Assembly: GCF_011682145.1 (NCBI RefSeq)
Contig: NZ_WHJH01000001.1
Coordinates: forward strand, 478,974 to 542,973
Reading direction: 5' to 3'
Source of the DNA: Massilia mucilaginosa
GTDB taxonomy: Bacteria > Pseudomonadota > Gammaproteobacteria > Burkholderiales > Burkholderiaceae_D
Length of the DNA stretch: 64,000 bases
The notes beneath the pieces were generated by a model. The model made no database searches, had not been told where the DNA came from, and saw only the letters and a list, made by a program, of their open reading frames with translations. A program made the position numbers and the translations under genes. Position 1 is the stretch's first letter, and each line of letters opens with the position of its first letter. Of the stretch, positions 1 to 64,000 are shown one piece after another.

Positions 1-36
1 ACCCAGGACACTGTTGGAATTGATCGGCACGGCCAT
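1..36 (-). CDS. 5' end of an unidentified gene (runs off the left edge)
   Basis: An ATG on the minus strand at 36-34 opens a frame reading MAVPINSNSVLG up to the window edge. An AAGG motif lies about 8 bases upstream. Only 12 codons are visible, so no function can be given. Confidence 0.4.
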   Translation of the reverse strand, partial: MAVPINSNSVLG

Positions 37-200
37 GATGTTTTACCTTTGATTCACGTTTAACGTAAAGGTAACACATTCGCCGGCCCTGCCACGTTCA
101 ACTTCCCGCTCCAGATCTGAGGCAGATCAAGGGCGGCGGGGAACCAGCTTGCGCCAGTCGCGGGCGGCGGCATGCATCGCTGACGCGCCGTGCTTGCGTC

Positions 201-521
201 TTACTTGAGGAACTTGGCCAGTTGCGTCATGCCCGACAAGTTCAGATTGAGGAAGCTGAAGCCAATCTTGAAGGCGCCATGGCTCAAAATGCAATACGAG
301 GCCTTGCTGCGTACATCGATCGTGGTCATGCCGCCGTCGACGAACAGGTCGAAGCGCAACTGCGCATTGGCCCCCACCTGGATCGGGTCGGGCGACAAGA
401 TGCACATACCGTTCGCACCCACGTCAACCGTCTTGACCGTCACCGGCGAAAAGCCGTCCACCACCACGACAGCTTTTACTTTTAACAATTTTCGCTGCGT
501 TTGTCTTTGTTCGTTAAACAC
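201..521 (-). CDS. PilZ domain protein
   Basis: The product is 106 residues, almost exactly one PilZ domain. Such domains bind cyclic di-GMP and pass the signal to motility, polysaccharide or other outputs. The N-terminal Arg/Lys-rich stretch (QRQTQRKLLK, residues 5-14) and the D-x-G-x-x-G-M turn (DVGANGM, about 34-40) are where the RxxxR and (D/N)xSxxG ligand motifs normally sit. The second motif has Ala where Ser is usual, so ligand binding is likely but not certain. The start is a GTG with only a weak ribosome site. Several GGDEF/EAL proteins in this window could supply or remove the ligand. Transcribed on its own, downstream of radA on the same strand. Confidence 0.75.
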   Translation of the reverse strand: MFNEQRQTQRKLLKVKAVVVVDGFSPVTVKTVDVGANGMCILSPDPIQVGANAQLRFDLFVDGGMTTIDVRSKASYCILSHGAFKIGFSFLNLNLSGMTQLAKFLK

Positions 522-581
522 TTTTCGCCCGTTGGTATTGCAGAGATGTACATTATAGTTCTAATTTGCAATATGCGTTGG

Positions 582-1958
582 CTAATCAAGTTCGCGCAGT
601 TTGTTAAATGCCTCGTCGATCCGTTCGACCGCCACGATCGTCATGCCCTCGATTTTCTGCTTCGGCACGTTGGCTTTGGGAATCATCGCAATCGAGAAAC
701 CCAGCTTGGCCGCTTCGCGCAGGCGTTCCTGTCCGCGCGGCGCCGGCCGGATTTCGCCCGCCAGCCCCACTTCGCCGAACACCACCAGTCCGCGCGGCAG
801 CGGTTTGCTGCGCATCGAGGAGTTAATCGCCAGCAGCACCGCCAGATCGGCCGCCGGCTCGGTGATCTTGACCCCGCCGACCGCATTGATGAACACATCC
901 TGGTCGAACGCGGCGATGCCGGCGTGCCGGTGCAGCACCGCCAGCAGCATCGCCAGCCGGTTTTGCTCCAGCCCCACCGACAGGCGGCGCGCGTTGGGCA
1001 GGTGGCTGGTATCGACCAGCGCCTGGATTTCGACCAGCAAGGGACGCGTGCCTTCCTGCGTCACCATCACGCACGAGCCCGGCACCTGGTTGTCGTGTTG
1101 CGAAAGAAACAGCGCCGATGGGTTGGACACCCCTTTCAACCCTTTTTCGGTCATCGCGAACACGCCCAGCTCGTTGACCGCGCCGAAACGGTTCTTGATC
1201 GCCCGCACCAGCCGGAAACTGGACTGGGTGTCGCCCTCGAAATACAGTACCGTGTCGACGATGTGTTCCAGCACGCGCGGCCCGGCCAGCGCCCCTTCTT
1301 TGGTCACGTGGCCGACCAGGATAATGGTCACGCCGGTCTGCTTGGCCACCCGGGTCAGTTGCGCGGCGCACTCGCGCACCTGCGCCACCGAACCGGGCGC
1401 CGACGTGAGCGCGTCGGAATACACAGTCTGGATCGAGTCGATCACCGCCACTTCGGGCTTGAGGTCGGCCAGGGTGCCCAAGATCTTCTCGAGTTGGATC
1501 TCGGCCTGCAGTTTAAGTTCCTTGCCATCGACGCCGAGCCGGCGTGCGCGCAGGGCGATCTGGGCGCCCGATTCCTCGCCGCTCACATATAAAGTACTCT
1601 TGATATGCGAAATATTGGCCAGCGCCTGCAGCAGCAGGGTCGACTTGCCGATCCCGGGGTCGCCGCCGATCAGCACCACCCCGCCCGACACCAGCCCGCC
1701 GCCCAGCACGCGGTCGAATTCTTCGATCCCGGTGCCGAAGCGCGGCACGTCGACCGCCTCGATGTCGGCCAGCGACAGCACCGGCGCGGTCTGCGCCAGG
1801 CTCTTGTGCTGGGTCTGCGACAGGCGGTTGACGCCGGGCGTGTCGACCACGGTCTCGACCATGGTATTCCACTGATGGCAGGCCGCGCACTGCCCGGTCC
1901 ATTTGTTGCTGATCCCGCCGCAGTCGCTGCAGGTGTATTGCGTTTTAGCTTTAGCCAT
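582..1958 (-). CDS. radA: DNA repair protein RadA (Sms)
   Basis: RadA is a RecA-like, DnaB-type helicase that drives branch migration of recombination intermediates in the cytoplasm. All family parts are visible in the 458 residues: a four-cysteine zinc finger (C10, C13, C24, C27), a Walker A motif GGDPGIGKST near residue 100, the RadA-specific KNRFG motif near 255, and a C-terminal Lon-like domain. Length is normal. The start codon overlaps the last 8 bases of alr, so the two genes are probably co-transcribed as alr-radA, an order common in betaproteobacteria. Confidence 0.97.
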   Translation of the reverse strand: MAKAKTQYTCSDCGGISNKWTGQCAACHQWNTMVETVVDTPGVNRLSQTQHKSLAQTAPVLSLADIEAVDVPRFGTGIEEFDRVLGGGLVSGGVVLIGGDPGIGKSTLLLQALANISHIKSTLYVSGEESGAQIALRARRLGVDGKELKLQAEIQLEKILGTLADLKPEVAVIDSIQTVYSDALTSAPGSVAQVRECAAQLTRVAKQTGVTIILVGHVTKEGALAGPRVLEHIVDTVLYFEGDTQSSFRLVRAIKNRFGAVNELGVFAMTEKGLKGVSNPSALFLSQHDNQVPGSCVMVTQEGTRPLLVEIQALVDTSHLPNARRLSVGLEQNRLAMLLAVLHRHAGIAAFDQDVFINAVGGVKITEPAADLAVLLAINSSMRSKPLPRGLVVFGEVGLAGEIRPAPRGQERLREAAKLGFSIAMIPKANVPKQKIEGMTIVAVERIDEAFNKLRELD

Positions 1959-3057
1959 TGAGATCCAGATTGCCTTCCACGACGCGCACGCGGGGAGCCA
2001 GCGCGCACATTAATTCGTAACCGATGGTGCCGGCGGCGTTGGCCACGGTGTCGATCGGCAAGCCGGCGCCCCACAGGATCACCTTGCTGCCGACCCCGGC
2101 GCGCGCCACATGGGTCAGGTCGACCGCCATCATGTCCATCGAGACCCGTCCCACCAGCTTGGTCAGGATGCCGTCGACCAGAACCGGTGTGCCGTGCGGG
2201 GCGTGGCGCGGATAGCCGTCGGCGTAGCCGCAGGCGACCACACCGACCGTCATCGGCCACTCGGCCTGGAAGCCGCTGCCGTAGCCGACCGAGTCGCCGG
2301 CCACCAGGTCTTGCACGCCGATGATTTCGCTGGCCAGGGTCATGGTCGGACGCAGGTCGAATTCGGCCGCGCTGCGCCCGCCCGGAGTGCCGCCGTACAA
2401 CATGATGCCGGGACGCACCCAGTCGTTCGAGAGTTCGTCCGACAGCGCCGCCTGGTGCAGCACACCGCCCGAGTTCGACAGGCTGCGCTGGCCCGCCAAG
2501 CCGTCCGCCCCCAGGCAGAAGCGGCGCACCTGTTCGAGCACGGTCAGGCGCGGGTGTTCCAGCTCGTCGGCGTTGGCGAAGTGGGTCATCAGGGTGATCT
2601 CGCGCACCGCCGGGATGGCGCGCAGGCGCGCATGCGCGGCCGCGAACGCTTCCGGGCGGAAGCCGAGCCGGTTCATGCCGGTATTCATCTTCAGGTGCAC
2701 GTCGATCGGGCCGGCCAGCGTGGCCTGCTCCAGCAGCACGATCTGCTCGGTCGTATGCACAGTGCTGTTGAGCTCATGGCGCACCAGCAAATCGACATCG
2801 GCGGCGTCGAAAATCCCTTCCAGCAGCAGGATCGGGCGCGTCCAGCCCAGCTCGCGCAGGCGGAGCGCGTTCTCGGTTTCGATCAGGGCCAGCCCATCGG
2901 CGTCGGCAAAGCCGCGCATGCCGCGTTCCAGCCCATGGCCGTAGGCGTTGGCCTTGACCACCCCCCACACCTTCGCGTGCGGTGCGCAGTCCCGCACCCG
3001 CATCAGGTTATGCTTCATGGAATCAAGATGAATCGTGGCGATCAGCGGACGCGGCAT
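1951..3057 (-). CDS. alr: alanine racemase
   Basis: PLP-dependent racemase that makes D-alanine for peptidoglycan. The PLP lysine lies in VVKANAYGHG near residue 35 and the catalytic tyrosine region (DSVGYGSGF) near 255. The segment GRVSMDMMAVDLT follows, as in the family. I start at ATG 3057 (MPRPLIATIH, matching homologues), giving 368 residues. The frame stays open to a TTG at 3081, which would add eight residues. No strong Shine-Dalgarno sequence distinguishes them. The gene overlaps radA by 8 bp and is divergent from lplT, 127 bp away. Confidence 0.95.
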   Translation of the reverse strand: MPRPLIATIHLDSMKHNLMRVRDCAPHAKVWGVVKANAYGHGLERGMRGFADADGLALIETENALRLRELGWTRPILLLEGIFDAADVDLLVRHELNSTVHTTEQIVLLEQATLAGPIDVHLKMNTGMNRLGFRPEAFAAAHARLRAIPAVREITLMTHFANADELEHPRLTVLEQVRRFCLGADGLAGQRSLSNSGGVLHQAALSDELSNDWVRPGIMLYGGTPGGRSAAEFDLRPTMTLASEIIGVQDLVAGDSVGYGSGFQAEWPMTVGVVACGYADGYPRHAPHGTPVLVDGILTKLVGRVSMDMMAVDLTHVARAGVGSKVILWGAGLPIDTVANAAGTIGYELMCALAPRVRVVEGNLDLNG

Positions 3058-3184
3058 AGTGCGAAATGAGGAAATTGGCAAGCCTGTATTTTACCGGACG
3101 CAGCCCGTTCCGGCGTGCCGATTTCTTTGGCTTCCCAGCCATTCATGGTATAAAGCAACCCACACTAGCTTTTAGACTTCTCGA

Positions 3185-4447
3185 ATGAATCGTGGTTTTT
3201 ACACCATCATGGCGGCGCAGTTTTTTTCGTCGCTGGCAGACAACGCCTTGCTGTTCGTGGCGATCGACCTGCTGATCTCCATGCATGCGCCGGCGTCGCT
3301 GACGCCTTTGCTGAAGCTTTCCTTTGTCCTCTTCTACGTGCTCCTTGCGCCCTTTGTCGGCGCTTTCGCCGATTCCATGCCCAAGGGCAAAGTGATGTTC
3401 ATCGCCAACCTGGTCAAGGTCTTCGGTTGCGCGCTCATCTTCTTCCAGGTGCACCCGCTGCTTGCGTACGCGGTGGTCGGTTTCGGCGCGGCGGTGTATT
3501 CGCCGGCCAAGTACGGCATCCTCACTGAATTGTTACCACCAGAGAAACTGGTCGCCGCCAACGGCTGGATCGAGGGCCTGACCGTGATGTCGATCATTCT
3601 CGGCACCGTGATGGGCGGCGCGCTGGTCAGCGCCAAGGCCTCGGCCTTCATGCTCGGCTTCGACGTGCCTTTCATCGACACCGGCATCAACACCACCACC
3701 GAAGCGGCCCTGTGCGTGGTGGTGGCCGTGTATATCCTGGCGACCCTGTTCAACCTGCGCATTCCCGATACCCTGGCCAAATATGCCCACCAGGAACGCA
3801 ATCCGGCCAAGCTGATCGCCGACTTCGCCAATTGCTCCTCGCTGCTGTGGAAAGACAAACTGGGCCAGATTTCGCTGGCCGTGACCACCCTGTTCTGGGG
3901 CGCCGGCGCGACCTTGCAGTTCATCGTGCTCAAGTGGGCCGAGAAATCGCTGCACATGCCGCTCGACAAAGCCACCACCCTGATCGGCATCGTCGCGCTC
4001 GGCGTGGCCGTGGGCGCCGCCACCTCGGCCAAGATGATTCCTCTCAAGAAATCGCTGACCGTGATTCCGCTTGGCATTGCCATGGGCGTGGTCGTGGTCT
4101 GCATGACCATGGTCCATTCGGTCCTGATCGCCTATCCGCTGCTGCTGCTGATCGGCGTGCTGTCGGGCTTCTTCGTGGTGCCGATGAATGCGCTGCTGCA
4201 GCACCGCGGCCACGTCCTGATGAGCGCCGGCCACTCGATCGCCGTGCAGAATTTCAATGAGAACCTGTCGATCCTGACCATGCTGGCCATCTACGCCATC
4301 CTGATCACCTTGAAAGTGGACTTGAACATCGTGATCATCGGCTTCGGCATGTCGGTGGCCGGCATCATGTTCCTGATCATGCGCAAGCACAAGATGAACC
4401 AGGCCGAGCACGATTCGCTCGCCCTGATCGGCGAGCACAAGCACTGA
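3185..4447 (+). CDS. lplT: lysophospholipid transporter LplT (MFS)
   Basis: Inner-membrane major-facilitator protein of 420 residues with about twelve hydrophobic segments. LplT flips lysophospholipids inward for re-acylation; in enterobacteria the partner acyltransferase Aas lies next to it, but no aas gene is adjacent here. The N-terminus (MNRGFYTIMAAQFFSSLADN) is characteristic of the family. The stop codon directly abuts the stop of the convergent DUF1853 gene. Confidence 0.9.
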   Translation: MNRGFYTIMAAQFFSSLADNALLFVAIDLLISMHAPASLTPLLKLSFVLFYVLLAPFVGAFADSMPKGKVMFIANLVKVFGCALIFFQVHPLLAYAVVGFGAAVYSPAKYGILTELLPPEKLVAANGWIEGLTVMSIILGTVMGGALVSAKASAFMLGFDVPFIDTGINTTTEAALCVVVAVYILATLFNLRIPDTLAKYAHQERNPAKLIADFANCSSLLWKDKLGQISLAVTTLFWGAGATLQFIVLKWAEKSLHMPLDKATTLIGIVALGVAVGAATSAKMIPLKKSLTVIPLGIAMGVVVVCMTMVHSVLIAYPLLLLIGVLSGFFVVPMNALLQHRGHVLMSAGHSIAVQNFNENLSILTMLAIYAILITLKVDLNIVIIGFGMSVAGIMFLIMRKHKMNQAEHDSLALIGEHKH

Positions 4448-5422
4448 TCAGGCGGGCTGGCCGCCTGTTTCCGAGCCGATCATTTTCTGGCGGAAGGCGG
4501 CGCGCACGCGCCAGTCGTTGGGCACGATGAAACCGCGCTGGGTTTCAAGCAGGCCGCCTTGCTCCACGCGCACGGCGGCCACCAGCACCGGCATCGGCAC
4601 CGTGCCGAATTTCTCCGCCAGGGTGGCCTGCAACTGTTCCCGAGTGAGCAATCCGGCCTGGTCCGGCGCGCGGAACGGCGCCAGCCATTGCAGGCGCGGC
4701 AAGATCACCCAGGCATCCGGCGCCAGTGCCGCCACCTCGTCGAGGGCGCACCAGAAGCCGCGGCAGTGCTGGCCGGAGATGCCGTCCATCGCCTGCCCCG
4801 CCCCACCCGGATAGAACAGCCAGCCCTTGACCAGCGCCCGCGCCCGCGTGACGGGGCGCGGCAGCACAGCCTGGGCAGCCGGATGCGCGCCCAGCGCCAG
4901 TTGCCGGTCGAAGATCTTGCGCATCTTGGCGCCCAGGCTGTCGGCCAGGTTGGGGCCGACAAAGGTGTCGAAGCGCGATGCGGCCGCGCCTTCCAGCAGA
5001 TAAAACTTGGTGGCGAACTCGATGTGCTCCAAACCGCCGTCGCCGTGATCGAGCAGGAAATCGAACTCGCCGACCGTATCGTTGCGGCTGGCGCGCACCT
5101 GCAAACCGTGCGCCACCAGCTGGCCGTGTTCCTGGAAATAGAAAGCCATCAGCTTTTCGGCGTACAGGCCCAGGCGCGTATAGTTGCGCGTGCCGAGTAC
5201 ATCGAGCAGGGGCGCGGGATCGGCGTCGAGGCGCATCAGCCAGTCGCCCACCGCCGCCGGCAGCACGCCCAGGCTGGCGATGCGGCCTTCCCAGTGCGGG
5301 TCGGCCGGATCGAGCAGGTCGGGCGCGTGCAGCAGCCAGGCCAGCGCGCGCACGTGCGGCTGCGCCAGCTGTCCCCAGCGGCGCGCGAAGGCGGCCTGGT
5401 AGTTGTCAGGCGCGCCGGTCAT
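4448..5422 (-). CDS. DUF1853 family protein
   Basis: A 324-residue soluble protein recognised as DUF1853, a family of unknown function found in proteobacteria, often beside the UDG-rimI-tsaB genes. It has many Trp/His residues and nuclease-like acidic stretches (EFDFLLDH near the middle), but I see no motif strong enough to name an activity. The start is taken at ATG 5422 (MTGAPDNYQ). This overlaps the end of the UDG gene by 17 bp, which suggests translational coupling in a tsaB-rimI-UDG-DUF1853 operon. Confidence 0.75.
   Translation of the reverse strand: MTGAPDNYQAAFARRWGQLAQPHVRALAWLLHAPDLLDPADPHWEGRIASLGVLPAAVGDWLMRLDADPAPLLDVLGTRNYTRLGLYAEKLMAFYFQEHGQLVAHGLQVRASRNDTVGEFDFLLDHGDGGLEHIEFATKFYLLEGAAASRFDTFVGPNLADSLGAKMRKIFDRQLALGAHPAAQAVLPRPVTRARALVKGWLFYPGGAGQAMDGISGQHCRGFWCALDEVAALAPDAWVILPRLQWLAPFRAPDQAGLLTREQLQATLAEKFGTVPMPVLVAAVRVEQGGLLETQRGFIVPNDWRVRAAFRQKMIGSETGGQPA
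4449..4470 (+). terminator. hairpin terminator for lplT
   Basis: Arms CAGGCGG and CCGCCTG (7 bp, 5-nt loop) are followed by TTT. The hairpin starts 2 bases after the lplT stop and lies inside the 3' coding end of the convergent DUF1853 gene. The T run is short, so strength is uncertain. Confidence 0.45.
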
Positions 5423-6311
5423 CGTGCTCGCGCGCAAGGCACAGGTCGGCCCAGGCCAGCGCCTTGTCGGCGCCGCGCCGCAGCAGCTCGCCCGGATGCA
5501 GGGTGGCCACCAGCTTGACCCCGGCGATCTCGTGCACCTGGCCGCGCGAACCGGCCAGCGCTTCCTGCAAGGGCTTGCCCTGCAGGGCATTGGCGGCGAT
5601 CTGGCCGAGCGTGAGCACCATCGACGCGCCGGAGAGCGCCAGTTCGCGGTCGAGGTAGGGCCGGCAGGCCAGCGCTTCCTCGGCGCTCGGGGCGCGGTCG
5701 CCGCCGTTGGCACTGGTGGGGCGGCATTTGATCAGGTTGGTGACGTAGACATTGCTCTCGCGCGCGAGATCGACCGCTGCCAGCATGTTGACCAGCAGCT
5801 TGCCCGGTTCGCCCGACAGCGGCTGGCGCTCTTTTTCGTCGGACGCGGTGGAGGCCCCGGCCGCCACGAACCAGATTGCCTGCTGCGCGCCGTTGCCGTA
5901 GACCGGCTTGCGTCCGCCCTTGCACAGGCCACAGCGGGTGCAACTGCCGATGGCGCTCCTGAGCTGGACCCAGTCCATGGCGGCGATGTCATCGTCGGTG
6001 GGCGGCGGCGCGGGCGGCTCCTCGCCCCAGGCCGAATCGGCGGCGGGGCCGGGAGCTGGGCTGACAGCCGGCGGCGCGGCCCTGGCCACCACTGCCGGCG
6101 ACGCCGGCATGACGACCGGCGCGGCGACAGGCGCAGGCGCGGGTGCGGGCGCGGACATGGCGGCAGGCGCAGGCGCGGCTTCCTGGGCGCTCTGCGCAAG
6201 CTCGCCGGGATCGGCCTCGTCGGCCGCGCCAGCGGCGGCATCGCGCAAGGTCCACAGCGGACCGATGCCCATCTCCTGCAAAAAGGCGCTGTCGCGCGCG
6301 CTAATACTCAT
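5406..6311 (-). CDS. uracil-DNA glycosylase family protein (family 4-like, altered motifs)
   Basis: The C-terminal half (about residues 120-295) has the fold signature of 4Fe-4S uracil-DNA glycosylases, which excise uracil from DNA. Four cluster cysteines remain (C124, C127, C196, C216). Both active-site motifs depart from the family: the usual GE(A/G)PG loop reads VAAGAST (149-155) and the HPS motif reads HPG (272-274). Residues 45-105 are an Ala/Pro-rich linker after a short N-terminal segment. The start overlaps the rimI stop by 4 bp (ATGA). The fold assignment is firm; glycosylase activity is not. Confidence 0.8.
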   Translation of the reverse strand: MSISARDSAFLQEMGIGPLWTLRDAAAGAADEADPGELAQSAQEAAPAPAAMSAPAPAPAPVAAPVVMPASPAVVARAAPPAVSPAPGPAADSAWGEEPPAPPPTDDDIAAMDWVQLRSAIGSCTRCGLCKGGRKPVYGNGAQQAIWFVAAGASTASDEKERQPLSGEPGKLLVNMLAAVDLARESNVYVTNLIKCRPTSANGGDRAPSAEEALACRPYLDRELALSGASMVLTLGQIAANALQGKPLQEALAGSRGQVHEIAGVKLVATLHPGELLRRGADKALAWADLCLAREHDDRRA

Positions 6312-6778
6312 AAGACGAACCTCATCACGATGGCATCCTCGCGCTTGCCGTCATGGGCGGGATAGTAGCCGCGGCGGCGGCCGATTTCGGTATAGCCGTA
6401 CTGCTGGTAGACGGCCAGCGCGCGCACGTTGGACGGGCGCACTTCGAGCAGGATCGAGTCCATCGACAGCCCGCGCGCGCAGGCGGCGACCTTGTCGAGC
6501 AGGTAGCGGCCCAGACCCTCTCCCTGGCGTTCGGCGGCCACGGCCACATTGAGCAGGTGCGCTTCGTCGACGATCGGCATCAGCAAAAAATAGCCGAGCA
6601 GCGCCCCGCCGCGCTCGCGCAGCACCCAGGCGTTGTAGCCGCTGCCGAGCGAATCGGTGAAGTTGCCGCGAGTCCAGGGATGCGGGTAGACCTGCTGTTC
6701 CAGCGCGAACACGTCGTCGACATCGGCCGCCACCATCGGTGCATACACCAGGTGGTCATCGTCGCGCAGCGCGCTCAT
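6308..6778 (-). CDS. rimI: ribosomal protein S18-alanine N-acetyltransferase
   Basis: A 156-residue GNAT acetyltransferase matching RimI, which acetylates the N-terminal alanine of ribosomal protein S18. The acetyl-CoA loop reads RQGEGLGRYLL (about 89-99). It is followed by EVRPSNVRALAVYQQYGY and the C-terminal GRRRGYYP typical of RimI. Start ATG 6778 overlaps the tsaB stop by 4 bp, and its own stop overlaps the UDG start by 4 bp, so it sits inside a tightly coupled operon. Confidence 0.93.
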   Translation of the reverse strand: MSALRDDDHLVYAPMVAADVDDVFALEQQVYPHPWTRGNFTDSLGSGYNAWVLRERGGALLGYFLLMPIVDEAHLLNVAVAAERQGEGLGRYLLDKVAACARGLSMDSILLEVRPSNVRALAVYQQYGYTEIGRRRGYYPAHDGKREDAIVMRFVL

Positions 6779-7491
6779 GCGGCAGCCTTGGCGGCGTTGA
6801 TGACGCTGCGTTCCGCGCTGGTGTAGGCGATCTTGTTGCGCAGGTACAGCGGCTGGGCGGCCGCCGCGCCGACCGCCTTGCCCGCCGCCAGCGCCGCGCG
6901 CCCGAGCGGCGCCAGCTGGGCGGCGTGCGGCATGATTTCCGGATAGGTGGCCGCGAACGCCTGCCCAGGGAAAGCGTCGGGATAGGCGGCCAGGCCGTTG
7001 CCGCAGGCGGCCAGAGGGCCATCCACCGGCACGGGCGCCACGGCGCCGGGCGCGCACAGGACCGGCGCAAGCAGTTCGCGCCACAGGCCGGCGGCGCTGT
7101 CGTAGCGGTACTGGGCCCAGTAGACCTCGCCCATGCGCGCGTCGAGCACGGCCACCACATTGGTGGCGCCATGCTGCTGGCGGCAGGCCACGGCCATTGC
7201 TTCGAGCGTGATCAGGGGCAGCACCGGCAAGCCGGCGCCGTAGGCCAGGCCCTGGGCGATGCCGCAGGCGGTGCGCACGCCGGTAAACGATCCGGGACCG
7301 GCGCCGAAGGCGATGGCGCCGCACTCCTTCAGGGCGATGCCGGCCTCGGCCAGCAGTTCCTGCACCATCGGCAGGATCGATTGCGAGTGGGTGCGGACCC
7401 CGGACGATTCACGGGCGAAGACGGTGTCGCCGCGCAGCAAGGCGCAGGACGCCATCTCGGACGAGGTTTCAATAGCGAGAATAATAGACAT
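6775..7491 (-). CDS. tsaB: tRNA threonylcarbamoyladenosine biosynthesis protein TsaB
   Basis: 238 residues of the ASKHA fold. TsaB partners TsaD and TsaE in making t6A at position 37 of ANN-decoding tRNAs. The N-terminal ILAIETSSEMASCAL phosphate loop and GAGPGSFTGVRTACGIAQGLA near residue 65 are diagnostic. It is the first gene of the tsaB-rimI-UDG-DUF1853 block. The start is the ATG at 7491; the open frame further upstream is not like TsaB. Confidence 0.94.
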   Translation of the reverse strand: MSIILAIETSSEMASCALLRGDTVFARESSGVRTHSQSILPMVQELLAEAGIALKECGAIAFGAGPGSFTGVRTACGIAQGLAYGAGLPVLPLITLEAMAVACRQQHGATNVVAVLDARMGEVYWAQYRYDSAAGLWRELLAPVLCAPGAVAPVPVDGPLAACGNGLAAYPDAFPGQAFAATYPEIMPHAAQLAPLGRAALAAGKAVGAAAAQPLYLRNKIAYTSAERSVINAAKAAA

Positions 7492-7560
7492 CCCGTATTT
7501 TAACCCGGCCAAGCGTCGCCTTGGCGCTTTGGCAAGCAGGGCTTCGTCGCCCGATGTAGA

Positions 7561-7992
7561 ATGCCGCTCATGCACAGCCACACACTCGACTCCGACAACC
7601 GCGACAGCATTGCGCAAGCGCTGGGCGACGACCGCTGGATCGTCGCTTGCCTGTGCGCGGCCTGGTGCGGCACCTGCGCCTCCTACCGCGCCGCCTTCGA
7701 CGGCCTGGCCGCGCGCCATCCCGACAAGCACTTCATCTGGATCGATATCGAAGACCAGGCCGAGGTGGTGGGCGACCTCGATGTCGACAATTTTCCCACC
7801 CTGCTGATCCAGCGCCATGAGATGGTGACCTTCTTCGGCACCATGCTGCCCGACCCGGCGCTGGCCGAACGGTTGATCCAGGCCCAGGTCGCGCAATCGG
7901 ACCAGGAACTGGCGCTCCAGGCACGCAGCAGCGAGGAGCGCCGCCTGTGGCAGGAGCAATGCAACCTGCGCACGCTGCTGCGGCGCGCCTGA
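7561..7992 (+). CDS. thioredoxin-like protein
   Basis: 143 residues with a thioredoxin fold: the redox motif WCGTC near residue 40 and the cis-proline segment FPTLLI near 80. No signal peptide is visible, so it should be cytoplasmic. The C-terminal 35 residues (Gln/Glu/Arg-rich) go beyond the domain. It is divergent from tsaB with 69 bp between. An in-frame ATG three codons in (7570) is an alternative start. The substrate is unknown. Confidence 0.8.
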   Translation: MPLMHSHTLDSDNRDSIAQALGDDRWIVACLCAAWCGTCASYRAAFDGLAARHPDKHFIWIDIEDQAEVVGDLDVDNFPTLLIQRHEMVTFFGTMLPDPALAERLIQAQVAQSDQELALQARSSEERRLWQEQCNLRTLLRRA

Positions 7993-8095
7993 CACTGGCC
8001 GACCATGAATGCGTTTGAGCCAAGTCAACAGCACCCGAAAACGGATAGCCGACGATGGGATATCGTGGTTGAACACTTTTGGGGAAGCGCAGATA

Positions 8096-8599
8096 ATGGA
8101 TATCATGGAAGCCCGCATCGTTAAACTTGAGATGGTGATAGAAAAGATTCTCGAACGTCTGACGTCCCTGGAACGTGACGTCGCCGTCATCCGCTCCAAC
8201 TACGCCACCAAAGCGGACCTGCTGGGACTGCAAGCGAAGCTGGAAGCGAAGCTTGAAGCGAAACTGGAAGCGGCAAGCGCCAACGCCGCCAGCAAAGCGG
8301 ATCTACTGGCGCTGGAAGCGAAGCTGGAAGCGGCAAGCGCCAACGCCGCCAGCAAAACGGACCTGCTGGCGCTGGAAGCGAAGCTGGAAGCGGCAAGTGC
8401 CAACGCCGCCAGCAAAACGGACCTGCTGGCGCTGCAAGCGAAGCTGGAAGCGGCAAGCGCCAACTACGCCACCAAAGCCGACCTGTTGGCGCTGCAAGCC
8501 TCGCTTGCCACATTCGAGACCACCATCATCAAGTGGTTTATCGGCACTGCCGTCACGCTGTCCGGACTGTCCTTCGCCGCCGCGAAATTGATCGCCTAG
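8096..8599 (+). CDS. coiled-coil repeat protein with C-terminal membrane anchor (DUF1640-like)
   Basis: 167 residues. A short amphipathic N-terminus leads into a long predicted coiled coil (about 20-135) of 20-residue units of the type K-x-DLLALEAKLEAASANAAS. One hydrophobic segment near the C-terminus (IIKWFIGTAVTLSGLSF) should anchor it in the inner membrane. The layout resembles DUF1640-type proteins of unknown role. The ATG at 8096 is chosen because GGGGAAG lies about 8 bases upstream; an in-frame ATG at 8009 lacks such a site. A hairpin terminator follows. Confidence 0.7.
   Translation: MDIMEARIVKLEMVIEKILERLTSLERDVAVIRSNYATKADLLGLQAKLEAKLEAKLEAASANAASKADLLALEAKLEAASANAASKTDLLALEAKLEAASANAASKTDLLALQAKLEAASANYATKADLLALQASLATFETTIIKWFIGTAVTLSGLSFAAAKLIA
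8281..8460 (+). repeat. three tandem copies of a 60-bp coding repeat
   Basis: Three near-identical, exactly 60-bp units (8281, 8341, 8401), each encoding 20 residues of the coiled coil. A diverged partial copy follows from 8461. Immediately before lies a short run of 12-bp units encoding KLEA/KLEA/KLEA (about 8235-8270). Confidence 0.9.
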
Positions 8600-8626
8600 G
8601 CAGTTGCCGCCGCACCAGCCTGAGCG

Positions 8627-8650
8627 ATCCCCGCCAGCCGGGGATTTCTT
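8627..8650 (+). terminator. intrinsic terminator after the coiled-coil gene
   Basis: Arms ATCCCCG and CGGGGAT (7 bp, 5-nt loop) followed by TTCTT, 28 bases after the stop codon. Confidence 0.65.
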
Positions 8651-8856
8651 ACGCCCGAACGCCTGATCCTGCCCCTTGCAGCACCCGCCGCAACCTTGCA
8701 CTTGCACGAAGATTGTCCTTAGAGCACCATTTACTGGTATTCTGTCGACCCTCCGTGTAATTATTGAAACTCTTCTAAAACGACATCGGGAGCGACGCCG
8801 GCAACAGCCTGCTGGCGCGCACAACCGCTGCCGGATTGGATCACTTCCGCGCCCGA

Positions 8857-9609
8857 ATGAACGCTAACCGACTCTTGAGCCTGATCCTGACCGCCACCCT
8901 GACCGGCCCCGTGCTGGCCGCTGGCGACGACAAATTCGACGACTATTTCGACACCCAGATGAAGGCGGCCCAGAAGGCCATGAGCGAGAAGCGCTACGCC
9001 AGCGTCAAGGAAAAGGTGCTGGAGCTGGAAAAGGCGCTGACCCGCGCCGACCCCGACTACGGCGAAAAATCGCAATGGGCCTACGTGCTCGACTTCAAGC
9101 GCTTCTCCCTGTACGAAATGGGCGAGCAGGAAGCGGCCGTCGAGAGTTGCCGCCGCACCGTCAAGGTGCTCGCCTCCAACGACTGGCCTTACCTGGCCGA
9201 ATTCAACGTGGTGCGCGCCGCGCGCCGCGCCTGCCACAACATGCTGGCCTACGAACAGAGCGCGGTCGCCACCACCGTGCCCCAGCACGAAGAAGCCATC
9301 TCCCAGATCGAGCAGTGCTTCGACACCGTCTCGCCGATCGAAGACGACTCGGTGCTCGACAATTTCTACGAAACGCGCGCCACGGTCTACCTGAAGGCCA
9401 ACGCCGCCACCAAAAACAAATACCAGCCGCAATTGTTCGACACCCTGGCCCGCGCCGACCTGCGCAAACTGGCGCTGGACGAGGATCCCGAGTTTGCCAA
9501 GATCATGAAAACGCCGGCTTACCTGAGTTTCAGGAAAGACTTCAAGCTTCCCAAGAAAAACACCAGGCCAGGCATCAACCTGTCTTTCCACTCATCCGAC
9601 GCCCGCTGA
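8857..9609 (+). CDS. exported TPR-like protein of unknown function
   Basis: 250 residues with a clear signal peptide (MNANRLLSLILTATLTGPVLA, cleavage near 22). The rest is helical with TPR-like spacing (KALTRADPDYGEKSQWAYVL; EQEAAVESCRRTVKVL) and no catalytic motif. The ATG at 8857 is chosen because it places the signal peptide at the N-terminus; an in-frame ATG at 8836 would add seven residues. It is the first of six same-strand genes for envelope proteins (8857-14896); the next starts 4 bp after its stop. Confidence 0.65.
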   Translation: MNANRLLSLILTATLTGPVLAAGDDKFDDYFDTQMKAAQKAMSEKRYASVKEKVLELEKALTRADPDYGEKSQWAYVLDFKRFSLYEMGEQEAAVESCRRTVKVLASNDWPYLAEFNVVRAARRACHNMLAYEQSAVATTVPQHEEAISQIEQCFDTVSPIEDDSVLDNFYETRATVYLKANAATKNKYQPQLFDTLARADLRKLALDEDPEFAKIMKTPAYLSFRKDFKLPKKNTRPGINLSFHSSDAR

Positions 9610-9613
9610 CACC

Positions 9614-10678
9614 ATGCATCTTTCCGCCCGCACCGCCCTGTTGAAAACCTCGATCGCCGCCGCCTGCCTGGCCTTGTCGCTCGGCGCCCACGGCGCCGAG
9701 CCCAAGCCGCCCGCAGACGGGACCGTACGCGCCCAGATCGACAGCCTGGGCGACAGCACCATCGCCGCCCTCGTGGTCGAGCAGCGCTGGACCGACGTAC
9801 TGCCGCTGGCACGCGCCTGGACGCGCAGCAATCCCGGCTCGGCGCGCGCCTGGTATTACCTCGGCAAGGCCCAGCACCACCTCGACAAAACGGCCGAGGC
9901 CGAAGTCTCGCTCAAGCGTTCGCTGGGCCTGGCGCCGGACGATGCCCAGACCTTGAATGAGCTGGGCAACATCGCCAGCAGCCGCGACAAGCGCGAGGCC
10001 GCCATCGGCTACTACGAGCGCGCCTACAAGGCCGACCCGAGCCTGCCGGCCGTGTCCGAAAACCTCGGCGCGGTGCTGGCCGCGTCCGGCAAGTACCAGC
10101 CGGCCCGCAGCGCCCTGCTGAACGCCATCGAACTCGATCCGTCCAGCAGCTTCGCCTGGCACACCCTGGGCACGGTGCACGAAAAACTGGGACAGATGAG
10201 CGAAGCGGAACAAGATTACCGCAAGGCGCTGGAACTGGCCCCGGCCCGCGAAAACACCGCCGTCGCACTGGCCACCCTGCTCCACGCGCAAGGCAAGTAC
10301 GCCTACGCGCTGCAGGTCTACCGCAACGCCGTGCGGCAGCGCGCCGACGATCCGGCCGTCTGGCACGGCATGAGCAATTCGATGGCCTCGATCGGGCGCA
10401 TCGACGACGCCGTCAACGCCAGCCGGCGCGCGATCCGGCTCGATCCGGCCTACGCCGCCGCCTGGCACGGACTGGGCGTGCGCTACCTGCAAAAGCGCAA
10501 TTTCGCCAAGGCGCTGATCGCCCTGAACAAGGCCGTCGCGCTCGATCCCAAGTCGGCCAACGCCTGGACCAGCCTGGTCGTGCTGCACAGCCTGCGCCAG
10601 GACCAGCCGGCGCGGCGCAAGGCCCTGCTCCGCCTGCGCAAGCTCGACCGCGTCGCCGCCGATAGCCTCAGCAAATAA
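9614..10678 (+). CDS. exported tetratricopeptide-repeat protein
   Basis: 354 residues: a signal peptide ending near AHGA (about 27), then an almost continuous array of TPR units (for example ARAWYYLGKAQHHLDKTAEA, FAWHTLGTVHEKLGQMSEAE, AAAWHGLGVRYLQKRNFAKA), about eight in all. TPR arrays bind partner proteins, so a periplasmic scaffold is likely. It lies 4 bp after the preceding gene and 32 bp before the Sel1 lipoprotein, so it is probably one transcript. Confidence 0.8.
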   Translation: MHLSARTALLKTSIAAACLALSLGAHGAEPKPPADGTVRAQIDSLGDSTIAALVVEQRWTDVLPLARAWTRSNPGSARAWYYLGKAQHHLDKTAEAEVSLKRSLGLAPDDAQTLNELGNIASSRDKREAAIGYYERAYKADPSLPAVSENLGAVLAASGKYQPARSALLNAIELDPSSSFAWHTLGTVHEKLGQMSEAEQDYRKALELAPARENTAVALATLLHAQGKYAYALQVYRNAVRQRADDPAVWHGMSNSMASIGRIDDAVNASRRAIRLDPAYAAAWHGLGVRYLQKRNFAKALIALNKAVALDPKSANAWTSLVVLHSLRQDQPARRKALLRLRKLDRVAADSLSK

Positions 10679-10710
10679 ATCATTTACCCTTACAGCCAAG
10701 CATCCATCCC

Positions 10711-11868
10711 ATGACCATCGCCCTCCGCCCCCTTTTCGCCAGCGTGGCTGCCGCCCTCATCCTGTCCGGCTGCGGCGCCCTGCCGGCCACGGATCCCGCC
10801 GCCAAGGCATCGGCCCAGCACGGCATCCTGGTATCGAACGGCAAGCTGACCGAAGAAGGCGAACTGCGGCGCGACCTCGGACTCGAGCATTCGACCGCCG
10901 GGCGCCATGCCGCCGCCTACACCCAGTGGCTGCCGCTGGCCGAGCAAGGCCACGCCGAATCGCAATTCAACATCGGCCTGATGCTGCGCGACGGCCTCGG
11001 CGTCACGGCCGACGCCGCCAGATCGCTCGACTGGACGCGCAAGGCGGCCGCCGCCAGTTATCCCGACGCCTACCTGGCGCTGGGCGTGCGCTACGCCAAT
11101 GGCAGCGGCGTGGCCAAAGACCCGCTTGAGGCGCTGCGCCTGTGGCGCCACGGCGCCGGCCTGGGCGACGCCGACAGCGCCTTCTATGCCGGCCAGGCCC
11201 TGTTCTTCGGGCTGGACGTGCCGCGCGACGGCCCCGGCGGCCTGAAACTGCTGCTCCAGGCGGCCCAGGCCGATACGCCGAGCGTGCGCGCCCAGTCGAT
11301 CCTCGGCATGATTTACCTGACCGGCGAAGATGGCGTGGCGCGCGACTACGCCAAGGCGCGCCAGTGGCTGGCGCTGGCCGCGGCCGGCGAAGACAGCCAG
11401 GCCCAGCACCACCTGGGCGTGATGCATCAGTTCGGCCGCGGCGGCCCGGCCGACATGCGGCGCGCCGTCGCGTGGTACGAACGCGCCGCGCGCCAGGGCA
11501 ATCCGGCCTCGCTCAACAACCTGGCCACCTTCTACAAGAACGGCAAGAACCTGCCGAAAGACGTCAAGAAGGCGCGCGAGTATTTCGAACGCGCCCATGC
11601 TGCCGGCAACTTCGACGCCACCGTGAACCTGGGCGACATGCTGTTCATGACACGCGCCGCCCCGGCCGAGCGCGAAAAGGCGGTGGCGCTCTACAAGCAG
11701 GCGGCCGAGGCGGCGCACGCCCCCGGCCAGTGCCGCTACGCCCGGGTGCTGCGCCACGGCGAAGGCGTCAGCGCCAATGCCGACGAGTCGGCCGCGTGGC
11801 TGGACAAGGCCAAGGCGGCCAAGCTGGCCTGCGACACCAGGCTGCCGCTGGCGACGTTCCTGAAGTAA
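10711..11868 (+). CDS. Sel1-repeat lipoprotein
   Basis: 385 residues with a lipobox LSGC at 18-21, so it is predicted to be lipid-anchored. The mature part is a series of Sel1-like repeats (A-x2-LG-x6-G-x-G type: SQFNIGLMLRDGLGV, AYLALGVRYANGSGV, AQHHLGVMHQFGRGG, ASLNNLATFYKNGKN). Sel1 solenoids mediate protein contacts. Same strand and close spacing to the TPR gene before it. The partner is unknown. Confidence 0.85.
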   Translation: MTIALRPLFASVAAALILSGCGALPATDPAAKASAQHGILVSNGKLTEEGELRRDLGLEHSTAGRHAAAYTQWLPLAEQGHAESQFNIGLMLRDGLGVTADAARSLDWTRKAAAASYPDAYLALGVRYANGSGVAKDPLEALRLWRHGAGLGDADSAFYAGQALFFGLDVPRDGPGGLKLLLQAAQADTPSVRAQSILGMIYLTGEDGVARDYAKARQWLALAAAGEDSQAQHHLGVMHQFGRGGPADMRRAVAWYERAARQGNPASLNNLATFYKNGKNLPKDVKKAREYFERAHAAGNFDATVNLGDMLFMTRAAPAEREKAVALYKQAAEAAHAPGQCRYARVLRHGEGVSANADESAAWLDKAKAAKLACDTRLPLATFLK

Positions 11869-11959
11869 TCCGGGCGACCGGCCCGACGTCGCCCGGCATC
11901 CCGGGCATGCGGGCCACCGGCGTCGACGCCGCTCAACCACCACTCTTGAAAAGAAACCC

Positions 11960-13024
11960 ATGACGCCACAGTCCTCCCCAGACGCCCACTCTTCCGGCGG
12001 CTTCGTCCAGAGCGCCGCCGCGTACGGCGTCGCCGCGCCGCGCCCCGGCCTGCTGCTGGTCGTGCTGCTGCTCATCGCCGCCTGCATCGTGGTGCTGACC
12101 GCAATCGACCTGGCGACCATGTCGGCGCGGATTGCCTCCCTGACCAGTTCGCTGGATGGCACGAAGCTCCCGGTCGACGCCCTGCGCAGCAGCCAGCTCA
12201 ACAGCTCGCTGTTCATCGCGGCCTTCATGGCCGGCGTGCTGGCCCTGATCGCCTTCGGGCACAATTGGGCGCGCTGGGTCTGGCTGAGCCTGTGCATGCT
12301 GGTCGGTTTGCTGGTCGCGCTCGGCACGGTCGTGCTGATGTTCGGCTACGCACCGGAAGCGGCCATGTTCAAGTGCGCCGTGTACCTGGTCCTGTTCGTG
12401 CTCTCGTGCATGCTATTCTCGCCGTCGAGCAATGCGTGGTTCCGCCAGATCAAGGAGATCCGCAACAACCCGCGCCTGCGTCCGGCGGCGGGCGGCGCCA
12501 GCCCGGCTCCCGGCCAGCTTGCCACCCCGGCCGACGGCCAACCCTACCATCCCTACGCGCCGCCGGGCGGCATGCCGGCCGGCCCCGCAGCGCCGGTGGC
12601 GATCCCGCCGCGCCCGCGCACCATCTCGCTGGCCCTTGCGCTGTTCGTGCTCAACGCGCTGCTCGGCATGGTCCTGACCGTGCTGTACCTGCCCGACGTG
12701 TTCGCCACCCAGAACGCCGTGCTGGGCGAAGGGATGATGAAAAACCTGGCCTACGGCGGCATTGCATTCGGCATCATCCTGATGGTGATCATGCTCTACT
12801 ACATCGCGCGCGGCTCGAATGTGGCGCGCTGGATCTGGACCGCGATGGCCGTGCTCGGCTTTCTGAACGCCTACGCGGCCCTGAAAATGGCGTTTGTCAT
12901 CTCGCCCACCTACGGCGCGCTGCTCTCGCTCAGCCAGCTGCTCTCGCTGGCCGGGACGATCCTGCTGTTCGTGCCCGCGTCCAGCGCGTGGATACGCGCG
13001 GTAACGCTGGCGCGCAACAAGTAA
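11960..13024 (+). CDS. polytopic membrane protein of unknown function
   Basis: 354 residues with two hydrophobic halves. Each half has about four membrane segments (first near residues 30-50), joined by a Pro/Gly/Ala-rich cytoplasmic linker (about 175-215). The two halves look like an internal duplication: each ends in a VWLSLCM- or IWTAMAVLG-like segment and then F-x-PSSNAW / FVPASSAWIR, a shared S-S-x-A-W signature. No transporter motif was recognised. It sits within the 8.8-14.9 kb envelope gene run, 91 bp after the Sel1 gene. Confidence 0.65.
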   Translation: MTPQSSPDAHSSGGFVQSAAAYGVAAPRPGLLLVVLLLIAACIVVLTAIDLATMSARIASLTSSLDGTKLPVDALRSSQLNSSLFIAAFMAGVLALIAFGHNWARWVWLSLCMLVGLLVALGTVVLMFGYAPEAAMFKCAVYLVLFVLSCMLFSPSSNAWFRQIKEIRNNPRLRPAAGGASPAPGQLATPADGQPYHPYAPPGGMPAGPAAPVAIPPRPRTISLALALFVLNALLGMVLTVLYLPDVFATQNAVLGEGMMKNLAYGGIAFGIILMVIMLYYIARGSNVARWIWTAMAVLGFLNAYAALKMAFVISPTYGALLSLSQLLSLAGTILLFVPASSAWIRAVTLARNK

Positions 13025-13055
13025 TCAGCTCCCGACCGTGCAACGGAACCAGGCC

Positions 13056-13913
13056 ATGCAAACCCGTTCAGCCTTCCTGTGGCGCCTGCTGGCCCAGGCC
13101 AGCCTCGCACTCCTGGCGCTGACCCAGGCCGCGCAGGCGGCCCCGGCCACCAAGGCCAGCCTGCGCGCGTACTTCGAGGCCACCGGCATGGCGCGCCAGA
13201 TGAGCACCTCCATGCAAGCGATCGCACAAGCCCAGCAAGACGAATGGCAGGCCGAAAGCGACCCCGTGAGAAAGGCCGCGCAAAAAGGCGTGCTGGACGA
13301 CTTCAATGCGCGCATGCGCACCCGCATGGTCTGGAGCAAGGTCGAGCCGCTCGCGCTGGCCAGCTACCAGGCGCATCTGAGCGAAAGCGATGTCAAGGCC
13401 CTGCTCGCGCATGCCCGTACGCCTGCCGGACAATTGCGTTACCACAAACTAAACCCGGCCATGCTCAAGCAGTTGCCGGCCGTCCAGAAATACTTGCTGA
13501 GCGTGCTTTCCCAGGTCGCCGCCAAGCCAGCGCCGGCGGCGCCCGCAGCCGCGCTGGCGCCGGCGGGACCGGACCAGGCCCTGTTGCTCACCTATCTGCG
13601 CACCATTCCGGGCGAGAAAGAAGATTTCGAGGAAAACATGGCGGCGATGGAAGACCTGATGGGCTTGTCGATCGACGCCGGCGGCGACGCCGCCGGCGAG
13701 ACACTGCTCGCGCGCACCCTGGCCGAGCTGAAAGCGCAGCTCTCGTTCGACCAGGTCACCCTGCTCAAGGCGCGCCTGCTGAGCGGCGTCCTGAGCGACG
13801 CTGAACTGGCCCTGCTGATCGACGACAACCGGCGCCCGCAGCGCCGCGAGCAACTGCGCAAGCTGCGCAAAGCCGAGCAGCAATTCCAGCGGCGCATGAT
13901 CAACACCATGTAA
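13056..13913 (+). CDS. DUF2059 protein, copy 1
   Basis: 285 residues: a signal peptide ending near AAQA-AP (about 26), then a DUF2059-type helical region (PATKASLRAYFEATGM... VEPLALASYQAHLSESDVKALLAHARTPAGQL), then a second helical half. DUF2059 proteins are periplasmic and of unknown function. The start is taken at ATG 13056 with AGG just upstream; ATG 13038 would add six residues before the signal peptide. It is clearly paralogous to the next gene, 50 bp downstream. Confidence 0.75.
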   Translation: MQTRSAFLWRLLAQASLALLALTQAAQAAPATKASLRAYFEATGMARQMSTSMQAIAQAQQDEWQAESDPVRKAAQKGVLDDFNARMRTRMVWSKVEPLALASYQAHLSESDVKALLAHARTPAGQLRYHKLNPAMLKQLPAVQKYLLSVLSQVAAKPAPAAPAAALAPAGPDQALLLTYLRTIPGEKEDFEENMAAMEDLMGLSIDAGGDAAGETLLARTLAELKAQLSFDQVTLLKARLLSGVLSDAELALLIDDNRRPQRREQLRKLRKAEQQFQRRMINTM

Positions 13914-13963
13914 GCGCAGCGCCGCCAGCGCACTGATTTTTTACCACCCTGCCGAAAGCCACC

Positions 13964-14896
13964 ATGCACGCATCCCTCATCAGCGCCGGGCGCTACGCCG
14001 CCACCGCATTCGTCTTCACCCTGGCCATGGCGCAAGCCCACGCCGCCCCTGCTACCAAGGAAACCCTGCACCGCTATTTCGAGGTTTCCAAGATCTCCAG
14101 CCTGACCGACAATGTCGTCGACACCATGTCGGCGGTCAAGGCCAAGGAATGGAAGGAAGAAACCAAGCCGAAGGAAAAGGCCAAAAAGAAGGCCATGTAC
14201 GACCAGACCAACAAGATTATCCGCAAATACGTCAAATGGTCCGCGCTCGAACCGATCGCCATCGAGACTTACCAGAAGGAGCTGGAAGAAGCCGATGTGC
14301 AGGAGATGATCGTCCATGCGCAAAGCCCGGTCGGCCAGATCATCACCAACAAGATGACGCCTGCCATCATCAAGCAGTTGCCGGAGGTGGGCAAGTATCT
14401 GGAGGAACGCGTCGAGGCGCTCAGTGCGCAAAAGCCCGGCGCCCCGGCACCGGCGCCGCTGCCGCCCGCGCCGCCAGCGAACCGGAAGGAAGCGCTGGCG
14501 CGCACCCTGATGCTCGAGATGCCCGGCGCGCGCGAAGAATTCACGGCGATGATGGCGACGATGAGCGAGCGCATGATGGAAAGCGTGGCCGTCCTCGTCG
14601 GTGAGGACAGCGCCACGGGCATGGAAGCCGAGACCAGGCGCCTCGCCACCCTGTTCAAGGAACAGGTGACGTTCGAAGAAATCGTCGCCCTGAAAGCGCG
14701 CGCGATCGGCAACGACCTGAGCGAAGCCGACCTCAGCGCCGTTATCGAAGACAACAAGAAGCCGGCCCGCCGCGCCCAGCTGATCAAGGCCAAAAAGGCC
14801 GAGGCCGCGATGCAGGAGCGTATGAACACCTATCTGCAGGAGACCGTCTTCCCGGTGATGGTGCCGGAACTGATGAAAGCGATGGACAAAAAATAG
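13964..14896 (+). CDS. DUF2059 protein, copy 2
   Basis: 310 residues, paralogue of the gene before it: signal peptide to about residue 28, then PATKETLHRYFEVSKI and VEDM-like helices (LEPIAIETYQKELEEADVQEMIVHA) in register with copy 1, a Pro/Ala linker near 160-175, and a Lys/Glu-rich C-terminus. Tandem duplication followed by divergence is the simplest reading. It ends the envelope gene run and is convergent with the molybdenum hydroxylase gene, 4 bp away. Confidence 0.75.
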   Translation: MHASLISAGRYAATAFVFTLAMAQAHAAPATKETLHRYFEVSKISSLTDNVVDTMSAVKAKEWKEETKPKEKAKKKAMYDQTNKIIRKYVKWSALEPIAIETYQKELEEADVQEMIVHAQSPVGQIITNKMTPAIIKQLPEVGKYLEERVEALSAQKPGAPAPAPLPPAPPANRKEALARTLMLEMPGAREEFTAMMATMSERMMESVAVLVGEDSATGMEAETRRLATLFKEQVTFEEIVALKARAIGNDLSEADLSAVIEDNKKPARRAQLIKAKKAEAAMQERMNTYLQETVFPVMVPELMKAMDKK

Positions 14897-14900
14897 GCCG

Positions 14901-17195
14901 TCAGGCCAGGCGCAGCGGCAAGCTGCGCAAGCGCTGCCCGGTCAGTTTGAACAGCGCGTTGGCCAGCGCCGGCGCGATCGGCGGCGTGCCGGGCTCCCCG
15001 ACTCCCTCGGGCGGCTCGGCGCTCTTGATGATCACCGTCTCGACCTCGGGCGCGCTGTCGATCCGCAGCACCGGGTAATCGCCAAAATTGCCCTGCTCGA
15101 TGCGCCCGTTTTTCACGGTGATCTCGCCTCCCAGCGCGGCCGACAGGCCGAACACCACCGCCGACTCCATCTGCTGCGCGATGATGTTCGGGTTGACCGC
15201 CAGCCCGCAATCGATGGCGCACACCACGCGGTGCACGCGGATTTGCTTGCCCGTCACCGACACCTCGGCCACTTGCGCCACGATGCTGCCGAACGACTGG
15301 TGCAGGGCCACGCCATGCGCGCGTCCGGCCGGCGCCGTGCCGGCTTTGGCCAGCGCCGCGTCGAGCACCGCCAGGTGGCGCGGATGGCGCGCCAGCAGCG
15401 CGCGCCGGAACGGCGCCCCATCCTGCCCGGCCGCATGCGCCAGTTCGTCGATGAAGCTTTCCTTGAAAAAGGCATTGTGCGAGTGCCCGACCGAGCGCCA
15501 GTAACCGAGCGGCACGGCGCTGTCGACGATCACGTGCACCACGCGCTGGTTGTCGATCTCGTACTGCATGTCGTATTCGCCTTCGGCCGTGGTCTTGTCC
15601 GGGCCGACGCCGGGCAGGCCCAGGTTGCGCGGAAAATACTGGTGCCCGATCGAGCCGCTGGCCGACTTGTTGTCGTAGGCGACGATACGGCCCTGCGCGT
15701 CCACGCTGCCGCTAAAGCGCGCCAGCGCGGCCGGCCGGTACACATCGTGCGTCATATCGTCCTCGCGCGACCAGACCAGCTGCACCGGCTTGCCGCCGGC
15801 CGCCATGGCCAGCGCCACCGCCTGCCCCACCATGTCCACTTCCAGCCGGCGCCCGAAGCCGCCGCCGAGCAGCATCACCTCGACCGACACGTCGGCGCGC
15901 GCCACGCCCGCCACCTTGGCCGCCATGTCGACGCACATGCTCGGCACCTGGGTCGAGGCCCACAGCCTGACCTTGCCGTGCGCGACCTGCGCGGTGCAGT
16001 TGACCGGCTCCATGGTGGCATGCGCGAGGAACGGCGCGCGGTATTCGGCGCGGATGGTCTTGCCCCCTGCCTTCACCGCCCCGGTGGCCGCGGCCACGTC
16101 GCCCGTCTCGTAGTAGGTGAAGCCCGATTCGTTATCGAGCGCGCTGGCGAACTGCTTGAAAATAGCGGCGCTCGACAGGCCGGCGTTGGCGCCCTCGTCC
16201 CACTTGACGGCCAGCGCGCCGAGCGCCTGGCGCGCGCGCCAGTAAGAATCGGCAATCACCGCCACCCCGGCGCCGGCGCCGGTCCGGTGGCTCGCCGGAG
16301 GCGCCAGCCCGACCACCGCCACCACGCCCGGCATGGCTTTGGCGGCGGCGGCGTCGAACGACGCGACTTTGCCGCCCACCACCGGCGACATCGTCAGCGC
16401 CGCATACAGCATGCCGGGCGGGCGCGCGTCGATCCCGAACAGGGCGCTGCCATTGACCTTGGCCGGCGAATCGCGGCGCGCCTGCGGGGTGCCGATCAGG
16501 GTGAACTCGGCCGGCTCCTTGAGGCGCACGTCGCCAGGTCCGATGTCGAGCCCCGCCGCCGCCGCTTTCGCCGCCAGGCTGCCGTACGAGGCGCGCTTGC
16601 CGCCCGGGTGCACCACGAAGCCGGCGCTGCCCTTGCACTGCGCGGCCGGCACGCCCCACTCCTGCGCGGCGGCGGCAATGAGCATGGCGCGCGCCACGGC
16701 GCCGGCTTCGCGCATCGGCAGCCAGGCATCCTTGACGCTGCTCGATCCGCCCGTCATCATGATGCCCATCTCGCGCGCCACTTTGGCGAGCATCCACTGC
16801 GCGCCTTCCTTGACGCTGCCGCGGTCGTCGGGATGGAAGGGCAGCGTCTCGCGCAGCACTTCCAGGTTGCTGAAGATCTTGTCGATCGGCGCCTGGCTGA
16901 TGCGCACCTGCGCCAGCGGCACGTCGAGCTCCTCGGCCAGCAGCATCGGCAGCGCGGTGTTGACGCCCTGCCCCATCTCACAGCGCGGCACCACCACCGA
17001 CACGGTGCCGTCGGGCGCGATCGCCACCCAGCCGTTCAGGGCCACCGCGCCGCCGCCCAGCACCAGCGGCTGCGCGCTGTGCAGGCGCTGGCGCGGCGGC
17101 TGCACGCCCCAGCCCACCACCAGCGCGCCGCCGGCGGCCAGGCCGCCCAGCAGGAAACGGCGGCGGGTCTTGTTCTTCGGTGCGTTCTGGCTCAT
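14901..17195 (-). CDS. molybdenum hydroxylase large subunit, IorB-like, Tat-exported
   Basis: 764 residues of the xanthine dehydrogenase/aldehyde oxidase superfamily, closest in build to isoquinoline 1-oxidoreductase beta subunit. A twin-arginine signal (RRRFLLGG, 11-18) sends it to the periplasm folded with its molybdopterin. Cofactor segments are seen: CEMGQGVNTALPML near 70 and GGGFGRRLEVDMVGQAVALA near 440. The catalytic glutamate lies in GVGEPG (about E734). These enzymes hydroxylate aromatic or aldehyde substrates using water. The partner 2Fe-2S subunit (IorA) and a cytochrome are normally adjacent, but neither is here. The substrate is unknown. Confidence 0.85.
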   Translation of the reverse strand: MSQNAPKNKTRRRFLLGGLAAGGALVVGWGVQPPRQRLHSAQPLVLGGGAVALNGWVAIAPDGTVSVVVPRCEMGQGVNTALPMLLAEELDVPLAQVRISQAPIDKIFSNLEVLRETLPFHPDDRGSVKEGAQWMLAKVAREMGIMMTGGSSSVKDAWLPMREAGAVARAMLIAAAAQEWGVPAAQCKGSAGFVVHPGGKRASYGSLAAKAAAAGLDIGPGDVRLKEPAEFTLIGTPQARRDSPAKVNGSALFGIDARPPGMLYAALTMSPVVGGKVASFDAAAAKAMPGVVAVVGLAPPASHRTGAGAGVAVIADSYWRARQALGALAVKWDEGANAGLSSAAIFKQFASALDNESGFTYYETGDVAAATGAVKAGGKTIRAEYRAPFLAHATMEPVNCTAQVAHGKVRLWASTQVPSMCVDMAAKVAGVARADVSVEVMLLGGGFGRRLEVDMVGQAVALAMAAGGKPVQLVWSREDDMTHDVYRPAALARFSGSVDAQGRIVAYDNKSASGSIGHQYFPRNLGLPGVGPDKTTAEGEYDMQYEIDNQRVVHVIVDSAVPLGYWRSVGHSHNAFFKESFIDELAHAAGQDGAPFRRALLARHPRHLAVLDAALAKAGTAPAGRAHGVALHQSFGSIVAQVAEVSVTGKQIRVHRVVCAIDCGLAVNPNIIAQQMESAVVFGLSAALGGEITVKNGRIEQGNFGDYPVLRIDSAPEVETVIIKSAEPPEGVGEPGTPPIAPALANALFKLTGQRLRSLPLRLA

Positions 17196-17268
17196 TGCAG
17201 TCTCATGGCGTGCGTGGGGAGTGGCACTGTAGCATGCGCGCCGCGCGGCGACAGTACGACCTAAGGGG

Positions 17269-17308
17269 GGGGCGCGAGTTACAGGGGCGCGAGTTACAGG
17301 GGCGCGAG
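17269..17308 (-). repeat. 15-bp tandem repeat at the 3' end of the GGDEF-EAL gene
   Basis: Unit GGGGCGCGAGTTACA on the plus strand occurs twice in full and a third time in part. Read on the minus strand it is the last five codons of the gene (Leu-Ala-Pro-Leu-stop), so the stop codon itself is duplicated in frame. Confidence 0.85.
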
Positions 17309-20300
17309 CCGGTTCCAGCGCGCCAGGATCGCGTCCGGCAGCTCCGGGCGGCTGTACAGGTAGCCCTGCGCCTGGTTGCAGCCGTGGCGCAGCAAGAAGG
17401 CGGCCTGCTCGTCGGTCTCGACCCCTTCCGCGATGACCGACAGGTTCATGCTCTTGCCAAGCTGGATGATGGCGATCGCGATCGCCTCGTCGTTGACGTC
17501 GGTCGAGATATCCTTGATGAAGCTGCGGTCGATTTTCAAGGTCTGCACCGGCAGTTGCTTGAGGTAGGCCAGCGACGAGTAGCCGGTGCCGAAATCGTCG
17601 ATCGCCAGGCCCACGCCGATCGAATGCAGGTCGTTGATGAAGACCAGCGCGTCGCCGGTATTCATGATCACCGACTCGGTCACTTCCAGCTGCAGGCGCT
17701 GCGGCGCCAGGCCGGTTTCCTGGAGGATGTCGGCCACCATGTTGACGATGCTGCCGCGTTCGAACTGCTTGACCGACAGGTTGACCGCGATCTTCGGCAC
17801 ATGCAGGCCGGCCGCTTCCCAGCGGATCATCTGGCGGCAGGCCTCTTCCAGCACCCACTTGCCGAGCTGGTTGATGAAGCCCGTATCTTCGGCCAGCGGG
17901 ATGAAGCGCACCGGCGTCACATTGCCCAGCTCCGGATTGTGCCAGCGCACCAGCGCCTCGACCCCGATCAGGCGGCCCGTGTCGATTTCGACCTGCGGCT
18001 GGTAGTTCAGGAAAATCTCGTTCTTGTCGATCGAGCGGCGCAGCATCGCTTCCAGGCGCAGGCGCTCGACGCCTTCGCCGGTCATCGACGGCGCATAGAA
18101 CCGATAGCCGTTGCGCCCGCGCGCCTTGGCCTGGTACATGGCCACGTCGGCATTGCGGATCAGCATGGTCAGGTCGGCCGCATCGTCCGGGAACACGCTG
18201 ATGCCGACACTGCCGGTGACGAACAGCTCGTAATCGGAAATGATGAAAGGCTGTTCGAACATGGCCATCAGTTTTTCGGCCACCAGGCCGGCGCCGACCT
18301 GGCCGCCCACATTTTCGAGCAGGACGATGAATTCGTCGCCGCCCAGGCGCGCCAGCGTGTCGCCTTCGCGCAGCTTGCCCTGCAGGGCCGCCGCTACCTG
18401 TTTGAGCAATTCGTCGCCCACATGGTGGCCGAGCGTGTCGTTGACGTTCTTGAAGCGATCGAGGTCGATGAACATCACCGCCAGCTGCTGGCCGTCGCGC
18501 GAGGCGCGCGCCAGCGCGTGTTGCAGGCGGTCGTGGAACAGCAGGCGGTTGGGCAGCGCGGTGAGCGAATCGTGGTGCGCCATGTGGTCGAGCTGCTCCT
18601 GCGATTCCTTGACCTTGGTGATATCGCTGAACACCGCCACATAGTGCGTGGTCGCGCCGTGGTCGTCGCGCACCGCGGAGACGGTCAGCCACTGCAGATA
18701 GGTTTCGCCGTTCTTGCGCGTGTCCCAGCGCTCGCCGCGCCAGAAGCCGTTTTCTTCCAGTTCGGCCCACATCTGCTGGTACATGGCCGGACTTTCGGTG
18801 GAAGAACGGGTCAGGCGCACATCCTTGCCGACCGCTTCGATGTCGGTGAAGCCGGTGATCTGGGTGAACGCCGGGTTGACCGCCACGATCACGAGATCGA
18901 CGTCGATCACCATCACGGCATCGGCGATATGTTCGAGCACCGTGGCCGACAGGCGCAGCTTTTCCTCGGCCTCGCGCCGCTCGGTGACGTCGGCATAGAC
19001 CCAGATGCTGCCGCCGTTGGGGCGTTCCGGGTCGAGCGCGCAGCCGCTCACGCGGCACCAGAACACGGTGCCGTCTTCCTTCATGTACTGGCGCTCCTCG
19101 TTGTAGTCCTTGCCGTCGGCCAGGGCCGCGTACTGGCGCTCGCCCGCGCGCAGGAATTCGTCGTGGCTCGGATACATGATGTCGGCCAGCTTGCCGGTCA
19201 TCTCGCCGCTGGCGTAGCCGAACAGGTCTTCGCAGCGCCGGTTGACCGACACGATGCGCCGTTCGCGCACGAACATCACGCCGAACATGACATTGTCGAG
19301 AATCGCGCTTTGCTCGGTCAGCAGCGCCTCGATGCGCATTTCGTTGTGTTTGCGTTCGCTGATGTCGGCGATGATCCCGTCGACCCACGAATTCTCAAGC
19401 TTGTCGGCGGCCTGCGGCTGGCCGTTCTCGGAGACCCAGCGCTCGGTGCCGGTCGAATCGATGATGCGGTACTCGATCTGGTACGGACGCCCGCTGCTCA
19501 TCGCCTCGCGCACGGTGCGGCTTTGCATGCGCCGGTCTTCGGGGCAGATCAGGTCCGACCAGGCGTCGGTGGTGCTGCGCATGAACAGCGCGGCGGCGTA
19601 GCCGGAAATGTCTTCGATGGCGTCGCTGACAAAATCGATGGAGCCGCCCGGACGCACGCGGAACACCGCGCCCGGCACCTGGGTGACGATGGTGCGGAAG
19701 CGCTCCTCGCGCCGGCCGATGTCTTCGAACAGGTGCTTGATGGCGACCCGCATCTGCTCCATCTGCTTGGCCAGGCGGCCCAGTTCATCGCTGCCTTCGA
19801 GTTCGAGGCGCGTTTCGAAGTCGCCGTGCGAGAGGCGGTCGGAAAACTTCATCAGCTGGCGCAGCGGCACCAGCAAGCGCTTGTTCAGGAACAGCACGAT
19901 CAGCACCAGCGACACGGTCAGCTGGAACGCCAGCACGAAGGCGTAGTTGGACTGCTTGCCGCGCAATTCCTGCTGGCTGCGGGCGTCGTCCATCTCGACC
20001 ACGACCACGCCGATGCGCTCGCCGCGCACCAGGATGTCGCGTTCGGCGCGGTAGATTCTCCCGACCGGGCGCTGGGCCGAATGGATGTTGATGAACTGGG
20101 CGTCGGCCTGGCCGATCACCTGGATATGCAGCACCGACGGATCGCGCATCACCGATTCGACCAGCGACTGGGCCGATTCGGCGTTCATGTTCCAGAGCGA
20201 CTCCTGCATGCCGAGGGCGAGGATGTCGACGTTGCGGCGCAGCGACTCGCCCAGCACCGCCTTGGCCGCCGTCTGCTCCTGCACGCCGATCAGCACATAG

Positions 20301-20422
20301 CTGCCGATCATGGCGGGAATGACCAGTCCGCCGAAGACGACCAGCATCAGCGCGCCGTAGATCGACAGCCCGTACAGCTTGCCCAGCTTGGTACGGAAAC
20401 GTTGGTAGGCCGTGCTAAGCAT
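17294..20422 (-). CDS. membrane PAS-GGDEF-EAL cyclic di-GMP enzyme
   Basis: 1,042 residues. Order: membrane segment (about 20-45), periplasmic sensor (about 45-185), second membrane segment, HAMP (about 205-260), three PAS domains, GGDEF, EAL. The GGDEF domain is intact (ARLGGDEF) with the RxxD product-inhibition site five residues before it (REGD). The EAL domain has VEALVRW and the DDFGTGYSS metal/loop motif. It can therefore in principle both make and break c-di-GMP. The start is the ATG at 20422; the frame continues upstream but without a membrane-protein-like sequence. The last codons lie in a tandem repeat that duplicates the stop. Confidence 0.92.
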   Translation of the reverse strand: MLSTAYQRFRTKLGKLYGLSIYGALMLVVFGGLVIPAMIGSYVLIGVQEQTAAKAVLGESLRRNVDILALGMQESLWNMNAESAQSLVESVMRDPSVLHIQVIGQADAQFINIHSAQRPVGRIYRAERDILVRGERIGVVVVEMDDARSQQELRGKQSNYAFVLAFQLTVSLVLIVLFLNKRLLVPLRQLMKFSDRLSHGDFETRLELEGSDELGRLAKQMEQMRVAIKHLFEDIGRREERFRTIVTQVPGAVFRVRPGGSIDFVSDAIEDISGYAAALFMRSTTDAWSDLICPEDRRMQSRTVREAMSSGRPYQIEYRIIDSTGTERWVSENGQPQAADKLENSWVDGIIADISERKHNEMRIEALLTEQSAILDNVMFGVMFVRERRIVSVNRRCEDLFGYASGEMTGKLADIMYPSHDEFLRAGERQYAALADGKDYNEERQYMKEDGTVFWCRVSGCALDPERPNGGSIWVYADVTERREAEEKLRLSATVLEHIADAVMVIDVDLVIVAVNPAFTQITGFTDIEAVGKDVRLTRSSTESPAMYQQMWAELEENGFWRGERWDTRKNGETYLQWLTVSAVRDDHGATTHYVAVFSDITKVKESQEQLDHMAHHDSLTALPNRLLFHDRLQHALARASRDGQQLAVMFIDLDRFKNVNDTLGHHVGDELLKQVAAALQGKLREGDTLARLGGDEFIVLLENVGGQVGAGLVAEKLMAMFEQPFIISDYELFVTGSVGISVFPDDAADLTMLIRNADVAMYQAKARGRNGYRFYAPSMTGEGVERLRLEAMLRRSIDKNEIFLNYQPQVEIDTGRLIGVEALVRWHNPELGNVTPVRFIPLAEDTGFINQLGKWVLEEACRQMIRWEAAGLHVPKIAVNLSVKQFERGSIVNMVADILQETGLAPQRLQLEVTESVIMNTGDALVFINDLHSIGVGLAIDDFGTGYSSLAYLKQLPVQTLKIDRSFIKDISTDVNDEAIAIAIIQLGKSMNLSVIAEGVETDEQAAFLLRHGCNQAQGYLYSRPELPDAILARWNRLAPL

Positions 20423-20733
20423 GCAGCGAGTCGGAAAGCATACGCGAGGATGTCGGAATGATAATTTGGACAATAAAAGTTTTCTATGCGGAATTATGCA
20501 CGGAAGCACCCGCCAAGTCATCAACAGCACGGAAGGATGAGGCGTTTTACTGACGGAGGGGAAAACAGTTGACGTATTGCTTGCACCGGGGTGCGCTATC
20601 CAGGTCACAATCCCACCGTGGATGAGAATCATTCTTTTCGAGGCTTGCAGCGGCAACAATCGATGGTAGATTGATCCACTCCGTTCAAAATCCAGCATCC
20701 AGCCATGCCTGACGACGAAACCAGAGGTCCTCC
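20423..20733. promoter_or_regulatory. intergenic region with a weak Fur-box-like site
   Basis: Divergent promoter region between the GGDEF-EAL gene and the 144-residue gene. It contains a short palindrome AGAAT-C-ATTCT (within 20621-20637). I count 13 of 19 matches of this site to the Fur consensus. A GCACC-GG-GGTGC palindrome lies at 20582-20594. No convincing promoter was identified, and no iron gene is adjacent. Confidence 0.25.
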
Positions 20734-21168
20734 ATGAAAATCGATCCCGCTACCACCCCGCTGTTTTCAGCCCGGACAACAGCCCCGGCGCCGTTCCAGG
20801 CCGCACGATCGACGGCGGCGTCCGGCAACGCCACGCGGGAAGCCGCCGGCGTCAGGCAAGCCGACTTTACCAGCATGACGCGCCAGGACATGCGCGACTG
20901 GGCCAACGGCCAGATCCGCAGCGGGCAAATGTCGCTCGACGACGGCCGCCCGTTCATGGCCATGACCATGAAGATCCCGGCCGGCGGGGGCGCGGAGGTG
21001 CCCGCCGAGGGCGATGGCGAACGCATCGACTCTAGCCAGAAGTTGCGCAGCGGCATAGACGGCGCCATCGCGCGCAACGATCAGCTAACGCGCAAGATGC
21101 TCGAATCGGCCATGGACATCCTGCGGCAAAACCAGGGCAGGACGATCGGGATCGATACCAGCGCCTGA
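20734..21168 (+). CDS. conserved small protein of unknown function
   Basis: 144 residues, no signal peptide or membrane segment. The N-terminal 40 residues are Ala/Thr-rich and probably disordered. A compact middle part reads TSMTRQDMRDWANGQIRSGQ, followed by MSLDDGRPFMAMTMKIP. AGAGG lies about 7 bases before the ATG. The segment looks like a family-specific motif, but I cannot name the family. It stands alone, downstream of the divergent GGDEF-EAL gene. Confidence 0.55.
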   Translation: MKIDPATTPLFSARTTAPAPFQAARSTAASGNATREAAGVRQADFTSMTRQDMRDWANGQIRSGQMSLDDGRPFMAMTMKIPAGGGAEVPAEGDGERIDSSQKLRSGIDGAIARNDQLTRKMLESAMDILRQNQGRTIGIDTSA

Positions 21169-21316
21169 GGACCTCAGGGTGGTTCGCGCAGCAAGCACAG
21201 GGAGATGGCGCCCCTGAACCCGGCGATGGGTGGCGACGAGTGGCAAACGGCAGGCGCCTCAGCGCGAATCGCGCCGACTTGCTATCATCGCAGCACTTTT
21301 CTAACAGGGACTCCCC

Positions 21317-21823
21317 ATGACTTTTTCCATGTACGACGCTTCGGTGCCCGTTTTCAAGCAAATCCTGACCAGCCTGTCGGCCGTCATCGACAAGGCCGAA
21401 GCCCACGCCACCGACAAGAAGATCGAACCGGCGGCCCTGCTGCAGGCGCGTCTGTATCCGGACATGTTCCCTTTCCTGCGCCAGGTCCAGGTAGCGGCCG
21501 ACTTCGCCAAGGGCTGCTGCGCCCGCCTGGCTGGCGTGGACGTGCCGCGCTATGACGATACCGAGCAGACTTTCGCCGAACTGAAAGACCGCATCGCCAA
21601 GACGCTCGATTTCATCAACGGCTTGCCGCAGGATGGCATCGAAGCGAGTGCCCAGCGCGACATCAGCACCAGCAGCGGCGCCAACGCCAAGCAGTTCAAG
21701 GGCCAGGTGTATCTGGCGCATTACGCGCTGCCGCACTTCTATTTCCACGCCACCACCGCGTACGCGATCCTGCGCCATAACGGCGTTGAAGTGGGCAAGA
21801 AAGACTTCATCGGCTCGTTTTAA
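21317..21823 (+). CDS. DUF1993 family protein
   Basis: 168 residues that match DUF1993, a family with a DinB-like four-helix bundle. The N-terminus MTFSMYDASVPVFKQILTSL, the central RLYPDMFPFLRQVQVAADFAKG and the C-terminal YLAHYALPHFYFHATTAYAIL are characteristic, with His residues in the last segment that could bind metal. An AGGGA site precedes the ATG. The function is unknown. It is convergent with the TetR gene, with two hairpins between. Confidence 0.88.
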   Translation: MTFSMYDASVPVFKQILTSLSAVIDKAEAHATDKKIEPAALLQARLYPDMFPFLRQVQVAADFAKGCCARLAGVDVPRYDDTEQTFAELKDRIAKTLDFINGLPQDGIEASAQRDISTSSGANAKQFKGQVYLAHYALPHFYFHATTAYAILRHNGVEVGKKDFIGSF

Positions 21824-21847
21824 GCGGCCCACACACACTATATAGTG

Positions 21848-21894
21848 AGGGGAGCTGCCCGGCTCCCCTGCCCGCCCCGATCGCGCATCGGGGC
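21848..21894. terminator. two hairpins between convergent genes
   Basis: The first has arms AGGGGAGC/GCTCCCCT (21848-21855, 21862-21869). The second has arms GCCCCGAT/ATCGGGGC (21874-21881, 21887-21894). Neither has a T run. Their position between two stop codons supports a bidirectional termination role. Confidence 0.55.
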
Positions 21895-21906
21895 GCGGCG
21901 GCTCAT

Positions 21907-22500
21907 TTACGCATCGCATGGCGCGACCGGCATACCGAGCACCATGGAAACAAGCTCCCATACTTCGCTGAACGCGCGCTGCGCCGCCGCATCCGACGGC
22001 GACAAAAGCAACTCGTCCGCATACCCCATTGTCAACGCAAAGATCTGCCGTCCCGCGCGCTCGGTCGAGCGACAGCGAAAATCACCACCGGCAAGCCCGC
22101 GTTCGATGAGCCGCCCCAGCGCTTCATGCCAATTGGTATTGATCTCCCGATAGGTGGCGGCCAGGGCGGCGTCGTGCATCGCCTCGTCCCACACGTCGAA
22201 CCACAGCCTCCAGACCGGATCGGCGGTCGCCGGCAGGCACTCGCGCAGGAAGCTGCGCAGCGCGTCAGCGGGACTTCCCGAGCGCGTCAGCGCGATAATC
22301 TGCTCAAGCTGTAAATTGGCAAAGCGCAGGAAAGCCTCGCGGCGCAGGCATTCCCAGTCCCCGAAATAGTGATAAAGATGACTGTTCGACAAGCCGGCAT
22401 GCCGGGTTACATCGCGCGTTGAGACATTCGCGAAGCCTTTTTGAAGAAACATTTCCAGCGCGCTGGCGAGGATCTGGCTTTTACGGTCGATGGCGGGCAT
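21907..22500 (-). CDS. TetR/AcrR family transcriptional regulator
   Basis: 197 residues. The N-terminal DNA-binding domain (about 5-50) has the TetR helix-turn-helix, ending in DVTRHAGLSNSHLYHYFGDW; the C-terminal part would bind a small ligand. The start is ATG 22500 (MPAIDRKSQ); the frame runs on to a TTG inside the palindromic operator, which is unlikely to be translated. It is divergent from the ABC-type membrane gene. The double palindrome between them makes autoregulation and control of that gene likely. Confidence 0.88.
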   Translation of the reverse strand: MPAIDRKSQILASALEMFLQKGFANVSTRDVTRHAGLSNSHLYHYFGDWECLRREAFLRFANLQLEQIIALTRSGSPADALRSFLRECLPATADPVWRLWFDVWDEAMHDAALAATYREINTNWHEALGRLIERGLAGGDFRCRSTERAGRQIFALTMGYADELLLSPSDAAAQRAFSEVWELVSMVLGMPVAPCDA

Positions 22501-22526
22501 GGGGGGATTCCAGTGAACGGTTGCGT

Positions 22527-22564
22527 TTGAGCGAGTGCTCAAGTAGACTTGAGCACTCGCTCAA
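22527..22564. promoter_or_regulatory. double palindromic operator between tetR-like and ABC-type genes
   Basis: A perfect 17-bp inverted repeat (22527-22543 and 22548-22564, 4-bp spacer TAGA). Each arm is itself a palindrome: TTGAGC-GAGT-GCTCAA at 22527-22542 and TTGAGC-ACTC-GCTCAA at 22549-22564. The two 16-bp sites are 22 bp apart, about two helical turns. The site lies 27 bp before the regulator start and 32 bp before the divergent gene. Confidence 0.85.
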
Positions 22565-22595
22565 TTCTAGCGCTATCTCAGGTTTCACGCCAGTC

Positions 22596-23520
22596 ATGAC
22601 ACGCCCCACTTCCCTCCCGGCCGCTACCGCGCCAGCCCAGCCATCGGCCAACGCCACCCTCAGGGTGCTGGCGCGCACCTATGCTGGCAAACTCTCCCTG
22701 ACCATGCTGCTGGTGGCCCTGGAAAACGCCTTGCTGCTGGCATATCCTTTGTTCGCCGGGTTTGCCGTCGACGCCATCTTGCGCAAAGACGCCGCCAGTG
22801 CCATGTTGTACGCGGCCGTGGTGCTGGCGTTCTGGCTGATCGGCGCCGCGCGCCGTGCGCCGTGCGCTCGACACGCGCATTTTCACCCGGATTTATGCCG
22901 ACCTGGCTGTCCCGGTCATCCTGAACCAGCGCTTGCACAAGCAAAGCACCTCCACGGCGGCCGCACGCGTGGTGCTGGCGCGCGAGTTTGTCGATTTCTT
23001 CGAGAAGCATGTGCCGGCCATCGCGACCGCGCTGGTGTCGATCGTCGGCGCGTCGGTGATGCTGGTGCTGATCGAGCGCTGGATTGGCCTCGCCTGCCTG
23101 ACGGCGCTGCTGCTGTGCGCGGGCCTGATGCCGCGTTTCGCCCGGCGCAACCAGATGCTGCACCAGCGCCTGAACGACCAGCTGGAAAAGGAAATCGGGC
23201 TGGTACAAGACGTGGGAGCGCACACGCTCACGCGTCACTACCGCTTCCTCTCAAGGCTGCGCATCGGTTTGTCCGATCGGGAGGCGATCGCTTTTCTGTG
23301 CATCGGCATGCTGGCGGCAACCCTGTTTGCGCTTGCCATCATCCGCCTGGCGATGCGCGATGCGGCCTCGGCCGGCCATATTTATGCCGTCATGACCTAC
23401 CTGTGGACCTTCGTGTGCAGCCTCGACGAGGCGCCCGCCATGCTCGACCAGCTGGCGCGGCTCACGGACATCGGGCAGCGGGTCCATCCCGGCTCGCCCC
23501 GCGAGGTGGAGACGCAGTGA
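22596..23520 (+). pseudogene. ABC-type six-transmembrane protein without ATPase domain, frameshifted
   Basis: Two frames together give one protein. From ATG 22596 the first frame reads a membrane segment (ENALLLAYPLFAGFAVDAIL) up to WLIGAARR. A different frame then continues ALDTRIFTRIYADLAVPVI to the stop at 23520. The break is an exact 7-bp tandem duplication, CGCCGTG at 22851-22857 and 22858-22864; removing one copy restores 305 residues. The product would be the transmembrane half of a type-1 ABC exporter, with no Walker motifs. It may be a true mutation or a sequencing error. The TetR-family regulator is divergent. Confidence 0.8.
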
Positions 23521-23557
23521 AGACCGAACGAGCCCGGTGCGCCTCCCGAGCAAGCAT

Positions 23558-23770
23558 TCAGGTATTGCGGCGCGGGTAGCCTTGCGCGAGGATGCGCACC
23601 CAGACCACTTCCTTTTCGGCCTCGCTCATCGAGACCCAGTGCGCCACTTCCACCACGCTGCGCCCGCAGCCGCGGCAGATTTCGTCGAACGTGGTCGAGC
23701 AGACTGCGACACAGGGCGTGTCCGGCCGCTCAGGCGGCTTCACGCCGCCCTCACTTGGCGGGGCCGACAT
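23558..23770 (-). CDS. DUF1289 protein
   Basis: 70 residues with the four-cysteine signature of DUF1289: PC-x3-C-x6-C-x2-C (CVAVCSTTFDEICRGCGRS) followed by HW, which suggests a small Fe-S or zinc protein. The start is ATG 23770, overlapping the end of the DUF1415 gene by 20 bp, so the two are coupled. The function is unknown. Confidence 0.82.
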   Translation of the reverse strand: MSAPPSEGGVKPPERPDTPCVAVCSTTFDEICRGCGRSVVEVAHWVSMSEAEKEVVWVRILAQGYPRRNT

Positions 23771-24320
23771 CGAGCGCGTCCCAGCCGTCATGGCCGAGCT
23801 TTTCCATCGTTTCAATATTCTTGTCGAAAATCTCGGACGCTTCCGGGAAGGCCTCGACCGCGCGTTCGATGCTGTCTTCGCGCAGCAGGTGCAGGATCGG
23901 GTACGGGGCGCGGTTGGTGAAGTTGCTGATATCGTTGATAGCGGTGTCCGCGAACTGGTATTGCGGGTGGAAACTGGCCACCTGCAGTTCGCCGTCGAGC
24001 TGCATGTCTTCCAGCGCCGCATCGGCCACGTCGAGGAATTCGTTGTAGTCCAGGAAGTCGGTCAGGACGAAGGGATGGATCAGCAAGGTGGTGTCGATCT
24101 TTTCCGGATCGGTATCGGACAGCAGTTGCAGCTCATTCATCAGGGTTTCGAGCAAGACTTCCGGCGTGGTGGCGCTGGACACGACGTACCGCACCTGCTT
24201 TTTCACATGAACGGCTTTGGCGAACGGACACAAATTGAGTCCGATGACGGCTTTTTCCAGCCATTGTTGGGTAGCGGCAATGATCTGCTCATCGTCGGCG
24301 TTCAGATTGGGGGTGCTCAT
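23751..24320 (-). CDS. DUF1415 protein
   Basis: 189 residues matching DUF1415: TQQWLEKAVIGLNLCPFAKAV near the N-terminus, LLIHPFVLTDFLDYNEFLD in the middle and REDSIERAV near the C-terminus. The NLCPFAK cysteine is conserved in the family. The role is unknown. The start is ATG 24320 (MSTPNLNADDE); the frame upstream is low-complexity Arg/Ala and is unlikely to be coding. First gene of a two-gene unit with DUF1289. Confidence 0.85.
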   Translation of the reverse strand: MSTPNLNADDEQIIAATQQWLEKAVIGLNLCPFAKAVHVKKQVRYVVSSATTPEVLLETLMNELQLLSDTDPEKIDTTLLIHPFVLTDFLDYNEFLDVADAALEDMQLDGELQVASFHPQYQFADTAINDISNFTNRAPYPILHLLREDSIERAVEAFPEASEIFDKNIETMEKLGHDGWDALDVGPAK

Positions 24321-24832
24321 GGTGATGCTTTCACTGATATAAGAAGAAGTACGCGCGGCGCAAGCGCACGCCGCAAGCGGGCGCCGCAAGCGGAGGCCGC
24401 AAACCCAAATTGTACGCACTCTTTGCGCCACCTCATAGGCACCCCCGCGTTTCGGGGTACTTTAGGACCCGTCGACCGATCCGCCCCACCCCGGCGGCGC
24501 GGCGGTTTTGGTATTATTCCCCGGCGTACCGTGCCCGGCCCCGACAGCCCCGCGCAGCGCTCTCCGGCTCATCTTTGCCATAGGAGAAAATCATGCATAC
24601 CCCCCGGGAGTATCTGAAGCGTTCCCGTCCATACACTGATGGCATCCTGGCATTTTTAAGGCATACTCCCGGCAATTGGTCTTTTCCGATGCAACAATAT
24701 TGGTCGGAAGTGTTGTCAAAATATTTGCTTCGCACACACTTATTTGACTTGACTCAAAGCGGAAGTGGTACGTACACTCCGAGCTTATCTATTCGTCTGT
24801 CCGGCAGTTTTCGGACCCAACAATGGAACGCT
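24321..24832. other. 512-bp intergenic region before mltD
   Basis: No gene. It holds four imperfect copies of a 12-14 bp GC-rich unit around CGCCGCAAGCGG (about 24356-24405) and a small CCCCG-CGTTT-CGGGG hairpin (24443-24457). An in-frame open stretch from 24593 to mltD lacks a signal peptide and protein-like composition, and is read as leader. Confidence 0.5.
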
Positions 24833-26200
24833 ATGCAAAAAACGACACGCAATACCACTTCACTTGCAGTCCTCGTTCTGATGCTCGCGCCAGCGCTCAG
24901 CCACGCGGTCGACTCCGTCTCGACCAACGTCGCGCCGCTCGCCCCGACTGTCAAGCCAGCACCAGCCCCGCTCCAGGCCTTCCCCGCCGTCAAGGCCGAT
25001 GAATACAAGGAAGCCGATGTCTGGGGCCGTATCCGCACCGGTTACGCGATTCCCGATATCGAGAACGAGCTTGTTGCCAAGCACGTCAAGTGGTACAGCA
25101 CCCGTCCCGACTATATTGCCCGCACCTCGGCGCGGGCCTCGCGTTACCTGTTCCACGTGGTCCAGGAACTCGAAAAGCGCAACATGCCGACCGAGCTGGC
25201 TTTGCTGCCGATTATCGAATCGGCCTTCAATCCGCAAGCCTATTCCAAGGCCAACGCCGCCGGCATGTGGCAGTTCGTGCCCGGCACCGGCAAGGATTTC
25301 AATCTCAAGCAAAACATGTTCAAGGACGAGCGCCGCGGCGTGCTGGCCTCGACCGATGCCGCGCTGACCTACCTGCAGCGCCTGTACGGCATGTTCGGCG
25401 ACTGGCCGCTGGCCCTGGCCGCCTACAACTGGGGCGAAGGCAATGTCCAGCGCGCCATCAAGAAGAACCAGGCGCTCGGCAAGCCGACCGACTACGAAAG
25501 CCTGTACGAGCACATGCCGGCCGAAACGCGCGAGTACGTGCCGAAGCTGCAAGCGGTCAAGAACATCATCGCCAACCCGGCCCAGTACCACGTCTCGCTG
25601 CCGGTGATCGACAATTCGCCGTATTTCACCGCGATCGACAAGACCAGCGACATCGACCTGACCATCGCGGCCCAGCTGGCCGAATTATCGGTCGAAGAGT
25701 TCAAGGCGCTCAATCCGCAGTTCAACCGCCCGGTCATCACCGGCGGCGAACAGACCAAGATTTTGCTGCCCCAGGAAAATGCCGAAAAGTTCCACCTGAA
25801 CCTGGCGCAATGGGGCCGTTCCCTGTCGACCTGGACCACGCACAAGATTACCGGCGCGAAAGACAGCATTGCGTCGCTGGCGTCGCGCTTCGGCACCACC
25901 CCGGAAGTGATTCGCCAGGCTAACAATATTCCGGCAGCAACGCGCCTGAAGGCCGGCTCCACCATCCTGGTGCCGAAAATCTCCAGTTCGGTCCATTCCG
26001 ATATCGCCGAGCACGTCGTCGACAACGCGGTGATGGCCTTCGAAGCCGAACGCGCCGGCCGTCGCGGCGGCCGGGCCGAAAAGCAGACCAATGCCGAACG
26101 CATCAAAGGCAAGGTCGCCGCGCTCAAAACCCGCGTGTCCGCACGCGGCGCCAAGACGGCAGCCAGCGAGTCCCCGCGCTACAAGCGGCGCGGCGGCTGA
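24833..26200 (+). CDS. mltD: membrane-bound lytic murein transglycosylase D
   Basis: 455 residues. It cleaves peptidoglycan glycan strands, releasing 1,6-anhydro muropeptides, in the periplasm. Signal peptide MQKTTRNTTSLAVLVLMLAPALSHA (cut near 25); this is not an obvious lipoprotein signal. The SLT domain spans about 95-250 with catalytic E129 (LLPIIESAFNP), then GMWQFVPGTG and AAYNWGEGNV. Two LysM cell-wall binding repeats follow (about 300-345 and 360-405), then a basic C-terminal tail of about 60 residues. Start ATG 24833 is chosen for the signal peptide. Confidence 0.92.
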   Translation: MQKTTRNTTSLAVLVLMLAPALSHAVDSVSTNVAPLAPTVKPAPAPLQAFPAVKADEYKEADVWGRIRTGYAIPDIENELVAKHVKWYSTRPDYIARTSARASRYLFHVVQELEKRNMPTELALLPIIESAFNPQAYSKANAAGMWQFVPGTGKDFNLKQNMFKDERRGVLASTDAALTYLQRLYGMFGDWPLALAAYNWGEGNVQRAIKKNQALGKPTDYESLYEHMPAETREYVPKLQAVKNIIANPAQYHVSLPVIDNSPYFTAIDKTSDIDLTIAAQLAELSVEEFKALNPQFNRPVITGGEQTKILLPQENAEKFHLNLAQWGRSLSTWTTHKITGAKDSIASLASRFGTTPEVIRQANNIPAATRLKAGSTILVPKISSSVHSDIAEHVVDNAVMAFEAERAGRRGGRAEKQTNAERIKGKVAALKTRVSARGAKTAASESPRYKRRGG

Positions 26201-26210
26201 TGCCCGGTGG

Positions 26211-26231
26211 CGGGTGCGTCGGCCGCACCCG
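26211..26231 (+). terminator. hairpin after mltD
   Basis: Arms CGGGTGCG and CGCACCCG (8 bp, 5-nt loop), 10 bases past the stop. There is no T run, so it may act with Rho or only protect the 3' end. Confidence 0.4.
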
Positions 26232-26617
26232 TCGCATCCCCGTTTATCTACCAAGACTTCTTCAGTAAATCCAGTCCTTGCATACACACTATTCGGATTT
26301 ACCTGTACAAGTACAGTGAAACTACTGTATAGTGTTGTTTGTGCGCTGCAATACGTTTCTCGCAATCAGACTGAAGCGATGGCCCTTAGCAGTAACAAAG
26401 AAGTAAAACTAGCAGCTTCGCAAGCCTAGGCGTATCCCACGGATACCCTCAATAAAGCCCTCCCGCCTTGTGTGTCGCACCTGACACCGTCCCGGCGCAA
26501 AGCTTTTGTGCCGAAATTTCTTTCATCCTGAGTCATTTCGTTGTGTTGGTTGGCGTTGCTATTTTGCGCTCGGAGCATGTGCTCGGGCGCTGATCTATAC
26601 CGAAAGAAAAAAACATA
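26232..26617 (+). promoter_or_regulatory. promoter and long 5' leader of the RNA helicase gene
   Basis: A possible promoter has -35-like TGTACA (26304-26309) and -10 TATAGT (26328-26333), 18 bp apart. The implied leader of about 275 nt is T-rich, then carries a bulged hairpin GCGCTCGGAGCA/TGCTCGGGCGC (26566-26590) just before the weak A-rich ribosome site. Long structured leaders are known for cold-inducible helicase genes; such control here is inference. Confidence 0.4.
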
Positions 26618-28021
26618 ATGAGTTTTGAAGCATTAGGCCTCCACGCGTCTATCGTAAAAGCAGTAACCGATGCCGGTTACACCGTGCCGACCCCAGTCCA
26701 GGAGCAAGCTGTTCCTGCCGCCATCAGCGGCCGCGACCTGCTGGTATCGTCGCAGACCGGTTCCGGCAAGACCGCAGCATTCATGCTGCCAGCACTCCAC
26801 AAATTCGCCGTTGCCGAGCAATCGCAGGCGTCCAAGAACGCAGCCCAGGAAGCGCAAAATGCGCGTGCCCGCGGCGAGCGTCCACGTTTCAAAGCTGCAC
26901 AGCCTAAAATGCTGGTGCTGACCCCGACCCGCGAACTGGCCCTGCAAGTGACCAGCGCCACCGAAAAATACGGCACCCAGATCCGCCGTATCAAGGCCGT
27001 GTCGATCCTGGGCGGCATGCCTTATCCTAAACAGATGCAACTGCTGGCGCGCAACCCGGAAATCCTGGTCGCCACCCCTGGCCGTCTGATCGACCATATG
27101 GAATCGGGCAAGATCGATTTCTCGGAACTCGAAATCCTGGTGCTGGACGAAGCTGACCGCATGCTCGACATGGGCTTCATCGACGACATCGAAAAAATCA
27201 TCGCCGCGACGCCTGCCAACCGCCAGACGATGCTGTTCTCGGCAACGCTCGACGGCATGGTTGGCAACATGGCGCGCCGCATCACGACCGACCCGATGAC
27301 CATCCAGATCACCGGTTCGGCATCGAAGCACGAAAACATCGTGCAGCGCGTTCACTTCGTCGACGACCTGTCGCACAAGAACCGCCTGCTCGACCATCTG
27401 CTGCGCGACGAAACGCTGGACCAGGCCGTGGTCTTCACCGCCACCAAGCGTGACGCCGACACCATCGCCGACCGCCTGAACATCGCCGGTTTCTCGGCTG
27501 CCGCACTGCATGGCGACATGCACCAGGGCGCGCGTAACCGTACGCTCGACGGCCTGCGCCGCGGCCAGGTTCGCGTGCTGGTGGCGACCGACGTTGCAGC
27601 CCGTGGTATCGATGTCCCGAACATCACCCACGTGTTCAACTATGACCTGCCGAAGTTCCCTGAAGACTATGTGCACCGTATCGGCCGTACCGGCCGTGCC
27701 GGCCGCAATGGCCTGGCGATCTCGCTGGTGAACCATGCCGAAGGCATGAACGTCAAGCGCATCGAGCGCTTCACCAAGCAGCTCATTCCGGTCAACGTGA
27801 TCGAAGGCTTCGAGCCGAAGAAAACCGCGTCGGCGCCACGCTCGGCTGCCCGTCCAGGCACCTGGAAACCAGGCGACAACCGCGGCGGCGCCAAGCCAGG
27901 CCAGCGTACGTTCAGCAAACCGGGCGCTCCGCGCAAGGAAGGCGCGGCGGGCGGCGGCTACAAGGGTTCGAACCCGCGTCCGGCCTCCGAGCGCACCCGT
28001 ACCTCGTACGGCGACCGTTAA
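26618..28021 (+). CDS. rhlE: DEAD-box ATP-dependent RNA helicase, RhlE type
   Basis: 467 residues with every helicase motif: Q motif (TPVQEQAVP), I SQTGSGKT, Ia PTRELA, II DEAD, III SAT, V ATDVAARGID, VI HRIGRTGRAGR. The C-terminal 75 residues are Gly/Lys/Arg/Pro-rich, typical of the RNA-binding tail in RhlE-like enzymes. It unwinds RNA during ribosome assembly and RNA decay. Codon use is less GC-extreme than its neighbours, suggesting high expression. A strong terminator follows. Confidence 0.9.
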   Translation: MSFEALGLHASIVKAVTDAGYTVPTPVQEQAVPAAISGRDLLVSSQTGSGKTAAFMLPALHKFAVAEQSQASKNAAQEAQNARARGERPRFKAAQPKMLVLTPTRELALQVTSATEKYGTQIRRIKAVSILGGMPYPKQMQLLARNPEILVATPGRLIDHMESGKIDFSELEILVLDEADRMLDMGFIDDIEKIIAATPANRQTMLFSATLDGMVGNMARRITTDPMTIQITGSASKHENIVQRVHFVDDLSHKNRLLDHLLRDETLDQAVVFTATKRDADTIADRLNIAGFSAAALHGDMHQGARNRTLDGLRRGQVRVLVATDVAARGIDVPNITHVFNYDLPKFPEDYVHRIGRTGRAGRNGLAISLVNHAEGMNVKRIERFTKQLIPVNVIEGFEPKKTASAPRSAARPGTWKPGDNRGGAKPGQRTFSKPGAPRKEGAAGGGYKGSNPRPASERTRTSYGDR

Positions 28022-28047
28022 TCGTTCGCTGTAACGACCGACTAAAG

Positions 28048-28074
28048 AACGGCTGCTTCGGCGGCCGTTTTTTT
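28048..28074 (+). terminator. strong intrinsic terminator after rhlE
   Basis: Arms AACGGCTGC and GCGGCCGTT (9 bp with one G-U pair) around a TTCG tetraloop, followed by a run of seven T. Confidence 0.92.
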
Positions 28075-28238
28075 CGCCTGGCGCGTTTTCACGCATCGAA
28101 AATACGCGGCGATGGCATCCGCGGGCGCTACGCGCATAGCATCGGCGAAGCGCATGTTTTTGATGCAGGTCAAGGGAAATGTCGGGGGCAATCGGTAGCC
28201 TCTGCTTTACCGCCAAACTGCGCTCTCCAGGAAATCCG

Positions 28239-28661
28239 ATGAAACATCTTTTGCTGCCGTTCGACGGCTCCCCCAGCGCCACCCGCGCCGCCCGCCACGC
28301 CGCCGAGCTGGCGGCCCTGATCCCCGGCCTGCGCGTCAGCCTGCTGCACGTGTTCGATCCGGTCACCCTGGCCCCGCACGGCGCCCTGGTGCGGCACGAG
28401 GTCGAAAGCCGCTACGGCGCCGCAGCCGCCGCCTTGATGGCGCCCGCCGTCCAGGTATTCGAGAGCGCCGGCGTGAGCGTCGAACTGCACTGCCGCGCCG
28501 GCGCCTCCGCCTCCGAGATCGCGCAGTATATCCACGAAGCCGGATGCGATGCGGTCGTCATGGGCACGCGCGGCATGGGGCCACTTGCCGCCATCCTGAT
28601 CGGCTCGGTCGCCACGCGCGTGCTGCAAACTGTCGATGTGCCGGTAACGCTGGTCAAATGA
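28239..28661 (+). CDS. universal stress protein (UspA family)
   Basis: 140 residues forming one Usp domain. N-terminal MKHLLLPFDGSPSATRAARHA and the C-terminal nucleotide motif G-x2-G-x9-G-(S/T) (GTRGMGPLAAILIGS) are intact, so it belongs to the ATP-binding class. AGGA sits about 7 bases before the ATG at 28239. The GntP permease starts 28 bp downstream on the same strand. The specific stress is unknown. Confidence 0.9.
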   Translation: MKHLLLPFDGSPSATRAARHAAELAALIPGLRVSLLHVFDPVTLAPHGALVRHEVESRYGAAAAALMAPAVQVFESAGVSVELHCRAGASASEIAQYIHEAGCDAVVMGTRGMGPLAAILIGSVATRVLQTVDVPVTLVK

Positions 28662-28689
28662 GGGCGCGCGCCGACGCCGGCCGGCCCGC

Positions 28690-30123
28690 ATGAGCGGCAT
28701 CGCCGGCATCGCGCTGGCCCTGGTGCTGCTGGTGTGGCTCGCTTACCGCGGCGTCAGCGTGCTGCTGCTGGCGCCGCTGCTGGCCATGCTGGCCGCGCTG
28801 TTGAGCGCCGACGCCCCGCTGCTGGCCAGCTATACGCAGGTTTTCATGAAGGCCCTGGGCGGCTTCATCGCCCTGTATTTTCCGTTATTCCTGCTGGGCG
28901 CCATCTTCGGCAAGCTGATGCAGGCCTGCGGCGCCGCCGCCGCCGTGGCCGACTGGATCGGCGCGTGCCTCGGTGCGCAGCGCGCCATCTTGTCCATTGT
29001 GCTTGCCTGCGCCATTCTCACCTATGGCGGCGTGTCGCTGTTCGTGGTCGCATTCGCGGTGCATCCGATCGCCGCCGCCCTGTTCGAGCGCGCGCGCCTG
29101 CCGGCACGCCTGATACCGGCGACCATCGCGCTGGGCGCCTTCACCTTCACCATGACCGCGCTGCCCGGCACGCCGGCGATCCAGAATGCGATCCCGATGC
29201 CCTACTTCCAGACCACCCCGTTCGCCGCCCCCGGCCTGGGCATCCTGGCCGGCCTTGTCATGCTGGGACTGGGCATGGCCTGGCTGAACTGGCGCGCGCG
29301 CCGCCTGCGCGGCCGGGCCGATCCCTGTGCGCACGCCGCCGCTGGCCCGGTCCAGGCTCCGGCACCGCGCCCGCCGGGCCAGGGCGATGGCGGCCCGTGC
29401 GGCGCCAGCGCCGCCGGCACACCCCCAGCCTGGGCGGCGCTGCTGCCGATCGTGCTGGTGGTGGCGCTCAACTATGTGTTCTCCGCCCATGTCTTCGTTG
29501 CGCTCGATACGTCTTACCTTGCCCTGGCGCCCTACGCGCCGGCCACCCTGGCGCAGGTGATCGGCATCTGGTCCATCCTGTGCGCGCTGGCGCTCTCGAT
29601 CCTGGCGCTGGTGGCGTTCAACTACCGGCGCCTCGATGGCCTGCGCCGGATCCTCGACGAGGGCGCCAATGCCGCCCTGCTGCCGATCTTTAATACGGCG
29701 TCGCTGGTCGGTTTTGGGGCGGTCATCGCGTCGCTCGCCGCCTTTGCCATGCTGCGCGACGCGGTGCTCGGCATCGCTCCCGGGCAGCCGCTCATTTCAC
29801 TGGCCATTGCCGTCAACCTGCTGGCCGGGATCACCGGTTCGGCCTCGGGCGGGATGAGTATCGCCCTCGAGACGCTCGGCCCGGACTATCTGGCGCTGGC
29901 ACGCAGCGCCGGCATCGCGCCCGAGCTGCTGCACCGGGTCACCACCATCGCCACGGGCGGGCTCGATTCGCTCCCCCACAATGGCGCCGTCATCACCTTG
30001 CTGTCGATCTGCAAGCTCGATCACCGCCGCGCCTACGGCGACATTTTCATGGTGGCCGTCGCCGGCCCCCTCGCCGCACTGGCCGTCGTGGTCACGCTCG
30101 GCACCCTGGCGGGATCGTTCTGA
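28690..30123 (+). CDS. GntP family permease
   Basis: 477-residue inner-membrane transporter with about 12 hydrophobic segments and the GntP-type motifs TYGGVSLFVVAFAVHPIA and FTMTALPGTPAIQN. The family imports gluconate, related sugar acids or other small carboxylates by proton symport. A Pro/Ala/Gly-rich cytoplasmic loop (about 205-245) separates the halves. No sugar-acid gene is nearby, so the substrate is open. Its stop abuts the stop of convergent senA. Confidence 0.82.
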   Translation: MSGIAGIALALVLLVWLAYRGVSVLLLAPLLAMLAALLSADAPLLASYTQVFMKALGGFIALYFPLFLLGAIFGKLMQACGAAAAVADWIGACLGAQRAILSIVLACAILTYGGVSLFVVAFAVHPIAAALFERARLPARLIPATIALGAFTFTMTALPGTPAIQNAIPMPYFQTTPFAAPGLGILAGLVMLGLGMAWLNWRARRLRGRADPCAHAAAGPVQAPAPRPPGQGDGGPCGASAAGTPPAWAALLPIVLVVALNYVFSAHVFVALDTSYLALAPYAPATLAQVIGIWSILCALALSILALVAFNYRRLDGLRRILDEGANAALLPIFNTASLVGFGAVIASLAAFAMLRDAVLGIAPGQPLISLAIAVNLLAGITGSASGGMSIALETLGPDYLALARSAGIAPELLHRVTTIATGGLDSLPHNGAVITLLSICKLDHRRAYGDIFMVAVAGPLAALAVVVTLGTLAGSF

Positions 30124-31332
30124 TCAGAGTGCGCAGGTGCGGAAGCCGCAAAAGATATCGTCGCGCTCCGGCTTGAAAAAATTGCGGAAGCGCGCCGACG
30201 CAAAGCGCGAGGGCGTGGCGAAGGACGCTCCCCGCAGCACCTGGTGCGTCATGAACCATGGCGCCGAATACTCGCGGTAGCGGTCCGCCACGAAGCCCGG
30301 ATACGGTTCGAACGCGCTGCTGGTCCACTCCCACAGCTGGCCCCAGCGGAACCCGGCCTGCCCCGACATCGCCGCATACTCCCACTCCGCCTCACCCGGC
30401 AAACGGCGCCCTGCCCACGCGCAATACGCCTGCGCCTCGAACAGGCACACATGGCGCACCGGCTCGGCCGGCGCCAGGGTTGACATGCGCCCGAAGCGCA
30501 TGCTGCGCCACTGGTCGCCGTCGCGCTGCCAGTAGCGCGGCGAGGAACGCTCCTGTCCCATCAGCCACGCGCTGCCGGCCGCGCTCCAGTACTGGCGGTT
30601 CTGGTAGCCGCCATCGGCGACAAAATCGGCGAACTGGGCATTCGTCACCAGGCCCGCATCGATGCGAAACGGCGCCACGTACACCGGGTGCGCCTGGCGC
30701 TCGTTATCGAACGCGAAGCCACCCTCCTGCACGCCGCCCAGCAGCAAGGTCCCGCCCGGATAGGCGATCTCGGACGAGGGCGCGGCCAGCAAGGACGCGC
30801 GCAGCAGCTGGTCCGGCACCTGCACGCCCAGGGTCTGCAAGGTGTACAGATAGGCCTCGCCGTGCATGTCTTCGTGCGCCAGCGCCAGCCGGTACGGATA
30901 CAATGCCTGATCGACGCCGGCCTCGCGCGAGAGCTTGTCGAGCGTGCGGTCGAGCACTTCATGGCAGTAGGTCTTGAGCGCGCCGGGGCTGGGCAGGTCG
31001 AGCGTCCAGCGCGAGCGGTGCGGCACGGTGTTCGAATCGAACCAGTCGTCGCCGCGCGTGAGCAGCGAATGGCGCTGGGCGTCGGCCGGGTGGCTCGATG
31101 CCGCCTCGCGCAGGATGAACCACTCGGCAAACCACGCCGTGTGCCCCAGTTCCCACAGCGGCGGATTGATGGTGGCGATGTGCGGCACGCGCGCCAGGCT
31201 GTCGTAGCCGGTGGCGGCGAAGCAGTCGAACAGGCCAAGCGTATAATTTCGGGCACCCTGGAGCGCCTCGGCCAGTTGCTGCCCCCTGGCGTGCCGGAAG
31301 GATGCCGGGATCGATGCGGTGGTTGAGTTCAT
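30124..31332 (-). CDS. senA: selenoneine synthase SenA (EgtB-like non-haem iron enzyme)
   Basis: 402 residues: an N-terminal DinB-like helical domain and a C-terminal formylglycine-enzyme-like (SUMF1) domain, the same layout as EgtB. Candidate iron ligands are H64 (LGHTAW) and H153/H157 (HEDMHGE). In the known selenoneine pathway SenA joins hercynine to a selenosugar oxidatively, leading to selenoneine. It is assigned as SenA, not a second EgtB, because it is divergent from senB and senC and differs clearly from the EgtB at 43.6 kb. Only 38 bp separate its start from that of senB. Confidence 0.88.
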   Translation of the reverse strand: MNSTTASIPASFRHARGQQLAEALQGARNYTLGLFDCFAATGYDSLARVPHIATINPPLWELGHTAWFAEWFILREAASSHPADAQRHSLLTRGDDWFDSNTVPHRSRWTLDLPSPGALKTYCHEVLDRTLDKLSREAGVDQALYPYRLALAHEDMHGEAYLYTLQTLGVQVPDQLLRASLLAAPSSEIAYPGGTLLLGGVQEGGFAFDNERQAHPVYVAPFRIDAGLVTNAQFADFVADGGYQNRQYWSAAGSAWLMGQERSSPRYWQRDGDQWRSMRFGRMSTLAPAEPVRHVCLFEAQAYCAWAGRRLPGEAEWEYAAMSGQAGFRWGQLWEWTSSAFEPYPGFVADRYREYSAPWFMTHQVLRGASFATPSRFASARFRNFFKPERDDIFCGFRTCAL

Positions 31333-31370
31333 GGCGTCGATTGTAACGACTTTTTCAAAGGCAGCGCTGC
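31333..31370. promoter_or_regulatory. very short divergent control region senA/senB
   Basis: Only 38 bp separate the ATG of senA from the GTG of senB. Two ordinary promoters cannot fit without lying inside the opposite coding region. No clear -10/-35 pair or operator was seen within the 38 bp. Confidence 0.4.
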
Positions 31371-32330
31371 GTGAAGAAACAGCTACTCATTGTCAGTCCC
31401 GCCTCGGCGAAGGAAAACAACGGCAACTGGCAGACCGCCCGCCGCTGGGCGCACTTCCTGCGCGCGCGCTACCGGGTCGCCATCGCCCCCGGATGGCAGC
31501 CGTCGGACGGCGCGCCCGACCTGCTCATCGCCCTGCACGCGCGCCGCTCGGCCGGGGCGCTGGCCGCGTATGCGCTGGCCTGCCCGCAGCGGCCCTCGGT
31601 GCTGGTGCTGACCGGGACCGACCTGTATCGCGACATTGCCACCTGCGCCGAGGCCCGGGCTTCGCTGCAGCACGCCAGCGCCCTGGTGCTGCTGCAAAGC
31701 GCCGGCCTGGCCCTGCTGCCGCCCGCCCTGCATGCGAAGACGCGCGTGATTTACCAGTCGGCGCCGGCGCTGGCGCCGCACCGCCACGCGCCCGCACGGC
31801 GCCATGCCGACATCTGCATGATCGGCCACCTGCGCGCCGAAAAAGATCCGCTGACCTTCATGCGCGCCAGCGCCCTGGTCACCAGCCCGCGCGCGCGCCT
31901 GCTGCACATCGGCGGCGCGCTCGATGCCGCGCTGGGCGAGGCGGCGCGCGCCACGGCGGCGGCCAATCCGCGCTACCGGTGGCTCGGCAACCTGGCGCAC
32001 GCCGAGGCGCGCCAGCGCCTCAAGCGCTGCCACGCGATGGTGATCGCCTCGCACATGGAAGGCGGCGCCAACGTCATCATCGAAGCCGTCACCAGCGCGG
32101 TGCCGGTGCTGGCCAGCGATATCAGCGGCAACCGCGGCATGCTGGGCGAGGACTACGCGGGCTATTTCGCGCCGGGCGACGCCCCCGCGCTGGCGCGCCT
32201 GATCGAGCGCTGCATCGGCGACGACGCCTTCCACGCACTGCTGCGGCGCCAGTGCGACGCGCGCGCCGCCTTGTTCGCCCCAAGCCATGAGCGCGCCAGT
32301 GTGCTCGACTTGGTGGATAATCTGGTCTGA
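31371..32330 (+). CDS. senB: selenosugar synthase SenB
   Basis: 319 residues of glycosyltransferase-B type: N-terminal IVSPASAKENNGNWQTARRW, then the donor-binding half with GHLRAEKDPLTF and ASHMEGGANVIIEAVTSAVPVLAS (E-x7-E region). In the characterised pathway SenB makes a C1 selenosugar from a UDP-sugar and selenophosphate. The start is a GTG. It is followed 29 bp later by senC. Recognition rests on the sequence type plus the senA/senC context. Confidence 0.87.
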   Translation: MKKQLLIVSPASAKENNGNWQTARRWAHFLRARYRVAIAPGWQPSDGAPDLLIALHARRSAGALAAYALACPQRPSVLVLTGTDLYRDIATCAEARASLQHASALVLLQSAGLALLPPALHAKTRVIYQSAPALAPHRHAPARRHADICMIGHLRAEKDPLTFMRASALVTSPRARLLHIGGALDAALGEAARATAAANPRYRWLGNLAHAEARQRLKRCHAMVIASHMEGGANVIIEAVTSAVPVLASDISGNRGMLGEDYAGYFAPGDAPALARLIERCIGDDAFHALLRRQCDARAALFAPSHERASVLDLVDNLV

Positions 32331-32359
32331 CCCGCCTTTTACCGAAATGGACACCGATC

Positions 32360-33418
32360 ATGAGCACTGCCCCAGACACCCCCATCAAACTCACCGCGTT
32401 TTCGCATGGCGGCGGCTGCGGCTGCAAAATCGCGCCCGGCGTGCTGTCCGAAATCCTGAAAAACTCGGGCGGCTTCCCGCTGCCGAAAGAACTGATGGTC
32501 GGTATCGAGACGGCCGACGACGCCGCCGTCTACAAGCTCAATGACGAACAGGCGCTGATCGCCACCACCGATTTCTTCATGCCGATCGTCGACGACCCGT
32601 TCGATTTCGGCCGCATCGCCGCCACCAACGCCATCTCCGACGTGTACGCGATGGGCGGGACGCCGATCATGGCGCTGGCGCTGGTCGGCATGCCGATCAA
32701 TAAACTGCCGCTCGAGACCATCGGCGAGATCATTCGCGGCGGCCAGGTCATGTGCGCCGAAGCGGGCATTCCGATCGCCGGCGGCCACACCATCGACTCG
32801 GTCGAACCGATCTACGGCCTGGTGGTGCTGGGCCTGGTGCATCCGTCCAAGGTCAAGCGCAACGCCGACGCGCGCGCCGGCGACGTGCTCATTCTCGGCA
32901 AACCGCTGGGCGTGGGCGTGCTCTCGGCGGCGCTCAAGAAAGACGTGCTGGGACCGGAAGGCTACGCCGCCATGATCGCCAATACCACCAAGCTCAATAA
33001 ACCGGGCAAGGCGCTCTCGGAGATGGAAGGGGTGCATGCGCTGACCGACGTCACCGGCTTTGGCCTCTTGGGCCACCTGCTGGAACTGGCGCGCGGGGCG
33101 CAACTGACGGCGCAACTGAGCATGTCGCAGATTCCGCTACTGCCGGGCGTGGAGCAACTGGCGCACGATGGCTACTTTACCGGCGCGTCGGGGCGCAACT
33201 GGGAGGCCTACGGCAAGGACGTGACGCTCTCGCCGAGCATCAGCGCGGCGCAGCATAACCTGCTGACCGACCCGCAAACCTCGGGCGGACTGCTGGTGTC
33301 GTGCGATCCTGGCAGCGTCGACGAGGTACTGGCGCTGTTCGCGCGCGAAGGCTTCGAGAGCGCCGCCGTGATCGGCGAGATGACGCAGGGCGCGCCGCGC
33401 GTCCAGGTCGCGGCGTAA
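32360..33418 (+). CDS. senC: selenide, water dikinase (SenC/SelD)
   Basis: 352 residues of the SelD family, which makes selenophosphate from selenide and ATP. The active-site loop HGGGCGCK places C20 and K23 at the positions of the essential Cys and Lys; the first position is Cys, not selenocysteine. The glycine-rich TDVTGFGLLGH and C-terminal DPQTSGGLL motifs are intact. Within this cluster it would feed SenB. No selA or selB lies in the window, so whether it also serves selenoproteins or selenouridine is not visible. Confidence 0.93.
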   Translation: MSTAPDTPIKLTAFSHGGGCGCKIAPGVLSEILKNSGGFPLPKELMVGIETADDAAVYKLNDEQALIATTDFFMPIVDDPFDFGRIAATNAISDVYAMGGTPIMALALVGMPINKLPLETIGEIIRGGQVMCAEAGIPIAGGHTIDSVEPIYGLVVLGLVHPSKVKRNADARAGDVLILGKPLGVGVLSAALKKDVLGPEGYAAMIANTTKLNKPGKALSEMEGVHALTDVTGFGLLGHLLELARGAQLTAQLSMSQIPLLPGVEQLAHDGYFTGASGRNWEAYGKDVTLSPSISAAQHNLLTDPQTSGGLLVSCDPGSVDEVLALFAREGFESAAVIGEMTQGAPRVQVAA

Positions 33419-33419
33419 G

Positions 33420-33444
33420 GCTGCCCGGGCGCGGCCCGGGCAGC
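33420..33444. terminator. hairpin between senC and the PEP-CTERM gene
   Basis: Perfect 10-bp arms GCTGCCCGGG and CCCGGGCAGC with a 5-nt loop, between two convergent stop codons. There is no T run on either side. Confidence 0.5.
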
Positions 33445-33455
33445 GGCGGGGCGCG

Positions 33456-34178
33456 TCAGACGGACTGGCGACGCTTGCGCGCTGCGAAGCCCAGCATGGC
33501 CAGGCCGGCGCCGAGCATGGCCCAGCTGCTTGGCTCGGGCACGGCCGTGACCGAGAACGACAGGTTGTCGGCGTAGCCATCGTTGTAGCTGCCCTCGGCC
33601 CGGTTCATGTCGAGCACGATGTCGACCAGCGCGCTGCCGACGGGAATGAAGCCATGGCTCTCGCGATATACCAGGTTGTTCAGTCCGCCACGATCGCTGA
33701 CGCTGACCGGCGCCAGGCTCTTGCTGAACAAGGTATTGCCGCTCTTGTCGCGGAACACGGCGGTCAGGGTGGCGCTATCGCTTTGCGTAGCGTAGCCGCC
33801 CAGCCAGCCGGACAGGTCGAACTGCGACTGTCCGCCCTTGATGGCGTCGCTGTAGCCGCCCAGGTCGATCACCTGGACCGCACGCGATGCCGGCGTGTTG
33901 ACGCCGCCAGCGAAAAAGTTCTTGCCGCGGTTTTGCGGACCGGCGTCGGCAGGCCCCGGGAAACCGCCGCTTGCGCCGTAGTTGACCGACGTCAGGCCAC
34001 CGCTGACAGTCCAGCCCGGCACCGTGACCGTGCCGCCATCGTTCGACCCTGCGCCGGCTTCGGCATTGCCGTTGACGATCAGGTTTTGACCGGACACGGC
34101 CGGGGCGGCATTCGCCGCTGCGGCGCAGGCGAACATGCCCGCCATCGATAAGGCCATTGCTGCTTTTACAAAACGCAT
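33456..34178 (-). CDS. PEP-CTERM sorting domain protein
   Basis: 240 residues: a signal peptide (MRFVKAAMALSMAGMFACAAAANA), a beta-rich body with N-x-NAEAG near the start, and a C-terminal sorting tail with VPEPSSWAML, a hydrophobic stretch and RKRRQ. Such proteins are processed by an exosortase and leave the cell, often with exopolysaccharide. No exosortase gene is in the window, so it must be encoded elsewhere. The function of the body is unknown. Confidence 0.88.
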   Translation of the reverse strand: MRFVKAAMALSMAGMFACAAAANAAPAVSGQNLIVNGNAEAGAGSNDGGTVTVPGWTVSGGLTSVNYGASGGFPGPADAGPQNRGKNFFAGGVNTPASRAVQVIDLGGYSDAIKGGQSQFDLSGWLGGYATQSDSATLTAVFRDKSGNTLFSKSLAPVSVSDRGGLNNLVYRESHGFIPVGSALVDIVLDMNRAEGSYNDGYADNLSFSVTAVPEPSSWAMLGAGLAMLGFAARKRRQSV

Positions 34179-34475
34179 GAAAATCCCTTGAATTGGTTGA
34201 AGCGCCGCCGTGCCAGCCCTCGCCCCCCCTGCGGCACATGGAGGGACGCCGGTAAATATAGTGCAATATTACAATATTTCCACACGAATTTATTCAATCG
34301 ACAAGCTATTTACTGCACCGCTAGCAACAAAAAGGCAATGCAATTCGCCAGGCGCGCGCTATGGAGGGCGAAATGCAACATTGGCAATTTAATTTGGGTA
34401 TGGTGCGCAGCCGTGGATGCGGGACGGGTATGATCGTTTGTACGTACCCACCTTGTGCAGCGACAGGAGAACATG
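34179..34475. promoter_or_regulatory. AT-rich divergent promoter region
   Basis: About 300 bp between the PEP-CTERM gene and the DUF1428 gene. The stretch 34250-34330 is much more AT-rich than the surroundings and contains AATATT-AC-AATATT (about 34264-34277). No gene is seen. The individual promoters could not be assigned with confidence. Confidence 0.4.
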
Positions 34476-34835
34476 ATGGCTTATGTCGATGGTTTCGTCC
34501 TTCCCCTCCCCACCAGCAATCTCGAAAGCTACCGCGCCATGGCGACCACCTGCGGCGCGATCTGGCGCGAACACGGCGCGCTGCAGTACCGCGAATGCAT
34601 CGCCGATGACGTCAAGCCCGGCAAACTGACCTCCTTTCCCCAAAGCGTCAACCTGCAGCCGGGCGAAACCGTGGTGTTTTCCTGGATCGTGTACGCATCG
34701 CGCGCCCACCGCGACGAAGTCAACGACAAGGTCATGAAAGACCCGCGCATGGCCGACTTCATGAAAGGCACCGACATGCCCTTCGACGGCAAGCGCATGA
34801 TCTACGGCGGCTTCGACATGTTTCTCGACCTGTAG
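34476..34835 (+). CDS. DUF1428 protein
   Basis: 119 residues matching DUF1428, a ferredoxin-like alpha/beta family of unknown function: MAYVDGFVLPLPTSNLESYR, FSWIVYASRAHRDEVN, and the C-terminal PFDGKRMIYGGFDMFLD. An AGGAGA site lies 5 bases before the ATG at 34476. The ATG at 34473 is also in frame but too close to that site. A single gene upstream of the leuA regulatory region. Confidence 0.88.
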   Translation: MAYVDGFVLPLPTSNLESYRAMATTCGAIWREHGALQYRECIADDVKPGKLTSFPQSVNLQPGETVVFSWIVYASRAHRDEVNDKVMKDPRMADFMKGTDMPFDGKRMIYGGFDMFLDL

Positions 34836-34882
34836 CATCGGCGGCCTGGCGGCGGCGGTTTGCACGCGTTGCACATCAGCGC

Positions 34883-34912
34883 TTGACAAGCCGGCGCGGC
34901 CTGACGTACAGT
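34883..34912 (+). promoter_or_regulatory. promoter of the leuA leader
   Basis: Perfect -35 TTGACA (34883-34888) and -10 TACAGT (34907-34912), 18 bp apart. Predicted transcription would begin near 34919, at or next to the ATG of the first leader peptide. Confidence 0.7.
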
Positions 34913-34918
34913 GAACTT

Positions 34919-35002
34919 ATGTCTTCCTCCCTGCATCTGTCGTCTTTCCCCCTGCTCGCTGGCGCGCTATCGCTAGCGACGCTACTAGCTGCACGCGCGT
35001 AA
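34919..35002 (+). CDS. leucine-rich leader peptide 1 (27 aa)
   Basis: MSSSLHLSSFPLLAGALSLA then TLLAARA. Eight of 27 residues are Leu. Four of these use CTA, a codon that is rare in this GC-rich DNA, and all four are clustered in the second half. It has no ribosome site; its ATG coincides with the expected transcript start, so it could be read as a leaderless message. Its place upstream of leuA suggests a sensor of charged leucyl-tRNA, but translation is unproven. Confidence 0.45.
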   Translation: MSSSLHLSSFPLLAGALSLATLLAARA

Positions 35003-35068
35003 TTACTCCGCAGTGCGCCGCCCGGCTCCCCGCCGGCGATGTTGTAAAACCCCAGGAAAGCTCGACCC

Positions 35069-35134
35069 ATGTTCGCATCCGTCTCCATCACGCAGTTCCT
35101 ACTGCTAAAGCTACCGATCGGTTGCCTGGCCTAG
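35069..35134 (+). CDS. leucine-rich leader peptide 2 (21 aa)
   Basis: MFASVSITQFLLLKLPIGCL plus Ala. The core LLLKL uses CTA-CTG-CTA-AAG-CTA. AGGAAAG lies about 8 bases before the ATG, a good ribosome site. The stop is 78 bp before leuA. Together with the promoter upstream, this looks like a leucine attenuator or a translational control leader. No hairpin followed by a T run was seen, so control may act on leuA translation or through Rho. Confidence 0.6.
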   Translation: MFASVSITQFLLLKLPIGCLA

Positions 35135-35212
35135 CGAATCCGTGGCCGCCCGGCAGCCTGTCGCCACACCGCCGCCCGGCCCTTATCCGCTTTCGCCAAA
35201 CAGGAGTACCCC

Positions 35213-36898
35213 ATGATGTTGCAGAATCCGTCGTCCAAATACCGCGCCTTCCCTCCAGTCAATTTGTCCGCCCGCCAGTGGCCGGATAAGGCCATCACCC
35301 GTCCGCCGATCTGGATGAGCACCGACCTGCGCGACGGCAACCAGGCTCTGATCGAGCCGATGAGCCCGGAGAAAAAACTGCGTTTCTTCGAGATGCTGGT
35401 CAAGATCGGCCTCAAGGAAATCGAAGTCGGTTTTCCGTCCGCCTCCCAGACCGACTTCGATTTCGTGCGCAAGCTGATCGATGAAGACCGCATTCCCGAG
35501 GACGTGACCATCATCGTGCTGACCCAGTCGCGCGAAGAACTGATCCGCCGCACGGTCGACTCCGCCGTGGGCGCGCGCCGTGCCATCGTGCACTTGTATA
35601 ACTCGGTGGCGCCGGTGTTCCGCAAGGTCGTGTTCGGCATGACGCGCGAGCAGATCACCGGGATCGCCGTCAGCGGCACCAAGCTGGTCAAGGAACTGGT
35701 CAAGCAGCATCCGCAGACCGACTGGGGCTTCGAATACACGCCGGAATCGTTTTCGACCACGGAACTCGATTTCTCCAAGCACATCTGCGACGCCGTCAGC
35801 GATATCTGGCAGCCGACTCCGCACAACAAGATGATCGTCAACCTGCCTTCCACCGTGGAATGCAGCACGCCGAACGTGTACGCGGACCAGATCGAGTGGA
35901 TGTCGCGCAAGCTGGCGCGGCGCGATTCGCTGATCATCAGCGTCCATCCGCACAACGACCGCGGCACGGCGGTGGCATCGGCCGAGCTGGCCATCATGGC
36001 GGGCGCCGACCGGGTCGAAGGCTGCCTGTTCGGCAACGGCGAGCGCACCGGCAATGTCGACCTGGTCACCCTGGCGATGAATCTGTACACCCAGGGCGTG
36101 CATCCGGGACTCGATTTCTCCGATATCGATGCCGTGCGCCAGGTGGTGGAAGAATGCAACCAGTTGCCGGTGCATCCGCGTCATCCGTATGCGGGCGATC
36201 TGGTGTTCACCGCATTCTCCGGTTCGCATCAGGATGCGATCAAGAAAGGCTTTGCCCAGCAAAAGCCGAATACCTTGTGGGAAGTGCCATATTTGCCGAT
36301 CGATCCGGCCGATATGGGGCGCAATTACGACGCGGTGATTCGCGTCAACAGCCAGTCCGGCAAGGGCGGGATGGCGTATCTGCTGGAACAGGAATTCGGC
36401 TTGAGCCTGCCGCGCCGCTTGCAGATCGAGTTCAGCCGGGCGGTACAGGCGGTGGCCGACGCCAGCGGACGCGAGATTGCGGCCAAGGAAATTCATGCCA
36501 TCTTCTGCAGCGAGTATTTTGACCAGGCCAGCCCGTACGCCTACAGCGCGCACAAGATGGTGGAAGACAGCAGCAGCGACGAGCCGGTGCAGATCGATAT
36601 CACCCTGGCGCACCGCCAGGCCAGCCTGAGTTTGCAGGGTGGCGGCAACGGGCCGATCGACGCCTTCGTCAACGCGCTGGGGCTCGATATCAAGCTGATG
36701 GATTACCACGAGCACGCGATCGGCTCGGGTGCGAATGCCAAGGCGGCGTGTTATGTGGAATTGCGCCTGGAGAATGGTCCGACCATGTTCGGCGCGGGGA
36801 TCGACAGCAATATCGTGACGGCCTCGTTCAAGGCGGTGCTCAGTGCGGTGAACCGCCAGTTGCTGCGGGCGGAGAAAGAGCTGGCGGTAGCGGGCTAA
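35213..36898 (+). CDS. leuA: 2-isopropylmalate synthase
   Basis: 561 residues, LeuA type 2 length. It condenses 2-oxoisovalerate and acetyl-CoA, the first committed step of leucine synthesis. The catalytic domain has the metal motif [11 protein letters not shown] near 45 and [11 protein letters not shown] near 245; the C-terminal regulatory domain (from about 440) binds leucine for feedback inhibition. A CAGGAG site precedes the tandem ATGATG start. The gene stands apart from leuBCD, under the leader described above. Confidence 0.95.
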
Positions 36899-36904
36899 AC
36901 CGGT

Positions 36905-36936
36905 CGCCGTCCCCGCCCATCGGCGCGGGGACGGCG
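36905..36936. terminator. bidirectional hairpin between leuA and the AAA gene
   Basis: Perfect 12-bp arms CGCCGTCCCCGC and GCGGGGACGGCG with an 8-nt loop, between convergent stop codons. No T run. Confidence 0.6.
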
Positions 36937-36941
36937 CAAGA

Positions 36942-38174
36942 TCAAATGAACTTGGTCTTCTTCAAGTACTTTTCCACATCGCGATAACTGTCATCGCTGC
37001 CCGCGTAGCGCACCAGATTGCGCGCCGTTTTCAGCCACTCCACGGTGGACGGCTGCATTGCATCGAGCGCGTACGCAATATCGCCCGGCCCGATCGGCCG
37101 CTCCGGATTGCCCGCCAAAATATCGTGAATCGCGCTCTCCTTGGCCAGGTCGATCACGCCATCGATATCCGCGCCTGAAAAATGCGGTGTCGCCGCCACC
37201 AGCGCATCGACATCCACGCCTTCCACCGGCACTTCGCGCAGCTTGATGTTGATGATGTGCTTGCGCGCTTCGGCGTCCGGCGGCGGCACGAACAGCTGGC
37301 GCGCAAAGCGCCCGGTGCGTTTCATCGCCTGGTCCACATCCCACGGCATATTGGTCGCCGCCAGGAACAGCACGTCGCGGTTGTCGCGCTCGAAACCGTC
37401 GAGCTGCGACAGGAACTCATTCACGATAGTGCGGCTGTGCTCGCTCTGCGCCTTGGAACGCGAAAACGCCAGCGCATCGAGCTCGTCGAAAAACAGCACG
37501 CACGGCTTTTGCGCGCGCGCCTTTTCGAACAGTTGCGCCAGGTTGCGCTCGCTCTCGCCCATCCACATATTCAACACTTCGCTGATGCCGACCGACACGA
37601 ACGAGGCATTGCACTCGTTCGCAATGGCGCGCGCGATCATGGTCTTGCCGCAGCCCGGCGGGCCGTACAGCAAAATCCCGCCGCCGCCCTGCTTCTTGAA
37701 CTTGGCAAACAGCGAGGGACGCAAAAACGGCTCGATGATGTGCAGGCGCAGCATCTTCTTCAAGTCTTCCATCCCGCCCACGTCGGCAAAGCGCACCGCG
37801 TCCGGCGCTTGCGGCTTGAGCGGCACCACATTGGCGGCCTGCCCCACCAGCGACAGCGCCGGACCCGAGGCCGGACGCGCACTCTGCTGCAACTGTTCCA
37901 GCGCCGGCACCGGCACGAAGCCATCCTGCTGGCGCGCGCGGCCGTAGGCGGCCAGCGCATCGCTGTTGCTGCCAAGCGCCAGCAGCGCCTGCGCCTTGCC
38001 GCTCGAGGCGGCCGCCCCCGGCGACTGCCGTTCGGCCAGCTCGAACTGCACCAGCGCGGCGCCGGCATCGTGTTCGTCGAGCAGCAGGCGGGCGTAGGCG
38101 AGCCGGTTGGCAGTGTTGAACGGATCGCTTACCAGCGACGCTTCATATTGTTCACGCGACATAGTCATGGTCAT
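36942..38174 (-). CDS. AAA ATPase with N-terminal TPR-like region
   Basis: 410 residues. Residues about 10-90 form TPR-like helices (ANRLAYARLLLDEHDAGAAL). Residues 130-400 are one AAA module: Walker A GPPGCGKT (171-178), Walker B FFDELDAL near 235, sensor 1 AATN, arginine finger region RTGRFARQ. The AAA module resembles the Cdc48/FtsH type that remodels proteins. AGGA precedes the ATG at 38174, which overlaps the stop of the membrane TPR gene by 1 bp. Last gene of a three-gene operon. Confidence 0.8.
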   Translation of the reverse strand: MTMTMSREQYEASLVSDPFNTANRLAYARLLLDEHDAGAALVQFELAERQSPGAAASSGKAQALLALGSNSDALAAYGRARQQDGFVPVPALEQLQQSARPASGPALSLVGQAANVVPLKPQAPDAVRFADVGGMEDLKKMLRLHIIEPFLRPSLFAKFKKQGGGGILLYGPPGCGKTMIARAIANECNASFVSVGISEVLNMWMGESERNLAQLFEKARAQKPCVLFFDELDALAFSRSKAQSEHSRTIVNEFLSQLDGFERDNRDVLFLAATNMPWDVDQAMKRTGRFARQLFVPPPDAEARKHIINIKLREVPVEGVDVDALVAATPHFSGADIDGVIDLAKESAIHDILAGNPERPIGPGDIAYALDAMQPSTVEWLKTARNLVRYAGSDDSYRDVEKYLKKTKFI

Positions 38175-39067
38175 CAAATTCCTGCGCGGCGTTTCAGCCA
38201 GCGCTTGAGCAAAGAGGGGAAAATCCAGGAGTACGCACAATACCCGATCAGGAAGATATTGAGCGGCCCGAGGATGTGCGGGGCAATCTTGCCGGCGCCA
38301 CTGAACACGGCCACCATCGTCACCCACAGGACCACCGATGCCGCCCAGCCCCAGCGGTTGAATGGCCACAGCGGCAGCATGCTCCAGTGGCTCAGGGCAT
38401 CGAGTTCGACCACCAGCCCGAGGATCTCGCGCGAGCCCGGATTGAGTTTCAGCAGTTCGATGGCAATCCGCTTGGCTGCCCGGTATTTGCCACGATGCAC
38501 CAGATGGGTGATCAGCATGTGCGCCGTGCCGGCGCTTTCGGGATGGCGGCTCATCAAGGCCGCCAGGCGTTCCTGCTCGGCGCCTTTGCGGCCGTCGATC
38601 AGGTCGCCCATCATGCAGGCGATCAGGGCCAGTTCATCGTCCGGATCGAGGCGCAGCGCTTCGTGCGCCAGCGCCTTGGCCTTGTCGAGATGCCTGGTGC
38701 GGTACATCAGCATGGCGTAGCGCGCGTAATGATGGCCGGACTCGGGATAGTCCCTGAGCAAGTCGATCAGCACCGTTTCGGCGGCCGGCAGTTCGCCGCT
38801 TTCCTGGTACAGGGTGGCGAGCAGCGAGCGGCCCGCGTAGTGGTCGGGCTCGCGGCTGAGCACGCGCAGCAAGGCGCTGCGCGCGGCGTCCGGCTGGCCG
38901 GTCAGGTAATCGAGCAGCGCCGCGTGGTACAGCAGGTCGCTGTCGTCGGGATACTGGCCCAGCGCCTCGGCCAGCTCGTCGCGGGCTTGCACATGGCGGT
39001 TGCGCTCGATCAGGCCGCGCACGCGCCGGCTGTAGTCGTGCGCCGAAAACACACCATGATCGTTCAT
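38174..39067 (-). CDS. TPR protein with C-terminal membrane segments
   Basis: 297 residues: TPR-like repeats over about 15-215 (ARDELAEALGQYPDDSDLLY, HLDKAKALAHEALRLDPDDE), then two hydrophobic segments (AASVVLWVTMVAVFSGA and ILGPLNIFLIGYCAYSWIF). The TPR part therefore probably faces the cytoplasm from the inner membrane. The start at 39067 overlaps the upstream gene by 4 bp and the stop overlaps the ATPase start, so the three proteins are likely made together. Confidence 0.75.
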   Translation of the reverse strand: MNDHGVFSAHDYSRRVRGLIERNRHVQARDELAEALGQYPDDSDLLYHAALLDYLTGQPDAARSALLRVLSREPDHYAGRSLLATLYQESGELPAAETVLIDLLRDYPESGHHYARYAMLMYRTRHLDKAKALAHEALRLDPDDELALIACMMGDLIDGRKGAEQERLAALMSRHPESAGTAHMLITHLVHRGKYRAAKRIAIELLKLNPGSREILGLVVELDALSHWSMLPLWPFNRWGWAASVVLWVTMVAVFSGAGKIAPHILGPLNIFLIGYCAYSWIFPSLLKRWLKRRAGI

Positions 39068-39528
39068 GAGAGGCCTGCCAGGATGTAAAACTCCAGCGCC
39101 TTCTTCATGCCGTACGCCAGCAGTGCGCAGGCGATCGCCGGAATCCAGGGCGACGGCGTGGTGCTGGCGAACAAGGCGGCGGAACGGTGTTGCTTGCGGT
39201 GCATGAGATATACGATTCCCATCAGCGCCAGCGCCAGTGCGCGCCACAAGGCGTCCGCCGCGCTCCCGCCGATGAGATCGATCAGCCGCGCCAGCGGCGC
39301 ATAGCCGGTCATGAAGGCGACCAGGTAGGACACAGCCAGCGCCAGCCCGGCCACATACAGCAGCGCGTCGAGCGGCCGCCGGAGTTTCCAGGAATTGAGC
39401 GCCGAATACAGGATGATCGCAAACGGCCCGCCGAAAAACGCGAGCACAAAGGACGATTGCACCGAATACAGGTTGGCGGCGGGCGCCGCGGAGGGCGAGA
39501 GCGACGGAGTAAGCAGGCTTTCGCGCAT
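39064..39528 (-). CDS. small inner-membrane protein
   Basis: 154 residues with four likely membrane segments (about 26-46, 55-75, 90-110, 128-148). No family was recognised. It is the first gene of the membrane/TPR/AAA operon and overlaps the next gene by 4 bp. By context it may be the membrane partner of the TPR protein and ATPase. Confidence 0.6.
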   Translation of the reverse strand: MRESLLTPSLSPSAAPAANLYSVQSSFVLAFFGGPFAIILYSALNSWKLRRPLDALLYVAGLALAVSYLVAFMTGYAPLARLIDLIGGSAADALWRALALALMGIVYLMHRKQHRSAALFASTTPSPWIPAIACALLAYGMKKALEFYILAGLS

Positions 39529-39641
39529 GGCGTGTTGTATGAAGTAAATAAAAAATGATGACGCGACATGGTGGCGCGAAACCGAATCCGCATCATACGC
39601 AAGTTTCGCGCCGCCTTCCAGTTAGTTGGCCGATGCGGGCG

Positions 39642-40322
39642 TCAGCGCAGGGCGAGCAACCAGTCGGCCATGGCGGCCAGTTCGGGCACGACGATGGCGG
39701 GCGTGGCGCCGAGCTCTTCGAGCGGGCCGCCATCGCGATTGACCCAGCATACCGGAAAGCCGAACAAACTGGCCGCACTCGCATCCCAGCCATTGGCGGA
39801 GACATACAGGATGTTCTCGCGCGGATAGCCGGCGCGCTGCTCGGCCAGCAGGTAAATCTTGCGGTGCGGCTTGAATACCTCGGCCTCGTCGACGCTGACG
39901 AACTGGTCGAAGGCCCATTTCATGCCCGAGTTCGCCACCACCTGGCTGATGGTGTTGCGCGAACCGTTCGAGGCGATCAGCATCGGCACGCCGGCGTCGC
40001 GCAGGCGGCGCAGGGTCGAGGGCATGTCGGAATGGGGATCGAGGCGCAGGTACTGGTCGCTGAGCTGGCGCACGGTGCCCTCCAGTAGCGGCAGGCCCAG
40101 CTTGGCGCAGGTAAAGCGCAGCGCGTCTTCGGTGACGGTCTCGAAGTCGGCGTAGCGCTCCATCAGGCTGCGCAGCCAGGTGTACTCCATCTGGGTCTGG
40201 CGCCACAGGCGGGCGATGGCCTCGCCGTGGCCGGGGTAGGCTTGCTCGCAGGCTTGGGACACCGAGTGCACATCGTACAGGGTGCCGTACAGGTCGAAGA
40301 TAATCGCGTGGATTTTTTGCAT
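39642..40322 (-). CDS. haloacid dehalogenase type II family hydrolase
   Basis: 226 residues of the HAD superfamily. The nucleophile motif FDLYGTLYDV (Asp10) starts the protein. Motif II is ASNGS near 118, the lysine of motif III lies in FKPHRKIY, and SANGWDASAA is close to the SANAWD motif of L-2-haloacid dehalogenases. The enzyme would hydrolyse 2-haloacids or a related substrate; the true substrate is unknown. Single gene. Confidence 0.88.
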   Translation of the reverse strand: MQKIHAIIFDLYGTLYDVHSVSQACEQAYPGHGEAIARLWRQTQMEYTWLRSLMERYADFETVTEDALRFTCAKLGLPLLEGTVRQLSDQYLRLDPHSDMPSTLRRLRDAGVPMLIASNGSRNTISQVVANSGMKWAFDQFVSVDEAEVFKPHRKIYLLAEQRAGYPRENILYVSANGWDASAASLFGFPVCWVNRDGGPLEELGATPAIVVPELAAMADWLLALR

Positions 40323-40432
40323 GGGCGCCCTCCTCTGTCGTTACAGCCAATGTACCATTTTCGAGGAGAACTTCCTGTCTGCGGGGCGCGCGCTGTTGTA
40401 TTGGCGGGCCTGGGCGCGAGCGGATTTGGAGG

Positions 40433-40910
40433 CTATGGCAGTTCCGGCATCTGGCGCCGGTCGAACAGATTGCTCATGCCGTCCTGTACATCGGTCCCGA
40501 TGAGGCACAAAAAATCGTCGTAGCCGCCCAGCATGCGGCCCGATTCGGACAACATCAGCGTCATGTAGCGGTTGTACGCCATGCCGATAACGATCAGTTT
40601 TTCGTGCACGCGCGCTTTCATAGTCGATGACCGTCGCGCGGCTGGTGTAGTAGATCGCCTGCGCCGGATCGAAGTCGATGCGGTCGCACACGCCCGCGAC
40701 CCGATACGCCGGCATGTCGCCGCCAAGTCCGCCGAAACGCTGGGAAAATCGCTTTGTCTGCGGGAACAGTGTGTAGCCGTCCGCGACAAGACAGGCGAGG
40801 AAAGGCGCCGGATCGACCGCGCGATGGTCGGTCCATCGCATTTTTCTCAGAAAATCGTACGTGGTTTTTTCGAATTTCATCTGCATATTGTTGCTTGCCT
40901 CCCCTTTCAC
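40433..40910 (-). pseudogene. SUKH-3 type immunity protein, frameshifted
   Basis: Two frames make up one SUKH-3 domain. From ATG 40910 or 40880 the first reads MKFEKTTYDFLRKMRWTDHR to ATVIDYE. A second frame continues ARVHEKLIVIGMAYNRYMTL and GGYDDFLCLIGTDVQD to a stop at 40433. The shift lies in a CG-dinucleotide run near 40609-40622, consistent with loss of one CG or gain of one base. SUKH proteins neutralise toxins of contact-dependent or polymorphic systems. No toxin gene is adjacent. The 4-bp overlap with the upstream gene suggests the pair was once coupled. Confidence 0.75.
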
Positions 40911-41365
40911 GCCAGCGTCATCGCGCTCATCGCCGGGCTTTCACCGGCCTTTTCCAGCAATCCCTTGAGCCACTCGCATTCTTGTTTTGTTCCGGTGAAA
41001 ACAATCCCCGCTTCATGCTTGAGCAAGGCATAGGCGGCGATCAGCTCAAGGTCGAGGGCGCTGCGCAGGACCTTGACGGCATTGAATGCCGATTGCGCAC
41101 GGCCCATCCGGACCGTCCACGTGCCGAATGCCGCCAGCATGCGGGCGCGCGGTTCCGGCTGAAGAAATCCGGTGTCGTCCGACTCCCGGATCAAACCGCA
41201 ATGGAGGCAACGGAACGCTTCATCACTGCGCAAGATGCCAGTGCGCCCCCCATAGCCAAGCCGTAGCGAGGCCGTTCGGGAGCATCGGCGGCATGCGACC
41301 TCCCGCACCAGATCGTTATCGGCGCAGGGTTCTGTCGTCATGGGTACACCGGCTATCCCGTTCAT
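40907..41365 (-). CDS. zinc-ribbon-like protein of unknown function
   Basis: 152 residues. Two CxxC pairs (CRRCSR and FRCLHCG) about 25 residues apart would form a zinc ribbon in the N-terminal third; the rest is helical and Leu/Ala-rich. An in-frame ATG at 41341 is an equally good start. It precedes and overlaps the SUKH-3 pseudogene by 4 bp. I do not recognise a toxin domain in it. Confidence 0.55.
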   Translation of the reverse strand: MNGIAGVPMTTEPCADNDLVREVACRRCSRTASLRLGYGGRTGILRSDEAFRCLHCGLIRESDDTGFLQPEPRARMLAAFGTWTVRMGRAQSAFNAVKVLRSALDLELIAAYALLKHEAGIVFTGTKQECEWLKGLLEKAGESPAMSAMTLA

Positions 41366-41697
41366 TGGCGTTCTTGCGGAGACAAAAAACCAACATCATG
41401 GGCTACCCCGCTTCAATTGACAACGCCCTTTGCCAAGCCGCATATTTACACTGACATGTAAATGGTTGCGTGTAAAACGCTGTTTTTGACACAGTCGCCG
41501 CGCCGTATTGACCCTCTTCGCCCCGGATAATCACCCAATCCTGGCGCGGCGGCCCTGGCACGAAACTTGATATGGATCATCTACCTGCATGCGTTTGACT
41601 CTGGTGACGTTGCGTTCGGCATTCGCCGATCGGCGCCGTCCCGATCGCCCTGACGACAGCAGTAACCGAGCAAGATAACGTCGATACGGAGGAAGTA
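41366..41697. other. 332-bp intergenic region
   Basis: Divergent region between the zinc-ribbon gene and the 175-residue gene. No gene or hairpin of note, apart from a good GGAGG ribosome site just before 41698. Confidence 0.4.
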
Positions 41698-42225
41698 ATG
41701 CCAGACTATTCCAGCAAGTCCGAACTGCAAGCCGCAGTCACCCGCGCACTGGGCCGGCGCAGCGGCAGCGAGACCCTCAAAGCCATCGCTTACTGGAAAG
41801 AAACCGGCACCTTCTGGGCACTCAAGCAAGACGGTTTCCTGAGCGAACAGGAGATGGCGTCGCTGCGCAAGGAACTGGGAACGGCGCAGGTGTATCACGC
41901 CTGGCTGAGCACCTGCGACATCGACTGGACCGCCGCCACCGGGCTGCGTGCCCGCATGGTCGGCGTATCGGCGCATCTGAACAAGATGACGCCGCCGGCC
42001 GACTGGAGCGGCCTGACGGCGGCCGCCAATTGCGACTGCAGTATCGACTGCGCGTTTGAAATGGAGCGCGTGCCCGTTGACGATCCCGTCAGCGACACCC
42101 GGGCGGTGCAGGCGGCCTGGTGGACCTTCATGAGCGACATTCCGTTCGAACAGTTCGACCTGCCGATCCAGAATGCCAACCCGCTGTTCGGCTTGACGCA
42201 GGGACGGGCGACCTACTCCGCCTGA
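41698..42225 (+). CDS. hypothetical protein
   Basis: 175 residues, soluble, no signal peptide. An N-terminal helical half (LGRRSGSETLKAIAYWKETG, LKQDGFLSEQEMASLRKELG) is followed by a part with a CDCSIDC cluster near 120 and several Trp residues. An ideal ribosome site (GGAGGAAG) precedes the ATG, so it is very probably expressed. No family was recognised. Confidence 0.6.
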   Translation: MPDYSSKSELQAAVTRALGRRSGSETLKAIAYWKETGTFWALKQDGFLSEQEMASLRKELGTAQVYHAWLSTCDIDWTAATGLRARMVGVSAHLNKMTPPADWSGLTAAANCDCSIDCAFEMERVPVDDPVSDTRAVQAAWWTFMSDIPFEQFDLPIQNANPLFGLTQGRATYSA

Positions 42226-42407
42226 ACCCGGGAAAAGCCGGGGCACGCGGGGAAGCGCTCCTGGTCGAGCACGTGTCCTCAGCCTGGAGCACCCGGCTTG
42301 CTCCGCTATGCCAGCACCAACGATCAATTTCACAGATCGCCCGCATAGCGCATCGAGGCACAGTGACGGTTGCCGCGATCCCTGAAGAAGAACCGAAAAC
42401 CCGGACG

Positions 42408-42431
42408 AAAAAAAAGCCCGCCGAAGCGAGC
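42408..42431 (-). terminator. intrinsic terminator (minus strand)
   Basis: On the minus strand, GCTCGC-TTCG-GCGGGC followed by eight T. It ends the candidate small RNA and possibly the egtD-egtB-yihY operon. Confidence 0.85.
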
Positions 42432-42631
42432 TCTAATCCAATGTATTACCAATGCTTTAATCGTGTCCCAGGCGCCCATGCTATCTGCGTGGTGCCCTGA
42501 CGTGTAAATCGACTACCGTATTCGGAATTACAAATCCAGGCGGTTGCGACCTTCTACCTTTGCGACATTACACATATTGCGCGGCGGTGCAGGCTCCGGA
42601 TAGGGTTTCGGTTCGTTTGAACCTCACCACT
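42408..42631 (-). ncRNA. candidate small RNA with own promoter and terminator
   Basis: About 224 nt with no convincing ORF. On the minus strand an extended -10 (TGCTACACT, hexamer at 42638-42643) and -35-like TTGCTG (42662-42667) are 18 bp apart. The predicted RNA starts near 42631, has a 5' hairpin GGTTC-AAAC-GAACC (42610-42623) and ends in a strong intrinsic terminator. A 15-codon frame (MCNVAKVEGRNRLDL) lies inside but has no ribosome site. It could instead be the tail of the egtD-egtB-yihY transcript. I cannot assign an RNA family. Confidence 0.5.
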
Positions 42632-42637
42632 GAACGC

Positions 42638-42667
42638 AGTGTAGCACAGGATTGTGCGATGCAGCAA
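42638..42667 (-). promoter_or_regulatory. promoter of the candidate small RNA
   Basis: -10 TACACT with an upstream TG (extended -10) and -35 TTGCTG, spacing 18, on the minus strand just past the yihY stop. Confidence 0.55.
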
Positions 42668-42673
42668 ACTCTA

Positions 42674-42717
42674 TCGCATCATTTCGCATCATTTCGCATC
42701 ATTTCGCATCATTTCGC
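42674..42717 (-). repeat. 10-bp tandem repeat at the yihY stop codon
   Basis: Unit ATTTCGCATC (plus strand), about 4.4 copies. On the minus strand the yihY stop TGA falls inside the first copy, so the array is essentially 3' untranslated. Confidence 0.9.
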
Positions 42718-43644
42718 CGGCCGGGTCGTCATCGGTATCGGTTCCTTGTGCTGCTCGTTGCGCCCCGCCCGCTCGTATTCCGAAATCACCTGCGCGCCGA
42801 ACAGCAGTAAAGTTGCCCCGATCTCCAGGCTGAACATGACCACGATCGCGGTCGTCATCGACCCATACACCATGTTCACCTGCGACAAGGTCGAAAAGTA
42901 CCAGACCAGCACATGGCGCGCGATTTCCCACAGCAGCGCCGCCGTCACCCCGCCAATGAGCGCGTGCGACAGCGACAACCGCCCGACCGGCATCACCAGG
43001 TAGATGGAACTGAGCACCAGGATTTCCCCGCTCAGCCCCAGGCAGTACAGCAGCACGCCCGACACGCCGCCGAGCGACCATTCGTAGCCGAGGAAGTGCA
43101 CGCTCTCCTCGCCCATCACCTGCAAGGTGCCCGCCACCAGGGTGACGATCATGATGCCGGCGCCAAGCGCCAGGATATAACAGTAAGGCAGGATCGCCGA
43201 GATCAGGAAGCGCCTGCGCCGGATCGCCACCCGGTGATGGAAGATCACGCTCATCGCGTTTTCCAGCGCGGTGAACGCCAGCGAGCTGAAAAACAGCATG
43301 CTGGCAAACAGCACCCAGGTCACCAGGTCGCGGTCTTCCATGAAATGCGCCAGTTCGCCCACGATGGCTTTCGACTGCCCCGGCACCAGCCACTCCAGAT
43401 AACGCCCCAGGGTGGACAGCAACTCGGCCTGGTCGATGAAGTGCGACAGCGCCACCACCACCAGCATCAGGAACGGCACGATCGACAGCAGCGCGTAATA
43501 GGCCACCGCGCCGGCCAGCAGCAAGCCCTGGTTGGCCTTGAAGCCCTTGAGCGTCTGCCACGTGAATTCGAGCGGATGGGCCAGCACGTAGGCGTTCGCG
43601 CGGCGGTTCAGAATACGCAGGCGCAGCCCTTTCGACACCTTCAT
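42709..43644 (-). CDS. YihY/BrkB family inner-membrane protein
   Basis: 311 residues with six likely membrane segments and the YihY signatures GAVAYYALLSIVPFL near 45 and the late FYFSTLSQVNMVYGSM-type segment (WYFSTLSQVNMVYGSMTTAI). The family is often mislabelled RNase BN; its function is unsettled. The start overlaps the egtB stop by 4 bp, making it the third gene of an egtD-egtB-yihY operon. Its stop lies in a 10-bp tandem repeat. Confidence 0.87.
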   Translation of the reverse strand: MKVSKGLRLRILNRRANAYVLAHPLEFTWQTLKGFKANQGLLLAGAVAYYALLSIVPFLMLVVVALSHFIDQAELLSTLGRYLEWLVPGQSKAIVGELAHFMEDRDLVTWVLFASMLFFSSLAFTALENAMSVIFHHRVAIRRRRFLISAILPYCYILALGAGIMIVTLVAGTLQVMGEESVHFLGYEWSLGGVSGVLLYCLGLSGEILVLSSIYLVMPVGRLSLSHALIGGVTAALLWEIARHVLVWYFSTLSQVNMVYGSMTTAIVVMFSLEIGATLLLFGAQVISEYERAGRNEQHKEPIPMTTRPAK

Positions 43645-44852
43645 CGGGCCAGCCTGACGCCGGTGAACTGCCAGCGCGCCCCGGCCGGGAAGAAATTGCG
43701 GTAGCTGGCGCGCGCGTGGCCCGGCGGCGTGGCGCACGAGGAGCCGCGCAGCACATACTGGTTGAGCATGAATTTGCCGTTGTATTCGCCCAGCGCGCCG
43801 GGCGCGCAGGCGTAGCCCGGATACGGCGCGTAGCTGCTGCTGGTCCACTGCCAGCACTCGCCGAACATCTGCTGCAAGCCCTCGCCCTGCGGCGCGCAAG
43901 CCGGATGCAGGCCGCCCGTGGCCGTGCCGCTGCCGGCGCAAGCGACTTCCCACTCCGCCTCGGTCGGCAGGCGCGCGTCCATCCAGTGCGCAAAGGCGTC
44001 GGCTTCATACAGCGACAAGTGCGTGGCCGGCCGCGCCGCATCGAGCGGCTGCAAGCCATGCAGGGTAAATTCGTGCCACTGCCCGTGCGCGTCGCGCTGC
44101 CAGTACAGCGGGTGCGCCAGTTTCAGCTCGCACACACGGTCCCAGCCCTCGGACAACCACAGCGCCGGCTCGCGGTAGCCGCCGGCCTCGATGAAGGCCA
44201 GGTACTCGCCATTGGTGACCAGGCGCGACGCCAGCGCGAACGGCGCCACATACTGGCGGTGGCGCGGAAGTTCGTTATCGAAGCAAAAGCCGGTAGCCGC
44301 ATGCCCGATATCGGCCAGGCCGCCGTCAAAAGCGATCCACGCCAGCGGCGCGGCCGACGGCGCCCTTGGCAGCGCGCTATCCATGTAGGCCGGCCACATG
44401 GCGTTCTGCGCCAGCATGTGCTTCACATCGGTGAGGATCAGTTCCTGGTGCTGCTGCTCGTGCTGCAAACCGAGTGCCAGGAGGTGCAGCAGGTCGTCGC
44501 CCGGCTGCGCCGCCAGCAAGCGCGCCACGCGCGCATCCACATTGGCGCGGTAGGCGCGCACCTCGCGCATGGCGGGGCGCGTCAGCAAGGAGCGCTGGGC
44601 GCGCGGATGGCGTTCGCCGATGCCGTTGTAATAGGAGTTGAACAGCACCCGGAAGGCCGGATGAAACGGCGCGAAGCCTTCTTCGAAGCGCTCCAGTACA
44701 AACGTCTCGAAAAACCAGGTGGTATGCGCCAGGTGCCATTTGACCGGGCTGGCGTCCGGCATCGACTGCGCGCCGCAGTCTTCGTCCGAGAGCGGCTCGG
44801 CCAGCATCAGCGAGCGTTTGCGCACGCCGTCGTAAAGGTCGCGCATGCTCAT
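43641..44852 (-). CDS. egtB: ergothioneine biosynthesis iron enzyme EgtB
   Basis: 403 residues. EgtB couples hercynine to a thiol (gamma-glutamylcysteine or cysteine) with O2, giving the sulfoxide precursor of ergothioneine. The DinB-like N-terminal domain carries the likely iron ligands H43 (LAHTTW), H131 and H135 (HEQQHQE). The FGE-type domain follows, with RLPTEAEWEVA and FGECWQWTSSSYAPYPG. Start ATG 44852 overlaps egtD by 4 bp. No egtA, egtC or egtE is visible, so thiol donor and C-S lyase must come from elsewhere. Confidence 0.92.
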   Translation of the reverse strand: MSMRDLYDGVRKRSLMLAEPLSDEDCGAQSMPDASPVKWHLAHTTWFFETFVLERFEEGFAPFHPAFRVLFNSYYNGIGERHPRAQRSLLTRPAMREVRAYRANVDARVARLLAAQPGDDLLHLLALGLQHEQQHQELILTDVKHMLAQNAMWPAYMDSALPRAPSAAPLAWIAFDGGLADIGHAATGFCFDNELPRHRQYVAPFALASRLVTNGEYLAFIEAGGYREPALWLSEGWDRVCELKLAHPLYWQRDAHGQWHEFTLHGLQPLDAARPATHLSLYEADAFAHWMDARLPTEAEWEVACAGSGTATGGLHPACAPQGEGLQQMFGECWQWTSSSYAPYPGYACAPGALGEYNGKFMLNQYVLRGSSCATPPGHARASYRNFFPAGARWQFTGVRLAR

Positions 44853-45814
44853 CGCGGTATGGCACGCGCGTAAATGACGGCGAACCACTGATCGGGATCG
44901 GTCCACACATGCACGCTGCGAAATCCACCCTGCTCGAGCAAGCCGACCGCCGCGCTCTGACGGTACTTGTAGCTGTTCTCGGTATGAATCCGCTCGCCCG
45001 CCGCAAACAAGCGCTCGCCGCCCGGCCAGCGCACGGTGAGCGCTTCGCGCGCTTCCAGGTGCATCTCGACCCGGCTCTCGTCGCGATTGAAAAAGCCGCG
45101 GTGGCGCCACTGCGCCACGTTGAAATCGGCGCCCATCAGCTGGTTCACATGGCGCAGGATGTTCAGGTTGAAGGCCGCCGTGACGCCGATGGCGTCGTCG
45201 TAGGCGGCGTCCAGCGTGGCGGAGTCCTTCACCAGGTCGATCCCGATCAGCAGCGCGCCGTCGTCGTCGCACTGGCCGCGCAGACGGCCCAGGAAAGCGC
45301 GCGCCTGCTCCGGCGTGTAGTTGCCGATCGACGAACCGGGATACAGGAACAGCCGCTTTTCGGTGCGCACCACCCCCGGCAATTCGAGCCGCTCCGAAAA
45401 ATCGAGCCCCAGCCCGGTCATCTCGATATGCGGAAAACGCTGCTGCAGCCGTTCGATCGACTCGCGCAGGAAATCGTACGAGATGTCGATAGCCACATAC
45501 TGGGCCGGATGCAGCAGCGGGAACAGGCGCGCCGCCTTCACGCAACTGCCCGCTCCCAGGTCGATCAGGGTGGCGCCGGGACCGGCCGCGCGCGCGATTT
45601 CGGCACCGTGGCGCACCGCGATGGCCGCTTCGGTGCGGGTCGGATAGTATTCGGGCAGCTCGCAAATGGCCTCGAACAGGCGCGAGCCGAGCGCGTCGTA
45701 GAGGAATTTGGGCGAAATCGCCGCCTCGCGGCCGAGCAGGCCGGCACGCAGTTCGGAAGCGATGGCGGCGCTGGGGCGCTCGTCGCGCGCGTCGGGCTGG
45801 CTGGAGGTCGGCAT
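44849..45814 (-). CDS. egtD: L-histidine N-alpha-methyltransferase EgtD
   Basis: 321 residues, the usual EgtD length. It trimethylates histidine with SAM to hercynine, the shared precursor of ergothioneine and selenoneine. Seen: CELPEYYPTRTE near 55 (histidine site), SAM loop LIDLGAGSCVKA near 85, YVAIDISYDFL, LYPGSSIGNYTPEQA, and a C-terminal FNRDESRVEMHLEA. Start ATG 45814 is chosen for family length; ATGs at 45844 and 45862 are in frame, but the latter lies in the likely -10 box. It is divergent from the ABC importer. Confidence 0.94.
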   Translation of the reverse strand: MPTSSQPDARDERPSAAIASELRAGLLGREAAISPKFLYDALGSRLFEAICELPEYYPTRTEAAIAVRHGAEIARAAGPGATLIDLGAGSCVKAARLFPLLHPAQYVAIDISYDFLRESIERLQQRFPHIEMTGLGLDFSERLELPGVVRTEKRLFLYPGSSIGNYTPEQARAFLGRLRGQCDDDGALLIGIDLVKDSATLDAAYDDAIGVTAAFNLNILRHVNQLMGADFNVAQWRHRGFFNRDESRVEMHLEAREALTVRWPGGERLFAAGERIHTENSYKYRQSAAVGLLEQGGFRSVHVWTDPDQWFAVIYARAIPR

Positions 45815-45951
45815 AGTTTTATTGGTCAATCGAAATCGCTGCATGGGTGTTTTTGTTATCATAGCTGAATATCCCGTATTTCACGGTCTGCCCGGCGTTC
45901 AAGCGTGCTCGCTTGCCGGCTCCCCCATCGACCTTCCCAGGACAGGCAACC
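45815..45951. promoter_or_regulatory. divergent promoter region egtD / ABC importer
   Basis: 137 bp. On the minus strand a -10 TATGAT (45858-45863) fits transcription starting near 45851, giving a leader of about 37 nt to the egtD ATG at 45814. The -35 is poor. No operator palindrome was recognised. Sharing this region would allow joint control of hercynine synthesis and import. Confidence 0.45.
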
Positions 45952-46839
45952 ATGACCATTTTCTCCACCCGGCGCACCCTCAACACCATGCTGGCTGCAT
46001 CAATCGGCGCCACCCTGCTGCTGGCCGGCGCCAGCGCGATCGCCCAGGTCACCCCGGGCGTGCTGCGCGTGTCGGCCATTCCCGACGAAGCGCCGACCGA
46101 ATTGCAGCGCAAGTTCAAGCCGCTGGGCGACTACCTGGCCAAGGCCACCGGCCTGAAAGTCGAATTCACCCCGGTTACCGATTATCCGGCCGCCGTCGAA
46201 GGCCTGGTCAACAAGCGCCTCGACCTGGTCTGGTTCGGCGGCTTTACCTTCGTGCAGGCCAATGTGCGCAGCAAGGGCCAGGTCACGCCGCTGGTGCAGC
46301 GCCAGGAAGATACCGCCTTCCGCTCGGTGTTCGTCACCACCAAGGCCGACATCAACAAGCTCGAAGACCTCAAGGGCAAGACCTTGAGCTTCGGTTCCGA
46401 GTCGTCCACCTCGGGCCACCTGATGCCGCGTTCTTACCTGCTGGCCGCCAGGATCGATCCGGACGCCGACCTCAAACGCGTGGCCTACTCCGGCGCGCAC
46501 GACGCCACCGTGGCCGCTGTCGCCGGCGGCAAGGTCGATGCGGGCGCACTCAATATCTCGGTCTGGGAAAAACTGGTCGCCGAGAAGAAGGTCGATGCGG
46601 CCGCCGTGCGCGTGTTCTACACCACCCCGGGCTACTTCGACTACAACTGGACCGTGCGTTCCGACATGCCGGCCGCGATGAAGAAGAAGCTGACCGACGC
46701 CTTCCTCGCGCTCGACAAGTCCACCCCGGAAGGCAAGGAAATCCTGGAACTGCAAAAAGCGACCAAGTTCGTGCCGACCACGCCCGACAATTACAAGTCG
46801 ATCGAAGCGGCCGCGCGCAGCGCCAAGCTGCTCAAGTAA
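45952..46839 (+). CDS. PhnD-like periplasmic binding protein, putative selenium oxyanion transporter
   Basis: 295 residues: signal peptide (to about ASAIAQ, 32), then a PhnD-type periplasmic fold: VSAIPDEAPTELQRKFKPLG, DLVWFGGFTFVQA, FGSESSTSGHLMPRSYLL. This sequence type is usually named putative selenate ABC transporter binding protein, an assignment made from genomic context, not from binding data. An AGGACAGG site precedes the ATG at 45952. It is followed by ATPase and two permease genes, and is divergent from egtD. Phosphonate or phosphite cannot be excluded as ligand. Confidence 0.78.
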   Translation: MTIFSTRRTLNTMLAASIGATLLLAGASAIAQVTPGVLRVSAIPDEAPTELQRKFKPLGDYLAKATGLKVEFTPVTDYPAAVEGLVNKRLDLVWFGGFTFVQANVRSKGQVTPLVQRQEDTAFRSVFVTTKADINKLEDLKGKTLSFGSESSTSGHLMPRSYLLAARIDPDADLKRVAYSGAHDATVAAVAGGKVDAGALNISVWEKLVAEKKVDAAAVRVFYTTPGYFDYNWTVRSDMPAAMKKKLTDAFLALDKSTPEGKEILELQKATKFVPTTPDNYKSIEAAARSAKLLK

Positions 46840-46868
46840 GCGACCTGGCAAGCGAAAGCGGCGCGCGC

Positions 46869-47684
46869 ATGACCACCTACCGGCTCGAACAACTCACCGT
46901 GCATCACCAGGCCGGCGCGCGCGCGCCGGCCCTGCGCGAGATCGACCTGGTGGTGGCGCAGGGCGAGCAGCTGGCCGTGATCGGCCCTTCGGGTGCCGGC
47001 AAGACCACCTTGCTGCACACCCTGGCCTGCGCCCACGCGCCGGCCGGCGGTTTGTTCCAGGCCTTCGGCCGGGAGCCGTGGGCCTTGAGCGGCAAGGCGC
47101 GCCACGCCTTGCGCGCCAAGCTGTTCCTGGCGCCGCAAACGCCGCCCCTGCCGCCGCGCCAGCGCGTGGTCAGCGCGGTGCTGGCGGCGCGCCTGCCGCA
47201 CTGGAGCCTGTCCCAGGCCCTGTCCTCCCTGTTCAAGCCAGTCGATCCGGATGCCGCCTACGATGCGCTGGCCCGCTTCGGCCTTGGCGACAAACTGTAT
47301 GCGCGGGTCGACCGCCTGTCGGGCGGCGAGCGCCAGCGCTGCGGCCTGGCGCGCCTGCTGCTGTCGTCGGCCAAGGTGTTCCTGGTCGACGAGCCGCTCT
47401 CCGCGCTAGACCCGGCCCTGTCGCAACTGACCCTGTCGGCCCTGCAGCGGGAAGCGGCCAGCCGCAACGCCACCCTGATCTGCAGCCTGCACCAGGTGGA
47501 GATGGCGCGCGCCAATTTTGACCGCATCGTCGGCCTGCGCGACGGCCGCATCGTCTTCGATTGCGCGCGCGACGACGTCAGCGACGCCATGATCGCCGCC
47601 CTGTACCAGAACGAAGCGGTCGCGCCGCATCCGGCGCAAGCGCACGAGACACCGGAGCGCCTGGCCATCGGCGCCTGCTTCTAA
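46869..47684 (+). CDS. ABC transporter ATP-binding protein (PhnC-like)
   Basis: 271 residues with the full ABC ATPase set: Walker A GPSGAGKTT near 40, signature LSGGERQRCG, Walker B VFLVDEPLSALD, H-loop CSLHQVE. It powers import by the adjacent permeases. It starts 29 bp after the binding-protein stop; the first permease starts 4 bp after its own stop. Resembles PhnC. Confidence 0.88.
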   Translation: MTTYRLEQLTVHHQAGARAPALREIDLVVAQGEQLAVIGPSGAGKTTLLHTLACAHAPAGGLFQAFGREPWALSGKARHALRAKLFLAPQTPPLPPRQRVVSAVLAARLPHWSLSQALSSLFKPVDPDAAYDALARFGLGDKLYARVDRLSGGERQRCGLARLLLSSAKVFLVDEPLSALDPALSQLTLSALQREAASRNATLICSLHQVEMARANFDRIVGLRDGRIVFDCARDDVSDAMIAALYQNEAVAPHPAQAHETPERLAIGACF

Positions 47685-47688
47685 GCGC

Positions 47689-48519
47689 ATGCCCGTGTCC
47701 CTCCAACGGCATCCGGACCCGGCATGGCGCGCGCGCGTGGCCATGCTCGCCATCGGCGCCGCGCTGCTGTGGCCCGCCATGGTGTTCAGCGAATTCAAGC
47801 CCTGGATCCTGTTCGACCTGCAAAGCCTGAAGGCAGCCGGCGAGTTCCTGGTTGGCTTCCTCACGCCGGCGCATTCGCCTGAGTTCTTGTGGATGGTGCT
47901 GCGCGAAACCTGGCAAACGGTGGCCATCGCCACCGCCGGCCTGACCCTGGCGCTGCTCGGCGCCATCCCCGCCACCCTGATCGTCACCGAGCGCCTGTCG
48001 GTATCGCGCCTGGGCAGCGGGCGCATGCACTGGGCCGCCGGCCTGCTGCGCCAGGTAGTGCGCTGGGTGCTGGTGCTGCTGCGCAGCGTGCCCGAACTGG
48101 TCTGGGCGATCCTGTTCGTGCGCGTGGTGGGCCTGGGCCCGACCGCCGGCGTGCTGGCAATCGCCCTGACCTATTGCGGCATGCTGGGCAAGGTGTACGC
48201 CGAAATCCTCGAATCGTCCGACGCCCACGCCACCGAAACGCTGCTGGCCAACGGCGCCTCGCGCCTGTCCGCGCTGCTGTACGGCGCGCTGCCCGATTCC
48301 AGCGCCGAACTGGTCTCGTACACGGTCTACCGCTGGGAGTGCGCCATCCGCGGTTCGGCGGTGATCGGTTTTGTGGGCGCCGGCGGACTCGGTCAGCGCA
48401 TGGATGAATCGACCCGCATGATGGCCGGCGGCGAAGTGTGCACCATGCTGATCATGTTCGTGCTGCTGGTGGCGGTGGCCGATGCGGTCTCCAGGATGCT
48501 GCGCCGGAGGCTCGGATGA
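47689..48519 (+). CDS. ABC transporter permease 1 (PhnE-like)
   Basis: 276 residues with about six membrane segments and the ATPase-contact EAA-type loop (ATETLLANGASRLSALLYGALP) near 185-206, as in phosphonate-type permeases. The C-terminal GFVGAGGLGQ is family-typical. It overlaps the second permease by 4 bp and probably forms a heterodimer with it. Confidence 0.86.
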   Translation: MPVSLQRHPDPAWRARVAMLAIGAALLWPAMVFSEFKPWILFDLQSLKAAGEFLVGFLTPAHSPEFLWMVLRETWQTVAIATAGLTLALLGAIPATLIVTERLSVSRLGSGRMHWAAGLLRQVVRWVLVLLRSVPELVWAILFVRVVGLGPTAGVLAIALTYCGMLGKVYAEILESSDAHATETLLANGASRLSALLYGALPDSSAELVSYTVYRWECAIRGSAVIGFVGAGGLGQRMDESTRMMAGGEVCTMLIMFVLLVAVADAVSRMLRRRLG

Positions 48520-49307
48520 CGCGCCGCCTGCCCGCCGCGCCGCCGCGCCAGTTCTCGACCTGGCTGCTGGGCGCGGGCCTGGTGGCGCTGGTGGTGGCCA
48601 GCTTCGCCTCGCTGCCGCTGCAATGGTCGGCCTTTTTCTCGCCCGACGCGGCCACGGTGACGATGGAATTCCTGGCCGGCTTCGCCCCGCCCGAGACCGC
48701 GCCGGCCTTTTTGCGCAAGACTGCGCTGGCCGCGCTGGAGACGCTGTCGATGTCGGCCATCGGCACCCTGCTGGCGGTGGGCGGCGGCCTGGCGCTGTCG
48801 CTGCCGGCCTCCGGGCGCGTCAAGCGCGTGCAGCGCATCGTTGCGCGCGCCGTGCTTAACGTGCTGCGCTCGATCCCGGAACTGGTGTGGGCCTCGCTGC
48901 TGCTGGTGGCCGCCGGCCTGGGTCCGTTCGCCGGCACCCTGGCGCTGGCCGCGCATACCAGCGGCGTGCTCGGACGCCTGTTCGCCGACGCGCTCGAAAA
49001 CACCGACCCGCACCCGCAACGCTCGCTGGTCGCCAACGGCGCCTCGCCGGGCGCCGCGTTCTGCTACGCCACCCTGCCGCAAACGCTGCCCCAGATGCTG
49101 TCGTATACCTTGTACCGCTGGGAGAACAATATCCGCGCCGCCGCCGTGCTGGGCGTGGTCGGCGCCGGCGGCCTTGGCCAGATGCTCAAATTTCACCTGT
49201 CGCTGTTCCAGATGCAAAGCGCGGCCACCGTCATCATCGCCATGCTGCTGCTGGTGGCGCTGGTCGACGCGGCCAGCTTCGCACTGCGCCGCGCCATAAC
49301 CCGCTAA
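48516..49307 (+). CDS. ABC transporter permease 2 (PhnE-like)
   Basis: 263 residues, paralogous to permease 1: RSIPELVWASLLLVAAGLGP matches RSVPELVWAILFVRVVGLGP of the first, and the EAA-type loop reads PQRSLVANGASPGAAFCYATLP. The end GVVGAGGLGQML is alike. A perfect GGAGG lies 5 bases before the ATG at 48516, which overlaps the previous stop. The longer open frame upstream is not permease-like. Confidence 0.86.
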   Translation: MTRRLPAAPPRQFSTWLLGAGLVALVVASFASLPLQWSAFFSPDAATVTMEFLAGFAPPETAPAFLRKTALAALETLSMSAIGTLLAVGGGLALSLPASGRVKRVQRIVARAVLNVLRSIPELVWASLLLVAAGLGPFAGTLALAAHTSGVLGRLFADALENTDPHPQRSLVANGASPGAAFCYATLPQTLPQMLSYTLYRWENNIRAAAVLGVVGAGGLGQMLKFHLSLFQMQSAATVIIAMLLLVALVDAASFALRRAITR

Positions 49308-49338
49308 CCGCTCACCGCATCCACCAGGCTACCCACCC

Positions 49339-49995
49339 ATGCTCGAACTGCGCGATCTCGCCAAGACCTACAACGGCCGCCCTGTCCTGAACCGCCTCTC
49401 GCATCACTTCAAGGCCGGCGAATTCGTCGCCATCATGGGCGAGTCCGGGGTCGGCAAGTCGACCCTGCTGAACCTCATCGCCGGGCTCGACGCGCCCGAC
49501 AGCGGCGACATCGTGATCGACGGCCAGTCCATGTCGGCCCTCGACGACAATGCCGCGACAAGCTTGCGCCGCACCCGCATGGGTTTCATCTTCCAGGCCT
49601 TCCACGTGCTGCCGCACCTGACCCTGGAACAGAATGTGGCCCTGCCGCTGCTGCTCAACGGCCAAAGCCAGGAACGCGCCGCCGCCATGCTGGCCGCGGT
49701 CGGGTTGAAAGGACGCGGCGGCGATTTTCCGCGCCAGCTGTCGGGCGGCGAAATGCAGCGCGTGGCCATCGCGCGCGCGCTGGTGCACCGGCCCGCTTTG
49801 GTGCTGGCCGACGAACCAACCGGAAACCTCGATCCCGAGACCGCCGACAGCATTCTGGCGCTGCTTCGCGACGAAGTCAAAGCCAGCGGCGCTTCCGCCA
49901 TCATGGTCACACATTCTCACGCCGCCGCCGCGCAAGCCGACAAAACCCTCATTTTGACCCGCTCAGGATTGCAAATTGTGCAAGATGTGCGTTAA
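49339..49995 (+). CDS. LolD/MacB-type ABC ATP-binding protein without a permease partner
   Basis: 218 residues: Walker A GESGVGKST, Q-loop FQAFHVLPHLT, signature LSGGEMQRVA, Walker B LVLADEPTGNLD, H-loop VTHS. The DEPTGNLD form and length place it in the LolD/FtsE/MacB group that works with FtsX-type permeases on envelope tasks. No such permease is adjacent; the importer permeases before it are of a different type. It starts 31 bp after permease 2 and may simply follow on the transcript. Confidence 0.82.
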   Translation: MLELRDLAKTYNGRPVLNRLSHHFKAGEFVAIMGESGVGKSTLLNLIAGLDAPDSGDIVIDGQSMSALDDNAATSLRRTRMGFIFQAFHVLPHLTLEQNVALPLLLNGQSQERAAAMLAAVGLKGRGGDFPRQLSGGEMQRVAIARALVHRPALVLADEPTGNLDPETADSILALLRDEVKASGASAIMVTHSHAAAAQADKTLILTRSGLQIVQDVR

Positions 49996-50170
49996 AAGCC
50001 GCATTTCCATCGTTTAATTTATCAACTTTGCTGCGAGTATATTCTTTCGGTAGTATTATCGAACCAAACCCGCGATGCATGAAATATATCCGAATGTAAC
50101 AAACGGGTTGAAGTTGACCAACAGTCGATCAGTCCCCCATCAATGAAAAAATAATCTTTGGAGGAGTACG

Positions 50171-50458
50171 ATGAACGTACGGCAAAAGAAACTGGAAATG
50201 ATCGAGGCGATGAACCGCGCTCGAGCGCTCGAACCATCGAGCTTTGTGCCGAACAAGCTGCTCGACACCTTGATCGAAAAGATGAACCTCAAGAACGATG
50301 CGGAGTTGTGCCGCGTGCTGGAAGTGCAGCCGCCAATCATCAGCAAGATCCGTCACCGAAAACTGGCCGTGGGTGCGACGATTTTACTGCGCATGCACGA
50401 AAAGTCGGATATGAGCATCCGCGACTTGAAGGACTTGTCCAACGCGTCAATGCACTAG
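50171..50458 (+). CDS. small helix-turn-helix-like protein
   Basis: 95 residues, strongly helical. The central part (NKLLDTLIEKMNLKNDAELCRVLEVQPPIISKIRHRKLAVGATILLRM) has the spacing of an XRE/Cro-type HTH, with DAELCRVLEVQPPIISKIRHRK as the likely recognition region. An ideal GGAGGAG site lies 5 bases before the ATG. It stands alone after a 175-bp AT-richer region. It may be a regulator; the target is unknown. Confidence 0.6.
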   Translation: MNVRQKKLEMIEAMNRARALEPSSFVPNKLLDTLIEKMNLKNDAELCRVLEVQPPIISKIRHRKLAVGATILLRMHEKSDMSIRDLKDLSNASMH

Positions 50459-50583
50459 GCGGCAAAGCATGCTGCCTGGCGCCGGCAGCGCATTGTCCGG
50501 CGCCCGTTGTAGCGGCACATAGCAAGGCTTCATCTCTTCGCAGTCCCTGCTGCATCCACACCGAACCCCCGTGCGGACGCCAG

Positions 50584-51339
50584 CTACTCCACTCCGTAAT
50601 GCCTCGCGTAGCGGCTGTCCAGGTTCGCCAGCGGCAGCAGCAAGAACACATCCGCACTCTCGAAATCAGGATCCCAGGCCGGCTCGCCGCACAGCCACGC
50701 GCCCGATCGCACATAGCCCTTGATCAGCGCCGGCACCTGCGCCCGGGCTGCGGCTTCCAGCGCGCGGATCGGAAACGGCAAGTGCGGCGTGACCCGGTAT
50801 TCGGCCGGCGCGGCGTGCTTGTAGATCAGCGACTGGTATACCGCCACCGCATTGTGGCCGCCGTCTGCCACGCTCATGCTGGCGCAACCGGCCAGGAAAT
50901 CGCAGCGCTCGCGCCGCATGTAGTCGGCCAGGCCCGCCCACAGCAGCATGATCACGCTGCCGCCCCGGTATTTGGGATGGATGCAGGCGCGTCCCGCTTC
51001 GATGATGCGGTTGCGCAGGTGGTTCAGGCGCCCGAGGTCGAATTCGTTTTCGGCGTACAGGCGGCCGACCAGGCGTGCCTTGGCGGGACTGAGCACGCGG
51101 TAGGTGCCCACCACCTTCAGGGTGGAGGCGTCGCGCACGATCAGGTGGTCGCAGTGCTCGTCGAATTCATCGCGGTCGAGCCGCTCGGGGTTGACCAGCG
51201 CGGCCAGCCCCATCGTCTCGATGAAAACCTTGTAGCGCAGGCGCTGTACCTCGCGCACTTCGGCGGGCGTCGATGCCAGGCTCAGGATCAGCCGTGGGGC
51301 GTGCGACTTTGTCTCTGGGGCGGGATGGAGGTTTTGCAT
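50584..51339 (-). CDS. GNAT-type acyltransferase, OlsB-like
   Basis: 251 residues. The pattern RLRYKVFIETMG, then DEFDEHCDHLIVRD, GTYRVLSPAKA and the acceptor region EAGRACIHPKYRGG matches the OlsB/hemolysin-like family, which attaches a 3-hydroxyacyl group to ornithine in ornithine-lipid synthesis. Whether this copy has that exact substrate is not shown, and no olsA is adjacent. AAGGA lies 6 bases before the ATG at 51339. Confidence 0.7.
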   Translation of the reverse strand: MQNLHPAPETKSHAPRLILSLASTPAEVREVQRLRYKVFIETMGLAALVNPERLDRDEFDEHCDHLIVRDASTLKVVGTYRVLSPAKARLVGRLYAENEFDLGRLNHLRNRIIEAGRACIHPKYRGGSVIMLLWAGLADYMRRERCDFLAGCASMSVADGGHNAVAVYQSLIYKHAAPAEYRVTPHLPFPIRALEAAARAQVPALIKGYVRSGAWLCGEPAWDPDFESADVFLLLPLANLDSRYARHYGVE

Positions 51340-51403
51340 GCTTCGTCCTTTTGAGTAGCAACGAAGCACAGACTAACCGGCTAATTTGTCATGACAGTGA
51401 CAG

Positions 51404-51429
51404 CCGCGTGTCACCTTGATGACACGCGG
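51404..51429 (-). terminator. hairpin after the histone-like gene
   Basis: Perfect 10-bp arms CCGCGTGTCA and TGACACGCGG with a 6-nt loop, 13 bases past the stop on the minus strand. No T run follows. Confidence 0.45.
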
Positions 51430-51441
51430 CGCAGCGCAGGC

Positions 51442-52161
51442 TTACTCGCTTTTCGGGCGGCCGGTCTTGAGCTGCGGAAGGCTCGACAGCACTTTTTGCA
51501 GGGTCGCGATATCGAGGTCGCTGATCAGGGCCACGCCGATGCGCAGCAGTTCGCTCTTTTTGATCTCGAAGCCGGCCTTCAGGCAGGCTTTCTTGACCTG
51601 GCCGAGCACCGCGTACTCCTGCTCCGGCATGGTGAAGCTGTCGCGTACCAGCTTGGCCTTGCGCGCCTTGTCGCGCGCGCCGACGTCGCCCTCGGCCGCC
51701 GGTGCGGCCTGCTTTGGCGCAGCCTTCGCCGGCGTGGCCGCGCTGCGTTTCGGGGCTGGCTTGGCCGCCTCGGACTTGACTGCCGCCGGCTTGCTTGCCG
51801 GCTTGGCCGCTGCCGGCTTGACTGGCGCCGTCCTGGCTGCAACCGGCTTGGCTGCAATAGACTTCGCTGCGATCGGCTTGGCCGCTGCCGGCTTGGCCGC
51901 CATCTTCTTGTCCGCCGCCGGCTTGACCTGGGCCGCTTTGGCGAGCGGCGTCTTTACGTCAGCTTTGAGCGCTGCTTTGGTGCTGGCCCTGGCCGGCGCC
52001 TTGGCCGCGGCTTTCGCGGCCGGCTTGGCCACCGCTTTCGAGGCAGCTGGCGTGGCGCCGGCTTTTTTCGGCGTGGTCCTGGCGGCGCGTGCCGCCGGTG
52101 CGACCTCTTTCAGGTCGGGGATGGTGTGTCCATTGGTCTTGGCGCTTGCTGTCTTGGTCAT
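51442..52161 (-). CDS. histone H1-like Lys/Ala/Pro-rich protein
   Basis: 239 residues. Residues about 20-165 are low-complexity, with repeated A-K-P-A-A-A-K and K-P-A units like eukaryotic H1 tails; the C-terminal 70 residues are ordered (KLVRDSFTMPEQEYAVLGQV, KKSELLRIGVALI). Such proteins in betaproteobacteria are thought to bind DNA through the basic tail. GGAG lies 8 bases before the ATG, and the upstream region is AT-rich with a TATACT box. Confidence 0.75.
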   Translation of the reverse strand: MTKTASAKTNGHTIPDLKEVAPAARAARTTPKKAGATPAASKAVAKPAAKAAAKAPARASTKAALKADVKTPLAKAAQVKPAADKKMAAKPAAAKPIAAKSIAAKPVAARTAPVKPAAAKPASKPAAVKSEAAKPAPKRSAATPAKAAPKQAAPAAEGDVGARDKARKAKLVRDSFTMPEQEYAVLGQVKKACLKAGFEIKKSELLRIGVALISDLDIATLQKVLSSLPQLKTGRPKSE

Positions 52162-52347
52162 TGAGCGACTCCGTTCGATATCGATTTAAACAGTATATAT
52201 CATTTACTCAATTGCCGACGCGCAGCACTTTTTTTGAGTTCATGCAACATTACGGCAACTCGCCGCAAAATGCCGCACGGTGCAACCCTCGCTGCCCCGA
52301 ATATTGACCTGGATCACATTCCACAAAGAAATATTTGCAGGATTGCG

Positions 52348-55300
52348 TCACTGCTTGTGCGATTCCGCCAACTCCGGATAGCGGCGCAGCAAATCGCTCG
52401 CCTTGGCCAGCGCACCCCAGGCACCCCAGGCCCGCAGCGCGCGCCGGCCGTACCCGATGGCGCCGTCATCGTCGCCGCGTTCGCGGCAGCAGGCCGCCGC
52501 CAGCTCGCAGGCCAGCGCCGCGTTCTGCACGAAGCCGCCCGCCGTGGCCGATGCGATCGCCGCCTCGTAGCCTTCCATCGCGGCGGCCGGATTGCCGTCG
52601 ATGCGCGCCAGTTCGGCGCCCACCAGCAGATAGCGGTTGGCGAAATTGACGGGGCACGAAGCCGCCCACCCGGCCAGCAGCGCGTGCTTGTCGCACACCG
52701 CGTCAAACAGGCGGCGCCGGCGCGCAGGCGAAGCCGCCCGGTACAGCGCCGTCATCGCCAGTGCATGATAAAAGTGATGGGTGGTTTCGTTGAGCGAGGC
52801 CAGGAAGAAATGCAGGTTGGCCGCCGCCGCTTCGGCCGCCGCCAGCGCTTCCTCGTAGCGGCCGAAGGCATAGGCCACCACCTGCTGCATCAGCAGGTAG
52901 CGCGCGCGCGCCGCGCCGAAACTGCCCTGGCCGAAGTCGGCGATGGCACCGCCGGCATCGACGGCGCCGTCCTCGCCGATGAAGGTCGCGGCCAGCTGTT
53001 CGTAGCCGCGCAAAAGGCGCAGCAGCGCGTGGTTGCCGTGGCGCCGCGCAAAGCCCTGATAATGCGCCGCCATCTGGCGCACGGCCGCCAGCGGCAGGCC
53101 GGCCTCGAACGCATTCCAGGTCGCCACGTGGGCCGCGTAGCCGGCGTGCGGCAGGTCGCCCGCGCGCTCGCAGCTGGCAAAGGCATCGCGCAGCGGCTCG
53201 ACGCTGGTGGCGATCGGGTCGCGCCAGGAGTGGATGTAGGCCGCATGCACGAAGCGCAGGCGCCCGCTGCGCTTGGACGGCGGCGCGTTGAACTGCACCT
53301 GTTCGATGGCCAGCGCCGAAAACGCGAAGGCCTCCTCGATCGCGCCCAGCGACACCAGCAGGATCGCGTAGCGCGAATAGATCATGCAGGACGATTCGGT
53401 GCGCCCGTGCGTGAGCGTGTAGTTGAGCGCCTTGGCCGCCAGCAGGAAGTACAGCTCCGGACGCGCCGAAAACACGGGCGAGCCGACATCGGACAACAGC
53501 TCGGCCACGATCGCCACTTCCGGATCGGTGCTGGCCGGCAGCGCGCCCAGGCTGGCGATGCCGCGCCCGTCCATGCGCTGCGCAATCGCGGCGCGTTCTT
53601 CGCGCAGGGCCCAGTCGATTTCGGCGCGCGCCGACGGAAAGCGCACGCCGAACAGCGCCAGCGCGTCGAGCGCCACCGCTACCGCCTGGTCGAAGCGCCC
53701 GCGCAACTGGTACACGGCCAGGCGCAGCAGCGCCACCCGGGCCAGGTCGATGCGCGAGCGCGCCTGCTCCACCAGCAGCTCGAACAGGCGCCCGGCGCGC
53801 TCCAGGTGGCCGCACAGGTATTCGCATTCGGCCAGCGCGGCGTACATGGCATAGGTGCCGTCCAGGTCATCTTTCCAGGCGCGCGAGGGCGTCAGGCCGG
53901 CCGCCAGGCTGAAGTAATTGCGCGCCGAATCGTAGGCGATGGCGTTGCGTGCCTTGGCTCCGGCCAGCGCGTTCAGGTGCGCCAGTTCGCGCAGCTCGCG
54001 CGGCGCGCTCATTGCGGCGCGCGCCCGGTTCAGGTGATGCACGATGTCGAACACGTGCTGATCGAGTGCGTCAAGCGCCACGTTCTCGCGCAGCAGGCGC
54101 CCGATATGCAAGTGCCGCTCGGGCAGCGACGACGGCGCGATCATCGAGTACGCTCCCTCCCGCACGCGGTCGTGGGCGAAGCGGTAATTGCCCGGCTCGC
54201 GCACGATCAATCCCAGGCGCGCCGCCGGCCACAGGGTTTCGTCGGTCTCGAGCAGCGACATGCCCGACACCAGCGCGATGGTGTCGAGGCCCGCGTCGGG
54301 GCCGAGGCAGGCCAGCAGCTTGACCAGGTCGAGCGTGCAGGCGGGCAGCTGGCCCAGGCGCGCCACCATCAGGTCGATCACGTTGTCGGAGAAGGAGCGC
54401 GCGGCAATCGCCTGCGCATCCCACTCCCAGCGCTCGTCCTCGTCGTTAAACCGCAGCAGGCGGTTTTCGCCCAGGCGGGTCAGGAACTGCAGGGTGAAGA
54501 ACGGATTGCCGGCCGTCTTGGGGAACACCAGCGCCGCCAGCGGAGCGGCCTCCGCGACATCGCAATCGAGCGCCGCGGCCACCAGTTCGCAGGCCTGCGC
54601 GCGGTCCAGCGCTTCGAGCACGATCTCGTTGACGTCGGCGCGCACCCCGGCGCCCGCGGCCAGCATGGCGTCGTGCGCCAGCGCCATCGGGTGCCCGCCA
54701 CCCTCCTCGCGCGTGCGCCAGGCGCAGATGACCAGCACATGGTCCATGCCGGGATGGGTGAGCAGGTGCGAGAGCAGCTTCAGGCTGGCCTGATCGATCC
54801 ACTGCACGTCGTCGAGGCACAGCAGCAGTGCCGTGCCGGGGCGCCGGCAGGCTTGCAGGAAGCGCCGGAACACGCTGTCGAAGCGGCTCTGCGCTTCCGG
54901 CGGCGCCAGCGGCGGCGGGCCCGGATGGGTGCCGATCACCAGCGCCAGCTCGGGAATCAGGTCGAGCATCAGGCGCGCGTTGGGGCCGAGCGCCGCCGCC
55001 AGCGCGCTGCGCCACGGCGCCAGCGCGGCCTCGCCCTCGTCCAGGCGCTTGCGCACCAGCGACTGGAAGGCCTGGGCCAGGGTGGCGTACGGAATGTCGC
55101 GCTGGCGCTGGTCGAATTTGCCGGCAATGACGGTGGCCTCGAGCGCCGCATCGGAATGGCGCAGGGCCGCCACCAGCGCCGACTTGCCGGTGCCGGCGCG
55201 GCCCGATACCAGCACCAGTTGCGGCGCGGCCCCGGCCGCCGCGCGCCGGTGCGCCTCGTCCAGCAGCGCCAGTTGTTGGGCGCGCCCGACCAGCACCGCC

Positions 55301-56091
55301 GGAATGCGCACGCGCAGCGCGCCGTCGTGGCAGCCCAGCACGAACGGTTCGACCCGGCCCTGCGCTTCGAGCATCGAGCGGCAGTGCTGCAGGTCGGCGT
55401 ACAGCCCGGCCGCGCTCTGGTAGCGCTGTCCGGGATCGGGAGCGAGCAGGCGCGCCACGATCGAGGAACAGATGCGGTCGACGCCCGGACGGCGCCGGGG
55501 CTGCTCCTGCTCCCGCGCGCCCGCCTCGGCCTCGCCGGCGCCGGCGGCGGGTGCCGGCTCGCCGCTCAGCAAGTGATACAGCACCTGGCCGAGCCGCACC
55601 AGGTCGGCCTGCGGATCGCCCGGGCCGTCGAGCTGCGTGGCGCGGCCGAAGCCGGTCAGGCGCACGCTCGCCGTGGCCGGATCGAACAGGATGCGGGAGG
55701 CGTCCAGGTCGTGGTGGACCAGGCGGCTGTGGTGCGCATGCGACACCGCCAGCGTGATGGCGGCCGCCAGCGCCAGGAAATCGGGCAGGTCGAGCGGACT
55801 GGAAGGCAGAGCGAGCGGCGCGCCGCCGCTGTCGGCCAGCACCAGGGTGACGCTGGCGCCATCGGCCCGGTGCAGCAGCGCCAGCGGGGTTGCGGCCCAG
55901 GCGCTGTCGAGCACTTCGCGCAGGGCGTATTCGTGTTCCATGCAGGGTGCATCAGGGTGCGCTGCGGCGCGCACCGCCAGCAGTACCGGCAGGCGGTCGG
56001 CGTCGCGCAGCGCGCGCAGCAGGACCGATTGCGGATCCGCGCGCAAGGTGTCGATCACGGTGTATCCGTGCGGGGCCTGGGTCAAGGTCAC
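52348..56091 (-). CDS. pseudokinase-AAA ATPase-TPR protein
   Basis: 1,247 residues. Residues about 10-240 look like a Ser/Thr kinase fold but lack key residues: the catalytic loop reads HHDLD (126-130, usual HRDLK), DFG is replaced by TGFG (146-149), and no VAIK lysine is seen. Then comes an AAA_16 ATPase with VGR (268-270), Walker A GRAGTGKS (297-304) and Walker B LLLCLDDVQWID, and a long TPR-like helical region to the end. Larger relatives continue into GAF and histidine-kinase domains; this one stops before them. Probably a signalling scaffold. Confidence 0.8.
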   Translation of the reverse strand: MTLTQAPHGYTVIDTLRADPQSVLLRALRDADRLPVLLAVRAAAHPDAPCMEHEYALREVLDSAWAATPLALLHRADGASVTLVLADSGGAPLALPSSPLDLPDFLALAAAITLAVSHAHHSRLVHHDLDASRILFDPATASVRLTGFGRATQLDGPGDPQADLVRLGQVLYHLLSGEPAPAAGAGEAEAGAREQEQPRRRPGVDRICSSIVARLLAPDPGQRYQSAAGLYADLQHCRSMLEAQGRVEPFVLGCHDGALRVRIPAVLVGRAQQLALLDEAHRRAAAGAAPQLVLVSGRAGTGKSALVAALRHSDAALEATVIAGKFDQRQRDIPYATLAQAFQSLVRKRLDEGEAALAPWRSALAAALGPNARLMLDLIPELALVIGTHPGPPPLAPPEAQSRFDSVFRRFLQACRRPGTALLLCLDDVQWIDQASLKLLSHLLTHPGMDHVLVICAWRTREEGGGHPMALAHDAMLAAGAGVRADVNEIVLEALDRAQACELVAAALDCDVAEAAPLAALVFPKTAGNPFFTLQFLTRLGENRLLRFNDEDERWEWDAQAIAARSFSDNVIDLMVARLGQLPACTLDLVKLLACLGPDAGLDTIALVSGMSLLETDETLWPAARLGLIVREPGNYRFAHDRVREGAYSMIAPSSLPERHLHIGRLLRENVALDALDQHVFDIVHHLNRARAAMSAPRELRELAHLNALAGAKARNAIAYDSARNYFSLAAGLTPSRAWKDDLDGTYAMYAALAECEYLCGHLERAGRLFELLVEQARSRIDLARVALLRLAVYQLRGRFDQAVAVALDALALFGVRFPSARAEIDWALREERAAIAQRMDGRGIASLGALPASTDPEVAIVAELLSDVGSPVFSARPELYFLLAAKALNYTLTHGRTESSCMIYSRYAILLVSLGAIEEAFAFSALAIEQVQFNAPPSKRSGRLRFVHAAYIHSWRDPIATSVEPLRDAFASCERAGDLPHAGYAAHVATWNAFEAGLPLAAVRQMAAHYQGFARRHGNHALLRLLRGYEQLAATFIGEDGAVDAGGAIADFGQGSFGAARARYLLMQQVVAYAFGRYEEALAAAEAAAANLHFFLASLNETTHHFYHALAMTALYRAASPARRRRLFDAVCDKHALLAGWAASCPVNFANRYLLVGAELARIDGNPAAAMEGYEAAIASATAGGFVQNAALACELAAACCRERGDDDGAIGYGRRALRAWGAWGALAKASDLLRRYPELAESHKQ

Positions 56092-56201
56092 CTCTTGTTT
56101 TTGTCGTACAAACGCCGTTCTCCGATCAGGCGTTGACGATTATGCCACCACCGATGGGCGTTTCATACAAAAATCCCGGCTAGCTAGTGCCTTCGTGGGG
56201 A

Positions 56202-57686
56202 CTACGCCACGCTGCGCACGCTGAAATCGACCCCGACTTCATCCCACCATTCCTGCTCTTTTTCGATCCAGTACGACACGGTCGGATGGCTGCCCACCCA
56301 CTCGCGCCGGATCTCGAGGTCGATCCGGTTCTTCATGCGCAGCTTGAGTTCCCCGGCGTCGGCGTCGATGCGCGCGTGCATCAGCAGGATCGCCACGCGC
56401 AGCGCCAGCACCGCCTTGGCGAAGTCGGTATCGGCCAGCGCCTCGGCCACCTTGCGCAGGTTGCCCTTCTGCGCCAGGATCAACTTGCTCATGATGCGCT
56501 GCTCGCGCGTGGTGAAGCCGGGCATGTCGGCGTTCTCGATCATGTAGGCCGCATGTTTATGGTAGCCGGTCTGCGACACCACCATGCCCATCTCGTGCAG
56601 CAGCGCGCTCCAGCGCAGCAGCTTGGCGCAGCCGTCGCCGGCCGGTTTCAGCTGCGCGTACATCTCGCCGGCCAGCTGCGCCACGCGGGCCGCGCGTTCG
56701 CCGTCGACGTGGAATTTGAGCGCCAGCGCCGCCACCGACTCCTCGCGCCGGTCGCGCTGCATCGAGCGCAGGTACAGGTCCCACATCACGCCCAGGCGCA
56801 GGCCCGCTTCGACCGGCTGCATGACCTCGATATCGAGCTCGCGCACCAGCGCGATCAGGATCGCCAGCCCGCCGATGATGGTGCCGGCCCGGTCCGGGCG
56901 CAGGCCCGGCATGTCGATCAGCGCCACCTGGCCGAAGTCGATGAAGCGCAGCTTGAGCGCATCGAGTCCGGCCGCACTGAGCTTGCCGTCGCCCAGGTTG
57001 TTCTTGGCGATGATGTCGGCGATCGCCCGGATCGTGCCCGAGGAACCGTAGGCCTGCTTCCAGAACTGCGGATGGTAGGGCGGCGCGGCATCTTCGAAAT
57101 GGCTGCGCGCCGACAGGATGGCCGCCTCGAACGAGACCGCGTCGACCCGTCCGCCGACAAAAAACGACAGGCTTTGCTTGACCGTGCCGATGCTGAACGA
57201 CTCGACCCGCTCGATGTCGGCGCCGCGCCCGAGAATGATTTCGGTGGAGCCGCCGCCGATGTCGATCACCAGGCGCCGCTCGGACGGCTCGGCCAGCGCG
57301 CTGGCCACGCCCATGTAGATCAGGCGCCCTTCTTCCTCGCCCGAGATGATCTCGATCGGATGGCCGATGGCCTGTTCGGCGGCCGGCAGGAAGGCCGCGC
57401 CGTTGCGCGCCACGCGCAGGGTGGAGGTGGCCACCACGCGCACGGCGTCGAGCCGGTAGCTTGACAGCACCGCCTGGAAATTGCGCAGGCAGGCCAGCGC
57501 CGACTGCATGGCCGCCTCGGTCAGGTTGCCCTTGGCATCGAGGCCGGCGGCCAGCCGGATCGGCTCGCGCACGCTTTTCAATACCCGGATCGCATCGCCG
57601 TCGTGCTTGCCGATATGCAGGCGAAAACTGTTGGAACCTAAATCTACGGCAGCGTACATCGAAGCCTCTTTCTGTATTGTTGTCAT
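56202..57686 (-). CDS. exopolyphosphatase/guanosine pentaphosphatase (Ppx/GppA)
   Basis: 494 residues of the ASKHA fold: AAVDLGSNSFRLHIG at the N-terminus, ISGEEEGRLIYMGV, VIDIGGGSTEI and an HD-like C-terminal part (LLHEMGM). It removes phosphate from polyphosphate or converts pppGpp to ppGpp. Start ATG 57686 has AGGAG about 7 bases upstream; ATG 57659 (MYAAVDLG), also with a GAGG site, is the family-typical start. Ppk is not adjacent. Same strand as the following diguanylate cyclase-like gene, 82 bp apart. Confidence 0.88.
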   Translation of the reverse strand: MTTIQKEASMYAAVDLGSNSFRLHIGKHDGDAIRVLKSVREPIRLAAGLDAKGNLTEAAMQSALACLRNFQAVLSSYRLDAVRVVATSTLRVARNGAAFLPAAEQAIGHPIEIISGEEEGRLIYMGVASALAEPSERRLVIDIGGGSTEIILGRGADIERVESFSIGTVKQSLSFFVGGRVDAVSFEAAILSARSHFEDAAPPYHPQFWKQAYGSSGTIRAIADIIAKNNLGDGKLSAAGLDALKLRFIDFGQVALIDMPGLRPDRAGTIIGGLAILIALVRELDIEVMQPVEAGLRLGVMWDLYLRSMQRDRREESVAALALKFHVDGERAARVAQLAGEMYAQLKPAGDGCAKLLRWSALLHEMGMVVSQTGYHKHAAYMIENADMPGFTTREQRIMSKLILAQKGNLRKVAEALADTDFAKAVLALRVAILLMHARIDADAGELKLRMKNRIDLEIRREWVGSHPTVSYWIEKEQEWWDEVGVDFSVRSVA

Positions 57687-57768
57687 CAAGGCTCTCCTGC
57701 TGCAAAACCAATCACAGTAGCAAAGTAATATGACGCCGTCATGACCGGCGCCCTGGCAGTTGTGCGAG

Positions 57769-58935
57769 TTACAGCGGCGGCGCGGTGCCGCCCGGCGCCG
57801 CCACCACCTTGTTGCGCCCGCCCTGCTTGGCCGCGCGCAGGGCTTCGTCGGCGCGCTTGAACAGGCTCACCGTGCTGTCGTCCGGGCGGATCACGGTCAC
57901 GCCGAAACTGGCCGTCATCGAAATCATGGCGCGCTCGGTCTTGACCGGGCTGGCCTCGACCGCGGCCCGGATCCGCTCGGCCACCAGCATGGCTTCATCG
58001 ATGCCGGTGCGCGGCAGCAGCAGCGCGAACTCCACGCCCACCAGGCGCCCCAGCTGGTCGCTGTCGCGCAACTGGCGCTTGCACACCTCAGCCACGCAGC
58101 GCAAGACCGTGTCGCCGGCCGGATGGCCGTAACTGTCGTTGACGCGCTTGAACTGGTCGAAGTCGAGCATCACCAGTGAACTGGGCTGGCCGGGCCGGCG
58201 CGCCAGCGCCATCCAGGGCGCCAGCGCCGCGAAAAAGCTGCGCCGGTTGGGCAGGTCGGTCAGCGGATCGACCAGCGCCAGGCGATCGAGTTCCACGCGC
58301 TGGTGTTCGCGCGCCAGCAGCAGGTAGCCGAAGCCGTTGAGCAGCATCAGCAGGTACAGCGCGGCCGAGGCCAGGACCTGCAGCAAGCCCTTGCTCAGCC
58401 ACCCCCAGCCTTCGGGCATGGTCAGCACCAGGATGCCGCGCGCGGCCACCAGCAGGGCCAGCAGGGTGATCGAGATGACCAGGAAGCGGTGCAGCATGCT
58501 GCCGCCGCGCCAGCCGCGCGCCAGGGCCGCCGCGCTGGCCAGGTGCAGGCCGCCGAGAATGAGCGCGCCGGCCACCACCCGCATGCCGGCTTCGTCGATC
58601 GCGTAGCAGGCCAGGAACAGCGCCACCGACACGCCCATGACCGGATAGGCGATGCGGCGCCAGGCCAGGCGTCCGACCGACTCCCACAGCGCGCCCGCCT
58701 CCAGGCCCACGCCGACGAACAGCACGGCATAGCCAAGCGGGATCGAGACCGCGTCGGGCACCACGCCGCTGCCGTTAAAATACAACAGCAGCCAGGCCAC
58801 CGCCTGGCATTGCTTGGCGATGGCCCAGGTCGACCAGCTCAGCGACTTGCCGCGCTCGTACTCATAAAAGAACAGCGCCGCGGCCAGGCTCAGGTTGCCC
58901 AGCGCGAGCGCGAACAACATCGTCGTGATGTCCAT
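57769..58935 (-). CDS. membrane GGDEF-domain protein with degenerate active site
   Basis: 388 residues: about seven membrane segments over residues 5-210, then one GGDEF domain. The N-terminal part of that domain is normal (LVDPLTDLPNRRSFF, LDFDQFKRVNDSYGHPAGD), but the signature reads VGVEF (299-303) in place of GGDEF, losing the second-Gly/Asp pair that binds metal and GTP. It is therefore probably not a cyclase and may bind GTP or a partner instead. Downstream of the 91-residue gene on the same strand. Confidence 0.85.
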   Translation of the reverse strand: MDITTMLFALALGNLSLAAALFFYEYERGKSLSWSTWAIAKQCQAVAWLLLYFNGSGVVPDAVSIPLGYAVLFVGVGLEAGALWESVGRLAWRRIAYPVMGVSVALFLACYAIDEAGMRVVAGALILGGLHLASAAALARGWRGGSMLHRFLVISITLLALLVAARGILVLTMPEGWGWLSKGLLQVLASAALYLLMLLNGFGYLLLAREHQRVELDRLALVDPLTDLPNRRSFFAALAPWMALARRPGQPSSLVMLDFDQFKRVNDSYGHPAGDTVLRCVAEVCKRQLRDSDQLGRLVGVEFALLLPRTGIDEAMLVAERIRAAVEASPVKTERAMISMTASFGVTVIRPDDSTVSLFKRADEALRAAKQGGRNKVVAAPGGTAPPL

Positions 58936-58952
58936 GGCCGCGCTATGGGAGC

Positions 58953-59228
58953 TCAGACTTCGTGTTCGACGTTGCTGCTGCCGTCACCGATCTTGCTGGC
59001 CCAGGCTTGCGCGAAGAACTGCTTTTCCAGCTCGCTGGGGGCGTCGTTCCAGAACACGATCAGGGTGCCCTTGTGGTCGTGGATCTGGGTGAACTTTTCG
59101 ATGAAGCCCTCGACGCCGGCAAGGTCGGCCAGCGCCACCACATAACCATAGACCCGGGTCAGGCGCTCGATCCGATCGGGCTCGGTGAAACTGTTGGTGG
59201 CGGTGATGGTGGGGTGGTCTAAAAACAT
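58953..59228 (-). CDS. small conserved hypothetical protein
   Basis: 91 residues, acidic, no signal or membrane segment: MFLDHPTITATNSFTEPDRI, then VYGYVVALADLAGVEGFIEK, then IVFWNDAPSELEKQFFAQAW. The ATG at 59228 has GGAGAG close upstream. The stop is 17 bp before the GGDEF gene on the same strand, so the two may be co-transcribed. No family was recognised. Confidence 0.6.
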   Translation of the reverse strand: MFLDHPTITATNSFTEPDRIERLTRVYGYVVALADLAGVEGFIEKFTQIHDHKGTLIVFWNDAPSELEKQFFAQAWASKIGDGSSNVEHEV

Positions 59229-59391
59229 ATTCTCTCCGGGTTGGCCGCGCCGCTGGCGCACCGCTTGAAGCCGGCCACACACAGCCGGGGCAACGATCAG
59301 CTTATCAGAAACCGCAGGGGCGCAACAGGGGCGCGTGGGGCGCCAGCCGTTATACTGGCGCCTACCTCGCCCGTCACCGTCCACCACCGCC

Positions 59392-60192
59392 ATGCCGCCA
59401 CCGACCGAGCCTTCGCGCCCGCCCACGCCCTCCCCCGCCGCGCCGCTGGTGCAGACCCGGGGCGACCGCCGCACGCTCGAATTCATGCCCGGCGACGTGC
59501 AGTCCGAAATGCGCCTCTCGCGCCCGCAAGCGCTGGTGCTGGCCTACTGCCGCGCCATCATGTGCTTCGCCCTGTTCGTGCCGCGCCCGCGCGCCATCGT
59601 CATGGTGGGGCTGGGCGGCGGCTCGCTGGCCAAATTCTGCTACCGCCATTTTCCGCAGGCGCGCATCACCGTGATCGAACTGCGCGCCGACGTGATCGCC
59701 CTGCGCGAGCAGTTCTGCGTGCCGCCCGACGACGAGCGCTTTACGGTGGTCCATGCCGACGCGGCCGACTGGCTGGCCGGGGCCCCGGCCTGCGCCGACG
59801 TGCTCGTGGTCGACGGCTTCGACAGCGCCGGCCTGCCGCCGGCGCTGGGCACGGCGCGCTTCTACGGCGACTGCCGCGCCGCCCTGCGCGACGGCGGGGT
59901 GCTGGTGGCGAACATCTTCAGCTACGACCCGCGCTATGCCGGCATGCTGGCGCGCCTGCGCCTGATGTTCAACGACCGCGTGTGCTGGTTCGAGCGCATG
60001 GCCGGCAACAACCACATCCTGTTCGCGGTCAAGGCCCCGGCCCGGCTCGATCCGGCGCGGCCGCTGGCGCGCGCCTTGCGGGTGCAGCGCTGGGTGGCGC
60101 GACGGCGCGGCCTGGGCAGCATCGCGCTCAACCGCCTGCTGGCGCGCGCCGTCGTGGCCTGGCTGCAACACCGCTTCAAACGTTCCAAATGA
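59392..60192 (+). CDS. spermidine-synthase-like protein
   Basis: 266 residues with a SAM/dcSAM-type Rossmann fold: VGLGGGSLAKFCY near 85, acidic VIELRADVIALRE, DAADWL, and DVLVVDGFD where the catalytic Asp of aminopropyltransferases lies. This group includes true spermidine synthases and many orphans; no speD or speH is adjacent. The N-terminal 20 residues are Pro-rich. Start ATG 59392 is chosen because the frame upstream is low-complexity. Confidence 0.75.
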   Translation: MPPPTEPSRPPTPSPAAPLVQTRGDRRTLEFMPGDVQSEMRLSRPQALVLAYCRAIMCFALFVPRPRAIVMVGLGGGSLAKFCYRHFPQARITVIELRADVIALREQFCVPPDDERFTVVHADAADWLAGAPACADVLVVDGFDSAGLPPALGTARFYGDCRAALRDGGVLVANIFSYDPRYAGMLARLRLMFNDRVCWFERMAGNNHILFAVKAPARLDPARPLARALRVQRWVARRRGLGSIALNRLLARAVVAWLQHRFKRSK

Positions 60193-60357
60193 CAACGCCT
60201 GCGTGGTTTTTTAGTTGCTGCACATCAATCATTTTACCAATATTCATCATTTTGTGACAAACTTACGACGCATCGGGCGCTGCGCACAGGCGCGCCGCCC
60301 TGTTGTCGCCCACTTTTCGCCCTCATATTTCTCGCGCTCTACTCTAGGAATCAGGAA

Positions 60358-63249
60358 ATGTTGCGTCGTCGCTTGCCGTTCTCGCTCACCGTCGCGGCGG
60401 CGCTCACTCTCGGGGCTGGCCTGGCCGCCACCGTCCTGCTCGCCGTAGCTGTGGCCCGGCTCGAAGACGACAAACTCGCGCTCGCCTTCCAGCAGCGCGC
60501 CACCGTGCGCGTGGCCGCCATCCGCCAGGGGCTCGAAGAAGCGGTCGAAGTACTGACCGTCACCAACCAGCTGTTCGCCACCGTGCACCCGGTCACGCGC
60601 CGCCAGTTCCATGACTTCACCCAACCGCTGCTGCGGCGCTACCCCTTCATCCAGGCCTTCAACTACCACCGGGTGGTCGGCGGCGACGAGCGCGCGGCGA
60701 TGGAAGCCGAACTGCAGCAAGTCGTGCCGGGCACGCGCATCACCGAAATGGGCCCGCAGGGCCGCCACCTGGCGCCGCCGCGCGCGCAGTACAGCGTGGT
60801 CGACTACCTCGAACCGATGAAGGGCAACGAAGCCGCCTTCGGCCTGAGCGTCGGCATCAACACCCAGGTCATGAACGCGCTCGAACAGGCCACCGTGAGC
60901 GGGCGCGCCGCCGCCACCGGCTTACTCAGCCTGGCGCAGGACCAGCGTCCGCAAGGCGGCTTCGAAGTCATCATGCCGGTGTACCGCCCCGGCGCCGCGC
61001 TGGGTAGCGCCGAGCAGCGGCGCGCCGCCCTGATCGGCGACACCGCCGCCATCATCCGCGCGCGCGAACTGGTCGAAAAAATCCTGCGCGGCTCCGACCT
61101 GCACCTCGACCACGGCGTGCTGCTGGCGGTGTACGCCAGCGCCAGCGCGGAGCCGGCGCAACTGGTCTACGCCAGCGCCGGGCTGGAAGCGGCCGCCCGC
61201 CAGCGCGCGGCGCTCGGCCCGCTGCGCCAATGGACCACGTCGGGCCACCGCGAACGCCTCGGCGCCGCGCTCGATGTGGCCGGGCAACGCTGGCAAGTGG
61301 TGGTCAGCAGCGCGCCGCGCCCGTTCCTGCACAACCATCCCGGCTCGGTCTCGACCCTGGCCGGTGGCTTTCTGTTTACGCTCCTGATCACCGCCTTCGT
61401 GCAAACCCTGGTGCAGCGCTCGCGCCGGGTGCAGTTGCTGGTCAACGAGCGCACGGCCGACCTGAAACTGTCCAACCAGCGCCTGCTCGACGACGTGCTG
61501 GCGCGGCGCCGCACCGAAGCGGCCCTGCAGGAAAGCGAGCAGCGCTTCCGCCAACTGGTGACCATGTCGTCCGACTGGTACTGGGAACAGGACGCCGACC
61601 TGCGCTTTGTCGACATCACCGGCGGCGTGGGAGAAAAAGGCGGGGCGGCGGCGGGGCGCCTGATCGGGCGCACGCGCTGGGAAACCGTGGCCGGCATGCA
61701 GGAGACCGACTGGGGCAAGGCCCACATGGCGCAACTGGCCGCGCGCGCGCCGTTCGCCGACCTCGAATACGAAACCGTGGACGATCAGGGCGAGGCGCGC
61801 TGGTTCAGCGTCAACGGCGAACCGGTGTTCGACGCCGACGGCGTCTTCCGCGGCTACCGCGGCACCGGCACCGACATCACCGCCCGCAAACACACCGAGC
61901 AGCGCATCCACCACATCGCCCAGCACGACGTGCTCACCGGCCTGCCCAACCGCAGCCTGCTGCAGGACCGCCTGGGCCAGGCCGTGGCCTACTCGCAGCG
62001 CTGCGCGCGGCCGGTGTGGGTGCTGCTGATCGACCTCGATCGCTTCAAGTTCGTCAACGACAGCATGGGCCACAAGGCCGGCGACGTGGTGCTGATGACG
62101 GTGGCGGCGCGCCTGCGCGCGGCCCTGCGCGAAACTGACACCGTGGCACGCCTGTCGGGCGACGAATTCGTCGTCATCCTCACCGAGCACGCCGAAGAAC
62201 GGCTGCAGGCCGACGTGGTGCAGCGCCTGATGGACGCGGTGGCGCAGCCGGTGCCGCTCGGAACCAAAGAATTCTTCGTCACTTGCAGCATCGGCGTGGC
62301 CGTCTACCCGACCGACAACACCCCGGCCGACAGCCTGATCGAGCATGCCGACATCGCCATGTACCGCGCCAAGAAACTGGGCCGCAACAACTTCCAGTTC
62401 TACACGCCGGCCATGAACGACGAAGCGCAGGAACGGGTGCGCATCGAAAGCGCCCTGCGCAGCGCGCTCGAACGCGACGAATTCGTGCTGCACTACCAGC
62501 CGCAGGTCAATCTGGCGAGCGGCCAGGTGGTCGGCATGGAAGCGCTGATCCGCTGGCAGCATCCCGAACTGGGCGTGGTCGCGCCCGACCGCTTCATTTC
62601 GGTGGCCGAAGAGACCGGCCTGATCGTCCCGATCGGCGCCTGGGTCATGCGTACCGCCTGCGCCCAGAACAAAGCCTGGCAGGACGCCGGGCTGGGCATG
62701 CTGCGGGTGGCGGTGAACCTGTCGGCGCGCCAGTTCGGCGCCACCAACCTGCTGGCCGACATCAGCGACGTGCTGGCCCAGACCGGGCTGGCGCCCTCGC
62801 TGCTCGAGATCGAACTGACCGAAAGCCTGTTCATGAGCGACGTCACCCTGGCGGTTGAACTGCTGCACAGCATGAAGTCGCTCGGCGTGAATCTGTCGAT
62901 CGACGACTTCGGCACCGGCTATTCGAGCCTGTCGTACCTGTCGCGCTTTCCGATCGACGTGCTCAAGATCGACCGCTCGTTCGTCTCCGACATCACGCGC
63001 GACGCAAACGACGCCGCGATCGTCGCCTCGATCATCGCACTGGCGCACAACCTGAAGCTGTCGGTGATTGCCGAAGGGGTAGAGACGGCCGAGCAGCTCG
63101 ACTACCTGCGCCGCCACGGCTGCGACGAAATGCAGGGCTACTACTTCAGCCGGCCGCTGGCCGCGCCCGCCTTCGAAGAACTGCTACGCCAGCGCAAAAG
63201 CCTGCCGCTGTCGGTGACGGCGGCGCACGCGGAGCGGGTGGAAGCGTAA
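60358..63249 (+). CDS. CHASE-PAS-GGDEF-EAL cyclic di-GMP protein
   Basis: 963 residues: membrane segment (10-32), periplasmic CHASE domain (about 60-300), second membrane segment (about 335), coiled coil, PAS (about 395-520), GGDEF, EAL. The signature is SGDEF (still compatible with activity), with the RxxD inhibition site (RETD) before it. The EAL domain has MEALIRW and DDFGTGYSS. CHASE domains sense small extracellular ligands. The preceding gene is 165 bp upstream. Confidence 0.92.
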   Translation: MLRRRLPFSLTVAAALTLGAGLAATVLLAVAVARLEDDKLALAFQQRATVRVAAIRQGLEEAVEVLTVTNQLFATVHPVTRRQFHDFTQPLLRRYPFIQAFNYHRVVGGDERAAMEAELQQVVPGTRITEMGPQGRHLAPPRAQYSVVDYLEPMKGNEAAFGLSVGINTQVMNALEQATVSGRAAATGLLSLAQDQRPQGGFEVIMPVYRPGAALGSAEQRRAALIGDTAAIIRARELVEKILRGSDLHLDHGVLLAVYASASAEPAQLVYASAGLEAAARQRAALGPLRQWTTSGHRERLGAALDVAGQRWQVVVSSAPRPFLHNHPGSVSTLAGGFLFTLLITAFVQTLVQRSRRVQLLVNERTADLKLSNQRLLDDVLARRRTEAALQESEQRFRQLVTMSSDWYWEQDADLRFVDITGGVGEKGGAAAGRLIGRTRWETVAGMQETDWGKAHMAQLAARAPFADLEYETVDDQGEARWFSVNGEPVFDADGVFRGYRGTGTDITARKHTEQRIHHIAQHDVLTGLPNRSLLQDRLGQAVAYSQRCARPVWVLLIDLDRFKFVNDSMGHKAGDVVLMTVAARLRAALRETDTVARLSGDEFVVILTEHAEERLQADVVQRLMDAVAQPVPLGTKEFFVTCSIGVAVYPTDNTPADSLIEHADIAMYRAKKLGRNNFQFYTPAMNDEAQERVRIESALRSALERDEFVLHYQPQVNLASGQVVGMEALIRWQHPELGVVAPDRFISVAEETGLIVPIGAWVMRTACAQNKAWQDAGLGMLRVAVNLSARQFGATNLLADISDVLAQTGLAPSLLEIELTESLFMSDVTLAVELLHSMKSLGVNLSIDDFGTGYSSLSYLSRFPIDVLKIDRSFVSDITRDANDAAIVASIIALAHNLKLSVIAEGVETAEQLDYLRRHGCDEMQGYYFSRPLAAPAFEELLRQRKSLPLSVTAAHAERVEA

Positions 63250-63339
63250 AGTGGTGTGGTTTAGTAGTCAGATCGACATCTTTGTTCAAAAATAGACTAT
63301 CATCGTCGACTGACAGCCATTTTTAGCCAAGCGACACCC

Positions 63340-63561
63340 ATGAGTGAAGACTTTCAGCGCCAGCGGACCGATCCGCAAGGCAGCGAAGCGCCCAGCCCGC
63401 GCACCGATTTCCGCACGCGCGACGTGGTCAACCAGGCGATCGCCGCGATCCCGAGCGTGGGTGTGCAGCAAGCGGCGGAATTCCTGGCCGCCATGAACGT
63501 CCCCTCCGAAATCGCGATCCGCACCCTGATCTACAAAGGCACGCGCCGCGACGAACTGTAG
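63340..63561 (+). CDS. small hypothetical protein
   Basis: 73 residues. The first 25 are polar and probably disordered; the rest is one compact helical part (RTRDVVNQAIAAIPSVGVQQ, then AAEFLAAMNVPSEIAIRTLI and YKGTRRDEL). No family was recognised. It lies 90 bp after the GGDEF-EAL gene. Confidence 0.55.
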   Translation: MSEDFQRQRTDPQGSEAPSPRTDFRTRDVVNQAIAAIPSVGVQQAAEFLAAMNVPSEIAIRTLIYKGTRRDEL

Positions 63562-63610
63562 CGCCTGTTTCCCCGCCCCCCTCCCCGGCTAGCTTTCCGG
63601 TAAAACCTCC

Positions 63611-63652
63611 TACAACCGGGGTCAAAGCTCTTACAACCGGGGTCAGAGCTCT
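63611..63652. repeat. two 21-bp tandem repeats beside the IS4 fragment
   Basis: TACAACCGGGGTCAAAGCTCT and a copy differing at one base (63611-63631, 63632-63652; unit of 21). A third diverged GGTCAGACCCT-type element lies at about 63717-63729. These resemble dispersed GGGGTCAGA-type extragenic repeats or IS end sequences. Confidence 0.7.
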
Positions 63653-63740
63653 GACTCGAAACATTGTTAATTCCCCCATCGATTAAATTGCAAACTAAGC
63701 AATTTTTTCTTAACCGAGGTCAGACCCTAATGCCGTTAAG

Positions 63741-64000
63741 TTAAGCGCTTGACTTCAATCTGGTTACCGGATATCTCTGCGCTTTCGCTTTTACGACCCG
63801 GTCGAACGTCCGATCAGGTCGGTAAGTCTTCAGATCGAGTACCAGCCTTTCCCGTAGTCGGCTTAAGGTGGCTGGGAGTTTTCCTTGGGCCTGAGTTGCT
63901 GCCGCGATGAACAACTCATATTGGATCGTGCGCAGTGCCAGCACAAAGCTGATGTCGGTAGGCTGGCACTTCGCTTCGAGAGCGGCCTTGGCGATTTCAA
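63741..64000 (-). mobile_element. C-terminal end of an IS4-type transposase
   Basis: The minus-strand frame is open from the right edge to the stop at 63741 (86 residues visible). It reads LALRTIQYELFIAAATQAQG and ends DRVVKAKAQRYPVTRLK, like the C-terminal R-x-x-RVVK-x-YP tail of IS4-family transposases. The DDE catalytic region lies outside the window, so intactness is unknown. Confidence 0.72.

Follow-up and report, generated by a model that had tools for sequence, protein, structure and literature searches.

What does an ABC importer with phosphonate-transporter-like parts do beside the genes for selenoneine and ergothioneine? The question is raised by about 19 kb of Massilia mucilaginosa DNA, lying in the 64,000-nucleotide stretch analysed here (the window), in which selenium genes, hercynine genes and the importer stand close together. 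We consider it likely that this is a conserved locus, whose importer would take up a selenium oxyanion, probably selenite, for selenoneine synthesis by SenC, SenB and SenA, while EgtD hercynine would be shared with EgtB. The products of senA, senB, senC, egtB and egtD and the PhnD-like binding protein all scored above curated NCBIfam cut-offs, and every gene named in the preliminary description was found in its place.

The predicted selenoneine synthase gene senA (30124..31332, minus strand) matched NF041186 with 532 bits against a cut-off of 420, and the nearest solved chains were 8ryz and 8k5i. The assignment of this enzyme to SenA was checked by asking whether it groups with EgtB proteins. 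The tree placed it on the SenA side of a SenA/EgtB split supported at 100/100, and together with the NF041186 score this rules out EgtB and keeps the original call. Divergent from senA is senB, a predicted selenosugar synthase gene (31371..32330, plus strand; TIGR04348, 400 bits, cut-off 300), followed by senC, which encodes a predicted selenophosphate synthetase, SelD (32360..33418, plus strand; NF002098, 546 bits, cut-off 299). The senB start was set at 31371, and the frame running from 31319 had no family match. The SenB protein matched the solved SenB chains 8k5u and 8fbx. Its catalytic K158 was invariant among 18 aligned SenB sequences, and its motif reads EGGANV, as in 18 of 21 relatives, the published motif being EGGAHV. 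The cluster thus holds a SenA distinct from EgtB, a SenB with K158 and an EGGAHV-type motif, and a SelD. Searches of the genome (G000) found a single SelD, namely senC, and a single SelU, unlinked to the window; SelA had no match in the genome. The three Sen proteins matched the same family models as those of the Variovorax paradoxus senABC cluster (Kayrouz 2022, as described in PMC9814287). In contrast to the cluster described there, the window adds egtB-egtD and an importer nearby.

The hercynine genes lie on the minus strand. The predicted histidine Nα-methyltransferase gene egtD, whose product would make hercynine, occupies 44849..45862 (TIGR03438, 371 bits, cut-off 290.9). The predicted sulfoxide synthase gene egtB was assigned to the 3′ part of a longer open frame, at about 43641..44852 (TIGR03440, 551 bits, cut-off 360); with this inferred start, its first 4 bases would be shared with the stop end of egtD. 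Both proteins were above their cut-offs, and EgtB was nearest to type II, scoring 434 bits with Chloracidobacterium EgtB versus 129 bits with Mycobacterium EgtB. The likeness to the type II EgtB of Chloracidobacterium thermophilum (6o6l, 6qki, 8qf6) extends over nearly the full length, and kinship with that enzyme suggests that the window EgtB may use cysteine. These gene identities support the earlier proposal that selenoneine and ergothioneine genes could draw on one hercynine source.

Divergent from egtD, the importer operon runs on the plus strand. The gene of the periplasmic binding protein (45952..46839) most likely starts with the ATG at 45952, and its N-terminus looks signal-peptide-like by eye. 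It is followed by genes for a PhnC-like ATPase (46869..47684; TIGR02315, 182 bits, under the cut-off of 266) and two PhnE-like permeases, the first at 47689..48519 (TIGR01097, 187 bits, under the cut-off of 217) and the second at 48438..49307 (238 bits, above it). The coordinates of the second permease are those of the open frame, and its true start may be downstream. The binding protein passed TIGR04553 with 397 bits against a cut-off of 250, and the ATPase and both permeases follow it on the same strand, as expected of an importer of this kind. As a PhnCDE phosphonate transporter the operon fared worse: PhnD (TIGR03431, 173 bits, cut-off 261), PhnC and the first PhnE fell under their cut-offs and only the second PhnE passed. 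TIGR04553 is an NCBIfam hypothetical equivalog named putative selenate ABC transporter substrate-binding protein. That name is a database prediction and says selenate, whereas we predict selenite. Our literature search found no publication on TIGR04553.

The substrate prediction draws on the residues of the binding pocket. The window protein was related to the PhnD1 proteins of Synechococcus and Prochlorococcus (193 bits with 7s6g, 165 bits with 5lq5) and shares their ligand contacts; all residues that contact phosphate in PhnD1, as described in PMC10284923, were identical. The pocket residues Y44, S124, T125, S126 and H156 were kept in every one of the 56 TIGR04553 proteins aligned. Since the contacts are those of a phosphate/phosphite PhnD1, a three-oxygen oxyanion is predicted, that is, selenite rather than selenate. 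The PhnD1 ligands reported in PMC10284923 are phosphate, phosphite and methylphosphonate, and the main text of that paper contains no word starting with "selen". A predicted structure of the binding protein was a poor model (mean pLDDT 53) and was left out of the evidence.

Judged from its residues, a PhnD1-type pocket alone cannot separate selenium from phosphorus. The same contacts are also what would be expected of a PhnDCE-kind transporter of phosphite, phosphonate or phosphate that stands near selenium genes by coincidence, and the Pfam and JGI labels of the binding protein as phosphonate-binding point the same way. We regard this explanation as unlikely. Besides the family scores given above, it is opposed by the strong co-occurrence of the importer with SelD and by the neighbours of ten unlinked importer loci, where scanning one neighbour each found no phosphonate or phosphite gene.

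The distribution of the importer speaks for selenium. TIGR04553 was found in 33 of 348 genomes of the phylum set and was sharply delimited there, the lowest member scoring 326 bits and the next protein 171. SelD above its cut-off was present in 29 of these 33 genomes versus 99 of 348 overall (P = 8e-14, uncorrected for kinship); one importer genome lacking SelD is G252. In the family set, SelD accompanied the importer in all 61 importer genomes, versus 103 of 116 overall. In 54 of the 61 the start of the importer lay no more than 5 kb from SelD or EgtD, and the other seven had no such gene near. Of the 32 phylum importers outside the window, 13 stand no more than about 7 kb from sen, sel or egtD, and the other 19 have none of these nearby. 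TIGR04553 adjoins sen, selD/selU or egtD in several families, in varying arrangements; at one locus (L090), SenA, SenC, the binding protein, ATPase, permeases, EgtD and SenB are packed into about 7.6 kb. The importer tracks SelD, not sen: it was present in 29 of 44 sen genomes and in 32 of 72 other family genomes, so selenoneine synthesis does not require it in every genome. SelD co-occurrence and repeated adjacency to sen, sel and egtD together argue for the selenium role that had been proposed for this PhnD/PhnE-like importer. That it instead salvages an organic pathway compound such as ergothioneine, hercynine or selenoneine is very improbable, for although 32 of the 61 family importer genomes have its start at most 5 kb from EgtD, its pocket, compared with that described for PhnD1, is of the small-oxyanion type and closed by a capping tyrosine, two genomes (G058, G094) carry it without an EgtD match, and in other lineages it adjoins selD-selU instead.

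From gene identity, gene order, co-occurrence and pocket residues, which are direct observations, we infer the substrate and direction of the importer, the products and the flux as follows. The importer, consisting of SBP, PhnC, PhnE1 and PhnE2, would bring in an oxyanion of selenium. This is most likely selenite, and cell thiols would convert it to selenide. SenC would turn selenide into selenophosphate, SenB would put the selenium onto a sugar, and SenA would join the selenosugar with hercynine to give selenoneine. EgtD would supply the hercynine, which the type II-like EgtB would also turn into ergothioneine. As the sole SelD found, SenC would also serve the unlinked SelU, which makes tRNA 2-selenouridine. 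Selenite can be reduced by cell thiols. With selenite as the substrate, a dedicated gene for the reduction step, which the preliminary description had listed as missing, would be unnecessary.

On balance we lean, by a small degree, towards a wider proposal: the TIGR04553 SBP-PhnC-PhnE-PhnE system may be the dedicated high-affinity selenite importer of Pseudomonadota, derived from a PhnD1-like phosphate/phosphite importer with its ligand contacts unchanged, and forming a cassette that joins sen, selU-selD or hercynine genes. According to a 2026 review, prokaryotes have no known specific high-affinity selenium transport system. A literature search, mostly outside subscription journals, listed no paper describing the importer or the neighbourhood. 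The new element here is the importer: reviews describe a dedicated importer of selenium in bacteria as still to be identified, and this one is a candidate. The locus and its relatives offer one concrete importer candidate, whose substrate is predicted and whose role can be read out genetically in two ways, through selenoneine and selenouridine. They also group selenoneine and ergothioneine genes about a shared supply of hercynine, a setting in which the choice of sulfur or selenium might be followed within a single cell.

The layout itself was conserved, as a comparison of related genomes confirmed. The order DEAD, senA, divergent senB-senC, YihY, egtB-egtD, divergent binding protein and permeases was kept in all six same-genus relatives in the draw, in one of them split over two contigs. 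Unrelated genes fill the interval between sen and egt, namely those for a PEP-CTERM protein, LeuA, an AAA ATPase, a TPR protein, a HAD hydrolase and YihY. The leuA gene (35213..36898, plus strand), which marks the conserved neighbourhood, occupies the same site in several but not all relatives, and the YihY-family membrane protein gene (42709..43593, minus strand; TIGR00765, 86 bits, cut-off 73) keeps its position next to egtB. The suggestion of a transferable selenometabolite region spanning all 19 kb takes some encouragement from the span of the modules, from their near contiguity at L090, and from six loci (L131, L136, L191, L195, L196, L198) in which the importer cassette is absent between EgtD and the next ATPase gene. 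We nevertheless give it little credence and reject a mobile selenium region: unrelated genes are interleaved at one constant site and in one order in the six relatives, and the identities of the window genes follow those of the neighbour MltD across six relatives (r 0.80-0.99). No tRNA gene, and hence no tRNA edge, was found in the window, and no integrase or transposase was named above cut-off among the scanned part of its open reading frames. Neither chance nor a mobile island accounts for the sen-egt-importer layout, a conserved neighbourhood of the chromosome. The gap at the six loci means that the importer cassette is able to shift or disappear in one piece, and it alone has apparently been relocated or deleted independently.

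Linkage between sen and egt was also counted in the family set. In 44 of 116 family genomes senA and senB lay within 5 kb of each other. This count includes G084, which is not a relative without senA, because an intact senA frame with a short in-frame insert was found in it and added by hand; the family search had missed that gene, so counts from such searches are lower bounds. In 31 of the 44 sen genomes egtD lay within 60 kb of senB, in one it was 1.9 Mb away, and in 12 it was not on the contig that carries senB, among them G078, where EgtD scored below the cut-off. The proximity of sen and egtD is more than chance, in a count that ignores shared ancestry. Among 80 named sen loci, the flanks examined held the binding protein in 27 and EgtD in 31, in differing arrangements.

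Rfam had no match within the window. The two divergent gaps, one of 38 bp between senA and senB (31333..31370), the putative site of both promoters, and one of 89 bp between egtD and the importer operon (45863..45951), may contain a common regulatory motif, as seen by eye.

The sen, egt and binding-protein genes named in the preliminary description were borne out, with senA, senB, senC, egtB, egtD and the binding-protein gene individually passing their NCBIfam curated cut-offs. The importer ATPase resembled PhnC and the first permease PhnE, both under the cut-offs of those models, and the second permease scored above the PhnE cut-off. With the chosen starts, egtD and egtB overlap by 4 bases in an operon-like manner, senA and senB diverge across 38 bp, and egtD and the binding-protein gene diverge across 89 bp; the wide gap between the sen and egt genes contains AAA, TPR and HAD genes. 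The window is part of contig C111 in a genome of 7.70 Mb, and its closest named relatives are Massilia. Its binding protein is 92% identical to the Massilia antarctica counterpart, and the top SenB of the named scan was that of Massilia atriviolacea (89%). Between the DEAD helicase gene and senA (28179-30123), we also observed a universal stress protein and a weakly GntP-like permease (17 bits), each present in 0 of 80 named sen loci. A LolD/FtsE-like ATPase gene (49339-49995) comes after the importer, and still adjoins EgtD in the importer-less loci L131, L136, L191, L195, L196 and L198.

The senABC genes and EgtB/EgtD are of known kinds (PMC9814287 and excerpts of PMC10891094). Checked against EgtB, the 30-kb enzyme held as SenA: it scored 532 bits with the SenA model (cut-off 420) and missed the EgtB cut-off of 360 with 294 bits, whereas the 44-kb enzyme gave the opposite pattern (EgtB 551 bits, SenA 380). 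A tree built from 29 SenA and 15 EgtB sequences, including one solved chain in each group, separated the two with support of 100/100. The solved chains nearest to the 30-kb enzyme were the selenoneine synthases 8ryz and 8k5i. For the window EgtB, the Chloracidobacterium type II enzyme was the nearest match (434 bits vs 129 for Mycobacterium), so direct use of cysteine is likely. The SenB motif reads EGGANV in the window (31371-32330) and in 18 of 21 relatives; excerpts of PMC10891094 give it as EGGAHV.

The proposal of a transferable selenometabolite region did not survive comparison within the family draw of 116 genomes. The order MltD, DEAD helicase, senA|senB, senC, YihY, egtB, egtD|binding protein, permeases is common to all six same-genus relatives (G009, G047, G067, G084, G099 and G113), with LeuA in between in some and the G099 copy falling on two contigs. 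Moreover, sequence identity to the window counterpart tracks that of MltD for SenA, SenB, EgtB, EgtD and the binding protein (r 0.80-0.99, six relatives), and both observations speak for inheritance rather than a moving island. Loci from other genera of the family keep most of the order and lose some genes (senA in G088; senA and senB in G114 and G037), and senA sits elsewhere in G051 and G071.

Adjacent senA and senB occurred in 44 of the 116 family genomes (G084 counted by hand), 31 of which have egtD within 60 kb. Of 80 named sen loci (the best 80 of 565 relatives), with flanks of up to 10 kb per side, 31 contain EgtD, 27 contain the binding protein and 38 contain at least one of the two (24, 23 and 30 when only the 56 loci spanning 18 kb or more are counted); about half thus have neither within reach. 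The arrangement is egtD|binding protein in Massilia, Duganella, Rugamonas and Glaciimonas, senB-(senC)-binding protein in Cupriavidus, Paraburkholderia and Noviherbaspirillum, and senA then binding protein in Rubrivivax and Roseateles, and senC adjoins EgtD in Sulfuritalea and Rhodocyclaceae. Since the association stays while the arrangement varies, it speaks for function more than common descent.

The sen, egt and importer modules, whose chemistry is predicted, are nevertheless separable, since the importer, SenA and SenB-SenC each occur apart. Ten family genomes (G005, G024, G034, G043, G064, G073, G082, G090, G097 and G111) carry an over-cut-off SenA in the absence of an over-cut-off SenB. 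Seven such SenA copies (L189-L193, L197, L198) cluster with the other SenA sequences in the tree, and senA of G090 and G073 occupies the old site, between the DEAD helicase gene and egtB. Conversely, G088 (L018) has SenB-SenC, and a repeat search there gave EgtB only and no SenA. Eight Massilia/Telluria loci (L110, L111, L112, L116, L118, L119, L121 and L155) have senB-senC and no senA in the fetched flanks.

Among the papers listed in our literature searches, none described this importer or gene neighbourhood, and the importer already carries a database name, a selenate one. Its binding-protein family, TIGR04553, is set off sharply in the phylum draw (33 of 348 genomes), with members scoring at least 326 bits and the next protein 171. 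The importer goes with SelD, not with sen, being present in 29/44 sen genomes and 32/72 other family genomes. SelD was over cut-off in 29 of the 33 TIGR04553 phylum genomes, compared with 99 in the full set of 348 (P = 8e-14, kinship uncorrected), and in 61/61 family importer genomes vs 103/116 overall (P = 2.6e-5, kinship uncorrected); 7 of these 61 importers start more than 5 kb from both SelD and EgtD. Among the four exceptions in the phylum draw, G424, G185 and G248 have a SelD-like stretch (217-232 bits, under the cut-off) near the binding protein, within an open frame of 762-767 residues, and G252 gave no SelD match, not even such a stretch. Apart from the importer of the window itself, the phylum draw has 32, and a sen, sel or egtD gene lies within ~7 kb of 13 of these but not of the other 19. 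SelD and SelU adjoin the importer in L088 and L091-L094, SenC and SenB are nearby in L067, L069 and L071, and L090 reads SenA-SenC-SBP-ATPase-permeases-EgtD-SenB (SBP, binding protein). Excerpts of a 2022 review (PMC9312934) mention an ABC transporter-related ATPase predicted to accompany the SelD-only trait.

The top solved relative of the binding protein was PhnD1 (7s6g, 193 bits). Excerpts of PMC10284923 list seven phosphate contacts in PhnD1 (Y44, S124, T125, S126, H156, D203 and Y204, which caps the site), and the window protein has the same residue at each position. Across 56 aligned TIGR04553 proteins, Y44, S124, T125, S126 and H156 are invariant, Y204 is kept in 55 and D203 in 51. The main rival reading is an importer of phosphite or phosphate, with which the contact residues alone are also compatible. 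A scan of one neighbour at each of ten of the 19 unlinked importer loci revealed no phosphonate or phosphite gene, two of the ten giving no family. Selenite is a pyramid with three oxygens, like phosphite. Hypophosphite binding by PhnD1 was not measurable, and three trigonal oxygens are apparently required, according to the excerpts (PMC10284923). Because the pocket seems to need these oxygens, the predicted substrate is selenite, and not selenate as the database name has it. Selenite uptake partly via phosphate transporters, noted in excerpts of two reviews (PMC9312934, PMC13188914), fits a selenite substrate in a phosphate-type pocket. The same excerpts, from 2022 and 2026, state that no prokaryotic high-affinity selenium transport system had been identified, a question that now becomes directly testable.

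The only SelD match in the genome of the window is senC, and one SelU match lies on a different contig; SenC would thus supply selenophosphate to both tRNA selenouridine and selenoneine. The search for SelA in this genome gave no match, so the genome apparently lacks selenocysteine synthesis. Thiols reduce selenite to selenide, which would explain the missing reductase gene at the locus.

SelD-like stretches near SenB and the binding protein lie in open frames of 762-816 residues in G424, G185, G248, G273 and G441 (L070, L067, L071, L069 and L068, respectively), and given this length may be part of a fusion protein. One binding-protein gene (G095:C1:5762231-5763006) was reported as two pieces with one internal TGA, and G335 (L097) carries a tandem pair of binding-protein genes.
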